Assembly (NCBI GenBank): GCA_002189035.1
Contig: NEEC01000012.1
Location: 2,480,001-2,544,000 of the forward strand
Length of the DNA stretch: 64,000 nucleotides
Reading direction: 5' to 3'
Origin: Utricularia gibba
Taxonomy: Eukaryota; Streptophyta; Magnoliopsida; Lamiales; Lentibulariaceae
The translations under genes were made by a program, and so were the position numbers. The stretch's first letter is position 1, and each line of letters begins with the position of its first letter. Shown piece by piece: positions 1 to 64,000 of this stretch. Below the pieces are notes generated by a model that was not told the origin of the DNA, made no database searches, and saw only the letters and a program-made list of their open reading frames with translations.

Positions 1-1277
1 TCCCATTTTCAGGAGCCTAGATCTCAGACTCAGAACCCCAAGATAACAAAGAGACAACATCAATCTCATTGCAATTGAATTTATTACAAGAAAACATGAT
101 CGATGATGAGACAGAGTGTACTAACTGAGGCGCTGGGAGACAGTGTAAGATTTGGATAGATTTTGTAGGATGTGGGCCCCAGTGAAATTAGTCAAAATGA
201 AATAAAATAACATATCTTGGGACTTGAATGGCCTACACCTCCACCCCACTGTTTAATTCGAGCATCGCTTTTTTCTCACCATCCACACTCCCACGTACCC
301 ATTCTCGTATCCAAGCAAATCCCATCATTCCCAAAATTTTCAAATTAATGTCAAATTTAATTAATTTTTTGTGGATGTAAAAAAAGTTATATAAATACGA
401 TGATTATTTTTTCTCATAATTTCTGACATATATTCAATTAGACAAAAAATTGGTTATGATTTTTTTAAAAAATATTTCACAAATAATTTTATTATCAAAT
501 GAATGATGGTTCATACAAATATAAATTTAGAAATGTTAATTACTTTATTTTATTAAAATTATTTTTAAAAAGGTGATTTTGAAGACAGAAGACTACATAT
601 AATTATAGTACTTTATTATATATAAGAGAAAATAAGGATTATTACTTTTTAGTATAATTTCAATTTGAAATGTTGTGTTTGAAAAACTATGGTTATATTA
701 CAATTCTTTAAATCATGAATTGTTCATAATAATGATTGGATTAAATTCAAATCGTTTTAAAATAATAAAATAAATCACAATTCAATTTAACTCGTGATTA
801 AATGTTTTAAATTGTAAAAGTTCATGATTTTTTTATGATTAAAATACTCCCGATGAATTAAATGTAGATTGTGAAATTATTGGTTTTCCGAGTTACCACA
901 TGCTTTATCATGATTTTAATTTTAAAATTATAGAAATATTTTTTATGAAAAATGTGACTAGTTTCCTTTTATTTTAAATTCTTTTTTTAGAAATAAATTC
1001 CAATAAAAGTCTCTGAAACCTAGTGGCACACAGTATTTGACTTTATTTTTTTAATTATCGCGAGTAAAAAAGTTGAGAATTTTTTGTATTAAAAAAATAA
1101 TAACACAGCTCCATTCCAAGGCCTTTGAAATTTGGCAGTATCTTCCAAGGCATGGCACCAAGATCTTCTCTTCAGATCTTCCCTTCCCCACTTCTAAAAC
1201 TCCCTCCCACCGGCAACCCCACTTCGCCCACCACCTCCTCCTCCTCCTCCTCGACAACGACGGCGGCGACCGAAGAA
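1..1277. other. AT-rich intergenic sequence and 5' leader of the response regulator gene
   Basis: No coding sequence was recognised. Positions 1-200 have more balanced composition and could be the edge of a transcript beyond the left border. Positions 350-1050 are strongly AT-rich. About 700-840 holds a copy of an AT-rich dispersed repeat that recurs inverted near 9.4 kb. The reading frame of the next gene is open upstream to an ATG at 1125, but the segment 1125-1277 is Ser/Thr/Pro-rich and unlike the family, so it is treated as leader. Confidence 0.6.
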
Positions 1278-2532
1278 ATGGCGGGTACGGAGCCCCAGTT
1301 TCACATCCTGGCCGTCGATGACAGCGCCGTCGACAGAAAGCTCATCGAACGCCTCCTCAAAGCCTGCTCCTTCAAAGGTAAGGGAATAAACCCTTCCGCC
1401 CTTTCGTTCTTCGCCGCGATTCTCTCATTTCTCAGGCGGGCTTCTTCTGCTCCCTTCCCTTCCACAGTAACGGCGGTTGATTCCGGGAGCAAGGCGTTGG
1501 AGCTCCTCCGACGGAGCCACGATCATTCCCACGTAATTAACTCGGTTTATTTTTTAATTACCAGAGGGTAAAACTTCTAAACGGTAACTTTTTTTTACTG
1601 GGGCTCAGGACGCAGACGTCCATCTCGTAATTACGGACTACTGTATGCCAGAGATGTCTGGGTACGATCTACTCCGGAAAATCAAGGTACTTTTCTTTTT
1701 TTTTACACTTTTTTATTCATTTTTAGTTTATTTTTTCCATTTTATTTTGATATTGTATTTATTTTACTTCAATTCCAAAATAGTAAATACCCAAGGTCAA
1801 ATTAATAATAAAAAAACAAGAAAAGAACAGATATTGTGAGATTTGACGTATCTAGCGTGGATAGCCTGTCAGCATCGTGGGCCCCATCTGGCAAACTTGG
1901 ACATGAATGAGAATCTTGTGCGGATCTCGATGGCACATTTTTGTTTTTTCTTTTAAATCTGTTTTATTTTTATGGCACATGATAAAATTATATTGTTGAT
2001 TTTGATAAATTAAATTATTGGAGAAATTAATGCAAGTTTATAAATGTATTTTTATTAAAATAAATATTTAAAAAAATCAACAATTTTTGAAATTAATCTG
2101 GTTGTTTGCGGTTTGCAGGAATCTTCAAGCTTAAGGAATATACCGGTGGTGATTATGTCGTCTGAGAATGTGCCCTCAAGGATCAACAGGTTCGAGATTA
2201 CTTGAATTTTATTTAATATTTATAAAATAAATAATTAGATTTTTTTACTATTTTTATTTTAAATGCAGATGTTTGGAGGAGGGTGCGAAGGAGTTCTTGC
2301 TGAAGCCGGTGAGGTTAGCAGACGTCAGCAAATTGATGCCTCACGTAAAATCGAAGAGCAAGGAGGCGGTCGGAGTGATCCGGGGGTTCAAGAGGCCGGT
2401 CTATCACCGGTTCAGCAGGATGGCGTGGAGGATTTGAGGTCCGGTTTTGTTAGCAAGAAGAGGAAGCGTTCTTCCGATGAACCGGATAGTGTCACCCGGC
2501 CGCGACTCGGTGGGCTGACAGTTCAGTCCTAG
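1278..2532 (+). CDS. Type-A two-component response regulator (ARR family), C-terminal tail out of frame
   Basis: Receiver-domain protein of cytokinin signalling. It accepts phosphate from HPt proteins and acts as a negative-feedback regulator in nucleus and cytosol. Five exons: 1278-1377, 1468-1532, 1609-1686, 2119-2189 and 2269 onward, the typical type-A structure. Visible motifs are FHILAVDDS (acidic pair D14/D15), the phospho-acceptor D65 in [17 protein letters not shown], and the invariant Lys117 in FLLKPV. The start at 1278 puts the receiver near residue 9, as in the family. As written, the frame stops at 2435-2437, giving 160 residues with an odd tail. The other frame continues to 2532 through a basic [12 protein letters not shown] stretch and an ending in RPRLGGLTV, typical of type-A tails. 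One missing G in the run 2382-2386 would join them into about 192 residues. No DNA-binding Myb domain follows, which excludes type B. Confidence 0.9.
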
Positions 2533-2618
2533 ATATTTTTGTTTTTGTATAATTGAAATTCGTATTTTTTTGGTATAATTGAAAAATGTTTTGATTTTTA
2601 AAATTGGTTCAGAATCAA

Positions 2619-2697
2619 TGGGCTGGCCCAGTAGGATAAATTGGTTCAGAATCTGTTAATTTAGATTACAATGGGGTGGGAAGATGGGCCGGGCCCT
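2619..2697. promoter_or_regulatory. GGCCCA/TGGGCC cluster upstream of CSN6
   Basis: Several GGGCTGGCCCA- and TGGGCCGGGCCC-type words lie 130-210 bases before the CSN6 start. Such site II elements are bound by TCP proteins in promoters of growth-related housekeeping genes. The assignment to CSN6 rests on position only. Confidence 0.4.
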
Positions 2698-2830
2698 AGT
2701 GTGTAACACGGGGGCGGAGGGAAAAAGGGAGGAAACTCCGGTTCTTTGCGGATTTCTGTAGTCTTTTTGATTTTTTTACCAATTTGGCCTCTTCTGTTCT
2801 GCAAGGGCACAGAATCGAGGAGGCGCTGAA

Positions 2831-4668
2831 ATGGCGTCTTCGTCAAGCAGTGGGCTTACCTTTAAACTTCATCCTCTCGTCATTGTGAATATTTCCGATC
2901 ACTACACGCGTGTGAAGTCGCAGAACCTGCCGCCGCCGGCCACCCCGCACTCCGCCGCTAATGGCGCAGATGCTCTGCCTCTCGCTTCTCCGGTAGCCTC
3001 TCGAGTGTTTGGATGTGTTATCGGAGTCCAGCACGGTAGGACAGTCGAGATTTTCAATAGTTTTGAGCTTTTATATGACCCCATCACGCACTCGCTTGAC
3101 CGCGCTTTTCTCGAGAAGAAGCAAGAGCTATGTGGGTACCTTTGCTCTTTGGTCGCTCTTTGGTTTTTTTTTTTTTTTCCGGTAGCATATAGTGATGCTT
3201 GATTGAGTTGCAGATAAAAAGGTGTTTCCGAATTTTTATATTCTGGGTTGGTATTCAACGGGCACCGATGCTCAAGAATCTGATATGCTGATCCATAAAG
3301 CTGTGAGTTTTTAAGTTGAAGCTATTGTAATGACCATCGGTTGATGTCTAACAGTTGTCTGATTCTGTCAGTTTATGGACATCAACGAGAGCCCTTTGTA
3401 TGTACTTCTCAATCCCTTGATTAATCCTACAAAGAAAGATCTTCCCATTACCATTTATGAAAGTGGTATGAACCTATCCTGGTTCCCTTTTGTTCATTGA
3501 TTCATCCTGTTTGATTTATGTGCGGAGAATGGTGCACTATTTTGATTCATCCTAATGCACTTTGTTTTCACAATCAAACTTGAAGAGTTGCACGTTGTGG
3601 ATGGCGTCCCGCAGCTTATATTTGTTCAGTCTAGTTATACAATAGAGGTAGGATTGATTTACCAATTTCTCATGTTGCAACTCTTGAAAATATTGAACAG
3701 TGGTACATAATCACTTGCGTTATGTATTTTGTAGACAGTGGAAGCTGAACGTATATCCGTCGATCATGTTGCACATCTTAAGCCATCTGATGGTGGTTCA
3801 GCTGCCACTCAGTGTAAACATTTTTCGCCCGTGTGCCTATTTGTTTTTTTTTTTTTTATGGAATCTCATATGTGCTGGTTAACTATGTATTGTGATGATT
3901 GGAACTTATCTGTGATTATCTTTTTAGTGGCTGCTCATCTCACTGGCATACATAGTGCTATCAAGATGCTAAACAGTAGAATCAAAGTTCTTCACCACTA
4001 TCTCCTTGCCATGCAAAGGGGTACGCCTCTTCATTTTTTTTAATATTTGATGAAGAGACGCATTGTGAATTTTAGTCGTTTCTAATGCCAGTACAAAATT
4101 TGATCCCATCGCTGATTATGGTTATGATTCATTTACTGTCTATAGAACATATTGCATCACCTTTGCAATAGGTTTTACCTATCCTTAATAAACTATCCTT
4201 TTCTTTTTTTTCTGGGTGCCTGTAGGGGATGTTCCCTGTGAGAATTCATTGTTGAGACAAGTATCTAGCCTACTGCGAAGATTGCCTGCTATTGAATCCG
4301 TTAAATTTCAAAACGACTTCTTGATGGTGAGTAATAACCCAAGTTTCATTTCCTCCATCAAATGATGATTCACAGCGGAGATAAGTACATCGAAACAAAA
4401 GGAAGCGTGTGTTCTGACTCCCCTTTATCCCACTTCTCTGTAACAGGAATACAACGATACCTTGTTAGCAGCATATCTTGCAATGATCACAAACTGCTCG
4501 AGGTATGCTCGTTCCTCCTTGCCTTCTGACATCTACCCTCTTTTCTGTACGATGACCAACTGCAATTTGATGCTTCCTTTGTGCAGCACGATGAATGATC
4601 TGGTAGACAAATTCAACGTGGCGTATGATAGACATAGCCGAAGGGGTGGGCGAAGTGGGATGATCTAA
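2831..4668 (+). CDS. CSN6: COP9 signalosome subunit 6 (CSN6)
   Basis: Non-catalytic MPN-domain subunit of the nuclear COP9 signalosome, which removes NEDD8/RUB from cullins and represses photomorphogenesis in the dark. Nine exons give an open frame of 318 residues, the usual CSN6 length: 2831-3131, 3214-3302, 3372-3465, 3586-3647, 3735-3813, 3928-4020, 4226-4326, 4447-4502 and 4587-4668. The MPN domain begins at FKLHPLVIVNISDHYTR and includes FGCVIGVQHGRTVEIFNSFE. The zinc-binding JAMM residues of CSN5 are absent, as expected for CSN6. The C-terminal half carries the conserved AAHLTGIHSAIKMLNSRIKV helix and DTLLAAYLAMITNCS. All borders are GT-AG and in phase. The start follows a short leader with a GGCCCA-rich promoter. 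Confidence 0.95.
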
Positions 4669-6008
4669 GTGGCTTATCTTATCTATCCACCTCCATTGCC
4701 CTTGTGATGCCATCGCCGGTTGTGAAGCACTTGACAGCAGTAGTTGGTCACAAAACGATGCATTGTTTGAGCCCAGCGGGAAATGTTAGTGGGGTTGCTA
4801 ACTTGCACATCAGCAGTTGAAGGAAAACGCTTGAAAGTTGAAACTCTTGAGCATTGGATAAGAATTCGCCATTTCCGTTTCCTTAGTGTCACTCTTTGAC
4901 GTATCTACCCTCTGTTGGGGGGAAAATAAATAAACGGTAACAAACAAAATTGATTTGTAGAAACGGGGCCCACTGATGGCGCTAGCGCGTGAACGCATTC
5001 TCCGACGAGCGCGTCTCCAGAGAGTAGGATAATAAGGTGTGATTTTCTGGGCGGTGGACGAAATGGTGTTCGGAGAGACTGGGATTAGCCTTCCGTTGTC
5101 GTCTTTTTTGCTTCTTCTTTGTGTTCAGTTGCAGAACCAAAATTAGGAACGAAAAGCCTGTTTAATTGTTTTGACTGATGGATCCGTCACGGGGGACTGT
5201 AACTTATGCCGCCGAAAATCGTGGATTGCTGAAGATTTGGCCTTAAATTTCTGAACTTCCCGGCACACATTATTGGGCCATTGAATTCTCTTCGCTGTAT
5301 TGGATTGTGTTTTGGAATTGAACTTTCTCCACTGGAAACATTGAAAGGATGATATTACTGGGATTTGCCATTGGAATGATATGGACAAGACACAACAGGA
5401 TCTGAAAGACTGAAACCATAAATTCAGATCCGGACTTCGACGAGGTAACCGCTCCCATTTTGAGCAGAGTTAGAAGTTTTGGCGTAAGATCTATCTGTGA
5501 AGTGATATCAGTTTGTTGTTGTATAATTGTGGGTAGGGCTGCGCCTCTAGTATTTTTAAATGGGAAAAATATAAGCTTGAACTTTAGGTCTTGTGAAGGG
5601 AACCAAGGTTAAGAGATGATTTCAAGAAAAATGAAACTGCTTTCATGATGTCAATAACATCACGGTACTAACGAGCAGTAGAGTTAAAGATTCAGACAAT
5701 TCGAAATCACAGAAAGCTTTCTGATATATAGAGTGGACATCTTTTAATTCATGAGTCTAAATAGATAGCAGGAAGTTTTGACAAATGGGGTGGGGGGGTT
5801 ATTCTCTTGATCGTATATTGTGAAACGTTCACAACTTCGTCTGCCAGTATTTTATAGCGCTGATTTTTATTGAAACTTAATTCTTGGAAGTTAATGAGTT
5901 CTAAATTCTGGTATTGATTCCATGAATCTTGTGAATGGCAGGAGTATTTGAGTGTTCTCAGTTGGTGATCGAAGGTACCTACATAATATTTAGAGAAAGA
6001 TTATTAAA
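4669..6008. other. Spacer and probable 5' UTR with leader intron of the At4g26450-like gene
   Basis: No coding sequence was found. About 5030-5450 has transcript-like composition, and a GTAACC donor-like site follows at about 5443. An acceptor-like TGGCAG at about 5941, 68 bases before the next ATG, suggests a leader intron. This is inference from splice-like motifs only. Confidence 0.4.
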
Positions 6009-8793
6009 ATGCATGCAAGGCATAGATATGGACCTGGGAATGGGTACAGGGGAAACGCTGTGGGGGTGAGCAGCATTGCTGGTTCCTCCAGAAGCTCTTA
6101 TGAAGGTCCAATCAGAGGTCATAGGATGTACAATCCTGAGTACAGGAATTATAACCGTGGAGGTTATGGTCGTGGTGGTCACTCCAAACATTTTCAGCAA
6201 CAAATACAACCTACAAGAGAGGCAGACATTTTGATCGAAGCTGGTAAGTTGGCTGCCGAGTATCTGGTTTCTAAGGAGTTGCTGTCTCCAGCTGCACTTT
6301 CTGGGAAATATAGTGATACCTTGGATAACCAGTTCGGAAATTTTGAGATCAGACCACCTCATAAAACTGAATTTGCTGATGGTCGTGTGTCTGTTCATTC
6401 ACGTCTGGGGAGTTCTCTTCCAAGTTTCGGGCAAGGTCGAAGAAGATATCCTGATGAAAACATTTCAGTAGGTGCAAAGAATTCGACGAAAGGAAGGAAA
6501 AGATCTGACTCTTTAAAAATTAACGGGGCAGAGGTTAACAGAGATCTTAAGCAAACTGGCAGTAATAGGACTTCATCATACATTGAGGGCTGCGCTAATG
6601 CTGTGGATGGGCATGATGATGAACAACCTCCAGCTGAAGATGTTAATGGTGGTGTACAAAATTCACCTCTTGTTGAAACAAATCGTGAAGCTGACACTGA
6701 CGGGCATTCAACTCCCGGATTTTTGAGAGGTAATAAATCTATTTATGCTGGTGCAAAAGATAGCTCATTGAGTATTGAGGTGTCTAAGCCACCAGATGTT
6801 GAAGGGGGAACTATGAAGGAGTTCCATGATGATGATAATAAGGAAGGAAGAGAATGGATGGATGATAATGATGTGCAACAAAAGAACCATGAGAAAGAGG
6901 AACTCAAAGACATGCAGCAGAAATGTGATGAGAATGAAAGGGCCAAAGTTCTAAATGGTGGGGATGGTGTGGTCAGTGACAACCATGGTGATTTATTAAA
7001 CCACTGCAACTTTGTTAACTTTCCTACAAAGCCACGCTCTTTATCGATGACTAAAGGTTCAAGGAGCAGTCGGAGTTCCACTAATGAAGATAATAATATT
7101 TCAAGAGAAGTTTTGGAAGGTTCCAGTGCTCATGTCATGGATGCTGATACTGGTAATTCGGCCTGTAATGATTCTTCTTATCAAAAGCATGATTTCAAAG
7201 TCCTTCAGTTGGATGTTACAGACTCTTCTTCTGTTGAGAACAGTCTGAACAAGCATTCCACGAAGATACATGGAGAATGTTCGAGGTCTGTGTCTAAGGA
7301 GCAGGATATAGATGATAGCCTGTCGAGTTTTAGAAAATCAAGCCTCATGCTGATGGATGGTGGCAAAAAGCGTTCTGTAGATTGTGATGTTGATGATATT
7401 GAGGACACAAAAAAATTCAGACAATGGATCCTTCCATTGGATATGCAGCCTGATCGTATGCCCCAAGTATCTGCCACAGTGGATAACCAGGCAATGCTAC
7501 CAGCAGCTGGAACTTCCCAACATGCTATTTCAATGCCATCTTATGATAGGACCTGTCTGGATATATCTCTGTCGCCGAAGGCTTCTACTGGTGTTCAGGC
7601 CATTGAAGAGATGGATTTGTTTCCTGCTTCATTTAAGACGTGTGACTTAAACCTCACTGGCAGTCATGATTCAGATTCCATGCGTAGTTTTCCGTCAACT
7701 AAGCAAGTTGGAAAAGTGTCGGTGCCTATTGATATTGACTTGTCCATCAGCAACACCAGCAATCCCTCTATTGCAAATGGTAAAAATGGCATCACTGAAA
7801 ACAGCTTCGAAGTTATTGATTTGGAAAAGGAGCCGGAAATGGAGGTCCAGACCTTTGGAAACCCTGACAGAAGGTTAATATCTCCTTCAGCTTTCATATA
7901 GATGCCTCGCCTGCGACTGAACATCCCACATTTGGTCACAAAATTAAGACAATTTAACTTTTTTCATGATTACTTGCTGATTTGGATGCCTGACATTCAC
8001 TATCCGTCTAAACTTCGGTTATGCAGGGAAGAAGCTTTGTTTACCGGTCTTGATGGCTTTTCCAGTAACTCTAACATGATTTCTGATATCCATGATGGTT
8101 TTGGTCTTATGATGTCTGAATTTCTTGGGAATCAAAGCCCATGCTGCTCTTCTGTCCCCCGGACTTGACTTCTTTGCACAATCAAATGGTTCTTCCTAAC
8201 CACGAGGTAATAAACTCACTACTTTATGTGGCTGCACAATCAAATGGCTCTTCGTGATTTGTCTTCTCCAGTGTCTGTCTCCACATTTTGAAGTAGGAAA
8301 CGAGCTTGCAGTTTAGCAACAGTTCATCTTCAATAGGCTACTGAATATCTCTGTGATTTGCGTTCTCAAATCCCAACGATGGAACAATAAAAACACCAAT
8401 TTTTTCCCTTTATTTGACTGCAAGCAGATTTTAATCTTTTTCCTGTTTCTTGCAGGGAATGCTTGGCGATGATGACTCTATTTATATGTCACTGGGAGAG
8501 ATACCAATAAGTATGCCTTAATCTTCCTTCCTCTTTTAGTCAACTCTGTCTTTTTCTATGACTTTGGCGAGGATTCAATAAGGTTCATCCTTACTCACCA
8601 CTGGGTCAAGGATCCTTGCTGGTTCTTCTCGATTTGAACTTTTAGGCATACCTACAATACAATCAGAGTATCGTTTTGCTGTGCTATCAGTGTGTACATA
8701 ATTCTTGTTTTGAACTTGCTTCTTGCTGGTTCTTTCTCAGGCTTTTTAGGGCCGTGGGAACAGCCAACCCAGGACTACGGGAAACCATTTTGA
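6009..8793 (+). CDS. Plant-specific protein similar to At4g26450, interrupted by a one-base loss in exon 2
   Basis: Function unknown; this is a plant-only family without a named domain. The start MHARHRYGPGNGYRG matches the family N-terminus. It is followed by a glycine/arginine patch RGGYGRGG (residues 50-57) that could bind RNA, and a conserved helix ADILIEAGKLAAEYLVSKEL (72-91). A long acidic, serine-rich, probably disordered region fills the middle. Exons: 6009-7873, 8027-8206, 8456-8510 and 8741-8793. Exons 3 and 4 encode GMLGDDDSIYMSLGEIP and the conserved end WEQPTQDYGKPF. In exon 2 the frame entering from exon 1 stops at 8166-8168 (668 residues), while the frame leaving to exon 3 is one base off. 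The change lies at the C run 8156-8160. With one more C the product would be 717 residues, close to the family length. Confidence 0.85.
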
Positions 8794-10748
8794 GGTTCCA
8801 AACAATCCCCTATCTTGCAGAGATCCCTGGACCAGTAGTTCAATCTTTGCAAGTTCTACACAGACTATTATTTCATCCTTGTTTCTAGCTTTCTGCAATC
8901 TCCCCTCACATGAGCAGCTTCTTCCATGTATGAGCCCTGCCTGTCTCTCCGGATGGCAAGCTTCTCACACAGAGAAGAACAGAGCATCATTTGAACCGTT
9001 CATTACTCACTCTGTTACATAATTAGGCACCCCACAGCTCTCCATCAACCACGTAGTGGATGGAGGAAAATCTTGACCGTCAGATGTCGGCTGAATGACA
9101 AGCAAGAGCAAGAACTGGAGTCCTGGTTTACAGCTAGTGTAGTCCTCCTCCTGCTCTCCCATGGCGGAGAAAGAAACCGTACAGCTGAATCTGAGAAATG
9201 GTTCTGTGGTCGACATTTTTGTGCCAAGATTTCAATAGATCTGTGGGGTTGACAGTTTTGGATATACTTTGGAATGTTTGGTTCTTGCAAAAAAAGGAAA
9301 GTGCAATAGAAAAGGGATGGATGGATGTTGTGGTTTAATTTATTCCTAATTGATAATAAAATTGTTTATCAAATACTTTTTTAAAAATAAAATTTATTCC
9401 AAAAGTTTGAATTATAATTGAATCGTGGTTTTTTATATATTTTAAAACGATTTGAGTTTAATTTAATTATGACTTAAAACTATTTAATCACGATCAAACC
9501 ATGGTTTTTAAAATATTTGGCAAGCATAGTGAGAAATTGAGTGTGACTTAAATGATATGAATTAATATTTTAATATTATAAATTAATTATTGAACACAAT
9601 TTTATTATTTATTTATTTGCTTAGATTAAATTCATGCTGGAATTCACGTGGTGAGGTTGTTGGGGTAATTTCACGGCAACGACAAGGGCAAAACCGACAA
9701 TCCCCCCGATGACACTGCATTGGTGACGATGCCCCACTTAGACATGAAACAGCACACGACGATGGAGAAACAGTACAGAGAAAGAAGGGCAAACGATTGG
9801 GAAACCAAAACCCAACTCACCATTTCCAATTATTTGGATGATGATGATGAGATAGAAGAATAATAAAGCCCAGCTTTTTTATTTTTGCGTTAGTGGGTTT
9901 TTCTTTAAAGGAACAGAGTGCCTTCAATTCTTCTGGTTTCTTCATCTTGTTGTGTGCGCCATTTCTTTCGGATTCGCGTGTTCAGAGTTCTGCGTTTTAG
10001 TGGAACGTGTTGCCACTTCTGATTTTGTAACTGGGTGGCGGTATTGGCTCATCTTCGTACATTCTAAAATGACTTATCATCGGAAACATTATATTTGCTG
10101 AGTGTTTTTTTGGTTGTAAGAGAGATCTCAGCGCAGTAGGGGGTCTGCTGAAATGCTTCTGGTTCTTCGGCTTAGGATTTTTGTTTGATTTTAGCCCCTT
10201 TTGGGGTTTCTAAAGTGAATCTGCGATTCTGCACCTGGGTTTTGGTTCCATCCATAAACAACTGTTCATCAAACTGAACCCTGATTTGATTTCTTTATGA
10301 GTATTTACTTCGAGTTACTGCTCGGATTGTTTGCCCTGCAATAAATACTTGTTATTATTTATTCATCTCTCTTCTGTCAAGTTTCGACTTTCGCGGAGTC
10401 TCTTCTCTGGGATTGGTGAGGGCTCTGTTTTTCTGGTTTTTAGCCACATAAAATAACGATTGTTGAACTCTGTGCAAGCTTCATAACTTCATAACATCCT
10501 GCCTTCGTGGCTCCTAGTTCAATAGGTGCACATAAAATAACGTCTCCTTCGGCCAAGAGTTCATTTCTTCTGTCACAGTACTTCCCTTACTTTCGCTATT
10601 CTGCGGGATTTAACTGAAAAAGGGTGAGATCTTGGGGGTGGAATTTGCTTCTGGGGTCCGACTGAAAAATCAGTAATCAGGTTGTGGGATAGGAGAAGTT
10701 TGAGTTTTTTGTAACTGATTTCAGATAGCACAAGAAGGTAGCGAATTG
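8794..10748. other. 3' UTR, AT-rich spacer and 5' leader of the HAP8-like gene
   Basis: About 8794-9290 is mixed-composition sequence, probably 3' UTR of the preceding gene. About 9350-9640 is AT-rich; 9395-9510 is an inverted relative of the repeat near 0.7 kb. About 9900-10748 is T-rich, transcript-like leader sequence, possibly with a leader intron. No coding region was supported. Confidence 0.45.
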
Positions 10749-13700
10749 ATGTTCACTGATGAAAACCCTCCGCAAGATTCCTCATTTCCTAGTGAAAATT
10801 TACAGTTGGGTGACGATATGTTGAAGTCAAGTAACGATGATGAAAACCCACTTCCTAAATTCTCCATAAGGTTGATTTCAAATCTTTTTGTTCAGATCCA
10901 AGAATACGGGTTCTTCTTCTGAGCCCAAATTTGGTTTTTTTCAGCTTTCTTCGTTGAGTTCTGGTTGTTTTGTTTACAGCGCACGGTCATTTTATGCTGT
11001 CAGTGCAATGATAAAACCTGATTATATGGCTTCTTCCTGTTTTCATGTGTTGAGAGCTTTCGCTGTGGCTAAGACTGGATAAATGTTGCAGGGATTTTGT
11101 TTTCCAGAATCGGGGGAGAGATCTAAAGACCAACTGGCCATTCTCTCAGAAAAACTTGCAACTTTGCCTGAATTATGAAGTGGAGGATGTACTACCCCCG
11201 TTTCAGCCACCGGATTCGCTGAGAAATCGCGCTAACTCCACAAAAATTCCATCGTTCGACCAGAAAGTTACTGGGGAAGTGGAGACTATCGCCCCACTTG
11301 AATTTGAAGATAAAGAGTTCCCATCAAGAGCAGCAAGAAGTAAACTTTTTTCTGCCTTGAACTCGGTTTCCTCGATTAAAAGTCCAGAGGAAAGTACAGA
11401 ATTTGCAACTCTAAAGAAAAGTAGCAGCATTCGAAGGGTGGGTAAGAAAAGAAGATTTCCGGTTCCTGATCCAACAACTATACAAGATTCAGCTGTGAAC
11501 TCTTCTTTGGTATCAGAGTCAATGGCATCTCAAGCCTGCCCAGTTTGCAAGACATTTTCTTCGTGTTCAAATACCACTTTGAATGCCCACATCGACCAAT
11601 GTCTCTCTGCTGTCCCCATATCTAACTTGCAAGCATGTGAAAAAGCTGCGAAGCATAAGATAAAGCGAAAACGAATCCGCTTGATAACGGATATATACGA
11701 AACAGCTCTTTGTTACACATTGGAGGATCTTGATCGAAGGAATGGGACGAACTGGGCTTCAAACTTGAGCTTACTGCCTGAGGATTCAGCAGCAGTTGCT
11801 GGAGAGCATGCTTCAAACATCAATGATAAAAATGGTGTCTACTTTGACTCTAACGGCATCAAGCTTCTTATTTTGTCTAAGCTTGATAACACACGCTTGG
11901 AGAAATCCAACTATGGTTCTGAGCCAAGTAAGCTTGTTGGTTGCGAAAGTGGAAGAAAACCTGTGTTAGCAAAGAGGAATTACCTTGTGCAGAAACGCAA
12001 GCTTCTTCATCCAGGTGGTTATGCCACTTCCTCCTTCGTTCAGCAGGTATGACCATTTTCATGTTAAGCAGTGCAAGTTTAAAACTTGGCTTGTGTGTGA
12101 TTATGTTACCATAACTTATTAGTAGCACTGACTTCTGTTTGCTTGATTTGGACACTCCAGATACGTACTACAAGATTCTCAGCTGATGTTTCCAAGAAGG
12201 ATCCTGTGAAACCTCTTGTAGAAGATGATTTGACGAGAACTCATGTGTTGGGAACACTGAAAAATTGGGCTTGCTCCAAGCGGACTAGTCGAAAGAAGAA
12301 AGTGATACAAGATTATGAAAATATGGATTCCACAGAAAGTAGTAGTTTTCCATCTCCCAGTGACGAAGCTATGAAGAGAAATAGTACCTCAATATATACA
12401 CCATTTGCTGCTATGGATCACCCTCTAACTAGTGACAGCCCAAGAACAGCATCGCCCTGTCATTCTGATGAATGTCTTGAACCACCTTCGATGAGAAGAA
12501 GGGTGGGATTTCCTTGTAAGAGAAATGAAGATAAGCATTCTGTGTCATCTTGGCCCATTGCCAAGCAACCTTCAAAAGATAGGCTGTCTGTTCACATTGA
12601 GGATGAAGACTTCCAAAATTCTTCTCACAATCTTTTTCCAGCTGTTAAAAGGAAGATCAAGAGAAATGTTTCAGCAGGTTTTAAAGGTGACGGCAAGTTC
12701 TCACCTTTGGGGAAGTCTTTGATATCCTCTCCAGGACCGGATGAAGAAGGTGCGCTAGCATCACGATCTACGATACACAGAAAGGGAATGAATAAGCATG
12801 AAGTCCAACTTGAAAAGTCCTTAAGCACTCTATCAGTTATTGATTCTAATGTCTTTGAATTCAGAAAGAAGAGATTGACTCCAATAAGCACTTACAATGG
12901 AAGCTTGAATCACGAGGGCTTGAAGAGCCCCTACAATTCAGGTGTGAATTTCTCTGAAAGAAAAACCGGCTCCAGTGGGGCTGAATTACCTTGTCAAGCC
13001 ATCCATGAAGTGGCTGGAGATCCATCGCATTCTTACCGTTGTGTTGTAGCATATAATCCTTCTGATCTAATCTTGGGTGAAGGAAAAATGCTTTCTTCGG
13101 AGTCGTTTACATCGAATAGGCCACTCTTGTTTCAAAAAGATGATCCCCTTGAAGCTCGCAAGTATTCCTACAGAGATGCTGCTCAGATTCTCATACCAGG
13201 ACCACCTGGTTGCTTTTCACCTAGACCTGATCATGGCGGATCTGATGAACTTCAGGAAAATTCATCACTGACAACCTGCAGGCTTCAGTCTTCTGATGAT
13301 GAGCACAAAACAGTTGATACGGATTCCTTGCATCCTGACGTATCTGCAATGGAAGCGCCATTGTCAACTTCTGTTGCAGTTGCTGAGAACGTGCCTGTTC
13401 ATTCACATGCTCAATATCCAACTCACTGCAGCATTTTGGAAATGATAGTTGATGCAGACAAAGAGTTCAATCGTTTGCTATCACACGAAGTAGTTGAATG
13501 CTCTGATAATCATAATGCTGAAGATTGCTTTTACAGCTCTAAATCAAGATCACTTCTTGATCTATCACGGAATCCTGAAGCTCAAGGAAGTAGATTAAAT
13601 TTGAACCTGGAATCCATGTATCCTCTTGTTCCTTCTCATGGTCATTCTGAGGCAGAGCTTTCAGCTCAAGGGAGCTTTTACTCATCTGCTGAACCTCCTT

Positions 13701-13948
13701 CAAATCCTTTTCTAAGATTGATGGGGAAGAACTTGATGGTTACCAGCAAACATGACAATCTTTCTTGTCCAACCCAGAGAAGCTCGATACCAGAGCATTG
13801 TGTTGGCGGTCCTTTTAACATCAACAGTTCAACGCCAACAATGAGAACTGGTATTCATCAAGATCCATCAGATGGTTCTGCTCTACCAGCTCATTTCCGG
13901 CATCCTATGATTTCAAGCAACCACATTGCACTTCATGGTAGCTTCTGA
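10749..13948 (+). CDS. HAP8: HAPLESS8-like plant protein with a small CCHC zinc finger
   Basis: Three exons, 10749-10870, 11092-12046 and 12161-13948, give an uninterrupted 954-residue protein. The conserved core is RDFVFQ followed by TNWPFSQKNLQLCL and DVLPPFQPPDS (residues about 41-85). A C-x2-C-x13-H-x3-C finger, with Cys190, Cys193, His207 and Cys211 (ACPVCKTF to LNAHIDQC), resembles ubiquitin-binding Rad18/UBZ4 fingers. Basic KHKIKRKRIR and RKKK patches could direct it to the nucleus. The rest is serine-rich and low in predicted order. The family is known from Arabidopsis At5g56250, named after a pollen transmission mutant; its biochemical role is not established. Both introns are GT-AG with matched phase. 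The ATG at 10749 is chosen because the next in-frame Met would lose exon 1. Confidence 0.8.
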
Positions 13949-14011
13949 AATGTGAATGGGTATGATTATCTTAGAGATTGACATATTTTCAATGGAATCG
14001 ATCATCACAAT

Positions 14012-14085
14012 GGCCTATTAGCTCAGTTGGTTAGAGCGTCGTGCTAATAACGCGAAGGTCGCAGGTTCGAGACCTGCATGGGCCA
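14012..14085 (+). tRNA. tRNA-Ile (anticodon AAU)
   Basis: A 74-nt cloverleaf. The acceptor arms GGCCTAT and ATGGGCC pair over 7 positions with one G-U. The D arm is TAGCTCAGTTGGTTAGAG, the anticodon loop reads CTAATAA (AAU), and the T arm is GCAGGTTCGAGACCTGC. An A discriminator at 14085 is followed by a T5 polymerase III stop at 14095-14099. No intron. It begins 63 bases after the stop of the HAP8-like gene, so it probably lies within or against that gene's 3' UTR. Confidence 0.97.
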
Positions 14086-14361
14086 GCCTTTCAGTTTTTG
14101 CCTCAAACAATTTTGATAAACTGCCGTCGTACACTGTCACGTATATGCAAATTTTGTTAGTGCCTCAAATCCACTGATGCTTTGAAATAGAATTTTAGTG
14201 GCTTGGTGTTTACAATCAAACCAGACCCACAACCCTTCTCTGAAGCATCTGATGACTTCCATGACAGTGGAACTATGCACAGCTTTCAGTTGCACTCCTA
14301 TCAACATTGGACAGAATAACAAAAAATCATACACAAAACGAATCGCGTTTTGCACAGCTAC

Positions 14362-16553
14362 CTAGAACCCCAAAACTTTGGAAAGCCTGTCTGAGACATT
14401 TGCTATCACGAATCCTGCAAACACCTGCAAGCATAGCATTTGGCTCCATCATCCTCCTCCCTGCAAAACACATCCTGATGCTATGCGCTTGACTGAATGA
14501 CTCACCTGAATAGATCCTAGGATGTAAACTGCTGAGTATTGCCGGCCATGAATCGCCATATCGGCCAACATTGCGACCGGGATGGTCAGGGACATGCCTA
14601 AGGTGGCAACCAGGGGTGTAGTCCAGATTACGGATAGGGCCCTGATCAGCAAACACACATGTTGAGTAGCATCATCAGATGCAGTTTTGGGAAGGGGATG
14701 GTTGATGTTGTGTACCATATGTAGTCAGATAGAACGCTTCCTATGAGTCCATTTGCGATGACAACTTCATCCACTCTCACTGAATGGGGAACCGTGAACT
14801 GGGGTTCGATGCCGAGAGCTGTCAGTGGCCAAACTGAAAGCAATGCAGGGATTAGAGACATTTATGCCGTGATGGCTGAATGTGCACCCAAGGAGGACAA
14901 CCTCTTGCCTGTCGTCCTTTTTGTGTATGTATGTTTGAAACATACATCAAAAGCATCTAATTTTTTCACCAGACTTGGAATTCTTACCCAGCCACCAGAG
15001 AGACACAAGGGTAAAGAGCCCCACATAACCAAATAGCTTCTGCACATCGGCTTTTTCCTCCTCCCCACCGCAGAACTTCTTAAGAAGCACTACAGAGTTT
15101 AAAAAAAAGAGAGAGCCGTTACACATACTTCTGATGCTTGATTCTGGGTTGAGGGAGATGCTTACCAGTGAACAAGCCGTAAGTCACAGCTGACATGAGT
15201 CCAAACATATCCCCAATGAGAGTGCGTTCGCTGGTTCTATAGCAAAAGAAATTTCAACCATGAGTCTGTTAGTGATACATTGATTCCCATGTATAGTGTA
15301 CTGCATGGCTAGCAAGACTGAAAAGAGCTGAAATGTGTACATACGATGAAGTATTTAGTTCTGAATCATCGGCAGCCCATGTTTTACCAAAGGTTGTCAT
15401 CACAGCGCCAGCCATGCTGACAAGCACAGCCGTGACTTTTGCAATGCTTAATGAATCATTTCCCAAAAGCACACCGATAAACAGGGTAAACAACCCTGCG
15501 GTAGAAGATAATACTGTAGTGCTTGCTACGCTTGTACGTGCGAGAGCAGCATTTGATAAATACTGCAAAGTAGAAGCAAAAGGAGCAAAAAAGGCATCAA
15601 TCATTAGAAGGAAAATGAATGCAAGTGATGGCCTCTTGTTTTAGATATTAGGCCAGAGTAAGCTGTTGATCTGAGATCAGTGCACACACAAGGAAATAGA
15701 TAAGTGCTATAAGTTTTAGACACCCAATATCAGGAAAACAAATCTTCAGTTTGAATGTAAAAGGTATTAATTACCTGTTACACAACAAAAATTACCTCAG
15801 TGACAAACCAAAGAGGAGCTATGTAAAACCCAAAGGTAGCAATATCTTTGGTTGTCATTTCTTTTCCAGTTTTAATAATAGCATCATCCTGTATTCTGGA
15901 AACTAAGGGTTTCCCCTCATGCTCTGATAAGTTATTTTCACTGTTCTTCCGGTCGAAAGATCTTTGAATTTCCATTTCAAGGAGTTTCTGCCCCTCAATG
16001 AACTCTGAAGGGCCATTACATGCATTGTTCCTCACATCCGGAACTTTCTTACCGTTTGTCTTAACCAAATTCCAGATAAAATCTTTTAAAAACGCTATTG
16101 GAAGATAAATCACCATCAGCGAAGCCCCGAGATATGTCACAGCAAACGGTTGCTTATAATCTACGAAAATACCCTGTTCGAAGAACCAGAATGAAAGGTG
16201 AGATTGGATGAATTTACACACGCTAAACTTCCTATAATCCAAGAAATTCTTTTTCTCTTTGGGTTGCTAGTTAATAGTGATTAATCTTTGCACAGAACTG
16301 CAAGCAGGCAGCAAAACATAGGGGAAAGCAAAGAAGCAAGAGAACCAATTAAAACAATTCACAAAACAGAAAAAAAGAGGAAGGAGCTTTGAGCTGCGAG
16401 TCATAAACCATCTAAAGATCCTAACCACGCATACGCACAGGAGAAAACAAAAAAATGGAGACAACTGACCTGCGTAACCTCTGCAGAAGAAACCCATATA
16501 ATGACCACTGCAGCAATTAACACTAGCCCCGCCTTATATCTCCAACCCATCAT
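14362..16553 (-). CDS. Drug/metabolite transporter, solute carrier 35F / EamA-like
   Basis: Membrane carrier of the DMT superfamily (plant At3g07080/At4g32140 group); substrate unknown. Eight exons on the minus strand give 389 residues in one frame: 16553-16470, 16173-15796, 15562-15345, 15236-15166, 15089-14988, 14833-14716, 14641-14506 and 14424-14362. The N-terminus [20 protein letters not shown] is the first membrane helix. About ten hydrophobic helices are visible. Residues about 70-140 form a charged cytosolic loop. Family blocks include [52 protein letters not shown] and [15 protein letters not shown]. It is convergent with the HAP8-like gene; the two stops are 413 bases apart with tRNA-Ile between. 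Confidence 0.92.
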
Positions 16554-17163
16554 GAAAGGATCCAAATTTGAACCACCAACAAATCAAGATCTCAACAGAT
16601 CAAAAGATTGGACTTTTGAAAACGCCTGCATATGGGAGCAACCGGGACGGAATAAAAACACAAGCCAAATATGATGATGTTTCAACTAAAAACCGTACAA
16701 TATTCGTGTCGGTGTGTGATGTCTTGAATGCACGTCGCCAATCACAAAGCCTAATGTCTAAGAGTAGGAGGAATACGAACAGTGGGAAGCTGCCGGAGGA
16801 GAATATACTGCTGTAAAAGCTTCGTAATTTACATACTGATCCCATCTTCCCCATCGGAATGCGCATCCTCCGATTTACTCTCCTTCCTCTATCGAATGAT
16901 CTTCTCAATGGTGAATATTTGAAGTTAGATGGAAAATGATGATGGTATACCTGTTTTTTAAGTATAATAATTAATGTTCTTTAATTACATAATAAATCAA
17001 AATATTTTGTTTTAAAATGCAAATTTCCAGAAAATGATTAAAAAATATATTAATTTAATAAACCAAAATAGAAACCTCCCGTTCTTCCACGCCCTGTTTC
17101 AATCTCATAAACCCTAGTTGCTGATGTAGGAGAATCTTCTCGTTTTCGCTCTAGAGAATCTCA
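16554..17163. other. Divergent promoter region between the transporter and bL28m genes
   Basis: About 610 bases. The transporter 5' UTR probably occupies 16554-16910. The AT-rich core at about 16930-17080 and the CTTCCACGCCC / AAACCCTAG word near 17085-17115 precede bL28m; AAACCCTA is a telo-box found in promoters of ribosomal protein genes. No other gene was seen. Confidence 0.5.
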
Positions 17164-18061
17164 ATGGCGTTCAGATCTCGCGAAATGATGAAAAAAGTTC
17201 TGAATAAGGTCGGTGGTGAGCAAAAGCTGGCGCCGGGAGTGAAAGAGGAGCTGAAGAAATTTATGCCGGATAGGAAAATCGTCATGGGTCGTGCCCACCG
17301 CGGGCTCTACGCCGGAAAACATATCCAGTTTGGTAATCGCGTCAGTGAAGATGGCGGGAACAAGTATGGATATTTTCTTCCTGGATTCCTTTCATGTTGG
17401 ATTGATATATCGAATGTGTTTTCTCTTATTTTGTCAAGTTCAGAATTTCGCTATTGTTATGGGTTTCTCAAATTGCGAAACTTTTCGTGTGATCAGTTGA
17501 TTTGTCTGTGTGTGAACCTACTCTTTTTTTACAATTACCGTTTTATTGTAAGCGCTTCATATTTGGAGCGCAAACTTGACCAAATGAGTTTTTACATGGC
17601 ACTCGTACACTCTGTGATTCTACTTGTTTTGATGCCTACCATAGGTCAAGGAGATCTTGGAAGCCTAATGTTCAGGAGAAGCGACTCTTCAGCTACATTT
17701 TGGATCGTCACATTCGAGTGAAGGTATCAACTCATGCACTCCGCTGCATAGACAAAGCTGGTGGAATTGATGAGTACCTGCTCAAGACGCCATACCAAAA
17801 GATGGACACGGAAATGGGCATTCAATGGAAGACCAAGATCGAGAAGATGTACTCAGATCTTCGAGAGATGGAGGTCGTTTTCTTCTCTCCTGAAAGTGAG
17901 GTGAAGATTGAAGAAGAATTTAACCAACTCAAGTTAGAAAAGAAGGCTTTCCGCAGAGAAGCTAGAAGAAAGATGTATGGTCTCCCCCTAAACAAGATCT
18001 GCTTAAGGATGGGACTGATGCTGAGAAGGATAAAGAAGAGCATTTAACTGAAGCTACATGA
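17164..18061 (+). CDS. Mitochondrial large-subunit ribosomal protein bL28m, C-terminal tail out of frame
   Basis: Ribosomal protein L28 family, organellar type. Exon 1 is 17164-17363 and exon 2 starts at 17645. The core GRAHRGLYAGKHIQFGNRVSEDGG joins across the intron to SRRSWKPNVQEKRLFSY, then HIRVKVSTHALRCIDKAGG and the plant bL28m block DEYLLKTPYQKMDTEMG. As written the frame ends at 18045-18047, giving 200 residues with a basic tail. From the C run 17984-17988 the neighbouring frame reads an acidic tail (PKQDLLKDGTDAEKDKEEH) to a stop at 18059-18061. The codons and charge of this tail fit coding sequence better. One missing C explains both. It is bacterial-type L28 by core motifs; a plastid bL28c would be shorter and lacks the long C-terminal block. 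Confidence 0.88.
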
Positions 18062-18554
18062 ACCAATGGTGGCAACTGCTTGAGAGCAACCCAGTACCTC
18101 AGATCAAGGTTTATTCCGTAGCTTGATGGAAAAGATTAATACTGAAGTGCAGGTCTTGGCATTACATTGTTGATTGATTTCATCTTGTGTTCTGATAGAG
18201 AGGTTCAGGGTTCCTTGTAGTTCAGAGTTGAAGCTCCCTTGAATTATGGGTAAAATTTCTCAGTTTATTGCATGCTAATTTGCTAGACTGTGAAGGGGAA
18301 TCAAGATTTTCCATAAAGCGCAGGTCTTGGAAAGCTTTGCAAAAGAAGATACATTGGCAAATCCTGAATTCTGGTTCTAAATTATAGAAACAATAATAAA
18401 CGAGAAATAGAATCGGGCTACATGTTAACAGCACTGAAGAATGGATATTTTAGAAGATGGTGAGACAGTGCAGTAATACAAAGAATTTGAAGATATATTC
18501 ATATATGAAAGGAAACTTGTCTGTTTCAGAAAGATTAGATTTTGATGTCTGGTT

Positions 18555-20156
18555 ATGGCCGCTAAAATGGGCAAGGTTAGAATGTTGGAAGACATGTTTC
18601 TGGGCTTGATGAAGAAATGCGACAACACGAAAGACTTGATGAGATTGCATTGCTACATGGAGAAGTTTTCATTGCTTCAAAGCAATTTCTTGGTATCCAG
18701 AATGTTGGATGCTTGCGTTCAATACGTCGAGATCCAATACGCAACTTCGCTTTTCAGGAACGTTCTTCGGCCTAACATTTATGTGTACAACGCAGTTATC
18801 AGACTCTACACTCACAAGGAGAATTATGTATTAGCTCTCAAGACATTCAAGCAGCTGCTGAGTCACAGTGAAGAGCATCTCCAGCCTGATGGGTTCACTT
18901 TCCCATTTGTTATAAGGGCCTGCGCGGGGGTTACGGATTTGTGGTTAGGAAAACAAATTCATGGGCATGTTTGTAAACATGGGTTGGAGTGCAATAGCGT
19001 GATTGCGAACTCGTTGCTGGATATGTACGTGAAGTGTGGCGCGATATTTGAAGCCCATGGAATGTTTGATGAAATGCGCGAGAAGGATGTGATTTCCTGG
19101 AACACTCTTATTACCGGGAACATGAATCTGGGGCGTTTGAGGACGGCGAGAGCGTTGCTTGAAGCCATGCCGAATAAGACCATTGTTTCTTGGACTACGA
19201 TGATATCTGGGTATACAAAAGCTGGTCTTTTCGGTGATGCATTGGTGATGTTTAGAAGATTGCAGGTGCTGGGAATCCAGCCTGATTGGGTCAGCTTGGT
19301 CTCTGTTTTGCCTGCTTGTTCACAATTGGGAGCTCTTGAACTTGGAAAATGGGTTCATTCTTATGCTGATAAACATAGGCTTTTAGGCATAACCGTCTTA
19401 TGCAATGGCCTCATTGAGATGTACATGAAGTGTGGTGGTGTTGACCAAGCCATGCAGCTGTTTAGCACCATGAGAGAGAGGGATGTGATCTCGTGGAGTA
19501 CAGTGATTTGTGGCCTGGCAGTTCACGGGAGAGCTCACGAAGCACTTGACTTGTTTGATGAGATGCAGAAATCCAAAATCCAGCCGAATGCAATCACCTT
19601 CGTTGGTCTGTTGTCAGCTTGTGCCCATGCAGGCTTATTAGATCAAGGCCAGAAATACTTCCATTCTATGCAGAATGATTACAACATTGAGCCAGAAATT
19701 GAACATTACGGTTGCCTCGTTGATATCCTTGGACGAACGGGTCAGATCGAACGAGCTTTGGAGGTGATCAAGGGCATGAAGATAAAGCCAGATTCAGCAA
19801 TATGGGGTTCTCTGCTGAGTTGCTGCAGAACACATCGTAATCTTGAAATTGCTGTCATTGCCATGGAACAGTTGTTGGAGTTAGACCCTGGAGACACAGC
19901 GAACCTCGTCTCGCTTGCAAATATATACGCAGACCTCAAGAACTGGGATGGGGTAGCAAGAATGAGGAAGCTCATGAGAAGTAAGAGAATGAAGAAAACC
20001 CCTGGTTGTAGTATGATTGAGGTGGACAGCGTTGTTGAAGAATTTGTGAGTGGAGGCATCTCAAATCCCTTATGCAGACAAGTTTTGGAGCTCTTGTCCT
20101 TGCACTGGACCAAGACGAATTGTGATTATGCCGACACTCTGGCTCAAGAGTTTTAG
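18555..20156 (+). CDS. PLS-class pentatricopeptide repeat protein of the E/E+ type, MEF21-like
   Basis: RNA-binding PPR protein, 533 residues without introns. Tandem repeats start at about residue 50 and include NIYVYNAVIRLYTHKENYVL, CNSVIANSLLDMYVKCGAIF, KDVISWNTLITGNMNLGRLR and VSWTTMISGYTKAGLFGDAL, the P-L-S alternation of organellar C-to-U editing factors. After the repeats come the E motif (IWGSLLSCCRTHRNLEIA to LVSLANIYADLKNWDGV) and a short E+ stretch ending near EVDSVVEEFVSG. There is no DYW deaminase domain, so such proteins recruit one in trans. The layout and end resemble At2g20540 (MEF21), a mitochondrial editing factor. The target site cannot be deduced here without reading the repeat code. 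It lies 500 bp downstream of bL28m on the same strand with its own promoter. Confidence 0.88.
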   Translation: MAAKMGKVRMLEDMFLGLMKKCDNTKDLMRLHCYMEKFSLLQSNFLVSRMLDACVQYVEIQYATSLFRNVLRPNIYVYNAVIRLYTHKENYVLALKTFKQLLSHSEEHLQPDGFTFPFVIRACAGVTDLWLGKQIHGHVCKHGLECNSVIANSLLDMYVKCGAIFEAHGMFDEMREKDVISWNTLITGNMNLGRLRTARALLEAMPNKTIVSWTTMISGYTKAGLFGDALVMFRRLQVLGIQPDWVSLVSVLPACSQLGALELGKWVHSYADKHRLLGITVLCNGLIEMYMKCGGVDQAMQLFSTMRERDVISWSTVICGLAVHGRAHEALDLFDEMQKSKIQPNAITFVGLLSACAHAGLLDQGQKYFHSMQNDYNIEPEIEHYGCLVDILGRTGQIERALEVIKGMKIKPDSAIWGSLLSCCRTHRNLEIAVIAMEQLLELDPGDTANLVSLANIYADLKNWDGVARMRKLMRSKRMKKTPGCSMIEVDSVVEEFVSGGISNPLCRQVLELLSLHWTKTNCDYADTLAQEF

Positions 20157-20330
20157 AGAAACAGCAGCCTAATCTGCTATGCAGGTATCTTTGTACATTA
20201 ATGTATATGTGATTCAAATTTTTAGAGATGGGAACTGATTAGATGATCTGATTGTTAGCTGAGGCCACTAGAATCAATGCTAAATCTTCTTACCAATAAA
20301 ATTTGCTCTACTTGTATGTTTTTACAGCGA

Positions 20331-20830
20331 ATAGCCAAGAAACAGGAAAACCTGCAGCCACCAGCTGTTTTTTCAAGCACTTGACAAAACAAGGGATGGT
20401 GGATCTCCACACCAAAATGATCACAATGGGTTATGAACCTGATCCGCTCACCTGCAATTTGATATTGAAAATGCTGTGCAAGGAAGGCAACATAGACCTT
20501 GCCCAACAAATCACACAGGAGATGAGAGCAAGGGGATCAGATTTGGATATGAAGGCTAGTGTTATGTTGTTCCAGTTGCTATGCAGGTTTCGTGCCTACA
20601 TGGAAGCCATTTCCGAGCTCGAGGGTATGCTCAGTAGAGGGCATTTCCCTCCGCATCAGCTGTATCGGATGATTACAAAGGATTTGCAGAAGCAGAAGAT
20701 GAATGGAATGGTGAAGAAGCTTCATCCCCTTATGCTCTCTGTCCATCATTCCGCAGAGCTGCCTTACAGATGCAGAGCAACATCCCACATGGTGAAGAAC
20801 AGCAACAACACAAGAGTGCCTGCCAGATGA
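20331..20830 (+). pseudogene. C-terminal remnant of a P-class PPR gene
   Basis: An open frame begins only 175 bases after the MEF21-like stop, behind an acceptor-like TTTTTACAG. It reads two recognisable PPR-type helices: MVDLHTKMITMGYEPDPLTC, then NLILKMLCKEGNIDLAQQIT and QEMRARGSD. It continues to LQKQKMNGMVKKLHPLM and stops at 20828-20830. No start codon or preceding repeats are in frame: the first Met is in the middle of a repeat. The parts that normally precede are absent, so it looks like the 3' end of a lost PPR gene or an alternative last exon. The E-type gene next door is not its parent, since the repeat class differs. Confidence 0.55.
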
Positions 20831-22347
20831 CTTCTCCCCCAAAAGATACAGTTAGACTGTTAGAGAGAAAATTCCAGTATTCTGATAGTAATGATTAGGA
20901 AGTTTATTTCAAATTAATTGTATGTGAAGTAATTAGCGCATAAGCAAATTAAGGTTAGAGGGGAACCAGAGGCGATTGGAGTTGATTTGTGGATTGTTGG
21001 ATCTTGCTGCAATTATTAGGGGTGATTATTAGGGTCATTTAAAAAAAAATATTCCACCTTTCTCTTACATATATTATGATCAAAATTTTATATATAAAGT
21101 GATCACTTTTTTCATGCACTTAAAATGTAGTGATCACTTTTTTAATACATCTATGATTATTAAGATTAATACAGCCAGCCGAAATGATAATTGAATAAGT
21201 ATATAAAATGATAATTGAAATCAAACCGAATTAATAGAATAGGTTCCATTTCAGGTTAACCGAATTAACTAGATGTGATTATTGAAGTTAATCAAAATTG
21301 AAATTGTATCGAATAATTGAATAAATGTATAAACTAATGATCAAAATCGAATTAAAAACGAAATTATATAAAATTTATTGAATTAACCAACAAATAATTA
21401 CTTCGGTAAATAACCCAACTAACCATAACTAATTTATTCCAAATTCTGTTCGGATTGATCAATAGATTTTCTGGGTTATTAACCGAATTTTGGTCAGCCC
21501 TAGTGAAGATCGAAGCCCCAACGGCTGAGGAGCAACATATTGAACTCTCTTCTTCCCATGGATCAAACCAAATCCTTTTTTCTGACCTGGGGTTATCGCC
21601 GTTGTCGTATTTGGAGGGCGTGCATGGATCGACTGAGTTTACCAGAAAACTTGGCTGAACTCGAAAGACTTTCCGATGAAAACGTAGTTCTGGAGAAAGG
21701 CAAAGCATTTTCCCTCTTTTGGGTTTTCATTTTTAACAGGCAAAGAGTGGGTAATAAGGTTTGGAGGGGAAGAGGGAAAAAAGATATGGAACAGTGAGGT
21801 GTGGAGCCCAAAAATGGACAGTTTGGGAGAATCTTGTGGCAGGAAGGAATGATAATTCATCGCTGAAAGAGAATCTTAAACCTTGAAAACGACGGTAGAC
21901 ATGAATACAAACTCCGGCAACGGGGCATGGCAGAGGAAGAATGGAATGATGAAATGATATGGAGGCTCTTTTGGGGGTGGGGTGGAGTGGGGGGATCAGT
22001 CGCTGCCGATCACACTCCTTCCACCTACGTAACAACAAATTTTTGATCAAAAGCTCTCCCTTCTTCGTCTTCTTTGAATGAAGTGGTCGCTGAAATCCCG
22101 CTGAAAAGGTGATGCTGCTTTTGTATTAAAACAAGAAAGCACATCTTGTCCTGTGGGGGGAAGGGAAAAGGAGGTACCTTTTTCTTTTTCCCCTAGTTGA
22201 TTGTAACCCACCTTGTGGATTTCACTCTGTTTTTCCTCTCGGCCCCCCGGAATTCAGGATTCGCCTTCCCGCTTCTCTCTATTGTAGCTCTCTCCAAAGT
22301 TCCAATTTTTACGCTGGGTTCTCTGCGAGTGATTAATTTCACAACAA
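20831..22347. other. AT-rich spacer and 5' region of TIFY8
   Basis: About 20990-21450 is AT-rich, with repeated ATAATTGAATAA / AACCGAATTAA words that look like old noncoding repeat. About 21480-22050 has open frames on both strands but no recognisable protein. About 22180-22347 is pyrimidine-rich leader directly before the TIFY8 start. No gene was supported. Confidence 0.45.
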
Positions 22348-23644
22348 ATGGCTCGTGCACAGAGTAATAGTAAAAATGTTCACGTGAATAGCTTCATGGG
22401 TGGTGATGGAGAAGTTAATCCCTCAACTTTTCATGATTTTCTCGGCAAGAAGTGCCAAGAACAAGTAGCTCCGCTGCCAGAGGTGTCCGTGTCCGCCACC
22501 TCGGATCTGGTTTCTGGTGACTTAGCTTTCCCTTGAATAAGTTATGCTTAGCTTCTGGATTTCCTTCTCGTGTGCAAAAGTTCATCTGAAAAATTTTCTT
22601 ATTGTGCCGTTAGAGAGACACTTACGTAGTCATTTAGAGGGAATAGCAGTCTATGGAATGAGAAGCAATGCTGCAATGGCATCAAGCAGTAGTCATTTCA
22701 TGGGGAACAAGAGAAGTAACTCAGATTCAATAGACAGAGATAGTCCCCTTCTCACTAAGGTGACTGTCTCTGCTTGTATTTTCGTCTTACGCTCATTTCT
22801 AAAACATAGTCAACACTATCGTGTGTTTACAGCTTCTCCGGTACTCTGGGCACGAAGAGGATACTTTGTTTCCCAAACCATCTCCCAGAAATGATGGCAA
22901 ATGGGGTAGATCTGCTGCAGTAAATAGTCCAGGGACCCTGCTTCATAATCCTCAAAGTGGTGCTCCATTTTGTTATGCAAATAGATTGAAAGATGCGAGT
23001 AATGTGAGCATTTCACTCTTGTCACAAATAGCTGCTGATGAAGGGTCCAGAACTGGGATCAAGCGGCCAAGATTGTTTAGCTCAGTGAATGTAGCAGCAG
23101 GAGCTATGCCTGGAAATGCAAGACAGCCAACAGGTAAACAAATAGCCCTTTGTGAACCTAAAGCAACTACAAATCTCAGGTTCGTTGAGCTGATCTTAGT
23201 ATCCAAATACCATTCCTTTTTTTCATAATACCATGAAGCTCAGCTGAACTCATGATATGTGATTATGTTATTATCAGTGAGCATGGGACAGAATCCAGTG
23301 GTGGAACTGGGCAGATGACTGTTTTCTACGGCGGACAAGCGCATGTGTTCGATAATGTTCCTCCCAATAAGGTGCTTTGTTATACCATTCCTTTTCATGA
23401 TCATAACCGACCGAGTTGATGAATCAGTGATCAGTTCATGGTACTGAAACTCTGATAAACACACCAGGCTGATGTCATAATGGCGTTGGCTGGATCCAGT
23501 GGAGGGTGTTGGTCAACAGTATATAAGAAGCAGCAGCAGAAGCAGAAGGCATCACCCCAAGCCAGGATGAAGGAGCCTCTGTGCGGTACCAGTAGCAGGC
23601 ACGGGAACGAAAACAGGGACAGGAATGTGCACGGTGATATGTAA
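22348..23644 (+). CDS. TIFY8: TIFY8 transcriptional regulator
   Basis: TIFY-family protein without a Jas motif, acting as adaptor for NINJA/TOPLESS-type corepressors in the nucleus. Five exons give 310 residues in one frame: 22348-22516, 22614-22759, 22833-23179, 23278-23371 and 23468-23644. Family blocks are NKRSNSDS (exon 2), QIAADEGSRTGIKRP (exon 3) and the TIFY domain QMTVFYGGQAHVFDNVPPNK continuing into ADVIMALAGS (residues about 233-262). The core motif reads TVFY instead of TIFY. A glutamine/lysine-rich segment follows. The end comes soon after the domain, without the arginine-rich Jas degron, which separates it from JAZ proteins. The C-terminus is shorter than that of many TIFY8 proteins. 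All borders are GT-AG. It converges on the BRCT gene. Confidence 0.92.
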
Positions 23645-23819
23645 TGCAAGTCAAAAGTACTTAGAAACTTTTGTGATGTCACATGGATCAGACTTGAAGC
23701 AATGTCTACTTCTGAAGTTGAACAACATGAACTCTAAAGCAGAATCCAAATCAGAGCCACAGACAAGTCTAAAATACTACACATGCAAAGACAAGAGTTC
23801 AGAATTGGGCTCAAGCAAT

Positions 23820-23960
23820 TAAAGGGCCCAATGACATCATGAGCAGCCACGTGGTTTGTACTATAGGCCCAACAATAATGGGCCGACATTTAATGGTCAC
23901 GTTTCTATTCCCCACTTCGGCCCAATAATATCATGGTTTGGTGAATTGTGGGCCCACTAA
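23820..23960. promoter_or_regulatory. GGCCCA cluster between convergent gene ends
   Basis: Five GGCCCA/TGGGCC-type words and a CACGTGG box lie within 140 bases, but between two 3' ends (TIFY8 and the BRCT gene), not upstream of a start. They could drive an unannotated or antisense transcript, or be incidental. Confidence 0.3.
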
Positions 23961-23980
23961 AAACAAAGAATTTCAGTACA

Positions 23981-26527
23981 TTATGCTCTGATCAGCAACT
24001 CATAAACACAGCCATTATACTCTCCAGAAACACGTTTCAGCATTTCAAAACTCCTCCTACTGCCAAGAAAATCAATCCTCTTCAACACTACCGCACTCTC
24101 TGCAGAGTAAGCATCTCGGAGATTGTCCGCATGCCGCGAGTCCGTGTGGATGCCGATCTCGATCTCCTCCGGCGACATGCTTGCCTGGTAGCATCAATAT
24201 GCTTCAGAGGAATGCAGTGTAGCGCAATGCTGGATGATGAGATGGGAGCAGGTAGTACCTGGTAGAAGGCATAGATGTGATCAAGGATTTGCAGGCATGT
24301 GAAGCCTGTGTTGCTGAAGAATGTTTTCGAGCATGGCCCTATTTCTGAGAAGCGATCAACTGGAAACAAGATGGTCATGAAACTGCCTTTGAATATCAGT
24401 TGTGATTTTTCGCTGCAAGGTGGAGAAGCCATCAGAGGAACACAGATGATATTCAATGATGTGCATATGTTGTGCAAAAGGGGCATCTAGGACTGGTACC
24501 TTTCTGTGAGAGGACGGGAAGGGTTGATGAATGAAGTTTCAGTTTCCTTTCTGTCATCCATTGCATCTGTGAATCCATCGATGCTGCAAGTGTCGCTGTG
24601 CATAGCAGCAGTAGAAGTTGGCTCAGATATGGACCAGCAGATGGAGTCAAGAAGGGTGATTGGAGTTATCAGGGGACAGGAGTTCGGCACATCTGCTTTG
24701 CCAAGATAAAAATTTGATCACTCATCATGGATAGGCAAACACATAAACATTGGCAGCCATAAAGTCTGCTGTTTCTTAAAAAAGTTTACAGCAAACTTTA
24801 CCTTCATTTGGGGATTTCTGCGTTTTCTTACACCATCTTTGGCCAGGGTCACCTGATAACAAAGATGAGCAAGAGTTTCTCTTCAGAAACATCGTGCAAT
24901 CTAAGATTTATTCATACAGTCTTATCAGATCTAGTATTTTGTATTACCTTCATTTGCCTTTCTTCAAGACTGAATTCAGCAGGGGACATGTTTAAAACAC
25001 TTGAACTACAAGTTGCAGAAACTGCCTGAGAGGATAACAGATGAGAGTGTTACTCAACAGCTGCTTAAAGAAGCATAAATGAGCACCGAAATAAATTGAC
25101 CTCATTAGAGCCATCCTGTTGTATATTATCAAGCATAGATCCGGTAAACCTGGCCAAATCAACAGATAAGTGGACTAATCTTTGCATTGAATGTTCTTTA
25201 GCAGACTTCAGTACCCACAGAGGCTGCAGAAAAAGACCATAAGAACAAAAGAAGAAAATAAATGGTCCGGCTTCAAGTTTTCCTATGAGCAAACTTGTAA
25301 ACGCATATCATTACCGTGACAACATTACTTGAGTGGCCAAGATACTTTTGAATTGAAAGTCCCTCGCAGACGACATAATTCACATTGCAACCAACAAACC
25401 ATTGATTGACCAAACTAGCACCTTCAGTGGAGAGCACCTGTACAACCTGAAAAAACAAACATTTTTTACAAAGGTATGTTTAGTAGACAAAGAAAAAGAA
25501 TCTTGATATTCCTCAAAAACATACCTTACTGCGGAGCTCAGGAGGAACACCTTCATCGATATAAAAGACTTCGCCTGAAAAAGGTGAAATACCAGTGCAT
25601 CTTCTGGACTCTGACTCACGCATCAACACTGCATCAGTATGCCTAACTGGATTCATATTCTCCGCGACAGAATACTTCTCATGCTGCTTGAAGTCATCAT
25701 TTGATGCACCATTGTTCCTATTAATCCCATATAGCTCCTCATTCAACCTAACTGGAATAAAGCCAGGAATGCGAAAATTATCCTTCTATAACGGAGAATC
25801 CATCATTCAAAACTACGCCTTCTACTAACAGAAGTTACCGTTGCTTCTGACACTATCAACGAACCAGCCTATTGTTACAAGGAGCAAACCATTCTTTGCT
25901 CCATGTCTCAAAGCATGCATAAATTTACGCCCATTAGAGCTGTAGAAATTGTTAAGGGTGGCAAGAATCTGCTAAGTAAAATCAAGTCATCGACATATAG
26001 AGTATCCATATTCAAAATTGGTAGAATGTCATATTCGCGCTCACTAAAAGCAACACAGACTTTTGCATAATAAAGGATATCTGAACAACCAAATGACTGC
26101 AATGATCATGTAAGTGAGGACTGTATTGACCACCCAATCTCTCAGTAGCTTCCTTGACCTGCCTCCTTGTTTCTAAAAGATAATCATGAAATTAGAACAA
26201 AATCCGCTATTCGAAACATCTAGGAATCGAATCAAGTACGTCAAACCAGAAACCACAGCCCCCTGTAACATGTAATGAGAAGATTAAGAATGCACCTTTA
26301 GATAATCCAGTTACACAGATCACAAGGCCGGAAAATGGTCCATCAGGTAGCGACATTTTAGCTGGAGATTCGAAAAACTTGGATACGGGGAACATGGGAG
26401 ATGCGGGCTCCATAAAAAAAGAAGGAATTCGTCTAAACGAGGAAGAGAAATCTGGAAACATCTTTGAACACCCTTTCCCAGAAAACACCTTCACTCTGTC
26501 ACCGTTGCCTCTGATTACACCGGCCAT
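23981..26527 (-). CDS. Two-BRCT-domain protein of the TopBP1/MEI1-like type
   Basis: BRCT repeats bind phosphopeptides in DNA damage and meiotic checkpoints. Eleven exons: 26527-26296, 26172-26081, 25941-25839, 25751-25525, 25446-25315, 25223-25101, 25025-24948, 24852-24802, 24695-24500, 24412-24259 and 24184-23981. BRCT1 (residues about 65-150) starts FSGLVICVTGLSK and has ATERLGGQYSPHL and the GWFVDSV tryptophan. BRCT2 (about 200-300) starts FSGEVFYIDEGVPPELRSK, then WFVGCNVNYVV and PLWVLKS. The C-terminal part has LLDSICWSISEPTST, GFTCLQILDHIYAFYQ, IHTDSRHADNLR and the end NGCVYELLIRA. Intron 2 is AT-AC. Exon 9 needs one extra G/C at the run 24672-24675 to stay open; then the protein is 530 residues. 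It is shorter than Arabidopsis MEI1 as I remember it, so orthology is uncertain. Confidence 0.82.
25942..26080 (-). other. U12-type AT-AC intron in the BRCT gene
   Basis: On the minus strand the intron begins ATATCCTTT and ends CCTTAACAATTTCTAC. These are the U12 5' splice consensus ATATCCTT and the branch consensus TCCTTAAC, with the branch adenosine about 10 bases from the terminal AC. Exon 2 ends VVQ and exon 3 starts SSNGRKF in phase 0, inside BRCT1. A GT donor in the same place is not available. Confidence 0.92.
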
Positions 26528-28603
26528 TTTTCATCACAGTCAATTATAACACAGGGACCAACACAAAATCTAAATTGAGAAACTGGGTCGGAGGAAAAAT
26601 GGGTATTTTGTGTCTCCTCAGATCCTCTGTATGTACAGGCTACAGGGGAAAGGAAGTGGGAAACTCGAATTCAAAACAGGATTCAATCTGAAAAGAAAAA
26701 GAGAATTCAGTCAGCAGTGACTGATGCTTAGCTGTATTGTGTTTTCTCTACCGTGTCGCTTCTGAAAAAATAGATATCCCCCTGCCTCGCAAGTCTCAAG
26801 CAGCAGTGTCTCGATTCGGGACACGCGCATGGAAAAAGGAAGAACTTGAAAACAACATTCTAGCCAATGCGATGTAGAAGAGAAGCCCTACTTTTTCAAT
26901 TTGAAGCTTCGATCCCTCGTCACCCCCTGCAACAGGCGCCAACGAAAAAGAAAAAGCAAGAAAAGCAAGCAAACATTCCTTTGACGCCAACGGCTACTTT
27001 TCCCGATTCATTTCAACTTACGAATCCTTCATTTTTCCAATTTATTGAGTGGGCCCTCTGACCTGCTACTCACATCTTTAATGGGCCGGCCCAATAGGCC
27101 CAACTAAACTCCAGCAACAACCACCACTTCCGATGTTGAGGGATAATTTAATTCATAATTTATTTAAATTATTTATATATAAATACACAAATACTTAAAA
27201 AAAAAAAGAAAAGAAAAGAGAATGGATCCGGGTCCCAAATCCTGAGGCCCATGAGAGGTGGGCATCCACCTTTGGCAGGGTCGGTGATGGATCTCTGAAG
27301 CACACCCTGCTCTGTCCTGTCCCCATTCCCATCTCCTTTGACCAAAATCTTTGTCTTTATTTTTTTGTTTTTCCAAATACCCTCTTCTTCCTTGTTCTTA
27401 TTTTTCTCACCACACACCTGTCTCGCGATTTCACGACGTTCCTTAAGCGTCATTTGAGTGAACTAGCGAATGCAGAAGCTGTAATGAACTTCAAAAGGGG
27501 GGAGAGCTCGCAATGACACCTCCGCCTTCATTAATTACATACTTGGCAGGCACAGCAGGGAGCTACAGAAGTTTAAGAGAAAGCACATACACCCACAGGG
27601 GTGTGTGAAGAAACAAAATGGGGAAAAAAGGGTAAAAGAGAAAAAGCGAGCCCAGCGGCAGCTCAGGTCTTTCTGCAAACCCTTCTGCGAGCATGAGGAG
27701 ATGAGTTAAGTGTAGTTGCCTGTTCAAATATGAGCCACTTCTCAGACGCCAGCTCAACATAGGACCACTTTCGCTTTACTTAACATTATTACCATCATCC
27801 TCATCATCATTATGTTAGGGGAGTTCCAGTTACAGTGTCATGGTCCAAGAAACAGCAATGCTGGCTTCGATTCTGGTTAAGGTTCTTGTTTCACTTCCCT
27901 GCTTTTCTCGAATAGGGTTCTTCACATTTATTTAATCCACGATACAGCAACTAAAGGGTGTCTGTTTCTAGCAAGCCGCATGTGTTTGTGGTTTTGTGGG
28001 TGTTGGGGAGTATGTGTTTGCATTGCTTGTGATGCATCTCCTCTTCTGGACGCTCCTAAAAATGTCTGTCTGCATGGCACCCCCATTGTACGGACGTTGA
28101 TATCTATCAGTTCCCACGTGAAGGATCACTGGAATCACAATGAAAGCATAGTTTCGATATCTTTAATCGTCAGTTAACAGGATCCTTCTTCCTGATTCGT
28201 GTTGCGTTTATAAGGATCTAATGTTGGCTGCTCACAATACGTTGCATGGAATGCGTCGGGTTGGTGCATTTCGAGACCATTAAATGGAAAATATTAATGA
28301 TAAAACGCCGACTCACGTGATTGTTGAACGTGTGAATGTAGATTCGCCACATTTAAAATTAGAGTATTCAATATCTAAAAATATTAAATTATTGTAAAGT
28401 ATACAAAATGTAGAATATAAGATTGTTAAAAGATAATAAAAAACATGTTTTGTAACAACACAAAATCATATATCATTAAGATGATTTTATACCACTAGAA
28501 CATCATCACCTACAAAATGCACCAATTGACATCACTTGGTTGTGTTATTATCAATGTTTTAAAATTTGTTGCAATTTCCCCAAATTTGTCCCCTATTTTA
28601 TTT

Positions 28604-28654
<51 letters not shown>

Positions 28655-29002
28655 TTAAAAAACCGTACATTGTGGCAACCAAAAGTAAACAATGAGTCAT
28701 GATGAGTCATGAACTTTATGATTGGTGAATAATGTGAGAAATTAGGATGCCTATTGAAAATAATAATAAAAGGGGGGTACGTACGGCTGGAAAGGAAAAG
28801 AAGGGGGGGGGGTGGATCATAACATTTCATGCTTTCACCTAAACCCTAGCTCACGTGACTGGCGCACGTGGGATACCCGGGATTACAAGAGGATTTACGA
28901 TAATATAATCACGATTAGCAAACTTTCCAAACCAAAAAAAATCAAACTCTGGAATTCAATCCTCCTGATTTACTTAACTATTACATCGGATTTTGTTGTT
29001 AA
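26528..29002. other. BRCT gene 5' region and long spacer without a supported gene
   Basis: About 26528-26990 is probably 5' UTR and promoter of the BRCT gene; GGCCCA words cluster at 27050-27104. About 27220-28180 has balanced composition and could be a noncoding transcript or the decayed remains of one, but no protein or RNA family was recognised. 28300-28780 is AT-rich with a TA microsatellite. 28800-29000 lies just downstream of the CRF gene. Confidence 0.4.
28609..28642. repeat. (AT)n microsatellite
   Basis: About 17 uninterrupted AT units, followed by degenerate ATTTAT copies to about 28660. Confidence 0.95.
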
Positions 29003-29983
29003 TTAGACGGAGAGGGGATCCGACCCGAAAACATCGTTGAAGTCCTGGAAAAAGTCGTCGGACGGCCAGAGTAGCGCGGCGGACCCGGAATCGGAGTTGG
29101 AGCTGGTGAATAGAGCGTCGTTGGAGATGTCCAAAGGGAGAAGTTCATCCGAGAAACCCGTCTGATCGAAGAAATCGGGTAACAAAGCGGGGTTATCGAC
29201 ATCGGGGAAAAGGTCGTCGATCGGAGGGAATATCGAGAAATTGGAGAAACTTTCCGTGAGGGAAATAGCGGGAGAGTCGTTGGATGGGGAGGGTAAATGA
29301 TGATGGGCTTGGGTGGAAGGAGGTTCGGGTTCGGGGGAGACGAAGCGGAGGACGGAGCTGGGGGACTTGGCATTGGTTTGTGATTCTTCGCCGGAGTTGT
29401 AGCCGGCGTTCTTTCGGGTCTCGGGTTGTGGATTCGAGAAATTGGTGAGAGCGTCGGGGCCACGGAGTTGAATGGCGGCGTGGTCGTATACCATGGCGGC
29501 TTCTTCCGCAGTGTCGTAGGTCCCCAGCCAGAGCCTCACGCGCCGCTGTGGGTCTCTAATCTCCGCCGCCCATTTCCCCCACGGCCGTTGCCGCACTCCC
29601 CTGAACTTCTTGTTACGGAAATTGCTTTCCTGCACCACACCCACACTCTTCTTCCGCTTCTGAACCGTCACCGCCTGCCGGCAACTCTTCACCGCTCCAT
29701 CAGAACAACCGCTAAGACTTCCATCCTCTGATCGAATCTTCACCTCATTCACGTACCGCCGGACACGGCGCCGTTTAACAAGCAACTCTAACCTGTCCTC
29801 CTCATCACTGGAGGAGTCAGTGGCATCAGGGTCAGTAACACAGAACCGTACAGTCCTTACACCAACAACCCCACCGGAAAAATTGCTATTCCCTTGGCAC
29901 TCCGGCAACTGCAACCCAGTAACCACAGTGGTACCCGACACGTATTCACTAATTTTCGGTTCTCCTTCACAAAACACCATCAT
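29003..29983 (-). CDS. CRF: Cytokinin response factor (CRF-type AP2/ERF transcription factor)
   Basis: Nuclear transcription factor, single exon, 326 residues from the ATG at 29981-29983 ([10 protein letters not shown]). An in-frame stop lies upstream, so this start is firm. The CRF motif [18 protein letters not shown] (residues about 45-62) defines the group and mediates contact with the cytokinin two-component pathway. A basic segment [15 protein letters not shown] follows. The AP2 domain (about 126-182) starts [20 protein letters not shown] and has the ERF-type Ala and Asp contacts (WAAEIRD) and [13 protein letters not shown]. The C-terminal half is acidic and Ser/Pro-rich, ending with alternating aromatic and acidic residues ([10 protein letters not shown]) typical of activation domains. 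The copy cannot be matched to one CRF number from the sequence alone. A 4-kb AT-rich region lies upstream. Confidence 0.93.
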
Positions 29984-32900
29984 TATCCTGTTACTCTTCG
30001 TCCTCAGATTCACATTGAACGGCGCAACAAACCTTCAAGAGCCTCAACCGGAAACACAAAATTGAACAAAAACAAAACCAGGGAGACTCTTATCGACCGG
30101 CAACTAACTGCTGCAACATAAAAAGAAACCCCAAAAAGACTCACTCCCAGAAAACAGAACGTGAAACCAGCAACCAGAACAAGAAGAAGCAGAAGATGGG
30201 TAAAAGGTGAAAAAAAATCACAGTTTTATAGTATGTAGATCAGATCGATTAAAGTAGAAACCCAGATGCCAAATGTAAAAACGGACGGGCGAAGTGGGGA
30301 ACAAATCGCCATACATCACCACTATTTTATAGGATCCGAAAATCAAAAAGGATTTACCTTAAAACACAATTAATTAACATGATCCAAAATTAATTACCCA
30401 TATCAACGCGGACCATTCATAATTCCCAACACTCCATCCTCTTTTTTTTTTCTCTTTATTCATTAAATTGTTCTTGAAATCTGCGAGCGAAAGTCACGTG
30501 ACAAACGGAGTTGACGGCTCCGTTAATAATTTCCTATTTTCTTTAATATTATATTAAATATCAGCATTTAATTAATTTCCTCCATTTTCCCGCGTAAAAA
30601 TAGCAGAGAGAGCTTTGGTGCACTACATTTTTTTAATATTTAAAATATATCCAATATAAATTGAAAAATATTTTTTGAATTGTATTAATTAGAAAATATA
30701 AAAATAATTAAAATTGAATTTCCGTGAGTCAACGGAAGCAAGATGACTGTCGCGTCGTAAAAAGCTTCACGCTTCCCAAATTACTTTCGTTGTCATTTTC
30801 AAGAAAATAAAGGCGTGTGCATGCCTCAATTTTTTATTATCGAAAAAAAGAAATGAGGGCAAAATATTTATAATATATATTATTTATTAATTTTCTACTA
30901 AAAAAAAGTAATAATTAATTGCTTGAACTTCTTCCCATGCGCGCCACTTTCACTTGGATATTATTTTTCTGGTGAGTAAATAATGGAAATTCACTGGGAG
31001 GTCCTTTGACTCTCTAAAAATTACTTTCTATCTTCTTCTTTGGGGTTTTGTCTTTTGAACCTAATCTCCTTCCTCTAGTTTGTCTACCTTTTCCTTTTTC
31101 CTTTGCATCGCGTATATACTCTTATCTTTGCACTTTCCTTTTCTCTTGATCCATCTATTTTATCGTAGCTCTCCCCGAGCATCCGAAGTTGAATTCGGAC
31201 ATCGGGTCGAATATTTTGATCTATGGTAAGATTTCTCATTTTGAAAGCTTATTACAATGGGCCCAAAATGTATGAAAAAAAGGTGTGAATTTAAATTTTC
31301 AAATTTGGAGGGGTGCACCCAGTAATTATTACTAGAGGCCTCGGCAATGAATACCGGTAGTGTGGAACATTCATGTATGCACCAAAACGTTGGCATTATT
31401 ACATTTTCACCTTCCCAATATTCCCCCCCTTCTTTCGAGATATTGACATTTTGACCAACTTTTGTACGGTATTTGCAAGAGCACCCCAAGTACCGACATC
31501 CATCGTATGGTTGTATTTACTGTTAACCAAACAAGTTACTTTTAGTATTTAACGTTTACACCATTTCCATAAAAGGTCATAATAAATTCACGTACGTCAT
31601 TTTAAATAAAAACTTATTTCTAGTCCAAAATTACAAATTTTGTTGGTAAACTTTGTCCTGGTTACCCCCATGTAGTACACTCGGTGAGTAAAGGGCTCTA
31701 CATCATAGAGGTGTATTTTAAAAACTATTGTGCAATATGGTTGAATTGTTATGAATCGTAAAATGTGTATTAAAATGGATGCATTAAACTTGAAATGTTT
31801 TATAACAGAGAAAAAATAAATCACGATCCAATCATGTTTTGATCTTTTTTTATATATAATACAAACACTTAAAAAGTGTTTTTTTAAAAAAAATTATTTA
31901 ATTTGAATCATGGTTGAATCTATTATGATGTGTTTAGTAGAATAATATAATTAATAATATATTTGAGTTATTTGCATCTTAATAAACATATATTATATTT
32001 TTAAGATCAATGTTTGTTTGATATATAGATTTTGAACATATGTATTTAATATAATATTATGTTTGATTAGGAGTTTCTTTTTAGCAAAACCTACCTAAAA
32101 AGTTGATTTTTTTAAATACCCAATTCTAAGTTTTTTAAATATTATGAAAGTTTAAACATTTAAACCAAACTACCAAACAATTTACATTTGATTTAAAATG
32201 TGAAATGTTTGCCTACAAATTTTTTTGATGATTTGAAACAATGCGTTAGAGGGGTATAATCATGATGAATCAGATGCCCCCAATAATGAAGCTCAGCATC
32301 GATGCATTGGGTGTGTGATTGAATAGACAATCATGATTCATGAAGTCGCTAACTTCACTTATTGTGGAAGTGTAACAGTGTTACAATCTCCTCCATGCAT
32401 TTCAGCCATAGGGTTTTCCGGTGGAGAAGTTAATGCTGGCGGAGGAGGAGGAGGAAGGTCGGTGGAGGGGCAGTGCAACGGGATTCATTGATGACCGGTT
32501 TAGGGCCACCTACGACATTAAGACATCTGGGTCGTGCAATCATCAGCAGCCAAAGGGTGGGGGTTGGCTGGTATACACACAACACAAGGTATTTGAAAAA
32601 TTAAAATTAAATTAAAATATTCAAGTATATAAGAGAATAGTCTAATATAATCTATATTTATTGTATACTTGTAATTCATATGTGTTCATTCGATCCATAA
32701 GATACTTAATTTCAACATTACTTATTTCGCTTTCTTTGTAAATGGTACATAGGTTATTCCAACAAAAAGTATGGGTGTTTTGAATCTTGTAATTGTTGAA
32801 ATTCTTGTGTTGAAGAATAAATTGATATCCCATATTGTTAGTTGAAAATGAGTTCAATTTGTTTATAAGAGATACCAACCAATTAGTTTTGATAGTCTTG

Positions 32901-35900
32901 AAAGTGAGTAGAGTCTTATGTGCACGCAGAATTCTAATTTATCAGATCATGTTTAGTTTCCAAAGTAGTTATGATACCAAACCCATTAGGGTTAGGATTT
33001 GATATATATTCGATTAATTTTTAATACGGAAAAATTAGTTCTATAAGAATCTCTTAAATCAAAGGTGTGATATTTTCTTCTTTTCTTTGTTTTATTTACA
33101 AAAGTAATAAGGGGGTTTTGTTGTGGGTGTTGTTTATGGGGAACCGGCTGATTCTCTGATGCATCGTCACAAGGGTTGCTTAGAGATGCGTGATATGCCA
33201 TTACTGGTTTAATGACACACAGAGAGAGATCTCTCTAGTGACGAACAACGTGCAAGATGACATGGAGACGCAGACACCCCAAACTAAACCCATTCGGATG
33301 CCTCTGACACTTCACGAACTTCCATATCCCCGCTACTGCAGTAATATTTCCCGATGGATTCGCTATTATACTAAATATATTTACAAAATTGAACCAGATA
33401 TAAATTATTCTGAATATAGGGCCCGCTTTTTAATATGAAATACTTTTTGAGATTGTAAAATTGCTTTTGTGTGATATTATAAACTTTAATATTATGATAT
33501 AAATGTATTTTAAAAGTATATAAAAATTGAATAATATATTATTTGTAATTATTTGTTTATTTAATCATAAAACACGTGTTCAATAAATTGAATAATTTAT
33601 GAAATTAATCCCGTGATCTAAATTTTTTGATTTTATATAATATATAAAATAATTAAATATTATTATCTTTAAAAATAAAACAGAATCAATTCAAAAATTA
33701 TATAAAAAGAATGGGTCCATAATCTTTCCCAACTAGCGGAATGTGTTGTGATTCAGATTCGAAATGGACGTACAGTGAGTCGTTTTGGCGACTTTGCGGT
33801 TGTCCCTGAAATACCATGCACGATTTTGGATTTTAACTGACGTTTCTTATTGTATGTCATCTTCTAGTTAATTTTTTTCCCATTAAAACATGTAAAAAAA
33901 AAACGTTACATAAGGGTTGATTCACTAGTCATATGGGGAGGGTTTCAGTGACAACAAACACAACTTAATGAAGGTTACGCAATAATTCAAATAATATTTT
34001 TGTATTCTCATCATTATGATCATGCATTAAAAATCAATTATTGCACAACAAGCTATCAGTTGTCTCACTACAGTAACACTACACACGTTTTTTTTTTGTA
34101 CGATTGATATTACTCATTTCGATATGTAATTTTTATAATTTTATGTTTTCTCTTTTTAATAAAAAAATCTGATATAAAATTATGAGAATCCACTTATTTA
34201 AATATGTCATCTATTACATTCGTAACCAATGGGTGATACTATTATTATGCTCCTGATCTTATACACTTTTTATTTTATTAATTTAATATTATTGTGACAC
34301 ATAAGATATCAATTATAAGATACCAATATTAAAGTAATACTCCCCATTGGTATAGAAAAATAATAGTCGTGAGTGGCTGTAGATAAATTCGCGTAGCAGC
34401 TACAGAAGCCACAAGGGCTGATAAATTATACGAATAAAAAACGTTTTTTTTTTAAATAAAGATTAGGGTTACAGCATGAGGGTAGAGGATGGGGTGGGGT
34501 AAATGCTAGCAGCATTAGGAGCATACTGCACAGGGCGTCTACGGCGTCTAGCTCTACGCTTTCTTCCATGGCGGCTAGTTTGTGTAAAAAAAGGCGTGAT
34601 CCGCAGGCCCGTGATATCAGCAGCAATCCGATCCGATTGTGCGTGTCTGGGCTCGGCTGGTCTCACTTGCTTCGAAGAATTCTTCTGGCCCGTGCCTACC
34701 TTCACTGGCATCCCGTGAGCTTGAAAGCCCAAGATTCCTCATCATCTTTGTCATAATCAGCGCACCCAGAACCCTGATCCATGCCTTTCTGGTTAAAGTG
34801 GACGTCAGGTATCATATTGCTTATGTTGAATCATACAGAGTCTCTCCAAATCCGCAGAGAACAGTTCTATCCTAGCAGTGTCCTCGGGGAAAAACGAGAG
34901 CTGTGCTGTGCTGATACAACACAATTGGTGTCCAAACGTATTAATTGTGCTGCTGTCCTGCTGAAGATAAAAAGGAGGGGTCCGTGGTGGGATCATGGGA
35001 TAACCCGATTTGTCTGTCTGTCTGACCACCCAGGGGAGGGGGAGGGGGCGCACATGCGAAGCAGGTAAAGGAATGAATGAGGGCACCCAGCCAGCCAACT
35101 TCATCCTCTTCCTTCTGTGCTCCCCGCTTCCATAGATGTGCACTCTGCTCCAACACACATGCACTCTGCATCTTCGATGCACATCCTACACCCTCCTACT
35201 CTGCCACTACACCGGCCCTCTCTTTTTTTACAGCAATTCATGAACATTAACCATGCAAAATGCAATCTTCAGACCAGCCCTCTTTTTTTTTACCCCAATT
35301 CATGAATATTAACCATCCAAAATGCAATCTTTGATAGGATTGGAAACAAGGATCGGATCAGCTTAGCACCACACCCATTCCTTCAGGTTGTGTGAGTTCC
35401 AATAGACCCAGTGAACATAGGGCCACCCTCGTCTTTCGGTCCTACTGTCTGGCGAAATATTTAATGTTATATGCTTGTATTTTCAACATTATTCTTTAAA
35501 TTTTCGAAATTTGTAAAAAATAACGTTCATATTTTACGATATTACATTTTTCATTTTCTCCATCTTTGACCTATATTTTCAGTAGTTTATTCATACTCAC
35601 TTTGATTCCAAGCAAAATATGCTTAATTTTAGAGTTTCTATCAATAACACTCCACTTATGCTCTAAAAAATGACTTGGGTAAGATTTACTTGATCATTAT
35701 ACTCAATAACATTCTCTTATTATTATGTAAGTACCTCTCACACTTTCATGGGACTGAAGATCACATTCTATCTACTTACACATTTCCAAAATTTCTGCTT
35801 TTGTATCATTTAAATCTGAATTTTCGCGAATTTGTTTTTTTATCCAAATAAGTATTTTATTAAATAAATAAATCCAGGGACAGAATGCGAAGAATAAAAA

Positions 35901-36600
35901 AAATATGTGGACAATAAAAGGATAAATGCAAAGAAAAGCTGCGCGTCTGTCTTGCGAGTGTCGGGGTGTCGGACTCGGGCAGTAGGATAGACTGAAGCAG
36001 GGCTGTAAACGAGGAGATAATAATGAAAAAACAAATCCGACGAATGGACTATTACTGCAACGCACCACCCAGATCCAGCCACGTGGCTCTTGTTATGTGA
36101 ATCATAATCCCTAATCCATCTCCAAAGCTGGCCATGACGAAGCAAGCACTCGTTTATCCGACAAACCAAGTTCAGTGGCTTTTCAGACATGAAAATTAAA
36201 GCCTGGGTTTGAGAGATGGGTTTTGGTCGGAATTCGAAAAACAGTAGTTTTAAGAATGATGGGTTTTTTTCTGAGGGCGGGCATCGTTTTTTCCAGTTAT
36301 GGAGGCTCTGGTAACACACCCAAATCCACAGGCACTCGTCGTGTTGCTTGCAATTTTGTAATGAATTTTCTCGTATAACAACAATAGAACTGTCATTTTG
36401 GAACTCCCCGAATGATTACAGAACGCAGTTTTGATGTAGAGAACATGACAGTTTTGATTATAGAACTGTCATTTTGAGACACTGTTTTTTTCCGGCAGTT
36501 CGTATTCGGAATTCAGAATTATGGAAGGAGAGTCACTCCGTGGTGTCACTGATACTACTGTTATGTTTTCCTTTCGCCCTAACATTTTTCATCATTAAAA
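29984..36600. other. Long AT-rich region without a supported gene
   Basis: 29984-30250 is the CRF leader. 30250-34400 is mostly 70 percent or more AT, with short open frames that show no protein-like bias. About 31740-31930 has words of the AT-rich dispersed repeat. 32400-32580 and 33110-33310 are islands of balanced composition with short frames but no recognised product. 34480-35200 is balanced, with frames on both strands, one lysine/arginine-rich; no family was recognised. 35215-35332 is a short tandem duplication. 35380-36600 is AT-rich and leads into the MIR319 promoter. Confidence 0.45.
35215..35332 (+). repeat. 62-base tandem duplication
   Basis: Two diverged copies starting at 35215 and 35277. 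Each has GCCCTC, a T run, CAATTCATGAA, ATTAACCAT and AAAATGCAATCTT. Copies differ at several positions and in T-run length. Confidence 0.85.
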
Positions 36601-36625
36601 AAAAACAAACAAACAAGAAGATGGC

Positions 36626-36631
36626 TATAAA
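36626..36631 (+). promoter_or_regulatory. TATA box of the MIR319 primary transcript
   Basis: GCTATAAAATCC at the proper place for a transcription start near 36655-36665, about 190 bases before the hairpin. The region downstream changes from AT-rich to balanced composition. Confidence 0.5.
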
Positions 36632-36843
36632 ATCCTGCTAGCGGCCTGCTGCAGGAGCCCAGCCAACGTTGAACTTGAGCAGGGAGGGTTCTTCTCCTCT
36701 GCTGGGGATCTGAAGAGAAGAGCATTAGCCGAGCCGGGGAAGTTAATATAACTGATGGCGTGAAGAGTAGGGTTCTATTTGCTTGTCAACTGATGATCTA
36801 TTGATTGATATAGCTAGGGTTTTGGAGGGTGTGGATTTGGGAT

Positions 36844-37015
36844 AGAGAGAGTTTCCTTCAGTTCAAACATGGGGGAAGTAGGATCCAATTTGCTGCCGTT
36901 TCATTCGTACAAATGCTGAACATGCACTGATGCTTTGTTCCGCAGCTGATCGAATGAACTGGGAGTCAACTTGTATCTTACAATTCTTGTGCTTGGACTG
37001 AAGGGAGCTCCCTCT
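36844..37015 (+). ncRNA. MIR319: MIR319 precursor hairpin
   Basis: The 3' arm carries the complete miR319a/b sequence, 21 nt at 36993-37013 (TTGGACTGAAGGGAGCTCCC then T). The 5' arm at 36844-36866 (AGAGAGAGTTTCC, then TTCAGTTCAA) pairs with it at every position except one A-C mismatch, with three G-U wobbles. The lower-loop block GATCCAATTTGCTGCCG pairs with GGGAGTCAACTTG, the second conserved duplex of miR319/miR159 precursors that are cut from the loop downwards. miR319 directs cleavage of class II TCP mRNAs and controls leaf growth. The primary transcript probably continues to at least 37.5 kb. It is not miR159, which begins TTTGGATTGAAGG. Confidence 0.95.
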
Positions 37016-38100
37016 TCTTCACACCCCTCGCTTTCAAGGTATGGTTTTGAATGCCAGATCTGAGGTAGGGATTTCCCAAAACATCAGTCCGAAATTAGTA
37101 TCACTCAAAAGAAAGTGATCAATGGATTCCCATGATCTGAGTTGTAGCTTTTGTTTGGGAACACGTTCCCAGGCATTTCTCATTGGAACCACCAAAAACT
37201 AGCTCTTGGATTCTCGAAACACATTTTAGGGTTCTTCGTATCCCTTTTTTTTTTTTTGGTTGGATTGTTTGCATGATGTTCTTGCTCTTTATCCGGTTAC
37301 ATCTTTGTAGTTAATGGGGTGAGATTCAAAGGTAAACCCTTCTTGGATGCATGTCCTCCCAGCAGAACCCTCAGAAATTTGGTTTGGTTCAGATTATTTT
37401 TCAAGAGTGTAGATTGAAACTAAGACAAATTCTGGGACTTCATGTCTTGCTAAATGCAGACGACAAGGAGTGGGCTTATCGATGACCCGATGAAGGCAGT
37501 TCTAAGAAGGCATAGTTAAACACAGTAGAGCTCGTTTAATTCCATGCCTTTCTATTCTTCTCTGAATGTGGATATACCACCATGCGATGTTAATTACAGC
37601 ATTTCATCTCGCTCGTGGCAGGAAGTGCTATGAGCTGCAGCATAACGTTCCAGACTTGGGAATCGCTATTTTTCTCGTGAATCGAGAACTGAAAGGCCCT
37701 CTAGGCATCAACACTGTTGGGTTTTGAACTTTTAACTGATGTGATGGATACAAATAACTTTGTAATTTTAACTTTTCTTCTTACAGATTAGAGCATAACA
37801 AACTAATTCTAACTGCCTCACGAGATCTATCTGTGGGTACTAATACATGAACCAGACAACTAGTGCAATCGGAGGCAACCATGTCACAACTTTGAGTTTC
37901 ACCTTCAACGAACACATGGGATGCTATGGTTCTGTGTTGTTCTAGTTCTTGTCACGAAGATGAACTCCTGTTTTCATGCCGTACCGAGATTTTCAACAGA
38001 TTGCTTGATTGTAATTTATTTATACTGTTCGTGTTCAAAGAAAGCACGTTGTTTAAGAATTATACTTATATACATTGTGAGATGAGCGTGCAGTATCATC
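37016..38100. other. Probable 3' part of the MIR319 primary transcript and spacer
   Basis: Balanced, T-rich sequence with donor-like GTATGG at about 37039 and no protein-coding frame of note. It is likely the spliced 3' portion of pri-miR319 to about 37.9 kb, then the 3' flank of the minus-strand coiled-coil gene. Confidence 0.4.
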
Positions 38101-39893
38101 TTAGGAAGCTTTTGTGCGAGACTTGGATCCTGTGCTCTTAGATCTTGCCTCAGGCAGCGTCGCCTCCAAACTGTTCTCCTTCAAATCTGGAGGCAATCTT
38201 GAAGATGACTTCAAGGCACCATGACCATGACTCGGCAGTTTCCCTGCCCACCTGCGGACTGGACTCGGTTGTGTCCTCCAGATGGATGACACTGAAGCTA
38301 CATGGTGATGCTTCCCATTTCTCACTTCTCTCAGGAAATGCCTACCCTTCATTGGATCAACAGAGGTGCCGTTCGAATCTTCAGAGATCATCATGCTGCT
38401 CTGATGTTTCCCTTTCTTGTGATCCTTGAAATGCTCGTCCGAATGGAGCCTTTCATCATGTTGCGAGGATTTGAAGTTCACCTGCGAGGTTGATTCCATT
38501 GGCAAGTTTGCAGGGTTCTTTGATCCCTTCTGGTTCGTCGCTTCAGAGTGACCAACCGTCCTAGATTTCAGACTGTCATGGCTCATTTTTCCGAGTTCAA
38601 AGAGGTTTGAATCACTATGTGGAGCATCATCCTCATTCCCTTCATCAGGTGGGATACTACCAGCTGCCACCATCTCAGACCTGAAAGTGGGTTCATGGTT
38701 TGTGGGCATGGCCCCTGTGCTACCAATTCTCCTGTTCTCTATCAAGGCTTCGATTTCACGGCGCAGTTTATCCACTGCAGAGTTGCTTCTACGGTCGATC
38801 GACGACTTAATCTGCATTCGTTTTTCCAGCCAAGATTCAGCAACATGAAGCAGCTGATCCAGATCACTTCTCCCCCTCCAGTTAGTATCAGATTTCCGTC
38901 CAAGGAAACGCATTTCCTTGTCATAATCACGTATTCCAAGAGCAAACGCATCGCAGAGTTCTTCCAGCAGCTCCTTGGAACATCTTTCTTCCTCAAGCTC
39001 CTTAAAAACTGCCCTGAGAGCTGATTCCACATCATCAGCCTCAACAGATAACCGTCGCTTGAAATCTTCAGAGTGCTTCACCAATTCAAGGGACTGATGC
39101 TTGTTTCTTCTCATTTGCTTCCTCAATTCATCTATTTCTTGTTGGTCAGCTTGCTGCTCTCTCAGCAATGATTTTAACTGCGAATGAGCCTTATGCAACT
39201 CTTTCTTTAACTCTTTAACCTCGTCCTGTGATGAATCAAACAAGCCATGAAAGCAAGAACTCTACAGATTGCATCTCAATCAACTATAGAAGCTTCATGC
39301 TGATGCAAGGGGTGAACGAAGCCTCACCTTAATTGAACTATGGTGACTGGATGGAGCTGGTATTTGCATAGGATGCGTATTCTCACCAGATAGACTACGC
39401 CCTGATCGCCGTGCGACTGTGAATGGCTGCCTCTGATGACCAATATGAAGATTAATACGTTAGCACAATGGCAGATTAGGCAAAAGAACAATCGCTTAAT
39501 CTAGGAAATGGGTGCTTTCGCAGTTCAAGATGAGGTAGTTTCTAATACAAGTTTAGAAGGAGAGGAGGGGTGAAGGCCACTCTTGCGCCGCCGGAGAAGA
39601 TGATCGCCGCCACCGTATTCCATTCTTCGGAGTGGGCGTTTGTACTGATTGAGCTCCCAAAGGGCGGCAGCAAGTTTCCTAGCAGAAACACGGGAAGCCA
39701 TAAAGGTGCCGCCTTTAGAATCGGTCCCCGCCAATTTTTCTCCAACAATTCCGCCATGCATGGCTGCCGTGCTGTAATCTCTGCGTCTCCACAGGGACGA
39801 AACTGGAGTGAATTGCCCACCCCTTTTCCCTACTTCACTCAAATTCACTCCAAAGAATTCAAATTTTTCAGCTTGGGGTTCCACCCTTTTCAT
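38101..39893 (-). CDS. Coiled-coil protein of the At1g64180/At5g41620 (USO1-like) family
   Basis: Plant-specific coiled-coil protein of unknown function. Three exons, 39893-39549, 39426-39328 and 39225-38101, give 522 residues. The N-terminal motif VSARKLAAALWELNQYK is the family signature. Exon 2 reads PFTVARRSGRSLSGENTHPM. From residue 149 a long coiled coil begins DEVKELKKELHKAHSQLK and continues through REQQADQQEIDEL to the conserved ELCDAFALGIRDYDKEM (about 238-254). The tail is basic and Ser/His-rich (SSIWRTQPSPVRRWAGKLP) and probably disordered. An older automatic name, intracellular transport USO1-like, rests on the coiled coil only. The protein is somewhat shorter than the Arabidopsis members as I remember them. 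The first ATG, at 39893, opens with MKRVEPQAEKFEFFG, matching the family's MKR-type start. Confidence 0.85.
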
Positions 39894-40893
39894 CTCCAAT
39901 CCAAACCCTTCTCAATCACATGCAAAACGATTCAAAACAAAGCTTTCCCCTTCATAGGTTTCACTCACCCCTCCTTTCCTTTCTTGTTAGGCATCAGTTA
40001 CTGTGCCTCTTTTCCCTGTTCTTTCCATAGATGGTCTCCAAAAATCAAGGCCAAAGATTAAGGAAAGTCTAGGATAGCTCTAATGGCGTGAAATCTGGAC
40101 CATTGTACCATATGTACAACCGTTGATCTTTATGGTTCACCTTACACCTCAAAGACTTGAATTTGGAGAACCAGGGAGGGGGCAGGGAAGGAATATACCC
40201 AACCAGTCTAGTTGCTTTCTGAGCACCAACATTATTTGTGCAGATCAGAAGAATAAGATGTGTTTTGGTTCACCTGCAATGCCATGCACACTCTGCAATG
40301 TCGGAAATGTGTAATAGAAGTAAAGGCATTGAAATTAGATTGGTGAAAAGCGTGTGCCTGGTATTGACCTCCCATTGAATGAAGAAGATCTCTTGAATTG
40401 GCAGACGGCAGATCCAACTACCATGGCCAAAACTCACACGATACATTCAATGTTGAAGCATTCAATATTCAGCCAACTACAAGAACAACTCCACCTTTAA
40501 AACCCACTCTCCTATGTGGCCGGGCCCCTGGTTGATTGATATATAGATATCCAGATCCCTTCATCTTCTCAGGGCAGAGCAGCTCGCTGGTTACTTCACT
40601 GCGTGTGTGCTTGTTTCATAGCTCGGTGATCCTCAGGGATGAGACTGGAGCATGCAGCTCTACCCAAATGAATCATAAACAATAGACAGCACGAGAAAAA
40701 GGGGATGAGGAGAAAGAAGGATTGGGACGAGTGCGTTTATTGTCTGCTGTGAGCCTGACTTGAGGCACGACGGCCACGCCACGCAACCAGCTTTGGATTT
40801 GAGAGATCGTCCCGTCCAACAATGAATGGCAACGCCACTTCACGTCAAGTCAGCTCTGCATAAAAATAAAATAAAAAAAATAAAACGAATGAT
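39894..40893. other. Spacer with promoter-like sequence, no supported gene
   Basis: 39894-40080 is the leader of the coiled-coil gene. 40230-40420 has a short minus-strand frame without recognised product. A TATATA word at about 40540 precedes 300 bases of balanced sequence with a possible imperfect stem near 40574-40669. These could form a small noncoding transcript. Evidence is weak. Confidence 0.35.
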
Positions 40894-40977
40894 TGTCAGA
40901 AGTGGGATTTGAACCCACGCCCTCTCACGAGGACCAGAACTTGAGTCTGGCGCCTTAGACCACTCGGCCATCCTGAC
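40894..40977 (-). tRNA. tRNA-Leu (anticodon CAA)
   Basis: An 84-nt cloverleaf read on the minus strand. It starts GTCAGGATGGCCGAGTGG, has the long class II variable arm, anticodon loop ACTCAAG (CAA), T arm GTGGGTTCAAATCCCAC and discriminator A. The acceptor stem GTCAGGA/TTCTGAC pairs throughout with one G-U. It appears intronless. Runs of A on the plus strand at 40873-40885 give the polymerase III T-run stop downstream. Confidence 0.97.
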
Positions 40978-43440
40978 TTTATGCCAAACATTTGATCTTA
41001 TAAAATATAATTCCATTGTTTTTAAAAATCTTTGTTTTTTTATTTTTTCATCAGTATCAGGTCTAGTTGTTCTTCCTCACATACAATATTGAAGAAGTTG
41101 TTGCTCATATGACAGCATCCATAAATGAAACAAGTAGCTGCTTGTGCAATGAGCGTAGCGGGGCGGGGCATCACATGACTGCGCTGTCGAAACTGATGCA
41201 TCACATGTCTGGGCTGACACCACCCACACAGTGCTTGCATTTGCGCCCTGCCCTGTCCTTTTACCTGAATTCACCCCCATTACACCATCTCCATCCCCAT
41301 ACCACACTCAAAACATGCTACAAGCCTTACCCCAAAACATTCTCACAGTAAAACCATCAGGCTGCACTGTCACAATGCTCAACACAGTGCCGCCTATCGT
41401 TTGATGGATGGCCCCTGAGAAGCCCATTTGGATTTCATATCTAGAAAGCAAAAAGGGTAAAATTGCATCAATCTCAGGAGCATTGCACTTTCCAATGCCT
41501 TTCCGCTTGTTGCTTTGAGCCGACCGCAACGCAGTGCTCTGTATCTGCATTCTCACTTGGTCCTCTTTCTATCCCAATGTTTTGAAAAGAGACGGCACTT
41601 CTGTTGTAAAAGATACTAACTTGTTCTTCCTCCACTTTTTATAAAACCCTTCATACGACTGACTGACACCAAGTGTGAACCAACTCCGATGCATGCACTC
41701 ACAAATCACTGGGGTTCGTGTTTCTTGTGCTTGATGGTGTCTACTTTTGAAATCAAGTATTCTACACAAAGTAAGTATATAATAAATATAAATCACATTA
41801 AAAAATATTAAATTTAATCGATTATCAATAATTTATATTTTCTTATATACGATTATTTCATTGTCCAATACCAATTTGAGATTACTTATTCTAATACTCA
41901 ATGCATTTACTTGTTTTTTAATCCAAAATTCGAATTAATACAAAGTCAATCTTGACCATCTAAGACATGTCGAATGGTAAATACCTTAATAAATGTTGAA
42001 ATCAAGTACATAATGAATCAAACGAGTACATATTAAAATCAAATATACAAAAAACATAAATTATAATAAAAAAATTGGATTTAATTTATTATTAATAATA
42101 TATAATTTTTTATATATTTGATTATTTTACTATAAGATTACAATATGGTAGTGATTATTCTAATAGTTTCCATCCACCTACCTTCATCTCCTAGCGTTCT
42201 CCAGTTCAGTACTAAGTCAATGGGATTCATACATGCAAATTAGTGAGGTGCAGAGATGAATGGGAGGGAACGTGCATGCCGGCCCATTCTTTCTCCTGGC
42301 TCCTTTATGTCGGTAAAGTTCCGCAGTAACTATTGCTCAATAATAACATAAAAAAAAAAAGATGAAAACCAGTGTGCAGTCGGTGTTAGAAAGAACACGA
42401 CCGGGCAGATCTTGTCGATACACGCAGTGCTTCTTGCAGGCCCCCCTTTGTGAGCTCCTGCATTGGTGAACGTAGAAACCGTACGGCGGAAATAATAAAC
42501 ATATTCCCAACAGATAACCTCAAATTTCCAAAAGCTTGTAGTATTCATTCTAAATGGCCATCATGTCATGTAATAACCTGCAATGAAGGAGAAAGAAATG
42601 AGAACATTATATTATATCATATTGATTATGGATGAAGTAGAACACGTGTTTAAATAGAGTTAATAATATAATTTTGTATGCGATATTTTTTCTTAAAAAT
42701 GAATAACATAAAATTATGAAGATTATATGTTTAAGTTGGATAATATGATACAAATGAAGCATGAATTATGACATTTCGTATCAAAGACAAATTCAAACGT
42801 ATTCTAATGGTGGGATTGCGTGTCAAAGTGGGAGATAATGTAAGGATATAGAATAGGGTGATAATATTTTATATTGGTTACCAATAACCTAAGAGATATG
42901 ATTAAGTACAAAGATGCTTCTAAACCTCGTATAACACATTTTTTCAAGAAGAGTATAACATATAATTATGAATGTTGATATTTGAAATGAATAATATCGT
43001 ATAAATTAAACGTGTATTGTGACAACATTTGTTTATGTGTTAGTATACCTAGTGCACCAAATAACGAAATTTCTAACTATATAATACATAATGCTGAATA
43101 TTATTTTAATGTGACTAAAGTATAGTATTTAACATAAAGTAATCTCAAATGCTATATTTTATAGTATATTTTATATTTGATGTAAAAAAATAATAATAAA
43201 AAGACAGGAAATGTCATTTTAACAGTGTGGAAAAGTCTTGCAAGTTGCAGTGTGCCATGGATATTGCAATACATACAACTGCGGTGACTTGTCCATTGCA
43301 AACCGCATACGTCTCGCGGCTGCTCTCCTCCACGTTCCACTGTAACTCGCACAGGCTTCTTGATTCTTTTTTTTCTTTCTAGTGCTGTCTCTCTGCTCAC
43401 ATTCATTTGCATACTTCCATACATACTGCCTCTGCCCACC
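40978..43440. other. Spacer without a supported gene
   Basis: 41040-41570 has balanced composition and overlapping short frames on both strands with no recognised product. 41760-42170 and 42600-43220 are AT-rich noncoding sequence with short internal similarities (ATTATCAATAATTTATA words). 43230-43440 is the leader of the MAKR gene. Confidence 0.4.
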
Positions 43441-44593
43441 ATGGAAGCCTTCAGTTTGCTAAAATTCTGGCGCCCTGCCGCCGTCTCCGCCGACACCAAA
43501 GCCACCGTGGGCGCCGCCGAGTTTGATGCTGAGGATGGACCCTACATTGACCTTAACTTCCTCCTCCCCGACCAACAGCAACAGGAAGGAGAAATGGATG
43601 GGGAAACGGATTCCGGGTCTGAAAATGAAGTGCATGAAAACGAAGATGAGGTTAAGTTTGTTGACTGTTTCACGGATGATTTCGACAGCGATGTTGTTTC
43701 TTCTCCTTCCGGTGAAGTAATGCTTAAAGGGGAGCTTCTTCCGATTGAAACGGCAACTGTTTTGGTGAATGGGTCTGCAGAAGCATCAAAACCCCCTGTT
43801 TTTTTCACCAAGTTTCGTGTGCTTCTTCTCAAGCTCGCGAAACCTAAGGCTTCAGGGGAAAAGGGCAACGCCAAGTTCGCCGGGAAATTGTTCGCCGTGA
43901 AGCTTAAAGTCGACGAGGTGCCAATAATGTCCTTGTTTAACAGAGAGAAGAACTCCAGAGAGAAGCAAAAACAGCAACAGCTTGATGAATCACCGGCAGA
44001 CGAGAGAAAATTGATCAAGGAAGTGGTTCAAAAGTACATCAAAATGGCGAAGCCTTTCCAAATCCGGGTCCTCAGGAAGTTCGCCGGAGGTCCAGAGCCG
44101 CCGTCTCCCGGAGGAAAATCCAGCAGTTCTGAGGGACCACCCAATTCGAAGAAAACCCAAATGGGAACCAGTAATTTTCAAGCGAGGATAAAAGTAGTTC
44201 GAAAACATTTGGGTAAAAGCCGATCAAATGCTTGTTCAATCGCCTCCACGCCGCGAGCCAGAATCGACGGCGACGATTCGCTGCTGCAGTTACAAGAAGG
44301 AATACAAGGCGCTATTCTTCATTGCAAGAAATCATTCAACGCCACCACAGGTATAAAAACAAGTCGCAATCTTTCACACCAAGAACGCATTTTTATCTCT
44401 CCCCAACAACGCGAGATGGCTTAAAATCCAGTAATTTTCTTCATTTTACACAGACGGGGAATCTCCTTCTTCATCCTCCCAAGAGAAACTGGTGACGACG
44501 ATCCCAAGCAATAACTCCACTGCAGCAACGCAGTCAACTGTCTCTGGAGAAGCTATGGCGGCAGAAGGAGAATCTACTAGGCCAAGTCCCTAG
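43441..44593 (+). CDS. MAKR2: Membrane-associated kinase regulator, MAKR2-like
   Basis: Small plant-specific regulator that attaches to the plasma membrane through basic patches and binds receptor-like kinases, related to BKI1. Two exons, 43441-44350 and 44454-44593, give 349 residues. The start MEAFSLLKFWRP matches the MAKR2 N-terminus. Family motifs are GPYIDLNFLLPD (about residue 34), the PPVFFTKFRVLLLKLAKPK block, KLKVDEVPIMSLFNREKNSR and the C-terminal VQKYIKMAKPFQIRVLRKF. Acidic and lysine/arginine-rich stretches alternate, as expected for membrane anchoring controlled by phosphorylation. The intron after the conserved HCKKSFNATT is GT-AG. Convergent with the LEA2 gene. Confidence 0.88.
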
Positions 44594-45294
44594 CCCCTAG
44601 CTCAGCAGCATTACTGCTGATTGCACCTGTAAGTAACCTGATTAACGTTAAGCATGGTAATAAAGCGGATGTTTAAGGAAAAGGAATTTGTAGGTCAAAA
44701 GCAATGGGAATCATGGCTATGGCTACTGCATCTCCTTTTCAGTTCCTCCCTTTGAATTTCATTGCTTGAAATTGCTCCTCAATCTTGTCAGTCCTTTGAT
44801 CATGGAACCATGACTCCCAGATAAGTCATTACCTTACAAGACGATAGCCATGGGCTGGGCCTATTACATAGCCCACACTCATAGGCCCAAGACCAGTTTC
44901 AAATGAGCCTAAAACGGATAGCCCCTTAATGCAATACAAAATCACACGAAAAAAAATAATTTAATATTTTATATCCACATGTTTAATATCTTGATTGAAT
45001 CATTTTGAATCGTAAATTATTGATAATTATTTTAAAATATTAAAAAATCGTGATTGAATTATTTTTAGATTGCGATTGAATCGTCAATATTTTATTTTTA
45101 TAAAAATTATTGAAAAAACAAAATAAAAATATTATTTAATCTACAACCTTATCTATCAAATATAATATTTTATAAAAACTTGTATTTTAAATATATTTTG
45201 AAACTATATTCACATGAGCATTGAATATTCTATGAATTGTTTTTATTTAAATATAATTAAATTAAATATACAAAAATGTTTTTAATAAATAAAA
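44594..45294. other. 3' UTRs and AT-rich spacer between convergent genes
   Basis: 44594-44840 is probably MAKR 3' UTR. GGCCCA words cluster at 44855-44900. 44985-45100 is a copy of the AT-rich dispersed repeat (GATTGAATCATTTTGAATCG, GATTGCGATTGAATCG). No gene. Confidence 0.5.
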
Positions 45295-45984
45295 TCAACC
45301 ACATGAGGTGTCTTGAATTGACCGGCTGCTCAAGTTTATGATCATTGAACAAGCTATGGCACAGTCCCTTCTCTGCACTAGGAAATTTAGAACGTGAAAT
45401 GTCCCCGACGCTTTCAAGGAGCTCCGAACCCTCACCGAACCGCCGGCGATGTCTCGGCTCAAGCTTCCGTTGCTCTCGTCGGATCCCATCGCCACCATGG
45501 AGATGGCTATCTCCCTGTTCCGGAGCGCCGGAACTCGCCCGCCGGTAACATTTCCGGTGCCGAGCAACAATTCTTGGTACTCTAAACTCACCTTTGAAAT
45601 TGTAAAAACGATAGTTAGTGAAGTTTTTTTCCTTACAAAAAGAACAAGGAAAAAGAAACTCACCGCCGTTGGCTCGTACACAAAGGGCCAGTGATTTTGG
45701 TTCCTGAAGCTGAGATTGGTCACCAGGGAAGCGTTTAGAGACGACGGAGTGAAATGGAGGTCGCTGACGGCGATGGAATTCAGGCGGAGAGTGGGAGGTT
45801 TTACTTTGAGGATCAGGATGCTGATGATCAAGAAAGCGATGCTTAGAAGGACGAAGAAGATGAGAGCGTAAACGGGGAGTTTGCTTGGTGGTTTCCAGGT
45901 GACCGGCGGCGGAAGCTCCGCCGTAAATGCGTCGCTTTTGGGATATCCGGCTGCTAAACTAGTAACTTCCGTGTCGTCTTTCAT
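45295..45984 (-). CDS. LEA2/NDR1-HIN1-like membrane protein
   Basis: Single-pass type II membrane protein of the LEA_2 (NHL) family. Two exons, 45984-45664 and 45591-45295, give 205 residues. A Pro-rich cytosolic start ends PPPVTWKPPSKLP. It is followed by one membrane helix, VYALIFFVLLSIAFLIISIL (about residues 38-57). The LEA_2 beta-sandwich follows with LNASLVTNLSFRNQNHWPFVY, the conserved polar Asn motif, and VSLEYQELLLGTG. The 72-base intron is in frame and lacks a stop, so an unspliced reading of 229 residues is also open. The insert is hydrophobic and would break the domain, so splicing is preferred. Family members act at the plasma membrane in stress or pathogen responses; the role of this one is unknown. 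Confidence 0.85.
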   Translation of the reverse strand: MKDDTEVTSLAAGYPKSDAFTAELPPPVTWKPPSKLPVYALIFFVLLSIAFLIISILILKVKPPTLRLNSIAVSDLHFTPSSLNASLVTNLSFRNQNHWPFVYEPTAVSFFFLVLFVRKKTSLTIVFTISKVSLEYQELLLGTGNVTGGRVPALRNREIAISMVAMGSDESNGSLSRDIAGGSVRVRSSLKASGTFHVLNFLVQRRDCAIACSMIINLSSRSIQDTSCG

Positions 45985-47778
45985 GATTCTCGATGCTCAA
46001 TTGAATTCGTTTATCACAGATTTTATAAAAATCCAAAAATAAAAATTATTCGAATAAAGTCGTATTTTTTATTAAATAATAAATTTAGACAGAACGAATA
46101 AATTCATAAAATGATGATTAGTTGATCAATGAATCTCTTTTTTTAAAAAATTTTTTTATAAGCCTATTAAAAAGAAAATAAAACCCTATTTGATAGTGTT
46201 CCATTCTCAAAAAATTGTATTATATCAAACAATCTCATATCAAGAAATTAAAATGTTATACTCAAGCCTAAATCATATTTTCTAATATGTTTTATATATA
46301 GAAATTTCAGTCATGTTTGTTCAATTTATTGCATCCTTAGTTTTAACAAATTGATGAGAAATAATTTGTACTACAATTACACATTAAAAGCGCTTCAAAA
46401 ACAAAACAAAAAAAAATTGAAACAAGCAATTTGTTTGAAGCATTCTTCAAAAAATTTTAAAATATTTATGAAATTTGACAATTAATCTCTGCTCAAATCT
46501 AAAATTATGAAATTTGTAATGATCTTTGAGTAGACATAAATTAAAATAATACAAGATAAACAATTAATGCATGCCCCATGCAATTAATTTCTGAGGTTGA
46601 TATATACCTGTATCCACATACAGACAAACGGAGACGACTCGAGACTCCAGAGTCAAGATTACGAAGGGGAAGCTTGCCGTCTATTTTAGAGGTGGACACG
46701 GGCCGCCTCTGACGCGCGCCACGTGATCATGGGCCGTGTCTGGCCCAATGAATGCTGCACTTCGTTTTATGGGTCGTTTCACCCCCTTCTGAATTTGTTG
46801 TTATGGGCCAGTGGCTTTTCTTGATGGCCCATGTTTAGAGGCCCAAATCCGCCTTGGAGCTCGTTCTCGCTCTTTTCAGAAAGTCGACGGTGGAGGGATT
46901 CAATTTTGACGTGAAGATCATTTTCAATTTATTGAACACGCGAATAAATTTTGAGTTTCCGTCAAGTATCCCTTATTTGTATTAGAACATTGATCACGTA
47001 TACAGATTTGATATAATATAATATATAAAAAATTATAAATTATAAATAATTGATTAGATATAATCTTTTTTTATATGATATATATTTATTGTGTATTATT
47101 GAGTATAAAAAAAAAATATTACATTAAGATTTCAAAATGAAATAATCTAATATATAAAAAATTATAAATTAATATTAATCGATTGAATATAATATTTTAT
47201 AATGTGATATACATTTCTTATATACTTGAATTTCAAATACGTTCCCTACTTACCTATTCTATTCTAAATTTCAAACGTCCGTATTTTGTTTAACAGAACT
47301 CGATCAGTTTCTGTTGTGATCCAGTTGAGGATAACTGGTTCAGGGGTGATTTCCCTATCAAAGAATGTTTTTTTAGTGAAGTCTTGGAGAAAATTGGGGT
47401 TCGGAAAATACCAAAATTCGTGCAAACTCTTAAAACCTCATACTTTTAGTGCGCGCTGCTGTTCTGCGCTTCTTCATCGGACGGCGCTTTCTTCTTCCAT
47501 TCAGGCGAAGGGGGAAGCTTTTTCTTCCTCAGTGGGTGAAGTTGTGGGTCAGAGGATCAGTGGCTAAGGAAGATAACTCCAGAGCAAACAGGTTTGCGCC
47601 GTGTATTCTCGAGTCTTTAACTGAGAATTATTGGATATGGTTGGAAGGAATGTTTTGCGCCAATTCTCATGGGCTTGAAAAAGGATCCAGTTAGTTTTCT
47701 GTACATATTCTGGGCGTTTTGAGAGCTATTTGAGTGGTTTCTCCTATCGATATCCATTCTCTGAAAGTCAGACGCGAT
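45985..47778. other. AT-rich spacer, then promoter and leader of the PPR gene
   Basis: 46000-46600 and 46960-47260 are AT-rich noncoding DNA. Between 46700 and 46870 at least six GGCCCA/TGGGCC-type words and a CACGTGATC box mark a promoter, most likely for the PPR gene. 47286-47778 is transcript-like leader with short upstream frames. Confidence 0.5.
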
Positions 47779-50670
47779 ATGATGTTCGTCGCCTGTGGCT
47801 ATCCGTCCATGGAGGCTTATTGCACTGCTTTTCCGACATGGAGCATACAGGCCCACCGCCGTTCCTCGAGTGGTTTGAGTAAATATGTGGAGATAACTCA
47901 TATAGCTCGCGACAAAGAAGGTGGTTTTGGGGGATGTAAGGCCCGATGCCATTCCAAGCTAGTGAATTTTCCCCAGAAGAATGTGAATAAGGGGAAAAAG
48001 AAGCGTTATGGGGGTGTTTTGCCCTCTATATTGAAGGCATTAGAGGCTGAGAATGATTTAGTAAAAGCCCTTGAAATGCATTGTCAGAATTTGACCCCCA
48101 AAGAGCAGACAGTGATTCTCAAAGAGCAAACTAGGTGGGAGAATACCTTGAAGGTTTTTGAGTGGTTCAAGTCTCAGACATATTATGCACCTAATGTCAT
48201 ACACTACAATGTTGTCCTGCGTTCGTTAGGCGGAGCTCAGAGATGGGATGAGTTGAGGCTCTGTTGGATCGACATGGCAAAAAACCAGGTCATTCCTACA
48301 AACAACACATACGGAATGCTTGTTGATGTGTATGGAAAAGCAGGTCTTGTGAAAGAGGCACTTCTATGGATTAAACATATGCAGTCTAGAGGGATTTTCC
48401 CGGATGAAGTCACTATGTCTACTGTAATTAAAGTTTTGAAGGATGCAAAGGAGTATGATCGGGCTGATAGGTTCTATAAGTCTTGGTGCGCAGGGAAGAT
48501 TGAACAGAAAGACCTTGATTTGGATAACTTGGGTGGTCAGCAATCTATCAGTTTCAAACAGTTTTTATCAACAGAACTTTTCCGGTCAGGTGGGCGGTCA
48601 AACTCATCAGGGGATCAGGTAAATGGGGATGACAATGGCCAGAGGATTCCTCGCCTTTCTTCTACTTATAATACTCTAATAGACATGTATGGAAAGGCTG
48701 GTCGTTTGACAGATGCTGCAGATGTTTTTTCTAGCATGTTGAAGGCGGGTGTAGAGCTGGATAACTTCACATTCAACACCATGATTCATCTTTGTGGTAG
48801 ACAGGGTTCTTTATCGGAAGCCGAGGCCTTGCTTGATAAAATGGAAGAAAGAGGGATTCTTCCGGACACAAAGACTTACAACACCTTTATTTCACTCTAC
48901 GCAGATGCTGGGAACGTTGATGCATCTCTGAGGTGCTACAGAAAGATCAGCAAGATGGGTTTGTTTCCTGATGAAGTTACTGTTAGAGCTATCCTGAAGA
49001 TATTATGTGAAAGAAATATGGTTCAGGAGGTGGAAAATTTGATCCAAGAACTGGAGGAAAGTGGTAAACGCATAGATGAAAGCTCTCTTCCATTGCTTCT
49101 TAAGATGTATCTTGATGAAGGAATGGCTGAAAGAGCCAAGTTACTCATTGATAAGTGTCGCTTAGAATTTGGATTCTCTTCTAGGACGTATGCTGCTATA
49201 ATGGATGTGTACCTAGAGAAGGGATGTTGGTCTGAAGCTGAGGCTTTGTTCATTACTAAAAGGGATGGATGTGCTCATGGTGTTTTGGAATACAATGTCA
49301 TGATCAAAGCTTATGGAAAAGCTGAGCAATATCAGAAAGCTGTTGAGCTCTTCACAAGTATGAGAAATCGGGGTCTGTGGCCAGACGAATGCACGTACAA
49401 TTCCCTCATCCAGATGCTCGCGGGGGGTGGCCTAGTGGATAATGCAAGAGTCATTTTAGCTGAAATGCAAGAAGCTGGATTTATACCATCATGTTCCACA
49501 TTCTCTGCAGTCATTTCAAGCTTAGCTAAGGAGAAGAAGCTCAGTGATGCAGTCGATGTATTCAGGGAAATGATCGGTGCAGGAGTAAAACCAAATGAAG
49601 TTACTTATGGGGTGCTAATCAATGCCTTTGTTGAGGATGGAAATACCGAAGAGGCTATGAAATATTTCCATGCTATGGAAAAGACTGGCGTTTCAGCAAA
49701 CCACATAATCCTGACGTCCATGATCAAGGCGTATGGTAAGATCGGATCAGTTGAAGGAGCAAAGCAAATGTACGATAAAATGAACAAGTTGGATGGTGGT
49801 GCCGATGTAGTGGCATCCAATTGCATGATCAATGTGTATGGAGAAAATGGAATGGTTTCTGAGGCTGAAGCAATATACGATGACTTGACACAGAAAGGTT
49901 CAGCCGATGGCTCCACATTTGCAACAATGATGCATGTTTACAAGAACATGGGAATGCTTGACCAGGCTATTGAAATCGCTAGCAAGATGAAAAGGTCTGG
50001 CCTGCTAGACAGCTCCAGCTCGTATAACAAAGTAATGGCATGCTACGCAACCAAGGGACTTCTTGTGGAATGCGGAGAGCTACTGCACGAAATGCTTGTG
50101 GAAAAGAAGCTTCCACCTGATGCTGGAACCTTCAAGGTTCTCTTCACCATGCTGAAGAAGGGTGGCTTTCCTCGAGAAGCCGTTAAGGAACTCGAATCAT
50201 CTCTCTGGGCAGGAAAGCCCTTTGCTAAGCAAGCGGCTATAACCTCTGTCTTCTCTGTACTTGGTTTGCATTCCTATGCCCTGGAGTCATGTGGGATTTT
50301 CAACAAGGATTACAGTGGTGGGGGCGTCGATGCATCTGCCTACAATGCTGCGATCCGTGCATACACAGCGTACGGGAAGATCGATCAGGCATTGAACATG
50401 TTCATGAGAATGCAGGGTGAGGGGCTAGAGCCTGACATTGTCACATTGATCAGTCTTGTGAAATGTTATGGGAAGGCCAGTATAGTTGAAGGGATAAAGA
50501 GGATACAAAGCCAGATGAAGTATGGAGCGATTGAGGCAAATGAATCCTTGTACAAGGCCATCATTGATGCTTACAAAACCGCCAACAGGAATGATCTTGC
50601 AGAAATGGCTGCCCAGGAGATGAGGCTTGCTTCTGAAACCCAACAGCTATCTCAAGAAGCTGATGAATGA
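47779..50670 (+). CDS. P-class pentatricopeptide repeat protein, At1g73710-like
   Basis: Organellar RNA-binding protein, 963 residues, no intron. The ATG at 47779 (MMFVACGYPSMEAYC) gives an N-terminus rich in Ser/Arg and poor in acids, fitting a plastid transit peptide. The conserved pre-repeat part has KKRYGGVLPSILKALE and LTPKEQTVILKEQTRWE. Then about twenty 35-residue repeats follow, for example VIHYNVVLRSLGGAQRWDEL, NTYGMLVDVYGKAGLVKEAL, FTFNTMIHLCGRQGSLSEAE, CTYNSLIQMLAGGGLVDNAR and VASNCMINVYGENGMVSEAE. There are no E or DYW motifs, so a role in transcript stabilisation, processing or translation is more likely than editing. The order of blocks follows Arabidopsis At1g73710 closely over the whole length. 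The end is acidic. Function of the family is not established. Confidence 0.93.
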   Translation: MMFVACGYPSMEAYCTAFPTWSIQAHRRSSSGLSKYVEITHIARDKEGGFGGCKARCHSKLVNFPQKNVNKGKKKRYGGVLPSILKALEAENDLVKALEMHCQNLTPKEQTVILKEQTRWENTLKVFEWFKSQTYYAPNVIHYNVVLRSLGGAQRWDELRLCWIDMAKNQVIPTNNTYGMLVDVYGKAGLVKEALLWIKHMQSRGIFPDEVTMSTVIKVLKDAKEYDRADRFYKSWCAGKIEQKDLDLDNLGGQQSISFKQFLSTELFRSGGRSNSSGDQVNGDDNGQRIPRLSSTYNTLIDMYGKAGRLTDAADVFSSMLKAGVELDNFTFNTMIHLCGRQGSLSEAEALLDKMEERGILPDTKTYNTFISLYADAGNVDASLRCYRKISKMGLFPDEVTVRAILKILCERNMVQEVENLIQELEESGKRIDESSLPLLLKMYLDEGMAERAKLLIDKCRLEFGFSSRTYAAIMDVYLEKGCWSEAEALFITKRDGCAHGVLEYNVMIKAYGKAEQYQKAVELFTSMRNRGLWPDECTYNSLIQMLAGGGLVDNARVILAEMQEAGFIPSCSTFSAVISSLAKEKKLSDAVDVFREMIGAGVKPNEVTYGVLINAFVEDGNTEEAMKYFHAMEKTGVSANHIILTSMIKAYGKIGSVEGAKQMYDKMNKLDGGADVVASNCMINVYGENGMVSEAEAIYDDLTQKGSADGSTFATMMHVYKNMGMLDQAIEIASKMKRSGLLDSSSSYNKVMACYATKGLLVECGELLHEMLVEKKLPPDAGTFKVLFTMLKKGGFPREAVKELESSLWAGKPFAKQAAITSVFSVLGLHSYALESCGIFNKDYSGGGVDASAYNAAIRAYTAYGKIDQALNMFMRMQGEGLEPDIVTLISLVKCYGKASIVEGIKRIQSQMKYGAIEANESLYKAIIDAYKTANRNDLAEMAAQEMRLASETQQLSQEADE

Positions 50671-51748
50671 CATTCTTTTGTCTTTTTTTAGTTCAGAGAT
50701 GCAAAACCAGTAGTGTAACCTATTAATGTGAGGCAATTTACTTAACATATAGTTCAAGGATTAAACAGCACTCTTCAGTGTTTCAGTCAATTATTTAGTA
50801 TCCTTTTTAATGGAACTAGATCTGCACAAAGCTTGACTTGAACCGACCGGTTCTTCTTCCTCTTCCTTTCAAGAATCCCAAATGGATTTGAGCATAGAGA
50901 GCGTGCATACACACGTTTTCAAGAAAACCATTGGCTGTGATGAAGCTCCATCGCCATTAATGGCTTTTTCTTCTTAGGGAGATTCACCTATTCACACGGA
51001 TTCATAGAGAGCGTGCATACACACGTTTTCAAGAAAACCATTGGCTGTGTGAAGCTCCATCGCCATTAATGGCTTTTTCTTCTTAGGGAGATTGACCTAT
51101 TCACACGGATAGAAACAACATTTATTACATGTGGGCATCTCTTTGTCGTGATGATGAAACATGGAAGACTTTTTGTACATGGTGACGTCAGGGGAACACA
51201 GTCCCACTTCAATACATTCAAGCTTAACTTGGCACCCAAGTCAGCAAAACATTTGGATAATCATGAGAATGGTATTCTCCAGCTCCAGCTCATTAAGGAT
51301 GATCACTGCTCCAAGTCTACGGTCTTCGGATGAATATTAAAACATTATATTTCCTTTCAGCTCAAACCTACCCGCTTTTTTTATGCTTTGCTTCCCGGGA
51401 TTCCCTGGTTTGAGGTTCGTTGTTTAGTGATGACGGTGATACTGCTCTGTTGCTTTTCGGTGGTTTCAAAGCTTCCTATTGGACAGGATTATGTACTGAG
51501 AATCGTTATTACAGTGCAATCATGGTTCCAGAACTCAGTTCTCTGGTTTTATTCTCTGAAACTTTCGTTCTCGTTTATCAAGGGGATCGGTTCCTCCTCA
51601 GTAATTCAATGAAACTATGGAAATCAAAGTCACCATTTCAACATCATATTTCTTACATATAATTTACTGAGCGACAAGATCAACACAGCGGTGAACACTA
51701 GTAGATAACAGAAATGCACAGGAGGGTGGTCGAATCCAGCTTCTTCAT
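50671..51748. other. 3' flank with a recent tandem duplication; no supported gene
   Basis: 50671-50800 is probably 3' UTR of the PPR gene. 50893-51110 is the 110-base tandem duplication. 51120-51660 contains open frames in two plus frames without recognised product. 51660-51748 is the 3' flank of the HMA gene. Confidence 0.45.
50893..51110 (+). repeat. 110-base direct tandem duplication
   Basis: Two head-to-tail copies, starting at 50893 and 51003, each beginning CATAGAGAGCGTGCATAC and ending near TTCACACGGA. They differ by one base lost in copy 2 (GTGATGAAG versus GTGTGAAG) and one C/G substitution, so about 98 percent identity. Confidence 0.97.
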
Positions 51749-52340
51749 TCACATGATGGTGCACTCCCCTCTGCTTTCGTACATGTTGTTGTTGCTGTAG
51801 GGAGGATAGTAGTAAGGAGGGTTGTAGGAAGTGTAGTAGAAGTAGTCAGTGTTGAGTTTCCCCATCTGCGCGCTGTGCTCCATCCCAACCCTACCCACCT
51901 CGTTCTTATCGGACTTGTACGCGCCGCCGCCCTGCTTGTCCCAGTCCCTCGCCGGCCCGACGTTGACTATCTCCGGCCGCCACGAGTTTCTGAGCTTGCC
52001 CACCACGTCCACCGCGTCAACATCCCCCACCACAACCAGTCTTTTTTCCTTCAAGTCAATATGCACAGACTCTATGCCTACAAAGTCACAGGTGCAGTTT
52101 AGAAAAGCTAGAAGATTTCTGTCACTGATATATCAACAACAACAACAACAACAAAGATAAAACAGATTCCATGTCTTGCCTTTGAGGCTGGAGACAGCCT
52201 TCATGGCCTTCTGCTTCTGTTTGGCGGTGTTGATGTCTAACTTGATCACCACTTTCTGCAATTCAAGACCCATCAAAACGAACCCACAAAAAAAACAGAA
52301 ACAGAAAGACAAAACCAGTACGCCCGCTCACCTTCATCAT
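51749..52340 (-). CDS. Heavy-metal-associated isoprenylated plant protein (HIPP), degenerate metal site
   Basis: Three exons, 52340-52332 (only ATG ATG AAG), 52255-52180 and 52077-51749, give 137 residues. The HMA fold (residues about 3-70) reads KVVIKLDINTAKQKQKAMKA, then VSSLKGIESVHIDLKEKRLV and VVGDVDAVDVVGKLR. The metal-binding CxxC of the first loop is absent (INTAKQKQ), so copper or zinc binding through that site is not expected. The linker is Lys/Gly-rich, then Tyr/Pro-rich (YNPPYYYPPYSNNN). The last four residues CTIM form a CaaX box for farnesylation, which would place it on membranes. Intron 2 has a GC donor. A 9-base first exon is common in this family. A CAA microsatellite lies in intron 2. 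Confidence 0.9.
52078..52179 (-). other. GC-AG intron in the HIPP gene
   Basis: On the minus strand exon 2 ends CTCAAAG and the intron begins GCAAGACATGG, matching the extended GC-donor consensus AG|GCAAG. It ends TTTGTAG before GCATAGAG. No GT near the border keeps the HMA domain in frame. A (CAA)n run of about seven units lies inside, at about 52136-52153. Confidence 0.85.
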
Positions 52341-54923
52341 CTTCAGAGTTTGAAAAGAGCTTGGGAATCGAAAAAGGGAAAAGTGCAGGGATTCTGGGGT
52401 CACTGATGTCTGCTTATATAGCAGCAAAGCCGGATGAAGTTGTGGCCAGCACTGGTCCTGCCTGTTTTGTATAAGATAAACACTGAAATATCTAAAATTG
52501 TGGTAATCCCATGACAAATATCTGCAGACACAGACGCATACATCCAGGGTTTTGTCAAAAGGAAGGTTCTTCTTACATCAGCTGTCCAAATCAGGAAGCA
52601 AAGACCTCGAGTCTTGTGGCTGATAAAATTACAGACCACATGCCCTGCCCTAATTCCCACTTCTTTAAGGAGTGGTTCAAACAACCCAACCCAACCACCT
52701 CATGATTTTTAAGTCATGTCTCGTAGAGGTGAATTCCAGTCCACGAGTGATATGTCTGAATGTTTGAAATACCACTTTCAGAATATTTAATTTCTACAAA
52801 TATCTCGATAGTTTTGGTAATTAATCATCGGAGGTAAAAATAAATAAAAAAACAAATTATTTTGGTTTTGGTGATACTGCAAGGTACATGTGATTGCAGT
52901 TCCGGATAAACCCGCTAGGTCATCGGGTTTAGAGTTTAGCGGGTTAACCCATCGATGACTTAGCCGATGACTCGGTACAAGTAGGATCATGATTTGATTG
53001 GTACAGGTCAATCCGTCAGGTCAAGATTTTTAAAAACCCTAATTTTTATTTTCATTCTCTACTCTTTGTTTTATTTTGTTGTATGTTTAGATTGAAAAAA
53101 TATTGGTTCTTTTTTTTTTTAATTTGATTCAAATTTTAAAAGTAGCACGGCACATGAAAAGAAACAGCAAAGAAGATTTTGAAGTGAAATAATACTCTAT
53201 TAACCAACTCAATCAACGTTAACCACAAATTGACTTGTACTCAGATCGGTTAAAGGAAAACCCATCACGGGTCAACCCGTGATGACTCATCGACCATGAA
53301 CAGACTCGGCAGGTCGGATCCGGATGGATACGGGTCCGACCCGTGCCCAACTCTACAGTGTAACGTCATCACTAAAAGCTCACAAGTGCAATTTCGTACG
53401 GATTGGGCCGTGTGTTTTTTTGCTTTAAATGGGCCCCATTCGAACCAGTCTTGAACGTGAAGCTTTTTTTTAAATGGGCCTTGAAGAGAAACACTGAAAA
53501 TGGAGTTACATACACTTACGCTGGTAAATAGACAGGATAGCATGGTCATTAATCACTAATTATACAAAATATTAAATAAACAAATTGTTCACTTGTATCA
53601 TTTTAAATCAATAAATATATTGATTTTTTTTTCATCCATGATCATTGACACATCATAAATTTCATATTTTCCAAGAATGAATATTCAATTTATTTGAATC
53701 ATTTGATATTCTCAATGATGTATAAAAACGAGCATAATATATCTATTGTATTATCACGAATATTTTTAAAAAAATCATAATTGAATCACAATTAAATCAT
53801 AATATAAATTAAATTTAATCACAATTGAATCATTTCGAATCGCGAACGACATCGTTTTTTCGACGATTTAGAACATCGGGTTACCGTTGCCCTTCCGGTG
53901 GAAGTCGGCGGGTGAATTAGCGGTAATCGCCGGTATTAATTAACCGGCGGGGGCGGGGGGTGGACCATCCACCATAACCACCACCAGCCCCGGCCATGGG
54001 GGGTGGTGGGGGGTGCATTACCATTAATCCGATGGTACTACTACTAATCAATGCGTGTCTCCCCAGTTGTTGAGATTTCCCCTACGTTCCGAAATATTCT
54101 CCCATTCGACATTTCGCAATCCATCTTTAATACCCTCCTCCTCTCCTCTCCTCCCCTCCTATAAAAAAAAAATCACCCGGAAGGTCGTCGGAAAAAAAAC
54201 GACGGTGTTGGTGGCGGGAGGACCACGGCGGAGAAAGATAAACGTAGTTTTAGCCTTTTCCAGGGTTGATTTGGATGGAATTGAGTCCCCAACGGACTCC
54301 GGCCTGGTGGCTTAACGCCAAGGGTTTTCGGTTAAGTTGCACTTTCAGAGGATTAATTACGCCCGCTAACCCCAATTTATTAGCGTTAAACGTCGATTAT
54401 ATTCCCACTGGATGATTTGGACACCCATGTTTCCACTAATAACACACCCCCTTTTTTTAATTCTATATTTTATTTTCTTATTTTATTTGGATAATAAAAT
54501 GAATACCCACATGGCACGCACGTACCCCTCCCATTCCTCCACACTCTCTTTCGTACACATTCTAAAAATATAATTTTCATAAAATAGTGACGATTCATAT
54601 TGTTCATAATATATAGTTTCCGTAGTGTCGAACGGTTTATATAAAAAAAAAAATCTTTTTTTGATAATAAAATTATTTTTAAAATGATTATAATAAATAT
54701 AGAGGGAGTTATGATGCATTGTGAATTGGAATTACTAAAATTGGGGAAAAAATATCATGGATTAAAATGCATGAGAAAAGAAAGAAGGTACAAAGGAGAA
54801 GGGTTTAGTTGTATACCAAAACCAGCTTCCTAATCCCGCTAAATGTCTAAAGTATACCCCCAACGTAGCCGAGTGTGTTTTCCGATGCCGGAAACGGCGG
54901 TGGCCGGAGAGAACGGCCGTCTG
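52341..54923. other. Spacer with palindromic repeats and a G-rich island
   Basis: 52341-52700 is the HIPP promoter side. 52890-53350 contains several perfect short palindromes around CGGGTCAACCCG words, probably an old transposable-element fragment. 53395-53480 has GGCCCA words. 53765-53860 is a copy of the AT-rich dispersed repeat. 53940-54015 is very G/C-rich. 54320-54850 is AT-rich. Short open frames have no recognised product. Confidence 0.45.
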
Positions 54924-57191
54924 TTATCCGGCGAGGTCGTGAAGGAGTTGAGCCCCCATCAAGTTTCTGTAAGGAAGTGCCTGGTTTTCTGAATCCAGCA
55001 ACGAGTACTGCTCCGTCTGGCAGTCTTCAATCTGCTCTCTACTGTAGAAAAGCGAGGTCGGAGCCGCGGCAGAAGGAAACCCAATTCCGCTGCCGCTGGC
55101 TCCGCCGTGCTGGTGAAGTCCAAGTGTTAAGGAAACCCCACCGCCGCCGCTGCTTTGGAAACCGATCGCTCCCCCCGGGGTGTCGTTCATGTAGGGGACG
55201 GCGGAGGCGGGGTGGTGGGCGTGCTGCCAGTCGAGCTCCATGGCGTTGTAAGAGTTGATAAAGGCTTGCTGTTCATTGAGGAGACCCTTGTTCTTTCTCA
55301 AATCATGCTTCTCTTGGGAACCGAGTATGGACGTTAAGCATTCCGAGTCTATTCGGACAAGCTGATCCTGCGTCGGCTTCTGATCCTCCATTCCTTGCTG
55401 GTTCTGACAATCCATGTTTGCCCCTCCGATGTCTGCTGCACCTTCGTTCTCCTTCAGTTCCTCAAGGTACATCTCTTCCACCATTGGCTTCCATAGCCTC
55501 ACCCTCGCGTTGATAAACCAGTTGGAAACCTATAGAAAACACCATGCAGATTAACCAAAATTACTATCATGTAAAAGTTGAATTCATTCACCGTAAAAAA
55601 AAAAATATAGACTGGCCTGGCTGCGAGAAAGCCCAGTTTGGCGAGCAAGGATGTGCTTATCTACGTCACAAGGGTACCTACAGCAGAATCCAAGATGACT
55701 TAGTCGAAAAACGACGATGGATCAACGTGAAACTGAAATTTCATCTGGTAAAAAGTGTGTTACGGGTGTAAAAAATGTTCGAAAAGCCAAGCTCGGAGAA
55801 CGGAGACAGCCCGTTCGGGGAGGCCACGCTGGGGGCGCCATGGGTGGCTGTCCATCAAGCTCATCTGTTGAAGAGCTCTTTGTTGCCTGAGTGTTTGATC
55901 AAGGAGTCGCAGTCTCGGGGTCTCCCCTTTGGTGGTCCCCGGAGCGGCCGCGTCCTTGTCTCCAATGGCCTTCTTCGTCGCTCTTATTTGGCTCACGATT
56001 CCGTCTCTCAGACATCGGAAGTGCCGCGACATCGCCTTGGACGCCATCGCCGAATAAACGGTGGCCCCCCCGGTTCCGGCGACTGCCTCGAAGGACGACA
56101 CAACGCCTCTCATCTGATCACAGTAGTACTTGTACCGTCGATCCACCTGAAGAACAATAAGGATGGTTAAAAAAAAGGTGATGGCAGAAAAATGTACAGA
56201 ATAAAAAGGGAGAATTGGGGTTCAAAATTTAATGGAACTCTTGAATGGTCACCATGTGAGCATTGAATAATGAAGAGTTCTTCACCTCTGATTAGTTCAG
56301 ATTTTTAACTGCACTTTCACCTGGTAAAAAGTATGCAGTATGTGAAATTACGAGCGGTTTTTTGGTATTCGGATACGTACCTCGACCATCATTTGAAGAA
56401 GCTTTGTTTTTCTTCTCTGCAACTCGAGGAGATCGAGTGAGTAAAGTGACTGTTTCTTGATGATGACTTCTTCTTGGTGCTCTATGGGTTTTTGGCCCTT
56501 GAGTCTGAGAGAGTTCTCCATGATCTCTTTAGTGTCGAGACTGCAGAATTCGTTGAGAAGCTCCTGTGCCGGAGAGAGATATCGGGAGTTTTTCAGGACA
56601 GAGTGAGCCTCAAAAACTTGAGGCGGCGGATTTAAAGACCGGGAGCTGGATGGTCCGAATCGCATATCTTGTCGGAGCTCAAAGTGCTGTAAGCCGATGG
56701 TGGAGGGATTCGAAGAGCTTAAGGAAAGTGAAAGGCCTTGGCTGGGGCGCTCGTTACCTTCGCATGGGAAAACACAGCTGCTTAAAGAATGATCGTCGCC
56801 CGGATAAACGCTCGGCTTGAGCTTTGCTGAGGGTGGTGGCTCCACGGCGGTGGAGAATCAATCAGCGTTTCATGGTTGTTCTGATCGGAGATGCCTCTGA
56901 AATCATGGTGATAAAACCCCGACGAACCCGGTTCATTCAACGTATCCTTACCGGCCGACTGGCTTCCTCCCCCGTTGTAGGCGCCACCCCCGCCGCCGCC
57001 GCTTTACTGAACAACTCCTTCCACATCACGGCAGCGGGCTCTCCTTGCTTCGCCTGAAATCCTATCATTTCCATGCCGGCGGTTAAGTTATAGATCTCCG
57101 GCGGCGCCGCCTCGAAGCCCACCAAATGGGGATTCTGATTTCCGGGGAACGAACCGTTCCCGTAACCGAACCCCGCCCTCTCCTCACCCAT
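54924..57191 (-). CDS. BEL1: BEL1 homeodomain transcription factor, exon 1 with two apparent one-base losses
   Basis: TALE-class BELL protein that pairs with KNOX partners; in Arabidopsis BEL1 specifies ovule integuments. Four exons: 57191-56381, 56146-55764, 55677-55617 and 55529-54924. Motifs are [20 protein letters not shown], the SKY box [19 protein letters not shown], and the BELL domain [20 protein letters not shown] with [13 protein letters not shown]. The homeodomain spans [49 protein letters not shown] and [20 protein letters not shown]. The tail has GVSLTLGL (ZIBEL-type) and the BEL1-specific end [14 protein letters not shown], which favours BEL1 over other BLH genes. In exon 1 three frames succeed each other; breaks are at the 5-base run 56969-56973 and between 56785 and 56857. 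With two extra bases the product is about 620 residues, normal for BEL1. Intron 3 has a GC donor. Confidence 0.88.
55530..55616 (-). other. GC-AG intron inside the BEL1 homeodomain
   Basis: On the minus strand exon 3 ends CGCAGCCAG and the intron begins GCCAGTCTATA. It ends CTATAG before GTTTCCAACTGG. Joining at CAG|GTT in phase 0 gives SRSQ followed by VSNWFINAR, the invariant recognition helix. The GT four bases further in would shift the frame. Confidence 0.75.
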
Positions 57192-60100
57192 CAATCAACC
57201 AAACACACCTCAAAACGATGAATCATCCCTATGTAAACTCTCTGAAATAAAACACAAGTAGAAGAAGCCCACTCCTCTCTCCTCCTACTCCACCTTTTCC
57301 TCTCACCCAGAAAAGCTCAAACTCTCTCTCTAGAACAAGAACAAGCGGAGAGGGAAAGAGAGAGAGGTTACTTGATGAGGAAGAGTAAAGTACTTATTGA
57401 GGTTCTTTGAAGGAGAAGCTGTTTAGGAAAAAAAAAAAAAAAAGCACTGGTGTGGTGGGTGAGGAGTGAGAGAGAACTTTGTGATTGGTCCATACTTTTG
57501 TTCTTACCTACACACCAAAACTTAATCTTAAAAAACGCAAATCCATTCCTGTTATTACATCTCTGCCTCTCCCCAATTCCACCATCCCACGCTCCATTCT
57601 CATCTCCAAAAAAACTAAACAGATAAACAACAGACACACTACACAAGAAGATATCTTCCCAGTTCAACCACCACGCCCCGGGGCCCAGCTCCAAGTCACT
57701 CACTCACCCTCTCTGATTCTCTGTAATCTTTGTTTCTTTGGGCGAATCAGTGCCATTTTTTCACCCAAATCATGCTGTTTTTTATTGGTTAGTCCTAGGA
57801 ACGAAGACTGAATCAGTAAACTTGCATTAAGAAGACATGTTCGAATTCACCATCCCACAACGATGTTCCTGCGTCTGTGTATATAAATATGATATATATG
57901 TGTATGATCACGTGAAGGGGTTAGAGGAGTGTATTTTTTGACTTGGGGTGTTGTGATATTTATTGTGTGTGGGGTACGGATAGCCTGGATGCGGATGTCG
58001 AGAATACCAGGAAGAAGTGAAGGGGGGTTTGCAGCTTTTACAGAGGGTTATGTTGTGTGCAGGAACAGGTTCCGGGGGAGGAGGGAGGGGAAGAGGAAGG
58101 GGGGGCTGCTTGGAATGAATGCGCAAGTCTAAATTGTTCCTAAGACTAGAGCCTGTGGCTCGCAACTTGTGAAGTGGTCCTCGCTTTCCAACTAAACCTC
58201 ATTACTTTTTTCTTCTCGGAATATGTATGTATGTATCTGTTTGGGGACCAGCCCCTTCCATTTAATTTCTCTAAATTATCATGTCATTTCCATTCATTTA
58301 TGCCTCCACTAATGATGCACAAAACCCTGCGTTATACGACAAAACACATGATCAGCACAGAGAGAGACCCCTTGTTTATCAGCACCCAAGATGCAGCCTG
58401 GACTTCGTCTTCCCTCAAGCATCAAGCTTGCTTGTGTATCAGGGATTTGGGAGCAGAAAGTCATGCCTTGATTGCCTGTGTCGTTCGAAAGAACCAAGGA
58501 ATGATGATGATAACGATCATGGTGATCCAGACATTCCCTTTAACCCCATTTTCATTGGCGGGTGCTGTGCTACAAAAGGAATTACTAACATACTAATACA
58601 CCCTTAAACACCATTGCTACCAGAAACACACAGAAGCAGAAATCTTGATGACAGAAAGACAGATCGATTCGCACAGCAGAGGGGTTTGTTTAGCCATGGG
58701 GACAAAGATATCCTCAAACCACATTTGATGGAGAAAGAGATGGGAGTGCAGATCGCAGCACTGAGAGAGAGTACGTCACTGAAATCGTGGGGGATGAAGA
58801 AAGGGAGTGAAGTGAAGAAACTTGTGCTCTTGTCAAAAATTGAAAACAATAAAGAAATGCAGCTGGCTTTTATTCCAAGAATCTAACTTTACCAATATTC
58901 AGTAATTTTTTTAATTTTAAAAATTTAAATAGTTATACATATAATTATAAAATTTAAATAATACATATAAAATCTATTAAAGCATTCGATAAATCATCTA
59001 TCCATTTATACCAATTTAATGTGTCAAATATATTGATCTTTCATATTCGTATTTATTAATAGTTTATAAATATGTATTAATAAATAGATATAATAATAAA
59101 TTTATTGTTAAAATCAATTTTTAAAAAATAATTTAAAAGAGAATCAAGTATATATTTAAAAGGTATAATAAAGTTTACGATAATAGAATTTAATTTAATA
59201 GAATGCAACCTTTTGTTGCGGTAATCTATTTTAAAACTAAAACCTCAAAAAACCATAAATTTTGATCGAAATTATGTTTTTATTTTCAGGAAATATATAA
59301 AAAAAAGAGAGAAATCGAAAAAGGAAGGGGGAGCACACGAGGGGTTAGTGCCCCCAAGGCACCTATATTCATAAATGGAAATTAGCCTATAGTTACGGGA
59401 TTATATTTCCTAGCTTCAGTTATTAAATACATTAATGTAGATCAAGGGACAGCATGTGGGGCGGGAGTCCCCAGCCCCAACATGCTCACCCTAGGGACAT
59501 TCCTGGGGAGACCCCCGCCAAATATTTGGTATTTTTTAAATATATATATATATTGAAAAAATAATTAATTTAATAATTAAAATGGATGGGATTCGAATTC
59601 GATCTCCCACTGGGTTGTGGTCCTATCGACTCACTGTTAGCAAATTGAATTTTTGGTCCGCATGGGATTAAATTAAATTAATGTTATTTGGTATTTAGTT
59701 CCCACTTGGGATTTCTTTATTTATATATTTCCAATTACTCCACCTGGTTCGCTTTTCCGGGGGGTCTTGGTATTAATTAAATTCATAAAAAAATGTTTTA
59801 AATGTCGGTATAGTTTTAGAAAATCTAAAAATTTTCTGAAATGCGAATGTTACTAAAAATACTGTGAAGTAAGCTTTATTATTAAATATGAATGATTTAT
59901 AATATAAAAAAATCAAAATTCTAAAAGCAATTTTTATTTGTAAAAAAATGTAAAATCTGTCTTTTATTTTATGAGAGTAGAAATTGATTTTCTAGAAGGT
60001 ATACTATATCTTATTTACAAATTTGTTATTTTTAATTTCTATTTTTACGTAATACTAGAAAAAATTTATATTTAAGATGATCGAATTTTACTTTTTTTCT

Positions 60101-61199
60101 TATATATTACGATAAGAATTTCATACTCATTTTTTATACGCATGACTAAGACACTATTTGATATAAATCCAAAAAATAACCTTAAAGAGTGATTTTTTAT
60201 TGTAATAGAGATTATTTATCTTCTTAAAAAATTGAAGCACTTCATTATTTCAATTCAACGTGAATTAGAAATAATATATGTTTTATCCGATAATCGGTTC
60301 TAAAAATATTTTTATTGAATCTGGAAATCTCTAGATACTTCCAAATAAATAGAGGATTAATCATGTTGGGTGTTGTTGGATGGTGTGCAAATTTCAAAGA
60401 TGGGTTAAAAGTTATAAGAATGAATTAATGAAGTAATACCCATATGGGTGGGTTGGATTAGATGGGGATGCAGTTGAGAAAAACATTAAAGAAAAGCAAA
60501 GCGCCATTGAAACTTGCGCTTTGGGCTTTGGCTTTAATCCATCCATCCATAGCGTGGTCCATGGCAGCCATGTGTGTTTCCAATCTGCGTCCCCTTCCCC
60601 TCTGCTCTTCGTCTTCATTCTTGACGCTAGAAGAAGAAGGAAGCTTGGAACTCCATGGCTTCAATCCATCCCTCTCTCTCGTGGTGGGTTTCAGGTGTCA
60701 GTTTTGTTTCCATGGCGATGGGTTGCGATGAGGCAGCATCAACTCCAGACCAGGAGCCATATCAGGAACCCTCAGCTCAGCAGCAGAAGCAGCAGCAGCT
60801 TTTCTTTGAACGATTTCAAGAATCCCAAGGATTTCTATTTTTGTACGTGGATATGGATTTCCTGTAATCAAACCCTACCTCGTAAAGTTATATCTAATGA
60901 GGCAACAATTTTCAAATTTGAATATTGATCATTTTTTTTATATAAGTTTGAATATTTTTCAAAATAATTTTTTTTGTTGGGTAAAACACGATGAAAATAG
61001 CATTATTTTAGAATTATATAAATGAAAATGAATTAAATCCTCATAGTATATCTATAATTATTTAAATAAGCTATAGAGAAACCATATGTGGGAGGGAATT
61101 CGAGAGTTGTGTTCGTTAGCAGCAGCCATGATTCTCAGCCGAGGTTGTCACTGAAGCTGTTCTTTTCGTGGTCGGAGCTCCGGTCTCCCCAGATATTTG
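57192..61199. other. BEL1 upstream region and AT-rich spacer, no supported gene
   Basis: 57192-57420 is pyrimidine/purine-rich leader with CT/GA stretches. 57480-58900 has balanced composition and short frames on both strands, none recognised; part may be BEL1 regulatory DNA. 58900-60400 is AT-rich; 59320-59520 holds three GC-rich inverted repeats, and about 59580-59640 carries a box-B-like TTCGAATTCGATC word. 60460-60870 has plus-strand short frames (for example from ATG 60655, 70 codons, glutamine-rich) without recognised product. Confidence 0.4.
59335..59521. repeat. GC-rich inverted repeats in AT-rich DNA
   Basis: Three stem-forming pairs lie close together: GGGGGAGCAC with GTGCCCCC; AGCATGTGGGGC with GCCCCAACATGCT; and GGCGGGAGTCCCCAG with CTGGGGAGACCCCCGCC. 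They contrast with flanks above 70 percent AT. Possibly a foldback or miniature element remnant. Confidence 0.5.
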
Positions 61200-61553
61200 G
61201 AGAATCTTCACTTGAATTGAGGAAACATCGGCGACATGAAAGGAGAATCCCCTGATTCCAAGACATGGGAAGTGTCAAAGATTGTGTTGCAGAGGCCATC
61301 TTCGATCAACTGCCGCTTGAAGCCCTTCTCACCCAGTGGGAATCGTCGTAAAAAGGAACCAGCCATGTCTGAAGAAGCAAGCATTGTGTCTGTTGTCATG
61401 AAGCCAAGATATCCCAAAGAACAGGCTTGCTGTTGTTACTCGGGTCCCCTGCTGCTGCTGCTGCTTGTAGAAAACGAGAACGAAGTGAGGTGAGGCAACC
61501 ATCGTAAGCTGCCTAAAGGAAAGGACTCTTTTCCCAAACCATGATCGTGTGAT

Positions 61554-62282
61554 GCATTCTCTCGCAGCATTTTTGTTCCTCTTCTTCAGCCCATGGTGCT
61601 GCTTCAAGGTACTCTTAACAAGACGGCACTCCTGCAGCGAATCCAACCACATTCACAGAACAAGAAACAATGTTAACAGACTTATGACCTGAAGTAGATG
61701 TCTTTGAGGCTCTGATTACTCGAAAAGCATGCTTAGTTCGAAGTAGACGATCAAAAGCATAATTCAGAATCATGAAAGGCGATACAGCGGTGAGGACGAG
61801 TAAACATCAGCTTCACTCGTGACTCATTCAGCATCCATAATGTCGGTGTACTTTCAAAAAGTTGACAACAAATCCATGTCATTGAACACAAACTGCAAGC
61901 TGAGACAAAGGCCAAAGAAGAGAGGAGTACCTTGAGAATTCCGAGGACACGAGCAACATCCTCTTTCACAAGCTTTCTCCTCAAATCCTGGGAATTTCGA
62001 AAAGGGTCGGGCTCGAGCCACAACCGGCGGCGGCGGCTACATGCGGTTGAGAAGGCTGGCGGTGAGTGCGGAATCGAACTTGCTCAATGAATTCGAAAGA
62101 TCATTGCGAGCTCCAGGTAAGCAACCGCTGTCACGGCAGGCCTCCGACGCCGAAGGTGAATGCCGGAGCGTGAGATCCGTCAATGAAAAGGGCGTAAAAG
62201 GCCACAAAGCGCGACAGCAGCAGCGTCCGCAACACAATGGGTAGGCATTTCTTCGTGTCTCCGGATCTGTTGCTTCCTCCAC
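61554..62282 (-). CDS. Unidentified minus-strand locus, at least two exons, frame uncertain
   Basis: I do not recognise this gene. Near 62023-61931 a minus-strand frame reads LWLEPDPFRNSQDLRRKLVK and EDVARVLGILK, ending at a good donor (AAG|GTACTC). After an acceptor (GCTGCAG) at about 61634 a phase-matched exon reads ECRLVKSTLKQHHGLKKRNK, then NAARECITRSWFGKR. Together they look like coding sequence of a basic protein. No ATG precedes in the same frame. A different frame runs from an ATG at 62280-62282 (MEEATDPETRRNAYP) to 62040. Either a first intron, a one-base loss like those elsewhere in the window, or a noncoding transcript would explain this. The upstream GGCCCA-rich spacer is shared with a divergent plus-strand start. 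Confidence 0.35.
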
Positions 62283-62565
62283 ATATCAACGGCAATTTCT
62301 ACATCAACGGCGACCGACCGACCCATCCCTCAAATCCTCAGTGAACGAAAAAAGAAGAAACGCATATGGGCCTGATATTAATCAGGCCCATTCCCCTTCA
62401 TTGAAAAATCTCGCTCAGGCCCAGCTCACATTTAAATTCCCATTTTTTATCTTATAATAAAAGAAAAAAAAGATTTTTTCAGAAGCAATCGTCTCCATCA
62501 TCTGGTTCCCATCGTTAGGGTTTTCCTACTGTCCATACTAATAATGATCTCAAGTTCTAGGGTTT
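62283..62565. promoter_or_regulatory. Probable bidirectional promoter with GGCCCA words
   Basis: About 280 bases between two divergent starts. GGGCCTGAT...ATCAGGCCCA at 62368-62390 is an inverted pair of site II words, and GGCCCAGC follows at about 62417. AAACCCTA/TTAGGGTTTT telo-box words lie near 62515. Confidence 0.45.
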
Positions 62566-62736
62566 GATGCTTCGCGGTCCCGGAGCTCGCTCTCCCCCTC
62601 GCAAGAATGTCGCTTCATTTTCCTCTCTCGTAGCCCCTCCCCATCCCGATCTTCGTTCCTATTCCCCGGCCCATGCCGCCATCTCCTTCTCTGGAATTTC
62701 CGGCAGCCGCTTCGATCCTCCGGAATCGCGAACTGG
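62566..62736 (+). CDS. First coding exon of an unidentified plus-strand gene (partial)
   Basis: ATG at 62566 opens 57 codons starting MLRGPGARSPPRKNVASFSS and ending near GSRFDPPESRTG, where GTAATT forms a donor just before an in-frame TAA. Composition jumps to GC-rich only here, typical of a first exon after a leader with TTAGGGTTTT. Ser, Pro and Arg dominate, so it may be a targeting sequence or a disordered start. No continuing exon was found in the AT-rich 1.26 kb to the window end, so the rest would lie beyond a long first intron. Confidence 0.4.
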
Positions 62737-64000
62737 GTAATTGTTCCAAAGGGTTTTCCGTAAGTGTGCATTAATTAATTCCATTATCTACAATTTCAAT
62801 GTGTTTTTTAAATAACATAATTGAGAATGCCACTTTCCCTTCAAAAGCGCATTTGTAGACCAGACCCTATAATAAGGGCATGTGCTGCAAAAAAAATTCA
62901 TTTTTATTTTGAAAATAGATAATTTTTAATATTTATTTTTCGTATGTCCAATAATCACACAAAAAATTATACATATTCTGCCTTATATTTATTTAAAATT
63001 TCATTTAATAATTAATAATTTATTTGATGTATGAAAGAATATATTTAAAAACGAATATCGTATCAACGATATTGTTATGTGATACATAATATCAAATTAT
63101 AATTATTATTGTTACTATATTTAAATATAAAAAAAACAATATCGTTTATCCGTGACATAGTAAATAATATTATAATATTTTAAAGATATATTAATAAAAA
63201 TTTCTAAAGAAATACTTGAATTAGTTAAATTAAAAATAATGCAATTAAAAGATATTGCAATGCAGCCCAATGTACAAACAAATATGAAATTATTGATTTC
63301 ATGATTTCCTTTCCAACATCGCATGGCTTTTCCTATACTAAGAAATGGGGTGCCATAAGGGCTTCTACTATGTTAAAAAATCATCAAGAAGTCATTGGAT
63401 GATTGAACGTTCGTAAACGAGCATGAATTTCGGTTCAAAATAAAATTTTGAAATAATATGGTATGGATCTACGGGATTGAAACGGTTTGGAAGATGTCGC
63501 GTTTTACCATTCACCCATAACAAAATGTTCATCCATGTTGAAAAGTATTGAGTATTATAATTTACAGCGTATATAGGAATAGTAATTTAAGGTAGATGCC
63601 AAGGTATTCAATGTGGCAGGTGGCCGTAACGCCTGGTCCCGAAGAATTAAGTATTGATCACTGATTAGAGAGAGACTGATGCCATCTTATTTTATTAATT
63701 TTTCATATAAAATATTTATAAATAATAATTTTATTTATTATATGACAATTAGAGACAGTTAACTCAACTTGTGCAAACATTTTACCACAGCAAACTCTTC
63801 ATTATTTTTAGCATTAAAAAAGCGAAAATAGAATATTATGTGGGTTTAAAATAATATTATATATTATATAATATTTTATTCATAGATTTAATAAAATATA
63901 GATTACACCGATTTTTTTAATTCTATGTACATGGATTTATTTATAAACATTCCTTTCGTATTTTACTTTAAATCAATTAATATCATTTCTAATTTCAATA
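62737..64000. other. AT-rich sequence at the right edge
   Basis: Mostly above 70 percent AT, with no coding signal on either strand. It is either a long first intron of the gene starting at 62566 or intergenic DNA. Confidence 0.5.

Follow-up and report, generated by a model that had tools for sequence, protein, structure and literature searches.

Gene content of the window and of its duplicate block

The window is a stretch of 64,000 nucleotides of Utricularia gibba DNA (contig C244, bases 2480001-2544000) in an assembly of 100.09 Mb and 516 contigs. It carries plant genes of the POX/BEL1, response-regulator and PPR types, and its features are listed in Table 1. DNA searches with five of its genes located a collinear duplicate on contig C213 for three of them, and the same searches found no second copy in the genome for bL28m or for BRCT. 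The segment C213:732001-852000 was compared with the window for the reading frames of each copy. The two were collinear, with identities of about 66-85% for most matches. The long collinear block extended over window positions 1114-62254 and C213:733761-851522 (L017-L028), occupying about 61 kb in the former and 118 kb in the latter, and evidently originated from a whole-genome or segmental duplication. The window also contains a PPR-like C-terminal fragment (20303-20830) that immediately follows an intact PPR gene (18555-20156); no N-terminal part is in view, and the fragment may be a gene remnant.

Table 1. Positions of confirmed and claimed breaks, and of open genes with an interrupted duplicate, in the window
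Feature	Position	Strand	State	Comparison or basis
Response regulator (PF00072), last exon	2355..2386	+	one base short net	duplicate C213:735482-735748
At4g26450-like gene, short exon (~8028-8206)	8156..8160	+	one base short at CCCCC	C213 exon open in one frame across site
Transporter exon	15269..15604	-	open in window	duplicate one base short at ~C213:750466 (GGG)
bL28m, exon 2	17984..17988	+	claimed break at CCCCC run	no second copy; solved relatives 6xyw, 9gyt
BRCT gene	24672..24675	-	claimed break at GGGG (+ strand)	splice phase only
ERF-type gene	29003..30013	-	open in window	duplicate one base short in C run (CCCCC) at ~C213:814702
Coiled-coil gene	38101..39243	-	open in window	duplicate one base short at ~C213:825876 (AAAGGG)
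BRX-like gene	43441..44424	+	open in window	duplicate one base short at ~C213:829672 (TTTCTCCC), adjoining CCC
BEL1-like gene	54924..57191	-	purifying selection in all parts	dN/dS against C213 duplicate
BEL1 exon 1, second break	~56799..56803	-	one base short at CCCGG (+ strand)	C213 BEL1 alignment
BEL1 exon 1, first break	56969..56973	-	one base short at CCCCC (+ strand)	C213 BEL1 alignment

Interrupted reading frames in the window and on C213

The sequence-only reading of the window had proposed six one-base losses in five genes. Four of these, in the response regulator, in the At4g26450-like gene and twice in BEL1, were confirmed by comparison with the C213 duplicate. The receiver domain of the response regulator was detected with a Pfam E value of 2e-22, and the tail of the gene, down to the stop codon at 2530-2532, matched the duplicate in a shifted frame up to the aligned stop. 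Further small indels distinguish the two copies here, so this break could be placed only roughly, to about 2355-2386 (DP position 2369). Exon 1 of the C213 BEL1 gene is open (276 aa) and served as the reference for frameshift-aware DP, which narrowed the second BEL1 break, previously given as 56785-56857, to the short run in Table 1. POX domain pieces were detected downstream of the first BEL1 break. Where the coding parts of these window genes were aligned, neither +1 shifts nor in-frame stops were seen, in agreement with the earlier claim.

The two remaining breaks fared differently. When bL28m was aligned with its solved plant relatives, the alignment ended at about residue 179-187 with either tail frame, and the tail frames scored alike, which places the claimed break in what appears to be an unconserved tail. 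The upstream exons of BRCT were open in phase 0, which runs into a stop at most eight codons after the splice at acceptor 24692, and the exon following this acceptor was open in another frame. These splice phases, on which the claim is based, would fit a lost base in the GGGG run. The sequence-only reading was right in substance, although it overstated the case for bL28m, was weak on BRCT and placed too exclusive an emphasis on G/C runs.

The comparison also revealed breaks on the other side. At least four C213 genes (ERF, BRX-like, coiled-coil and the transporter exon) were one base short where the window copy was open. Two +1 calls, one in ERF and one in BRX-like, lay upstream of the start codon and were left out. 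Of the eight sites, four in the window and four on C213, none was broken in both copies, and the other copy was in each case open in one frame.

Selection on the broken genes was measured between the duplicates. Ahead of its breaks BEL1 had a dN/dS ratio of 0.15; the segment between the two gave 0.19, and the parts that follow gave 0.08, 0.03 and 0.09, with dS values of 0.60-0.80 along the gene. For the ERF pair, dN/dS after the break was 0.17. The tail of the response regulator was less constrained (0.45 over 48 codons). The relaxed selection and mixed lesions of a pseudogene were not seen, and the aligned paths contained neither stops nor gains. For almost their entire history, the broken copies have evolved as functional genes.

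Sign and sequence context of the breaks

Genes on other contigs were examined with frameshift-aware alignment at 30 loci of the BAHD acyltransferase family. Seven clean breaks were found in five genes, all of them one-base losses, near runs such as CCCC, CCCCCC and CCCCCGGG. Two loci, L035 (+2 near the end) and L052 (an intron), were left out of the break set. A BAHD-like locus (L044, C411:270421-271248 with flanks) carried mixed -2, -1 and +1 shifts plus stops; on account of this mixture it was set aside as a true pseudogene rather than a case of assembly error.

As a control of the detector, random one-base losses and gains were introduced into intact BAHD genes, which were then aligned in the same way. 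The right sign was recovered for 91% of 1538 losses and 92% of 1542 gains, with a median misplacement of 2 nt; the detector is unbiased as to sign. A G/C run of at least three lay within 6 nt of 38% of the random simulated losses, and a run of at least four near 11.6%. The 15 sequence-resolved breaks (four in the window, four on C213 and seven in BAHD genes) were all one-base losses (P 6e-5). A G/C run of at least three occurred within 6 nt of 14 of them, against the 38% expected (P 1.2e-5), and a run of at least four accompanied eight, against 11.6% (P 1e-4). The deletion bias at G/C runs held genome-wide in genes outside the first reading: when the four window cases that had prompted the question were removed, 11 of 11 breaks were losses (P ~0.001) and all 11 adjoined a G/C run of at least three (P ~2e-5). 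The further claim that breaks avoid A/T runs was matched by the count, none of the 15 lying near such a run of at least four, but is statistically weak (P 0.16).

In the run-length spectrum, G/C runs of 4-7 were not underrepresented. Since G/C runs are not depleted as a class, undercalling would be sporadic. A run of ten G is intact in non-coding DNA of the window (28803-28812), which shows that shortening does not affect every long G run.

Breaks in conserved gene families

GRAS and KCS genes were counted from the coordinates of match pieces. The GRAS domain is mostly uninterrupted. Among 46 GRAS genes, 27 matched in one piece and 19 (~40%) in more than one. Nearly abutting GRAS pieces were offset by -1 in eight cases and by -2 in two, with none at +1 or +2; for KCS there were three at -1 and again none at +1 or +2. 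The deletion bias thus extended to conserved families, with 11 of the 13 simple GRAS and KCS breaks being one-base losses and none a gain. When all 24 GRAS pairs were sorted by frame class, 15 were at -1, six in the other shifted class and three in frame; some GRAS members are accordingly more complicated cases or genuinely decayed. Simple GRAS breaks numbered 10 in 48.5 kb of coding sequence, or about one every 4.8 kb. Matches to the UDPGT family were too short to reveal breaks. Short-gap pairs of the Exostosin family, scored by hand and kept out of the statistics, leaned to -1 (4 versus 1), and several members of this family were intron-bearing or decayed.

One locus present on two contigs

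The locus C451:2521103-2524218 (L007) was also found on the small contig C177, where it measured 3114 instead of 3116 bases with a score deficit of 16 bits. This deficit would correspond to two one-base gaps with no apparent substitution. The shift of the C177 copy increased by one base in each of two intervals of query positions, 1246-1745 (0 to 1) and 2727-2738 (1 to 2). A G7 run, a G5 run and three other long runs were probed and found to be identical in the two copies. Both gaps lay outside G/C runs of at least three, and one was narrowed to a stretch containing only TT and CC. The comparison, made at one locus, supports indel error in general but lends no particular weight to the G/C mechanism; C177 may itself have thin coverage or be rearranged. 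Two segments, C177:9444-18890 and C16:11384-15549, repeat parts of C451:2.49-2.53 Mb, partly inverted around an inverted repeat, an arrangement that could represent a heterozygous inversion or a misassembly. Segments of four other small contigs (C81:23925-24309, C506:13230-13563, C237:22501-22886 and C316:31414-32541) gave scores equal to hits on C451, C304 and C412, which suggests that the assembly holds redundant contigs.

Discussion

The breaks are very probably one-base deletion errors of the assembly, located mainly at or beside short G/C runs, and not features of the plant genome. As would be expected of assembly error, one sign, that of loss, was dominant and recurred in unrelated genes on many contigs, the association with homopolymers exceeded chance, and two independent consensus sequences of a single locus (C177 and C451) differed by indels, apparently without substitutions. 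Homopolymer undercalling in a long-read assembly had been proposed from the window, and the sign of the losses, their G/C context, their recurrence and the selection on the broken genes all bear this out. Its restriction to G/C homopolymers is too narrow because the differences between C177 and C451 fall outside G/C runs of at least three. We propose that error-prone reads, most probably long single-molecule ones, underlie the consensus, and that it was not polished with accurate short reads. A consensus of this kind would sporadically lose a single base, chiefly within or next to short G/C runs. Every such loss would put a gene that is otherwise functional out of frame, and automatic annotation would then report truncated, split or 'pseudo' genes. 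The platform was presumably PacBio CLR with HGAP/Quiver, and the reads would be expected to restore the frames.

If the losses were instead in the plant, they could reflect gene decay, with an intrinsic bias toward small deletions and the loss of duplicates after whole-genome duplication. In a genome as small as this (100 Mb), and with the window duplicated, one copy could be dispensable, and a genuine case of decay exists in L044 with its mixed shifts and stops. We regard decay as very unlikely to account for the breaks, however, given that the broken genes are otherwise free of stops and strongly constrained after the break, that a gene with no second copy is also affected if the BRCT break is accepted, and that about 40% of GRAS genes would need fresh and simultaneous breakage. 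Nor does decay predict the concentration at G/C runs or the lack of gains. It is very unlikely, too, that the losses are real, with a strong one-base deletion bias at G/C runs in a shrinking genome simultaneously breaking many duplicated and single-copy genes, and with either rescue of the frames at the level of RNA or ribosome, or recent loss of the genes.

Ribosomal frameshifting at G/C runs, programmed or tolerated, would accord with breaks at slippery-looking runs, but functional sites would be conserved, and none of the eight sites is common to both duplicate copies, each being open in the other copy; its probability is negligible. Wrong gene models, through splice phases, alternative ends or poorly conserved tails, do explain bL28m so far as the alignments reach, and might explain BRCT. 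As an explanation of the whole set they are highly improbable, since no intron-sized gap accompanies the BEL1, ERF, BRX-like, coiled-coil, BAHD and GRAS breaks, all of which are internal to exons or to domains without introns.

Deletion error of the assembly, the reading that we prefer, has precedents. In a published uncorrected long-read bacterial assembly, the commonest gene-breaking errors were deletions at homopolymers (PMC12007338). The Pss508 assembly of that work (Kastor study, PMC12007338) resembles the present case in that most errors were false deletions of one base, there associated with homopolymers of 2-8, and 23.3% of its genes appeared as 'pseudogenes', mostly through frameshifts. 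It differs in that it is a bacterial assembly from nanopore reads whose errors were more frequent at A/T than at G/C runs, whereas G/C runs dominate here in coding sequence. PacBio CLR assemblies that need short-read polishing (polishCLR, PMC9985148) likewise combine contiguous contigs with uncorrected consensus errors. A U. gibba assembly produced with HGAP from PacBio reads at 88x, with a contig N50 of 3.4 Mb, has been published (PMC5793159), and we infer that it is the assembly analysed here.

This class of artefact is already well known, and the biology itself is ordinary, with nothing new in it. For annotation it is nevertheless a serious warning, and the expectation that annotation of this genome would carry many false truncations agrees with the ~40% of GRAS genes that match in more than one piece. 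The remedy, polishing with accurate reads, is routine. If our interpretation is right, a sizeable share of the gene truncations, splits and losses called in this assembly are false, and claims of gene loss drawn from the small genome of U. gibba need to be re-checked against polished sequence.
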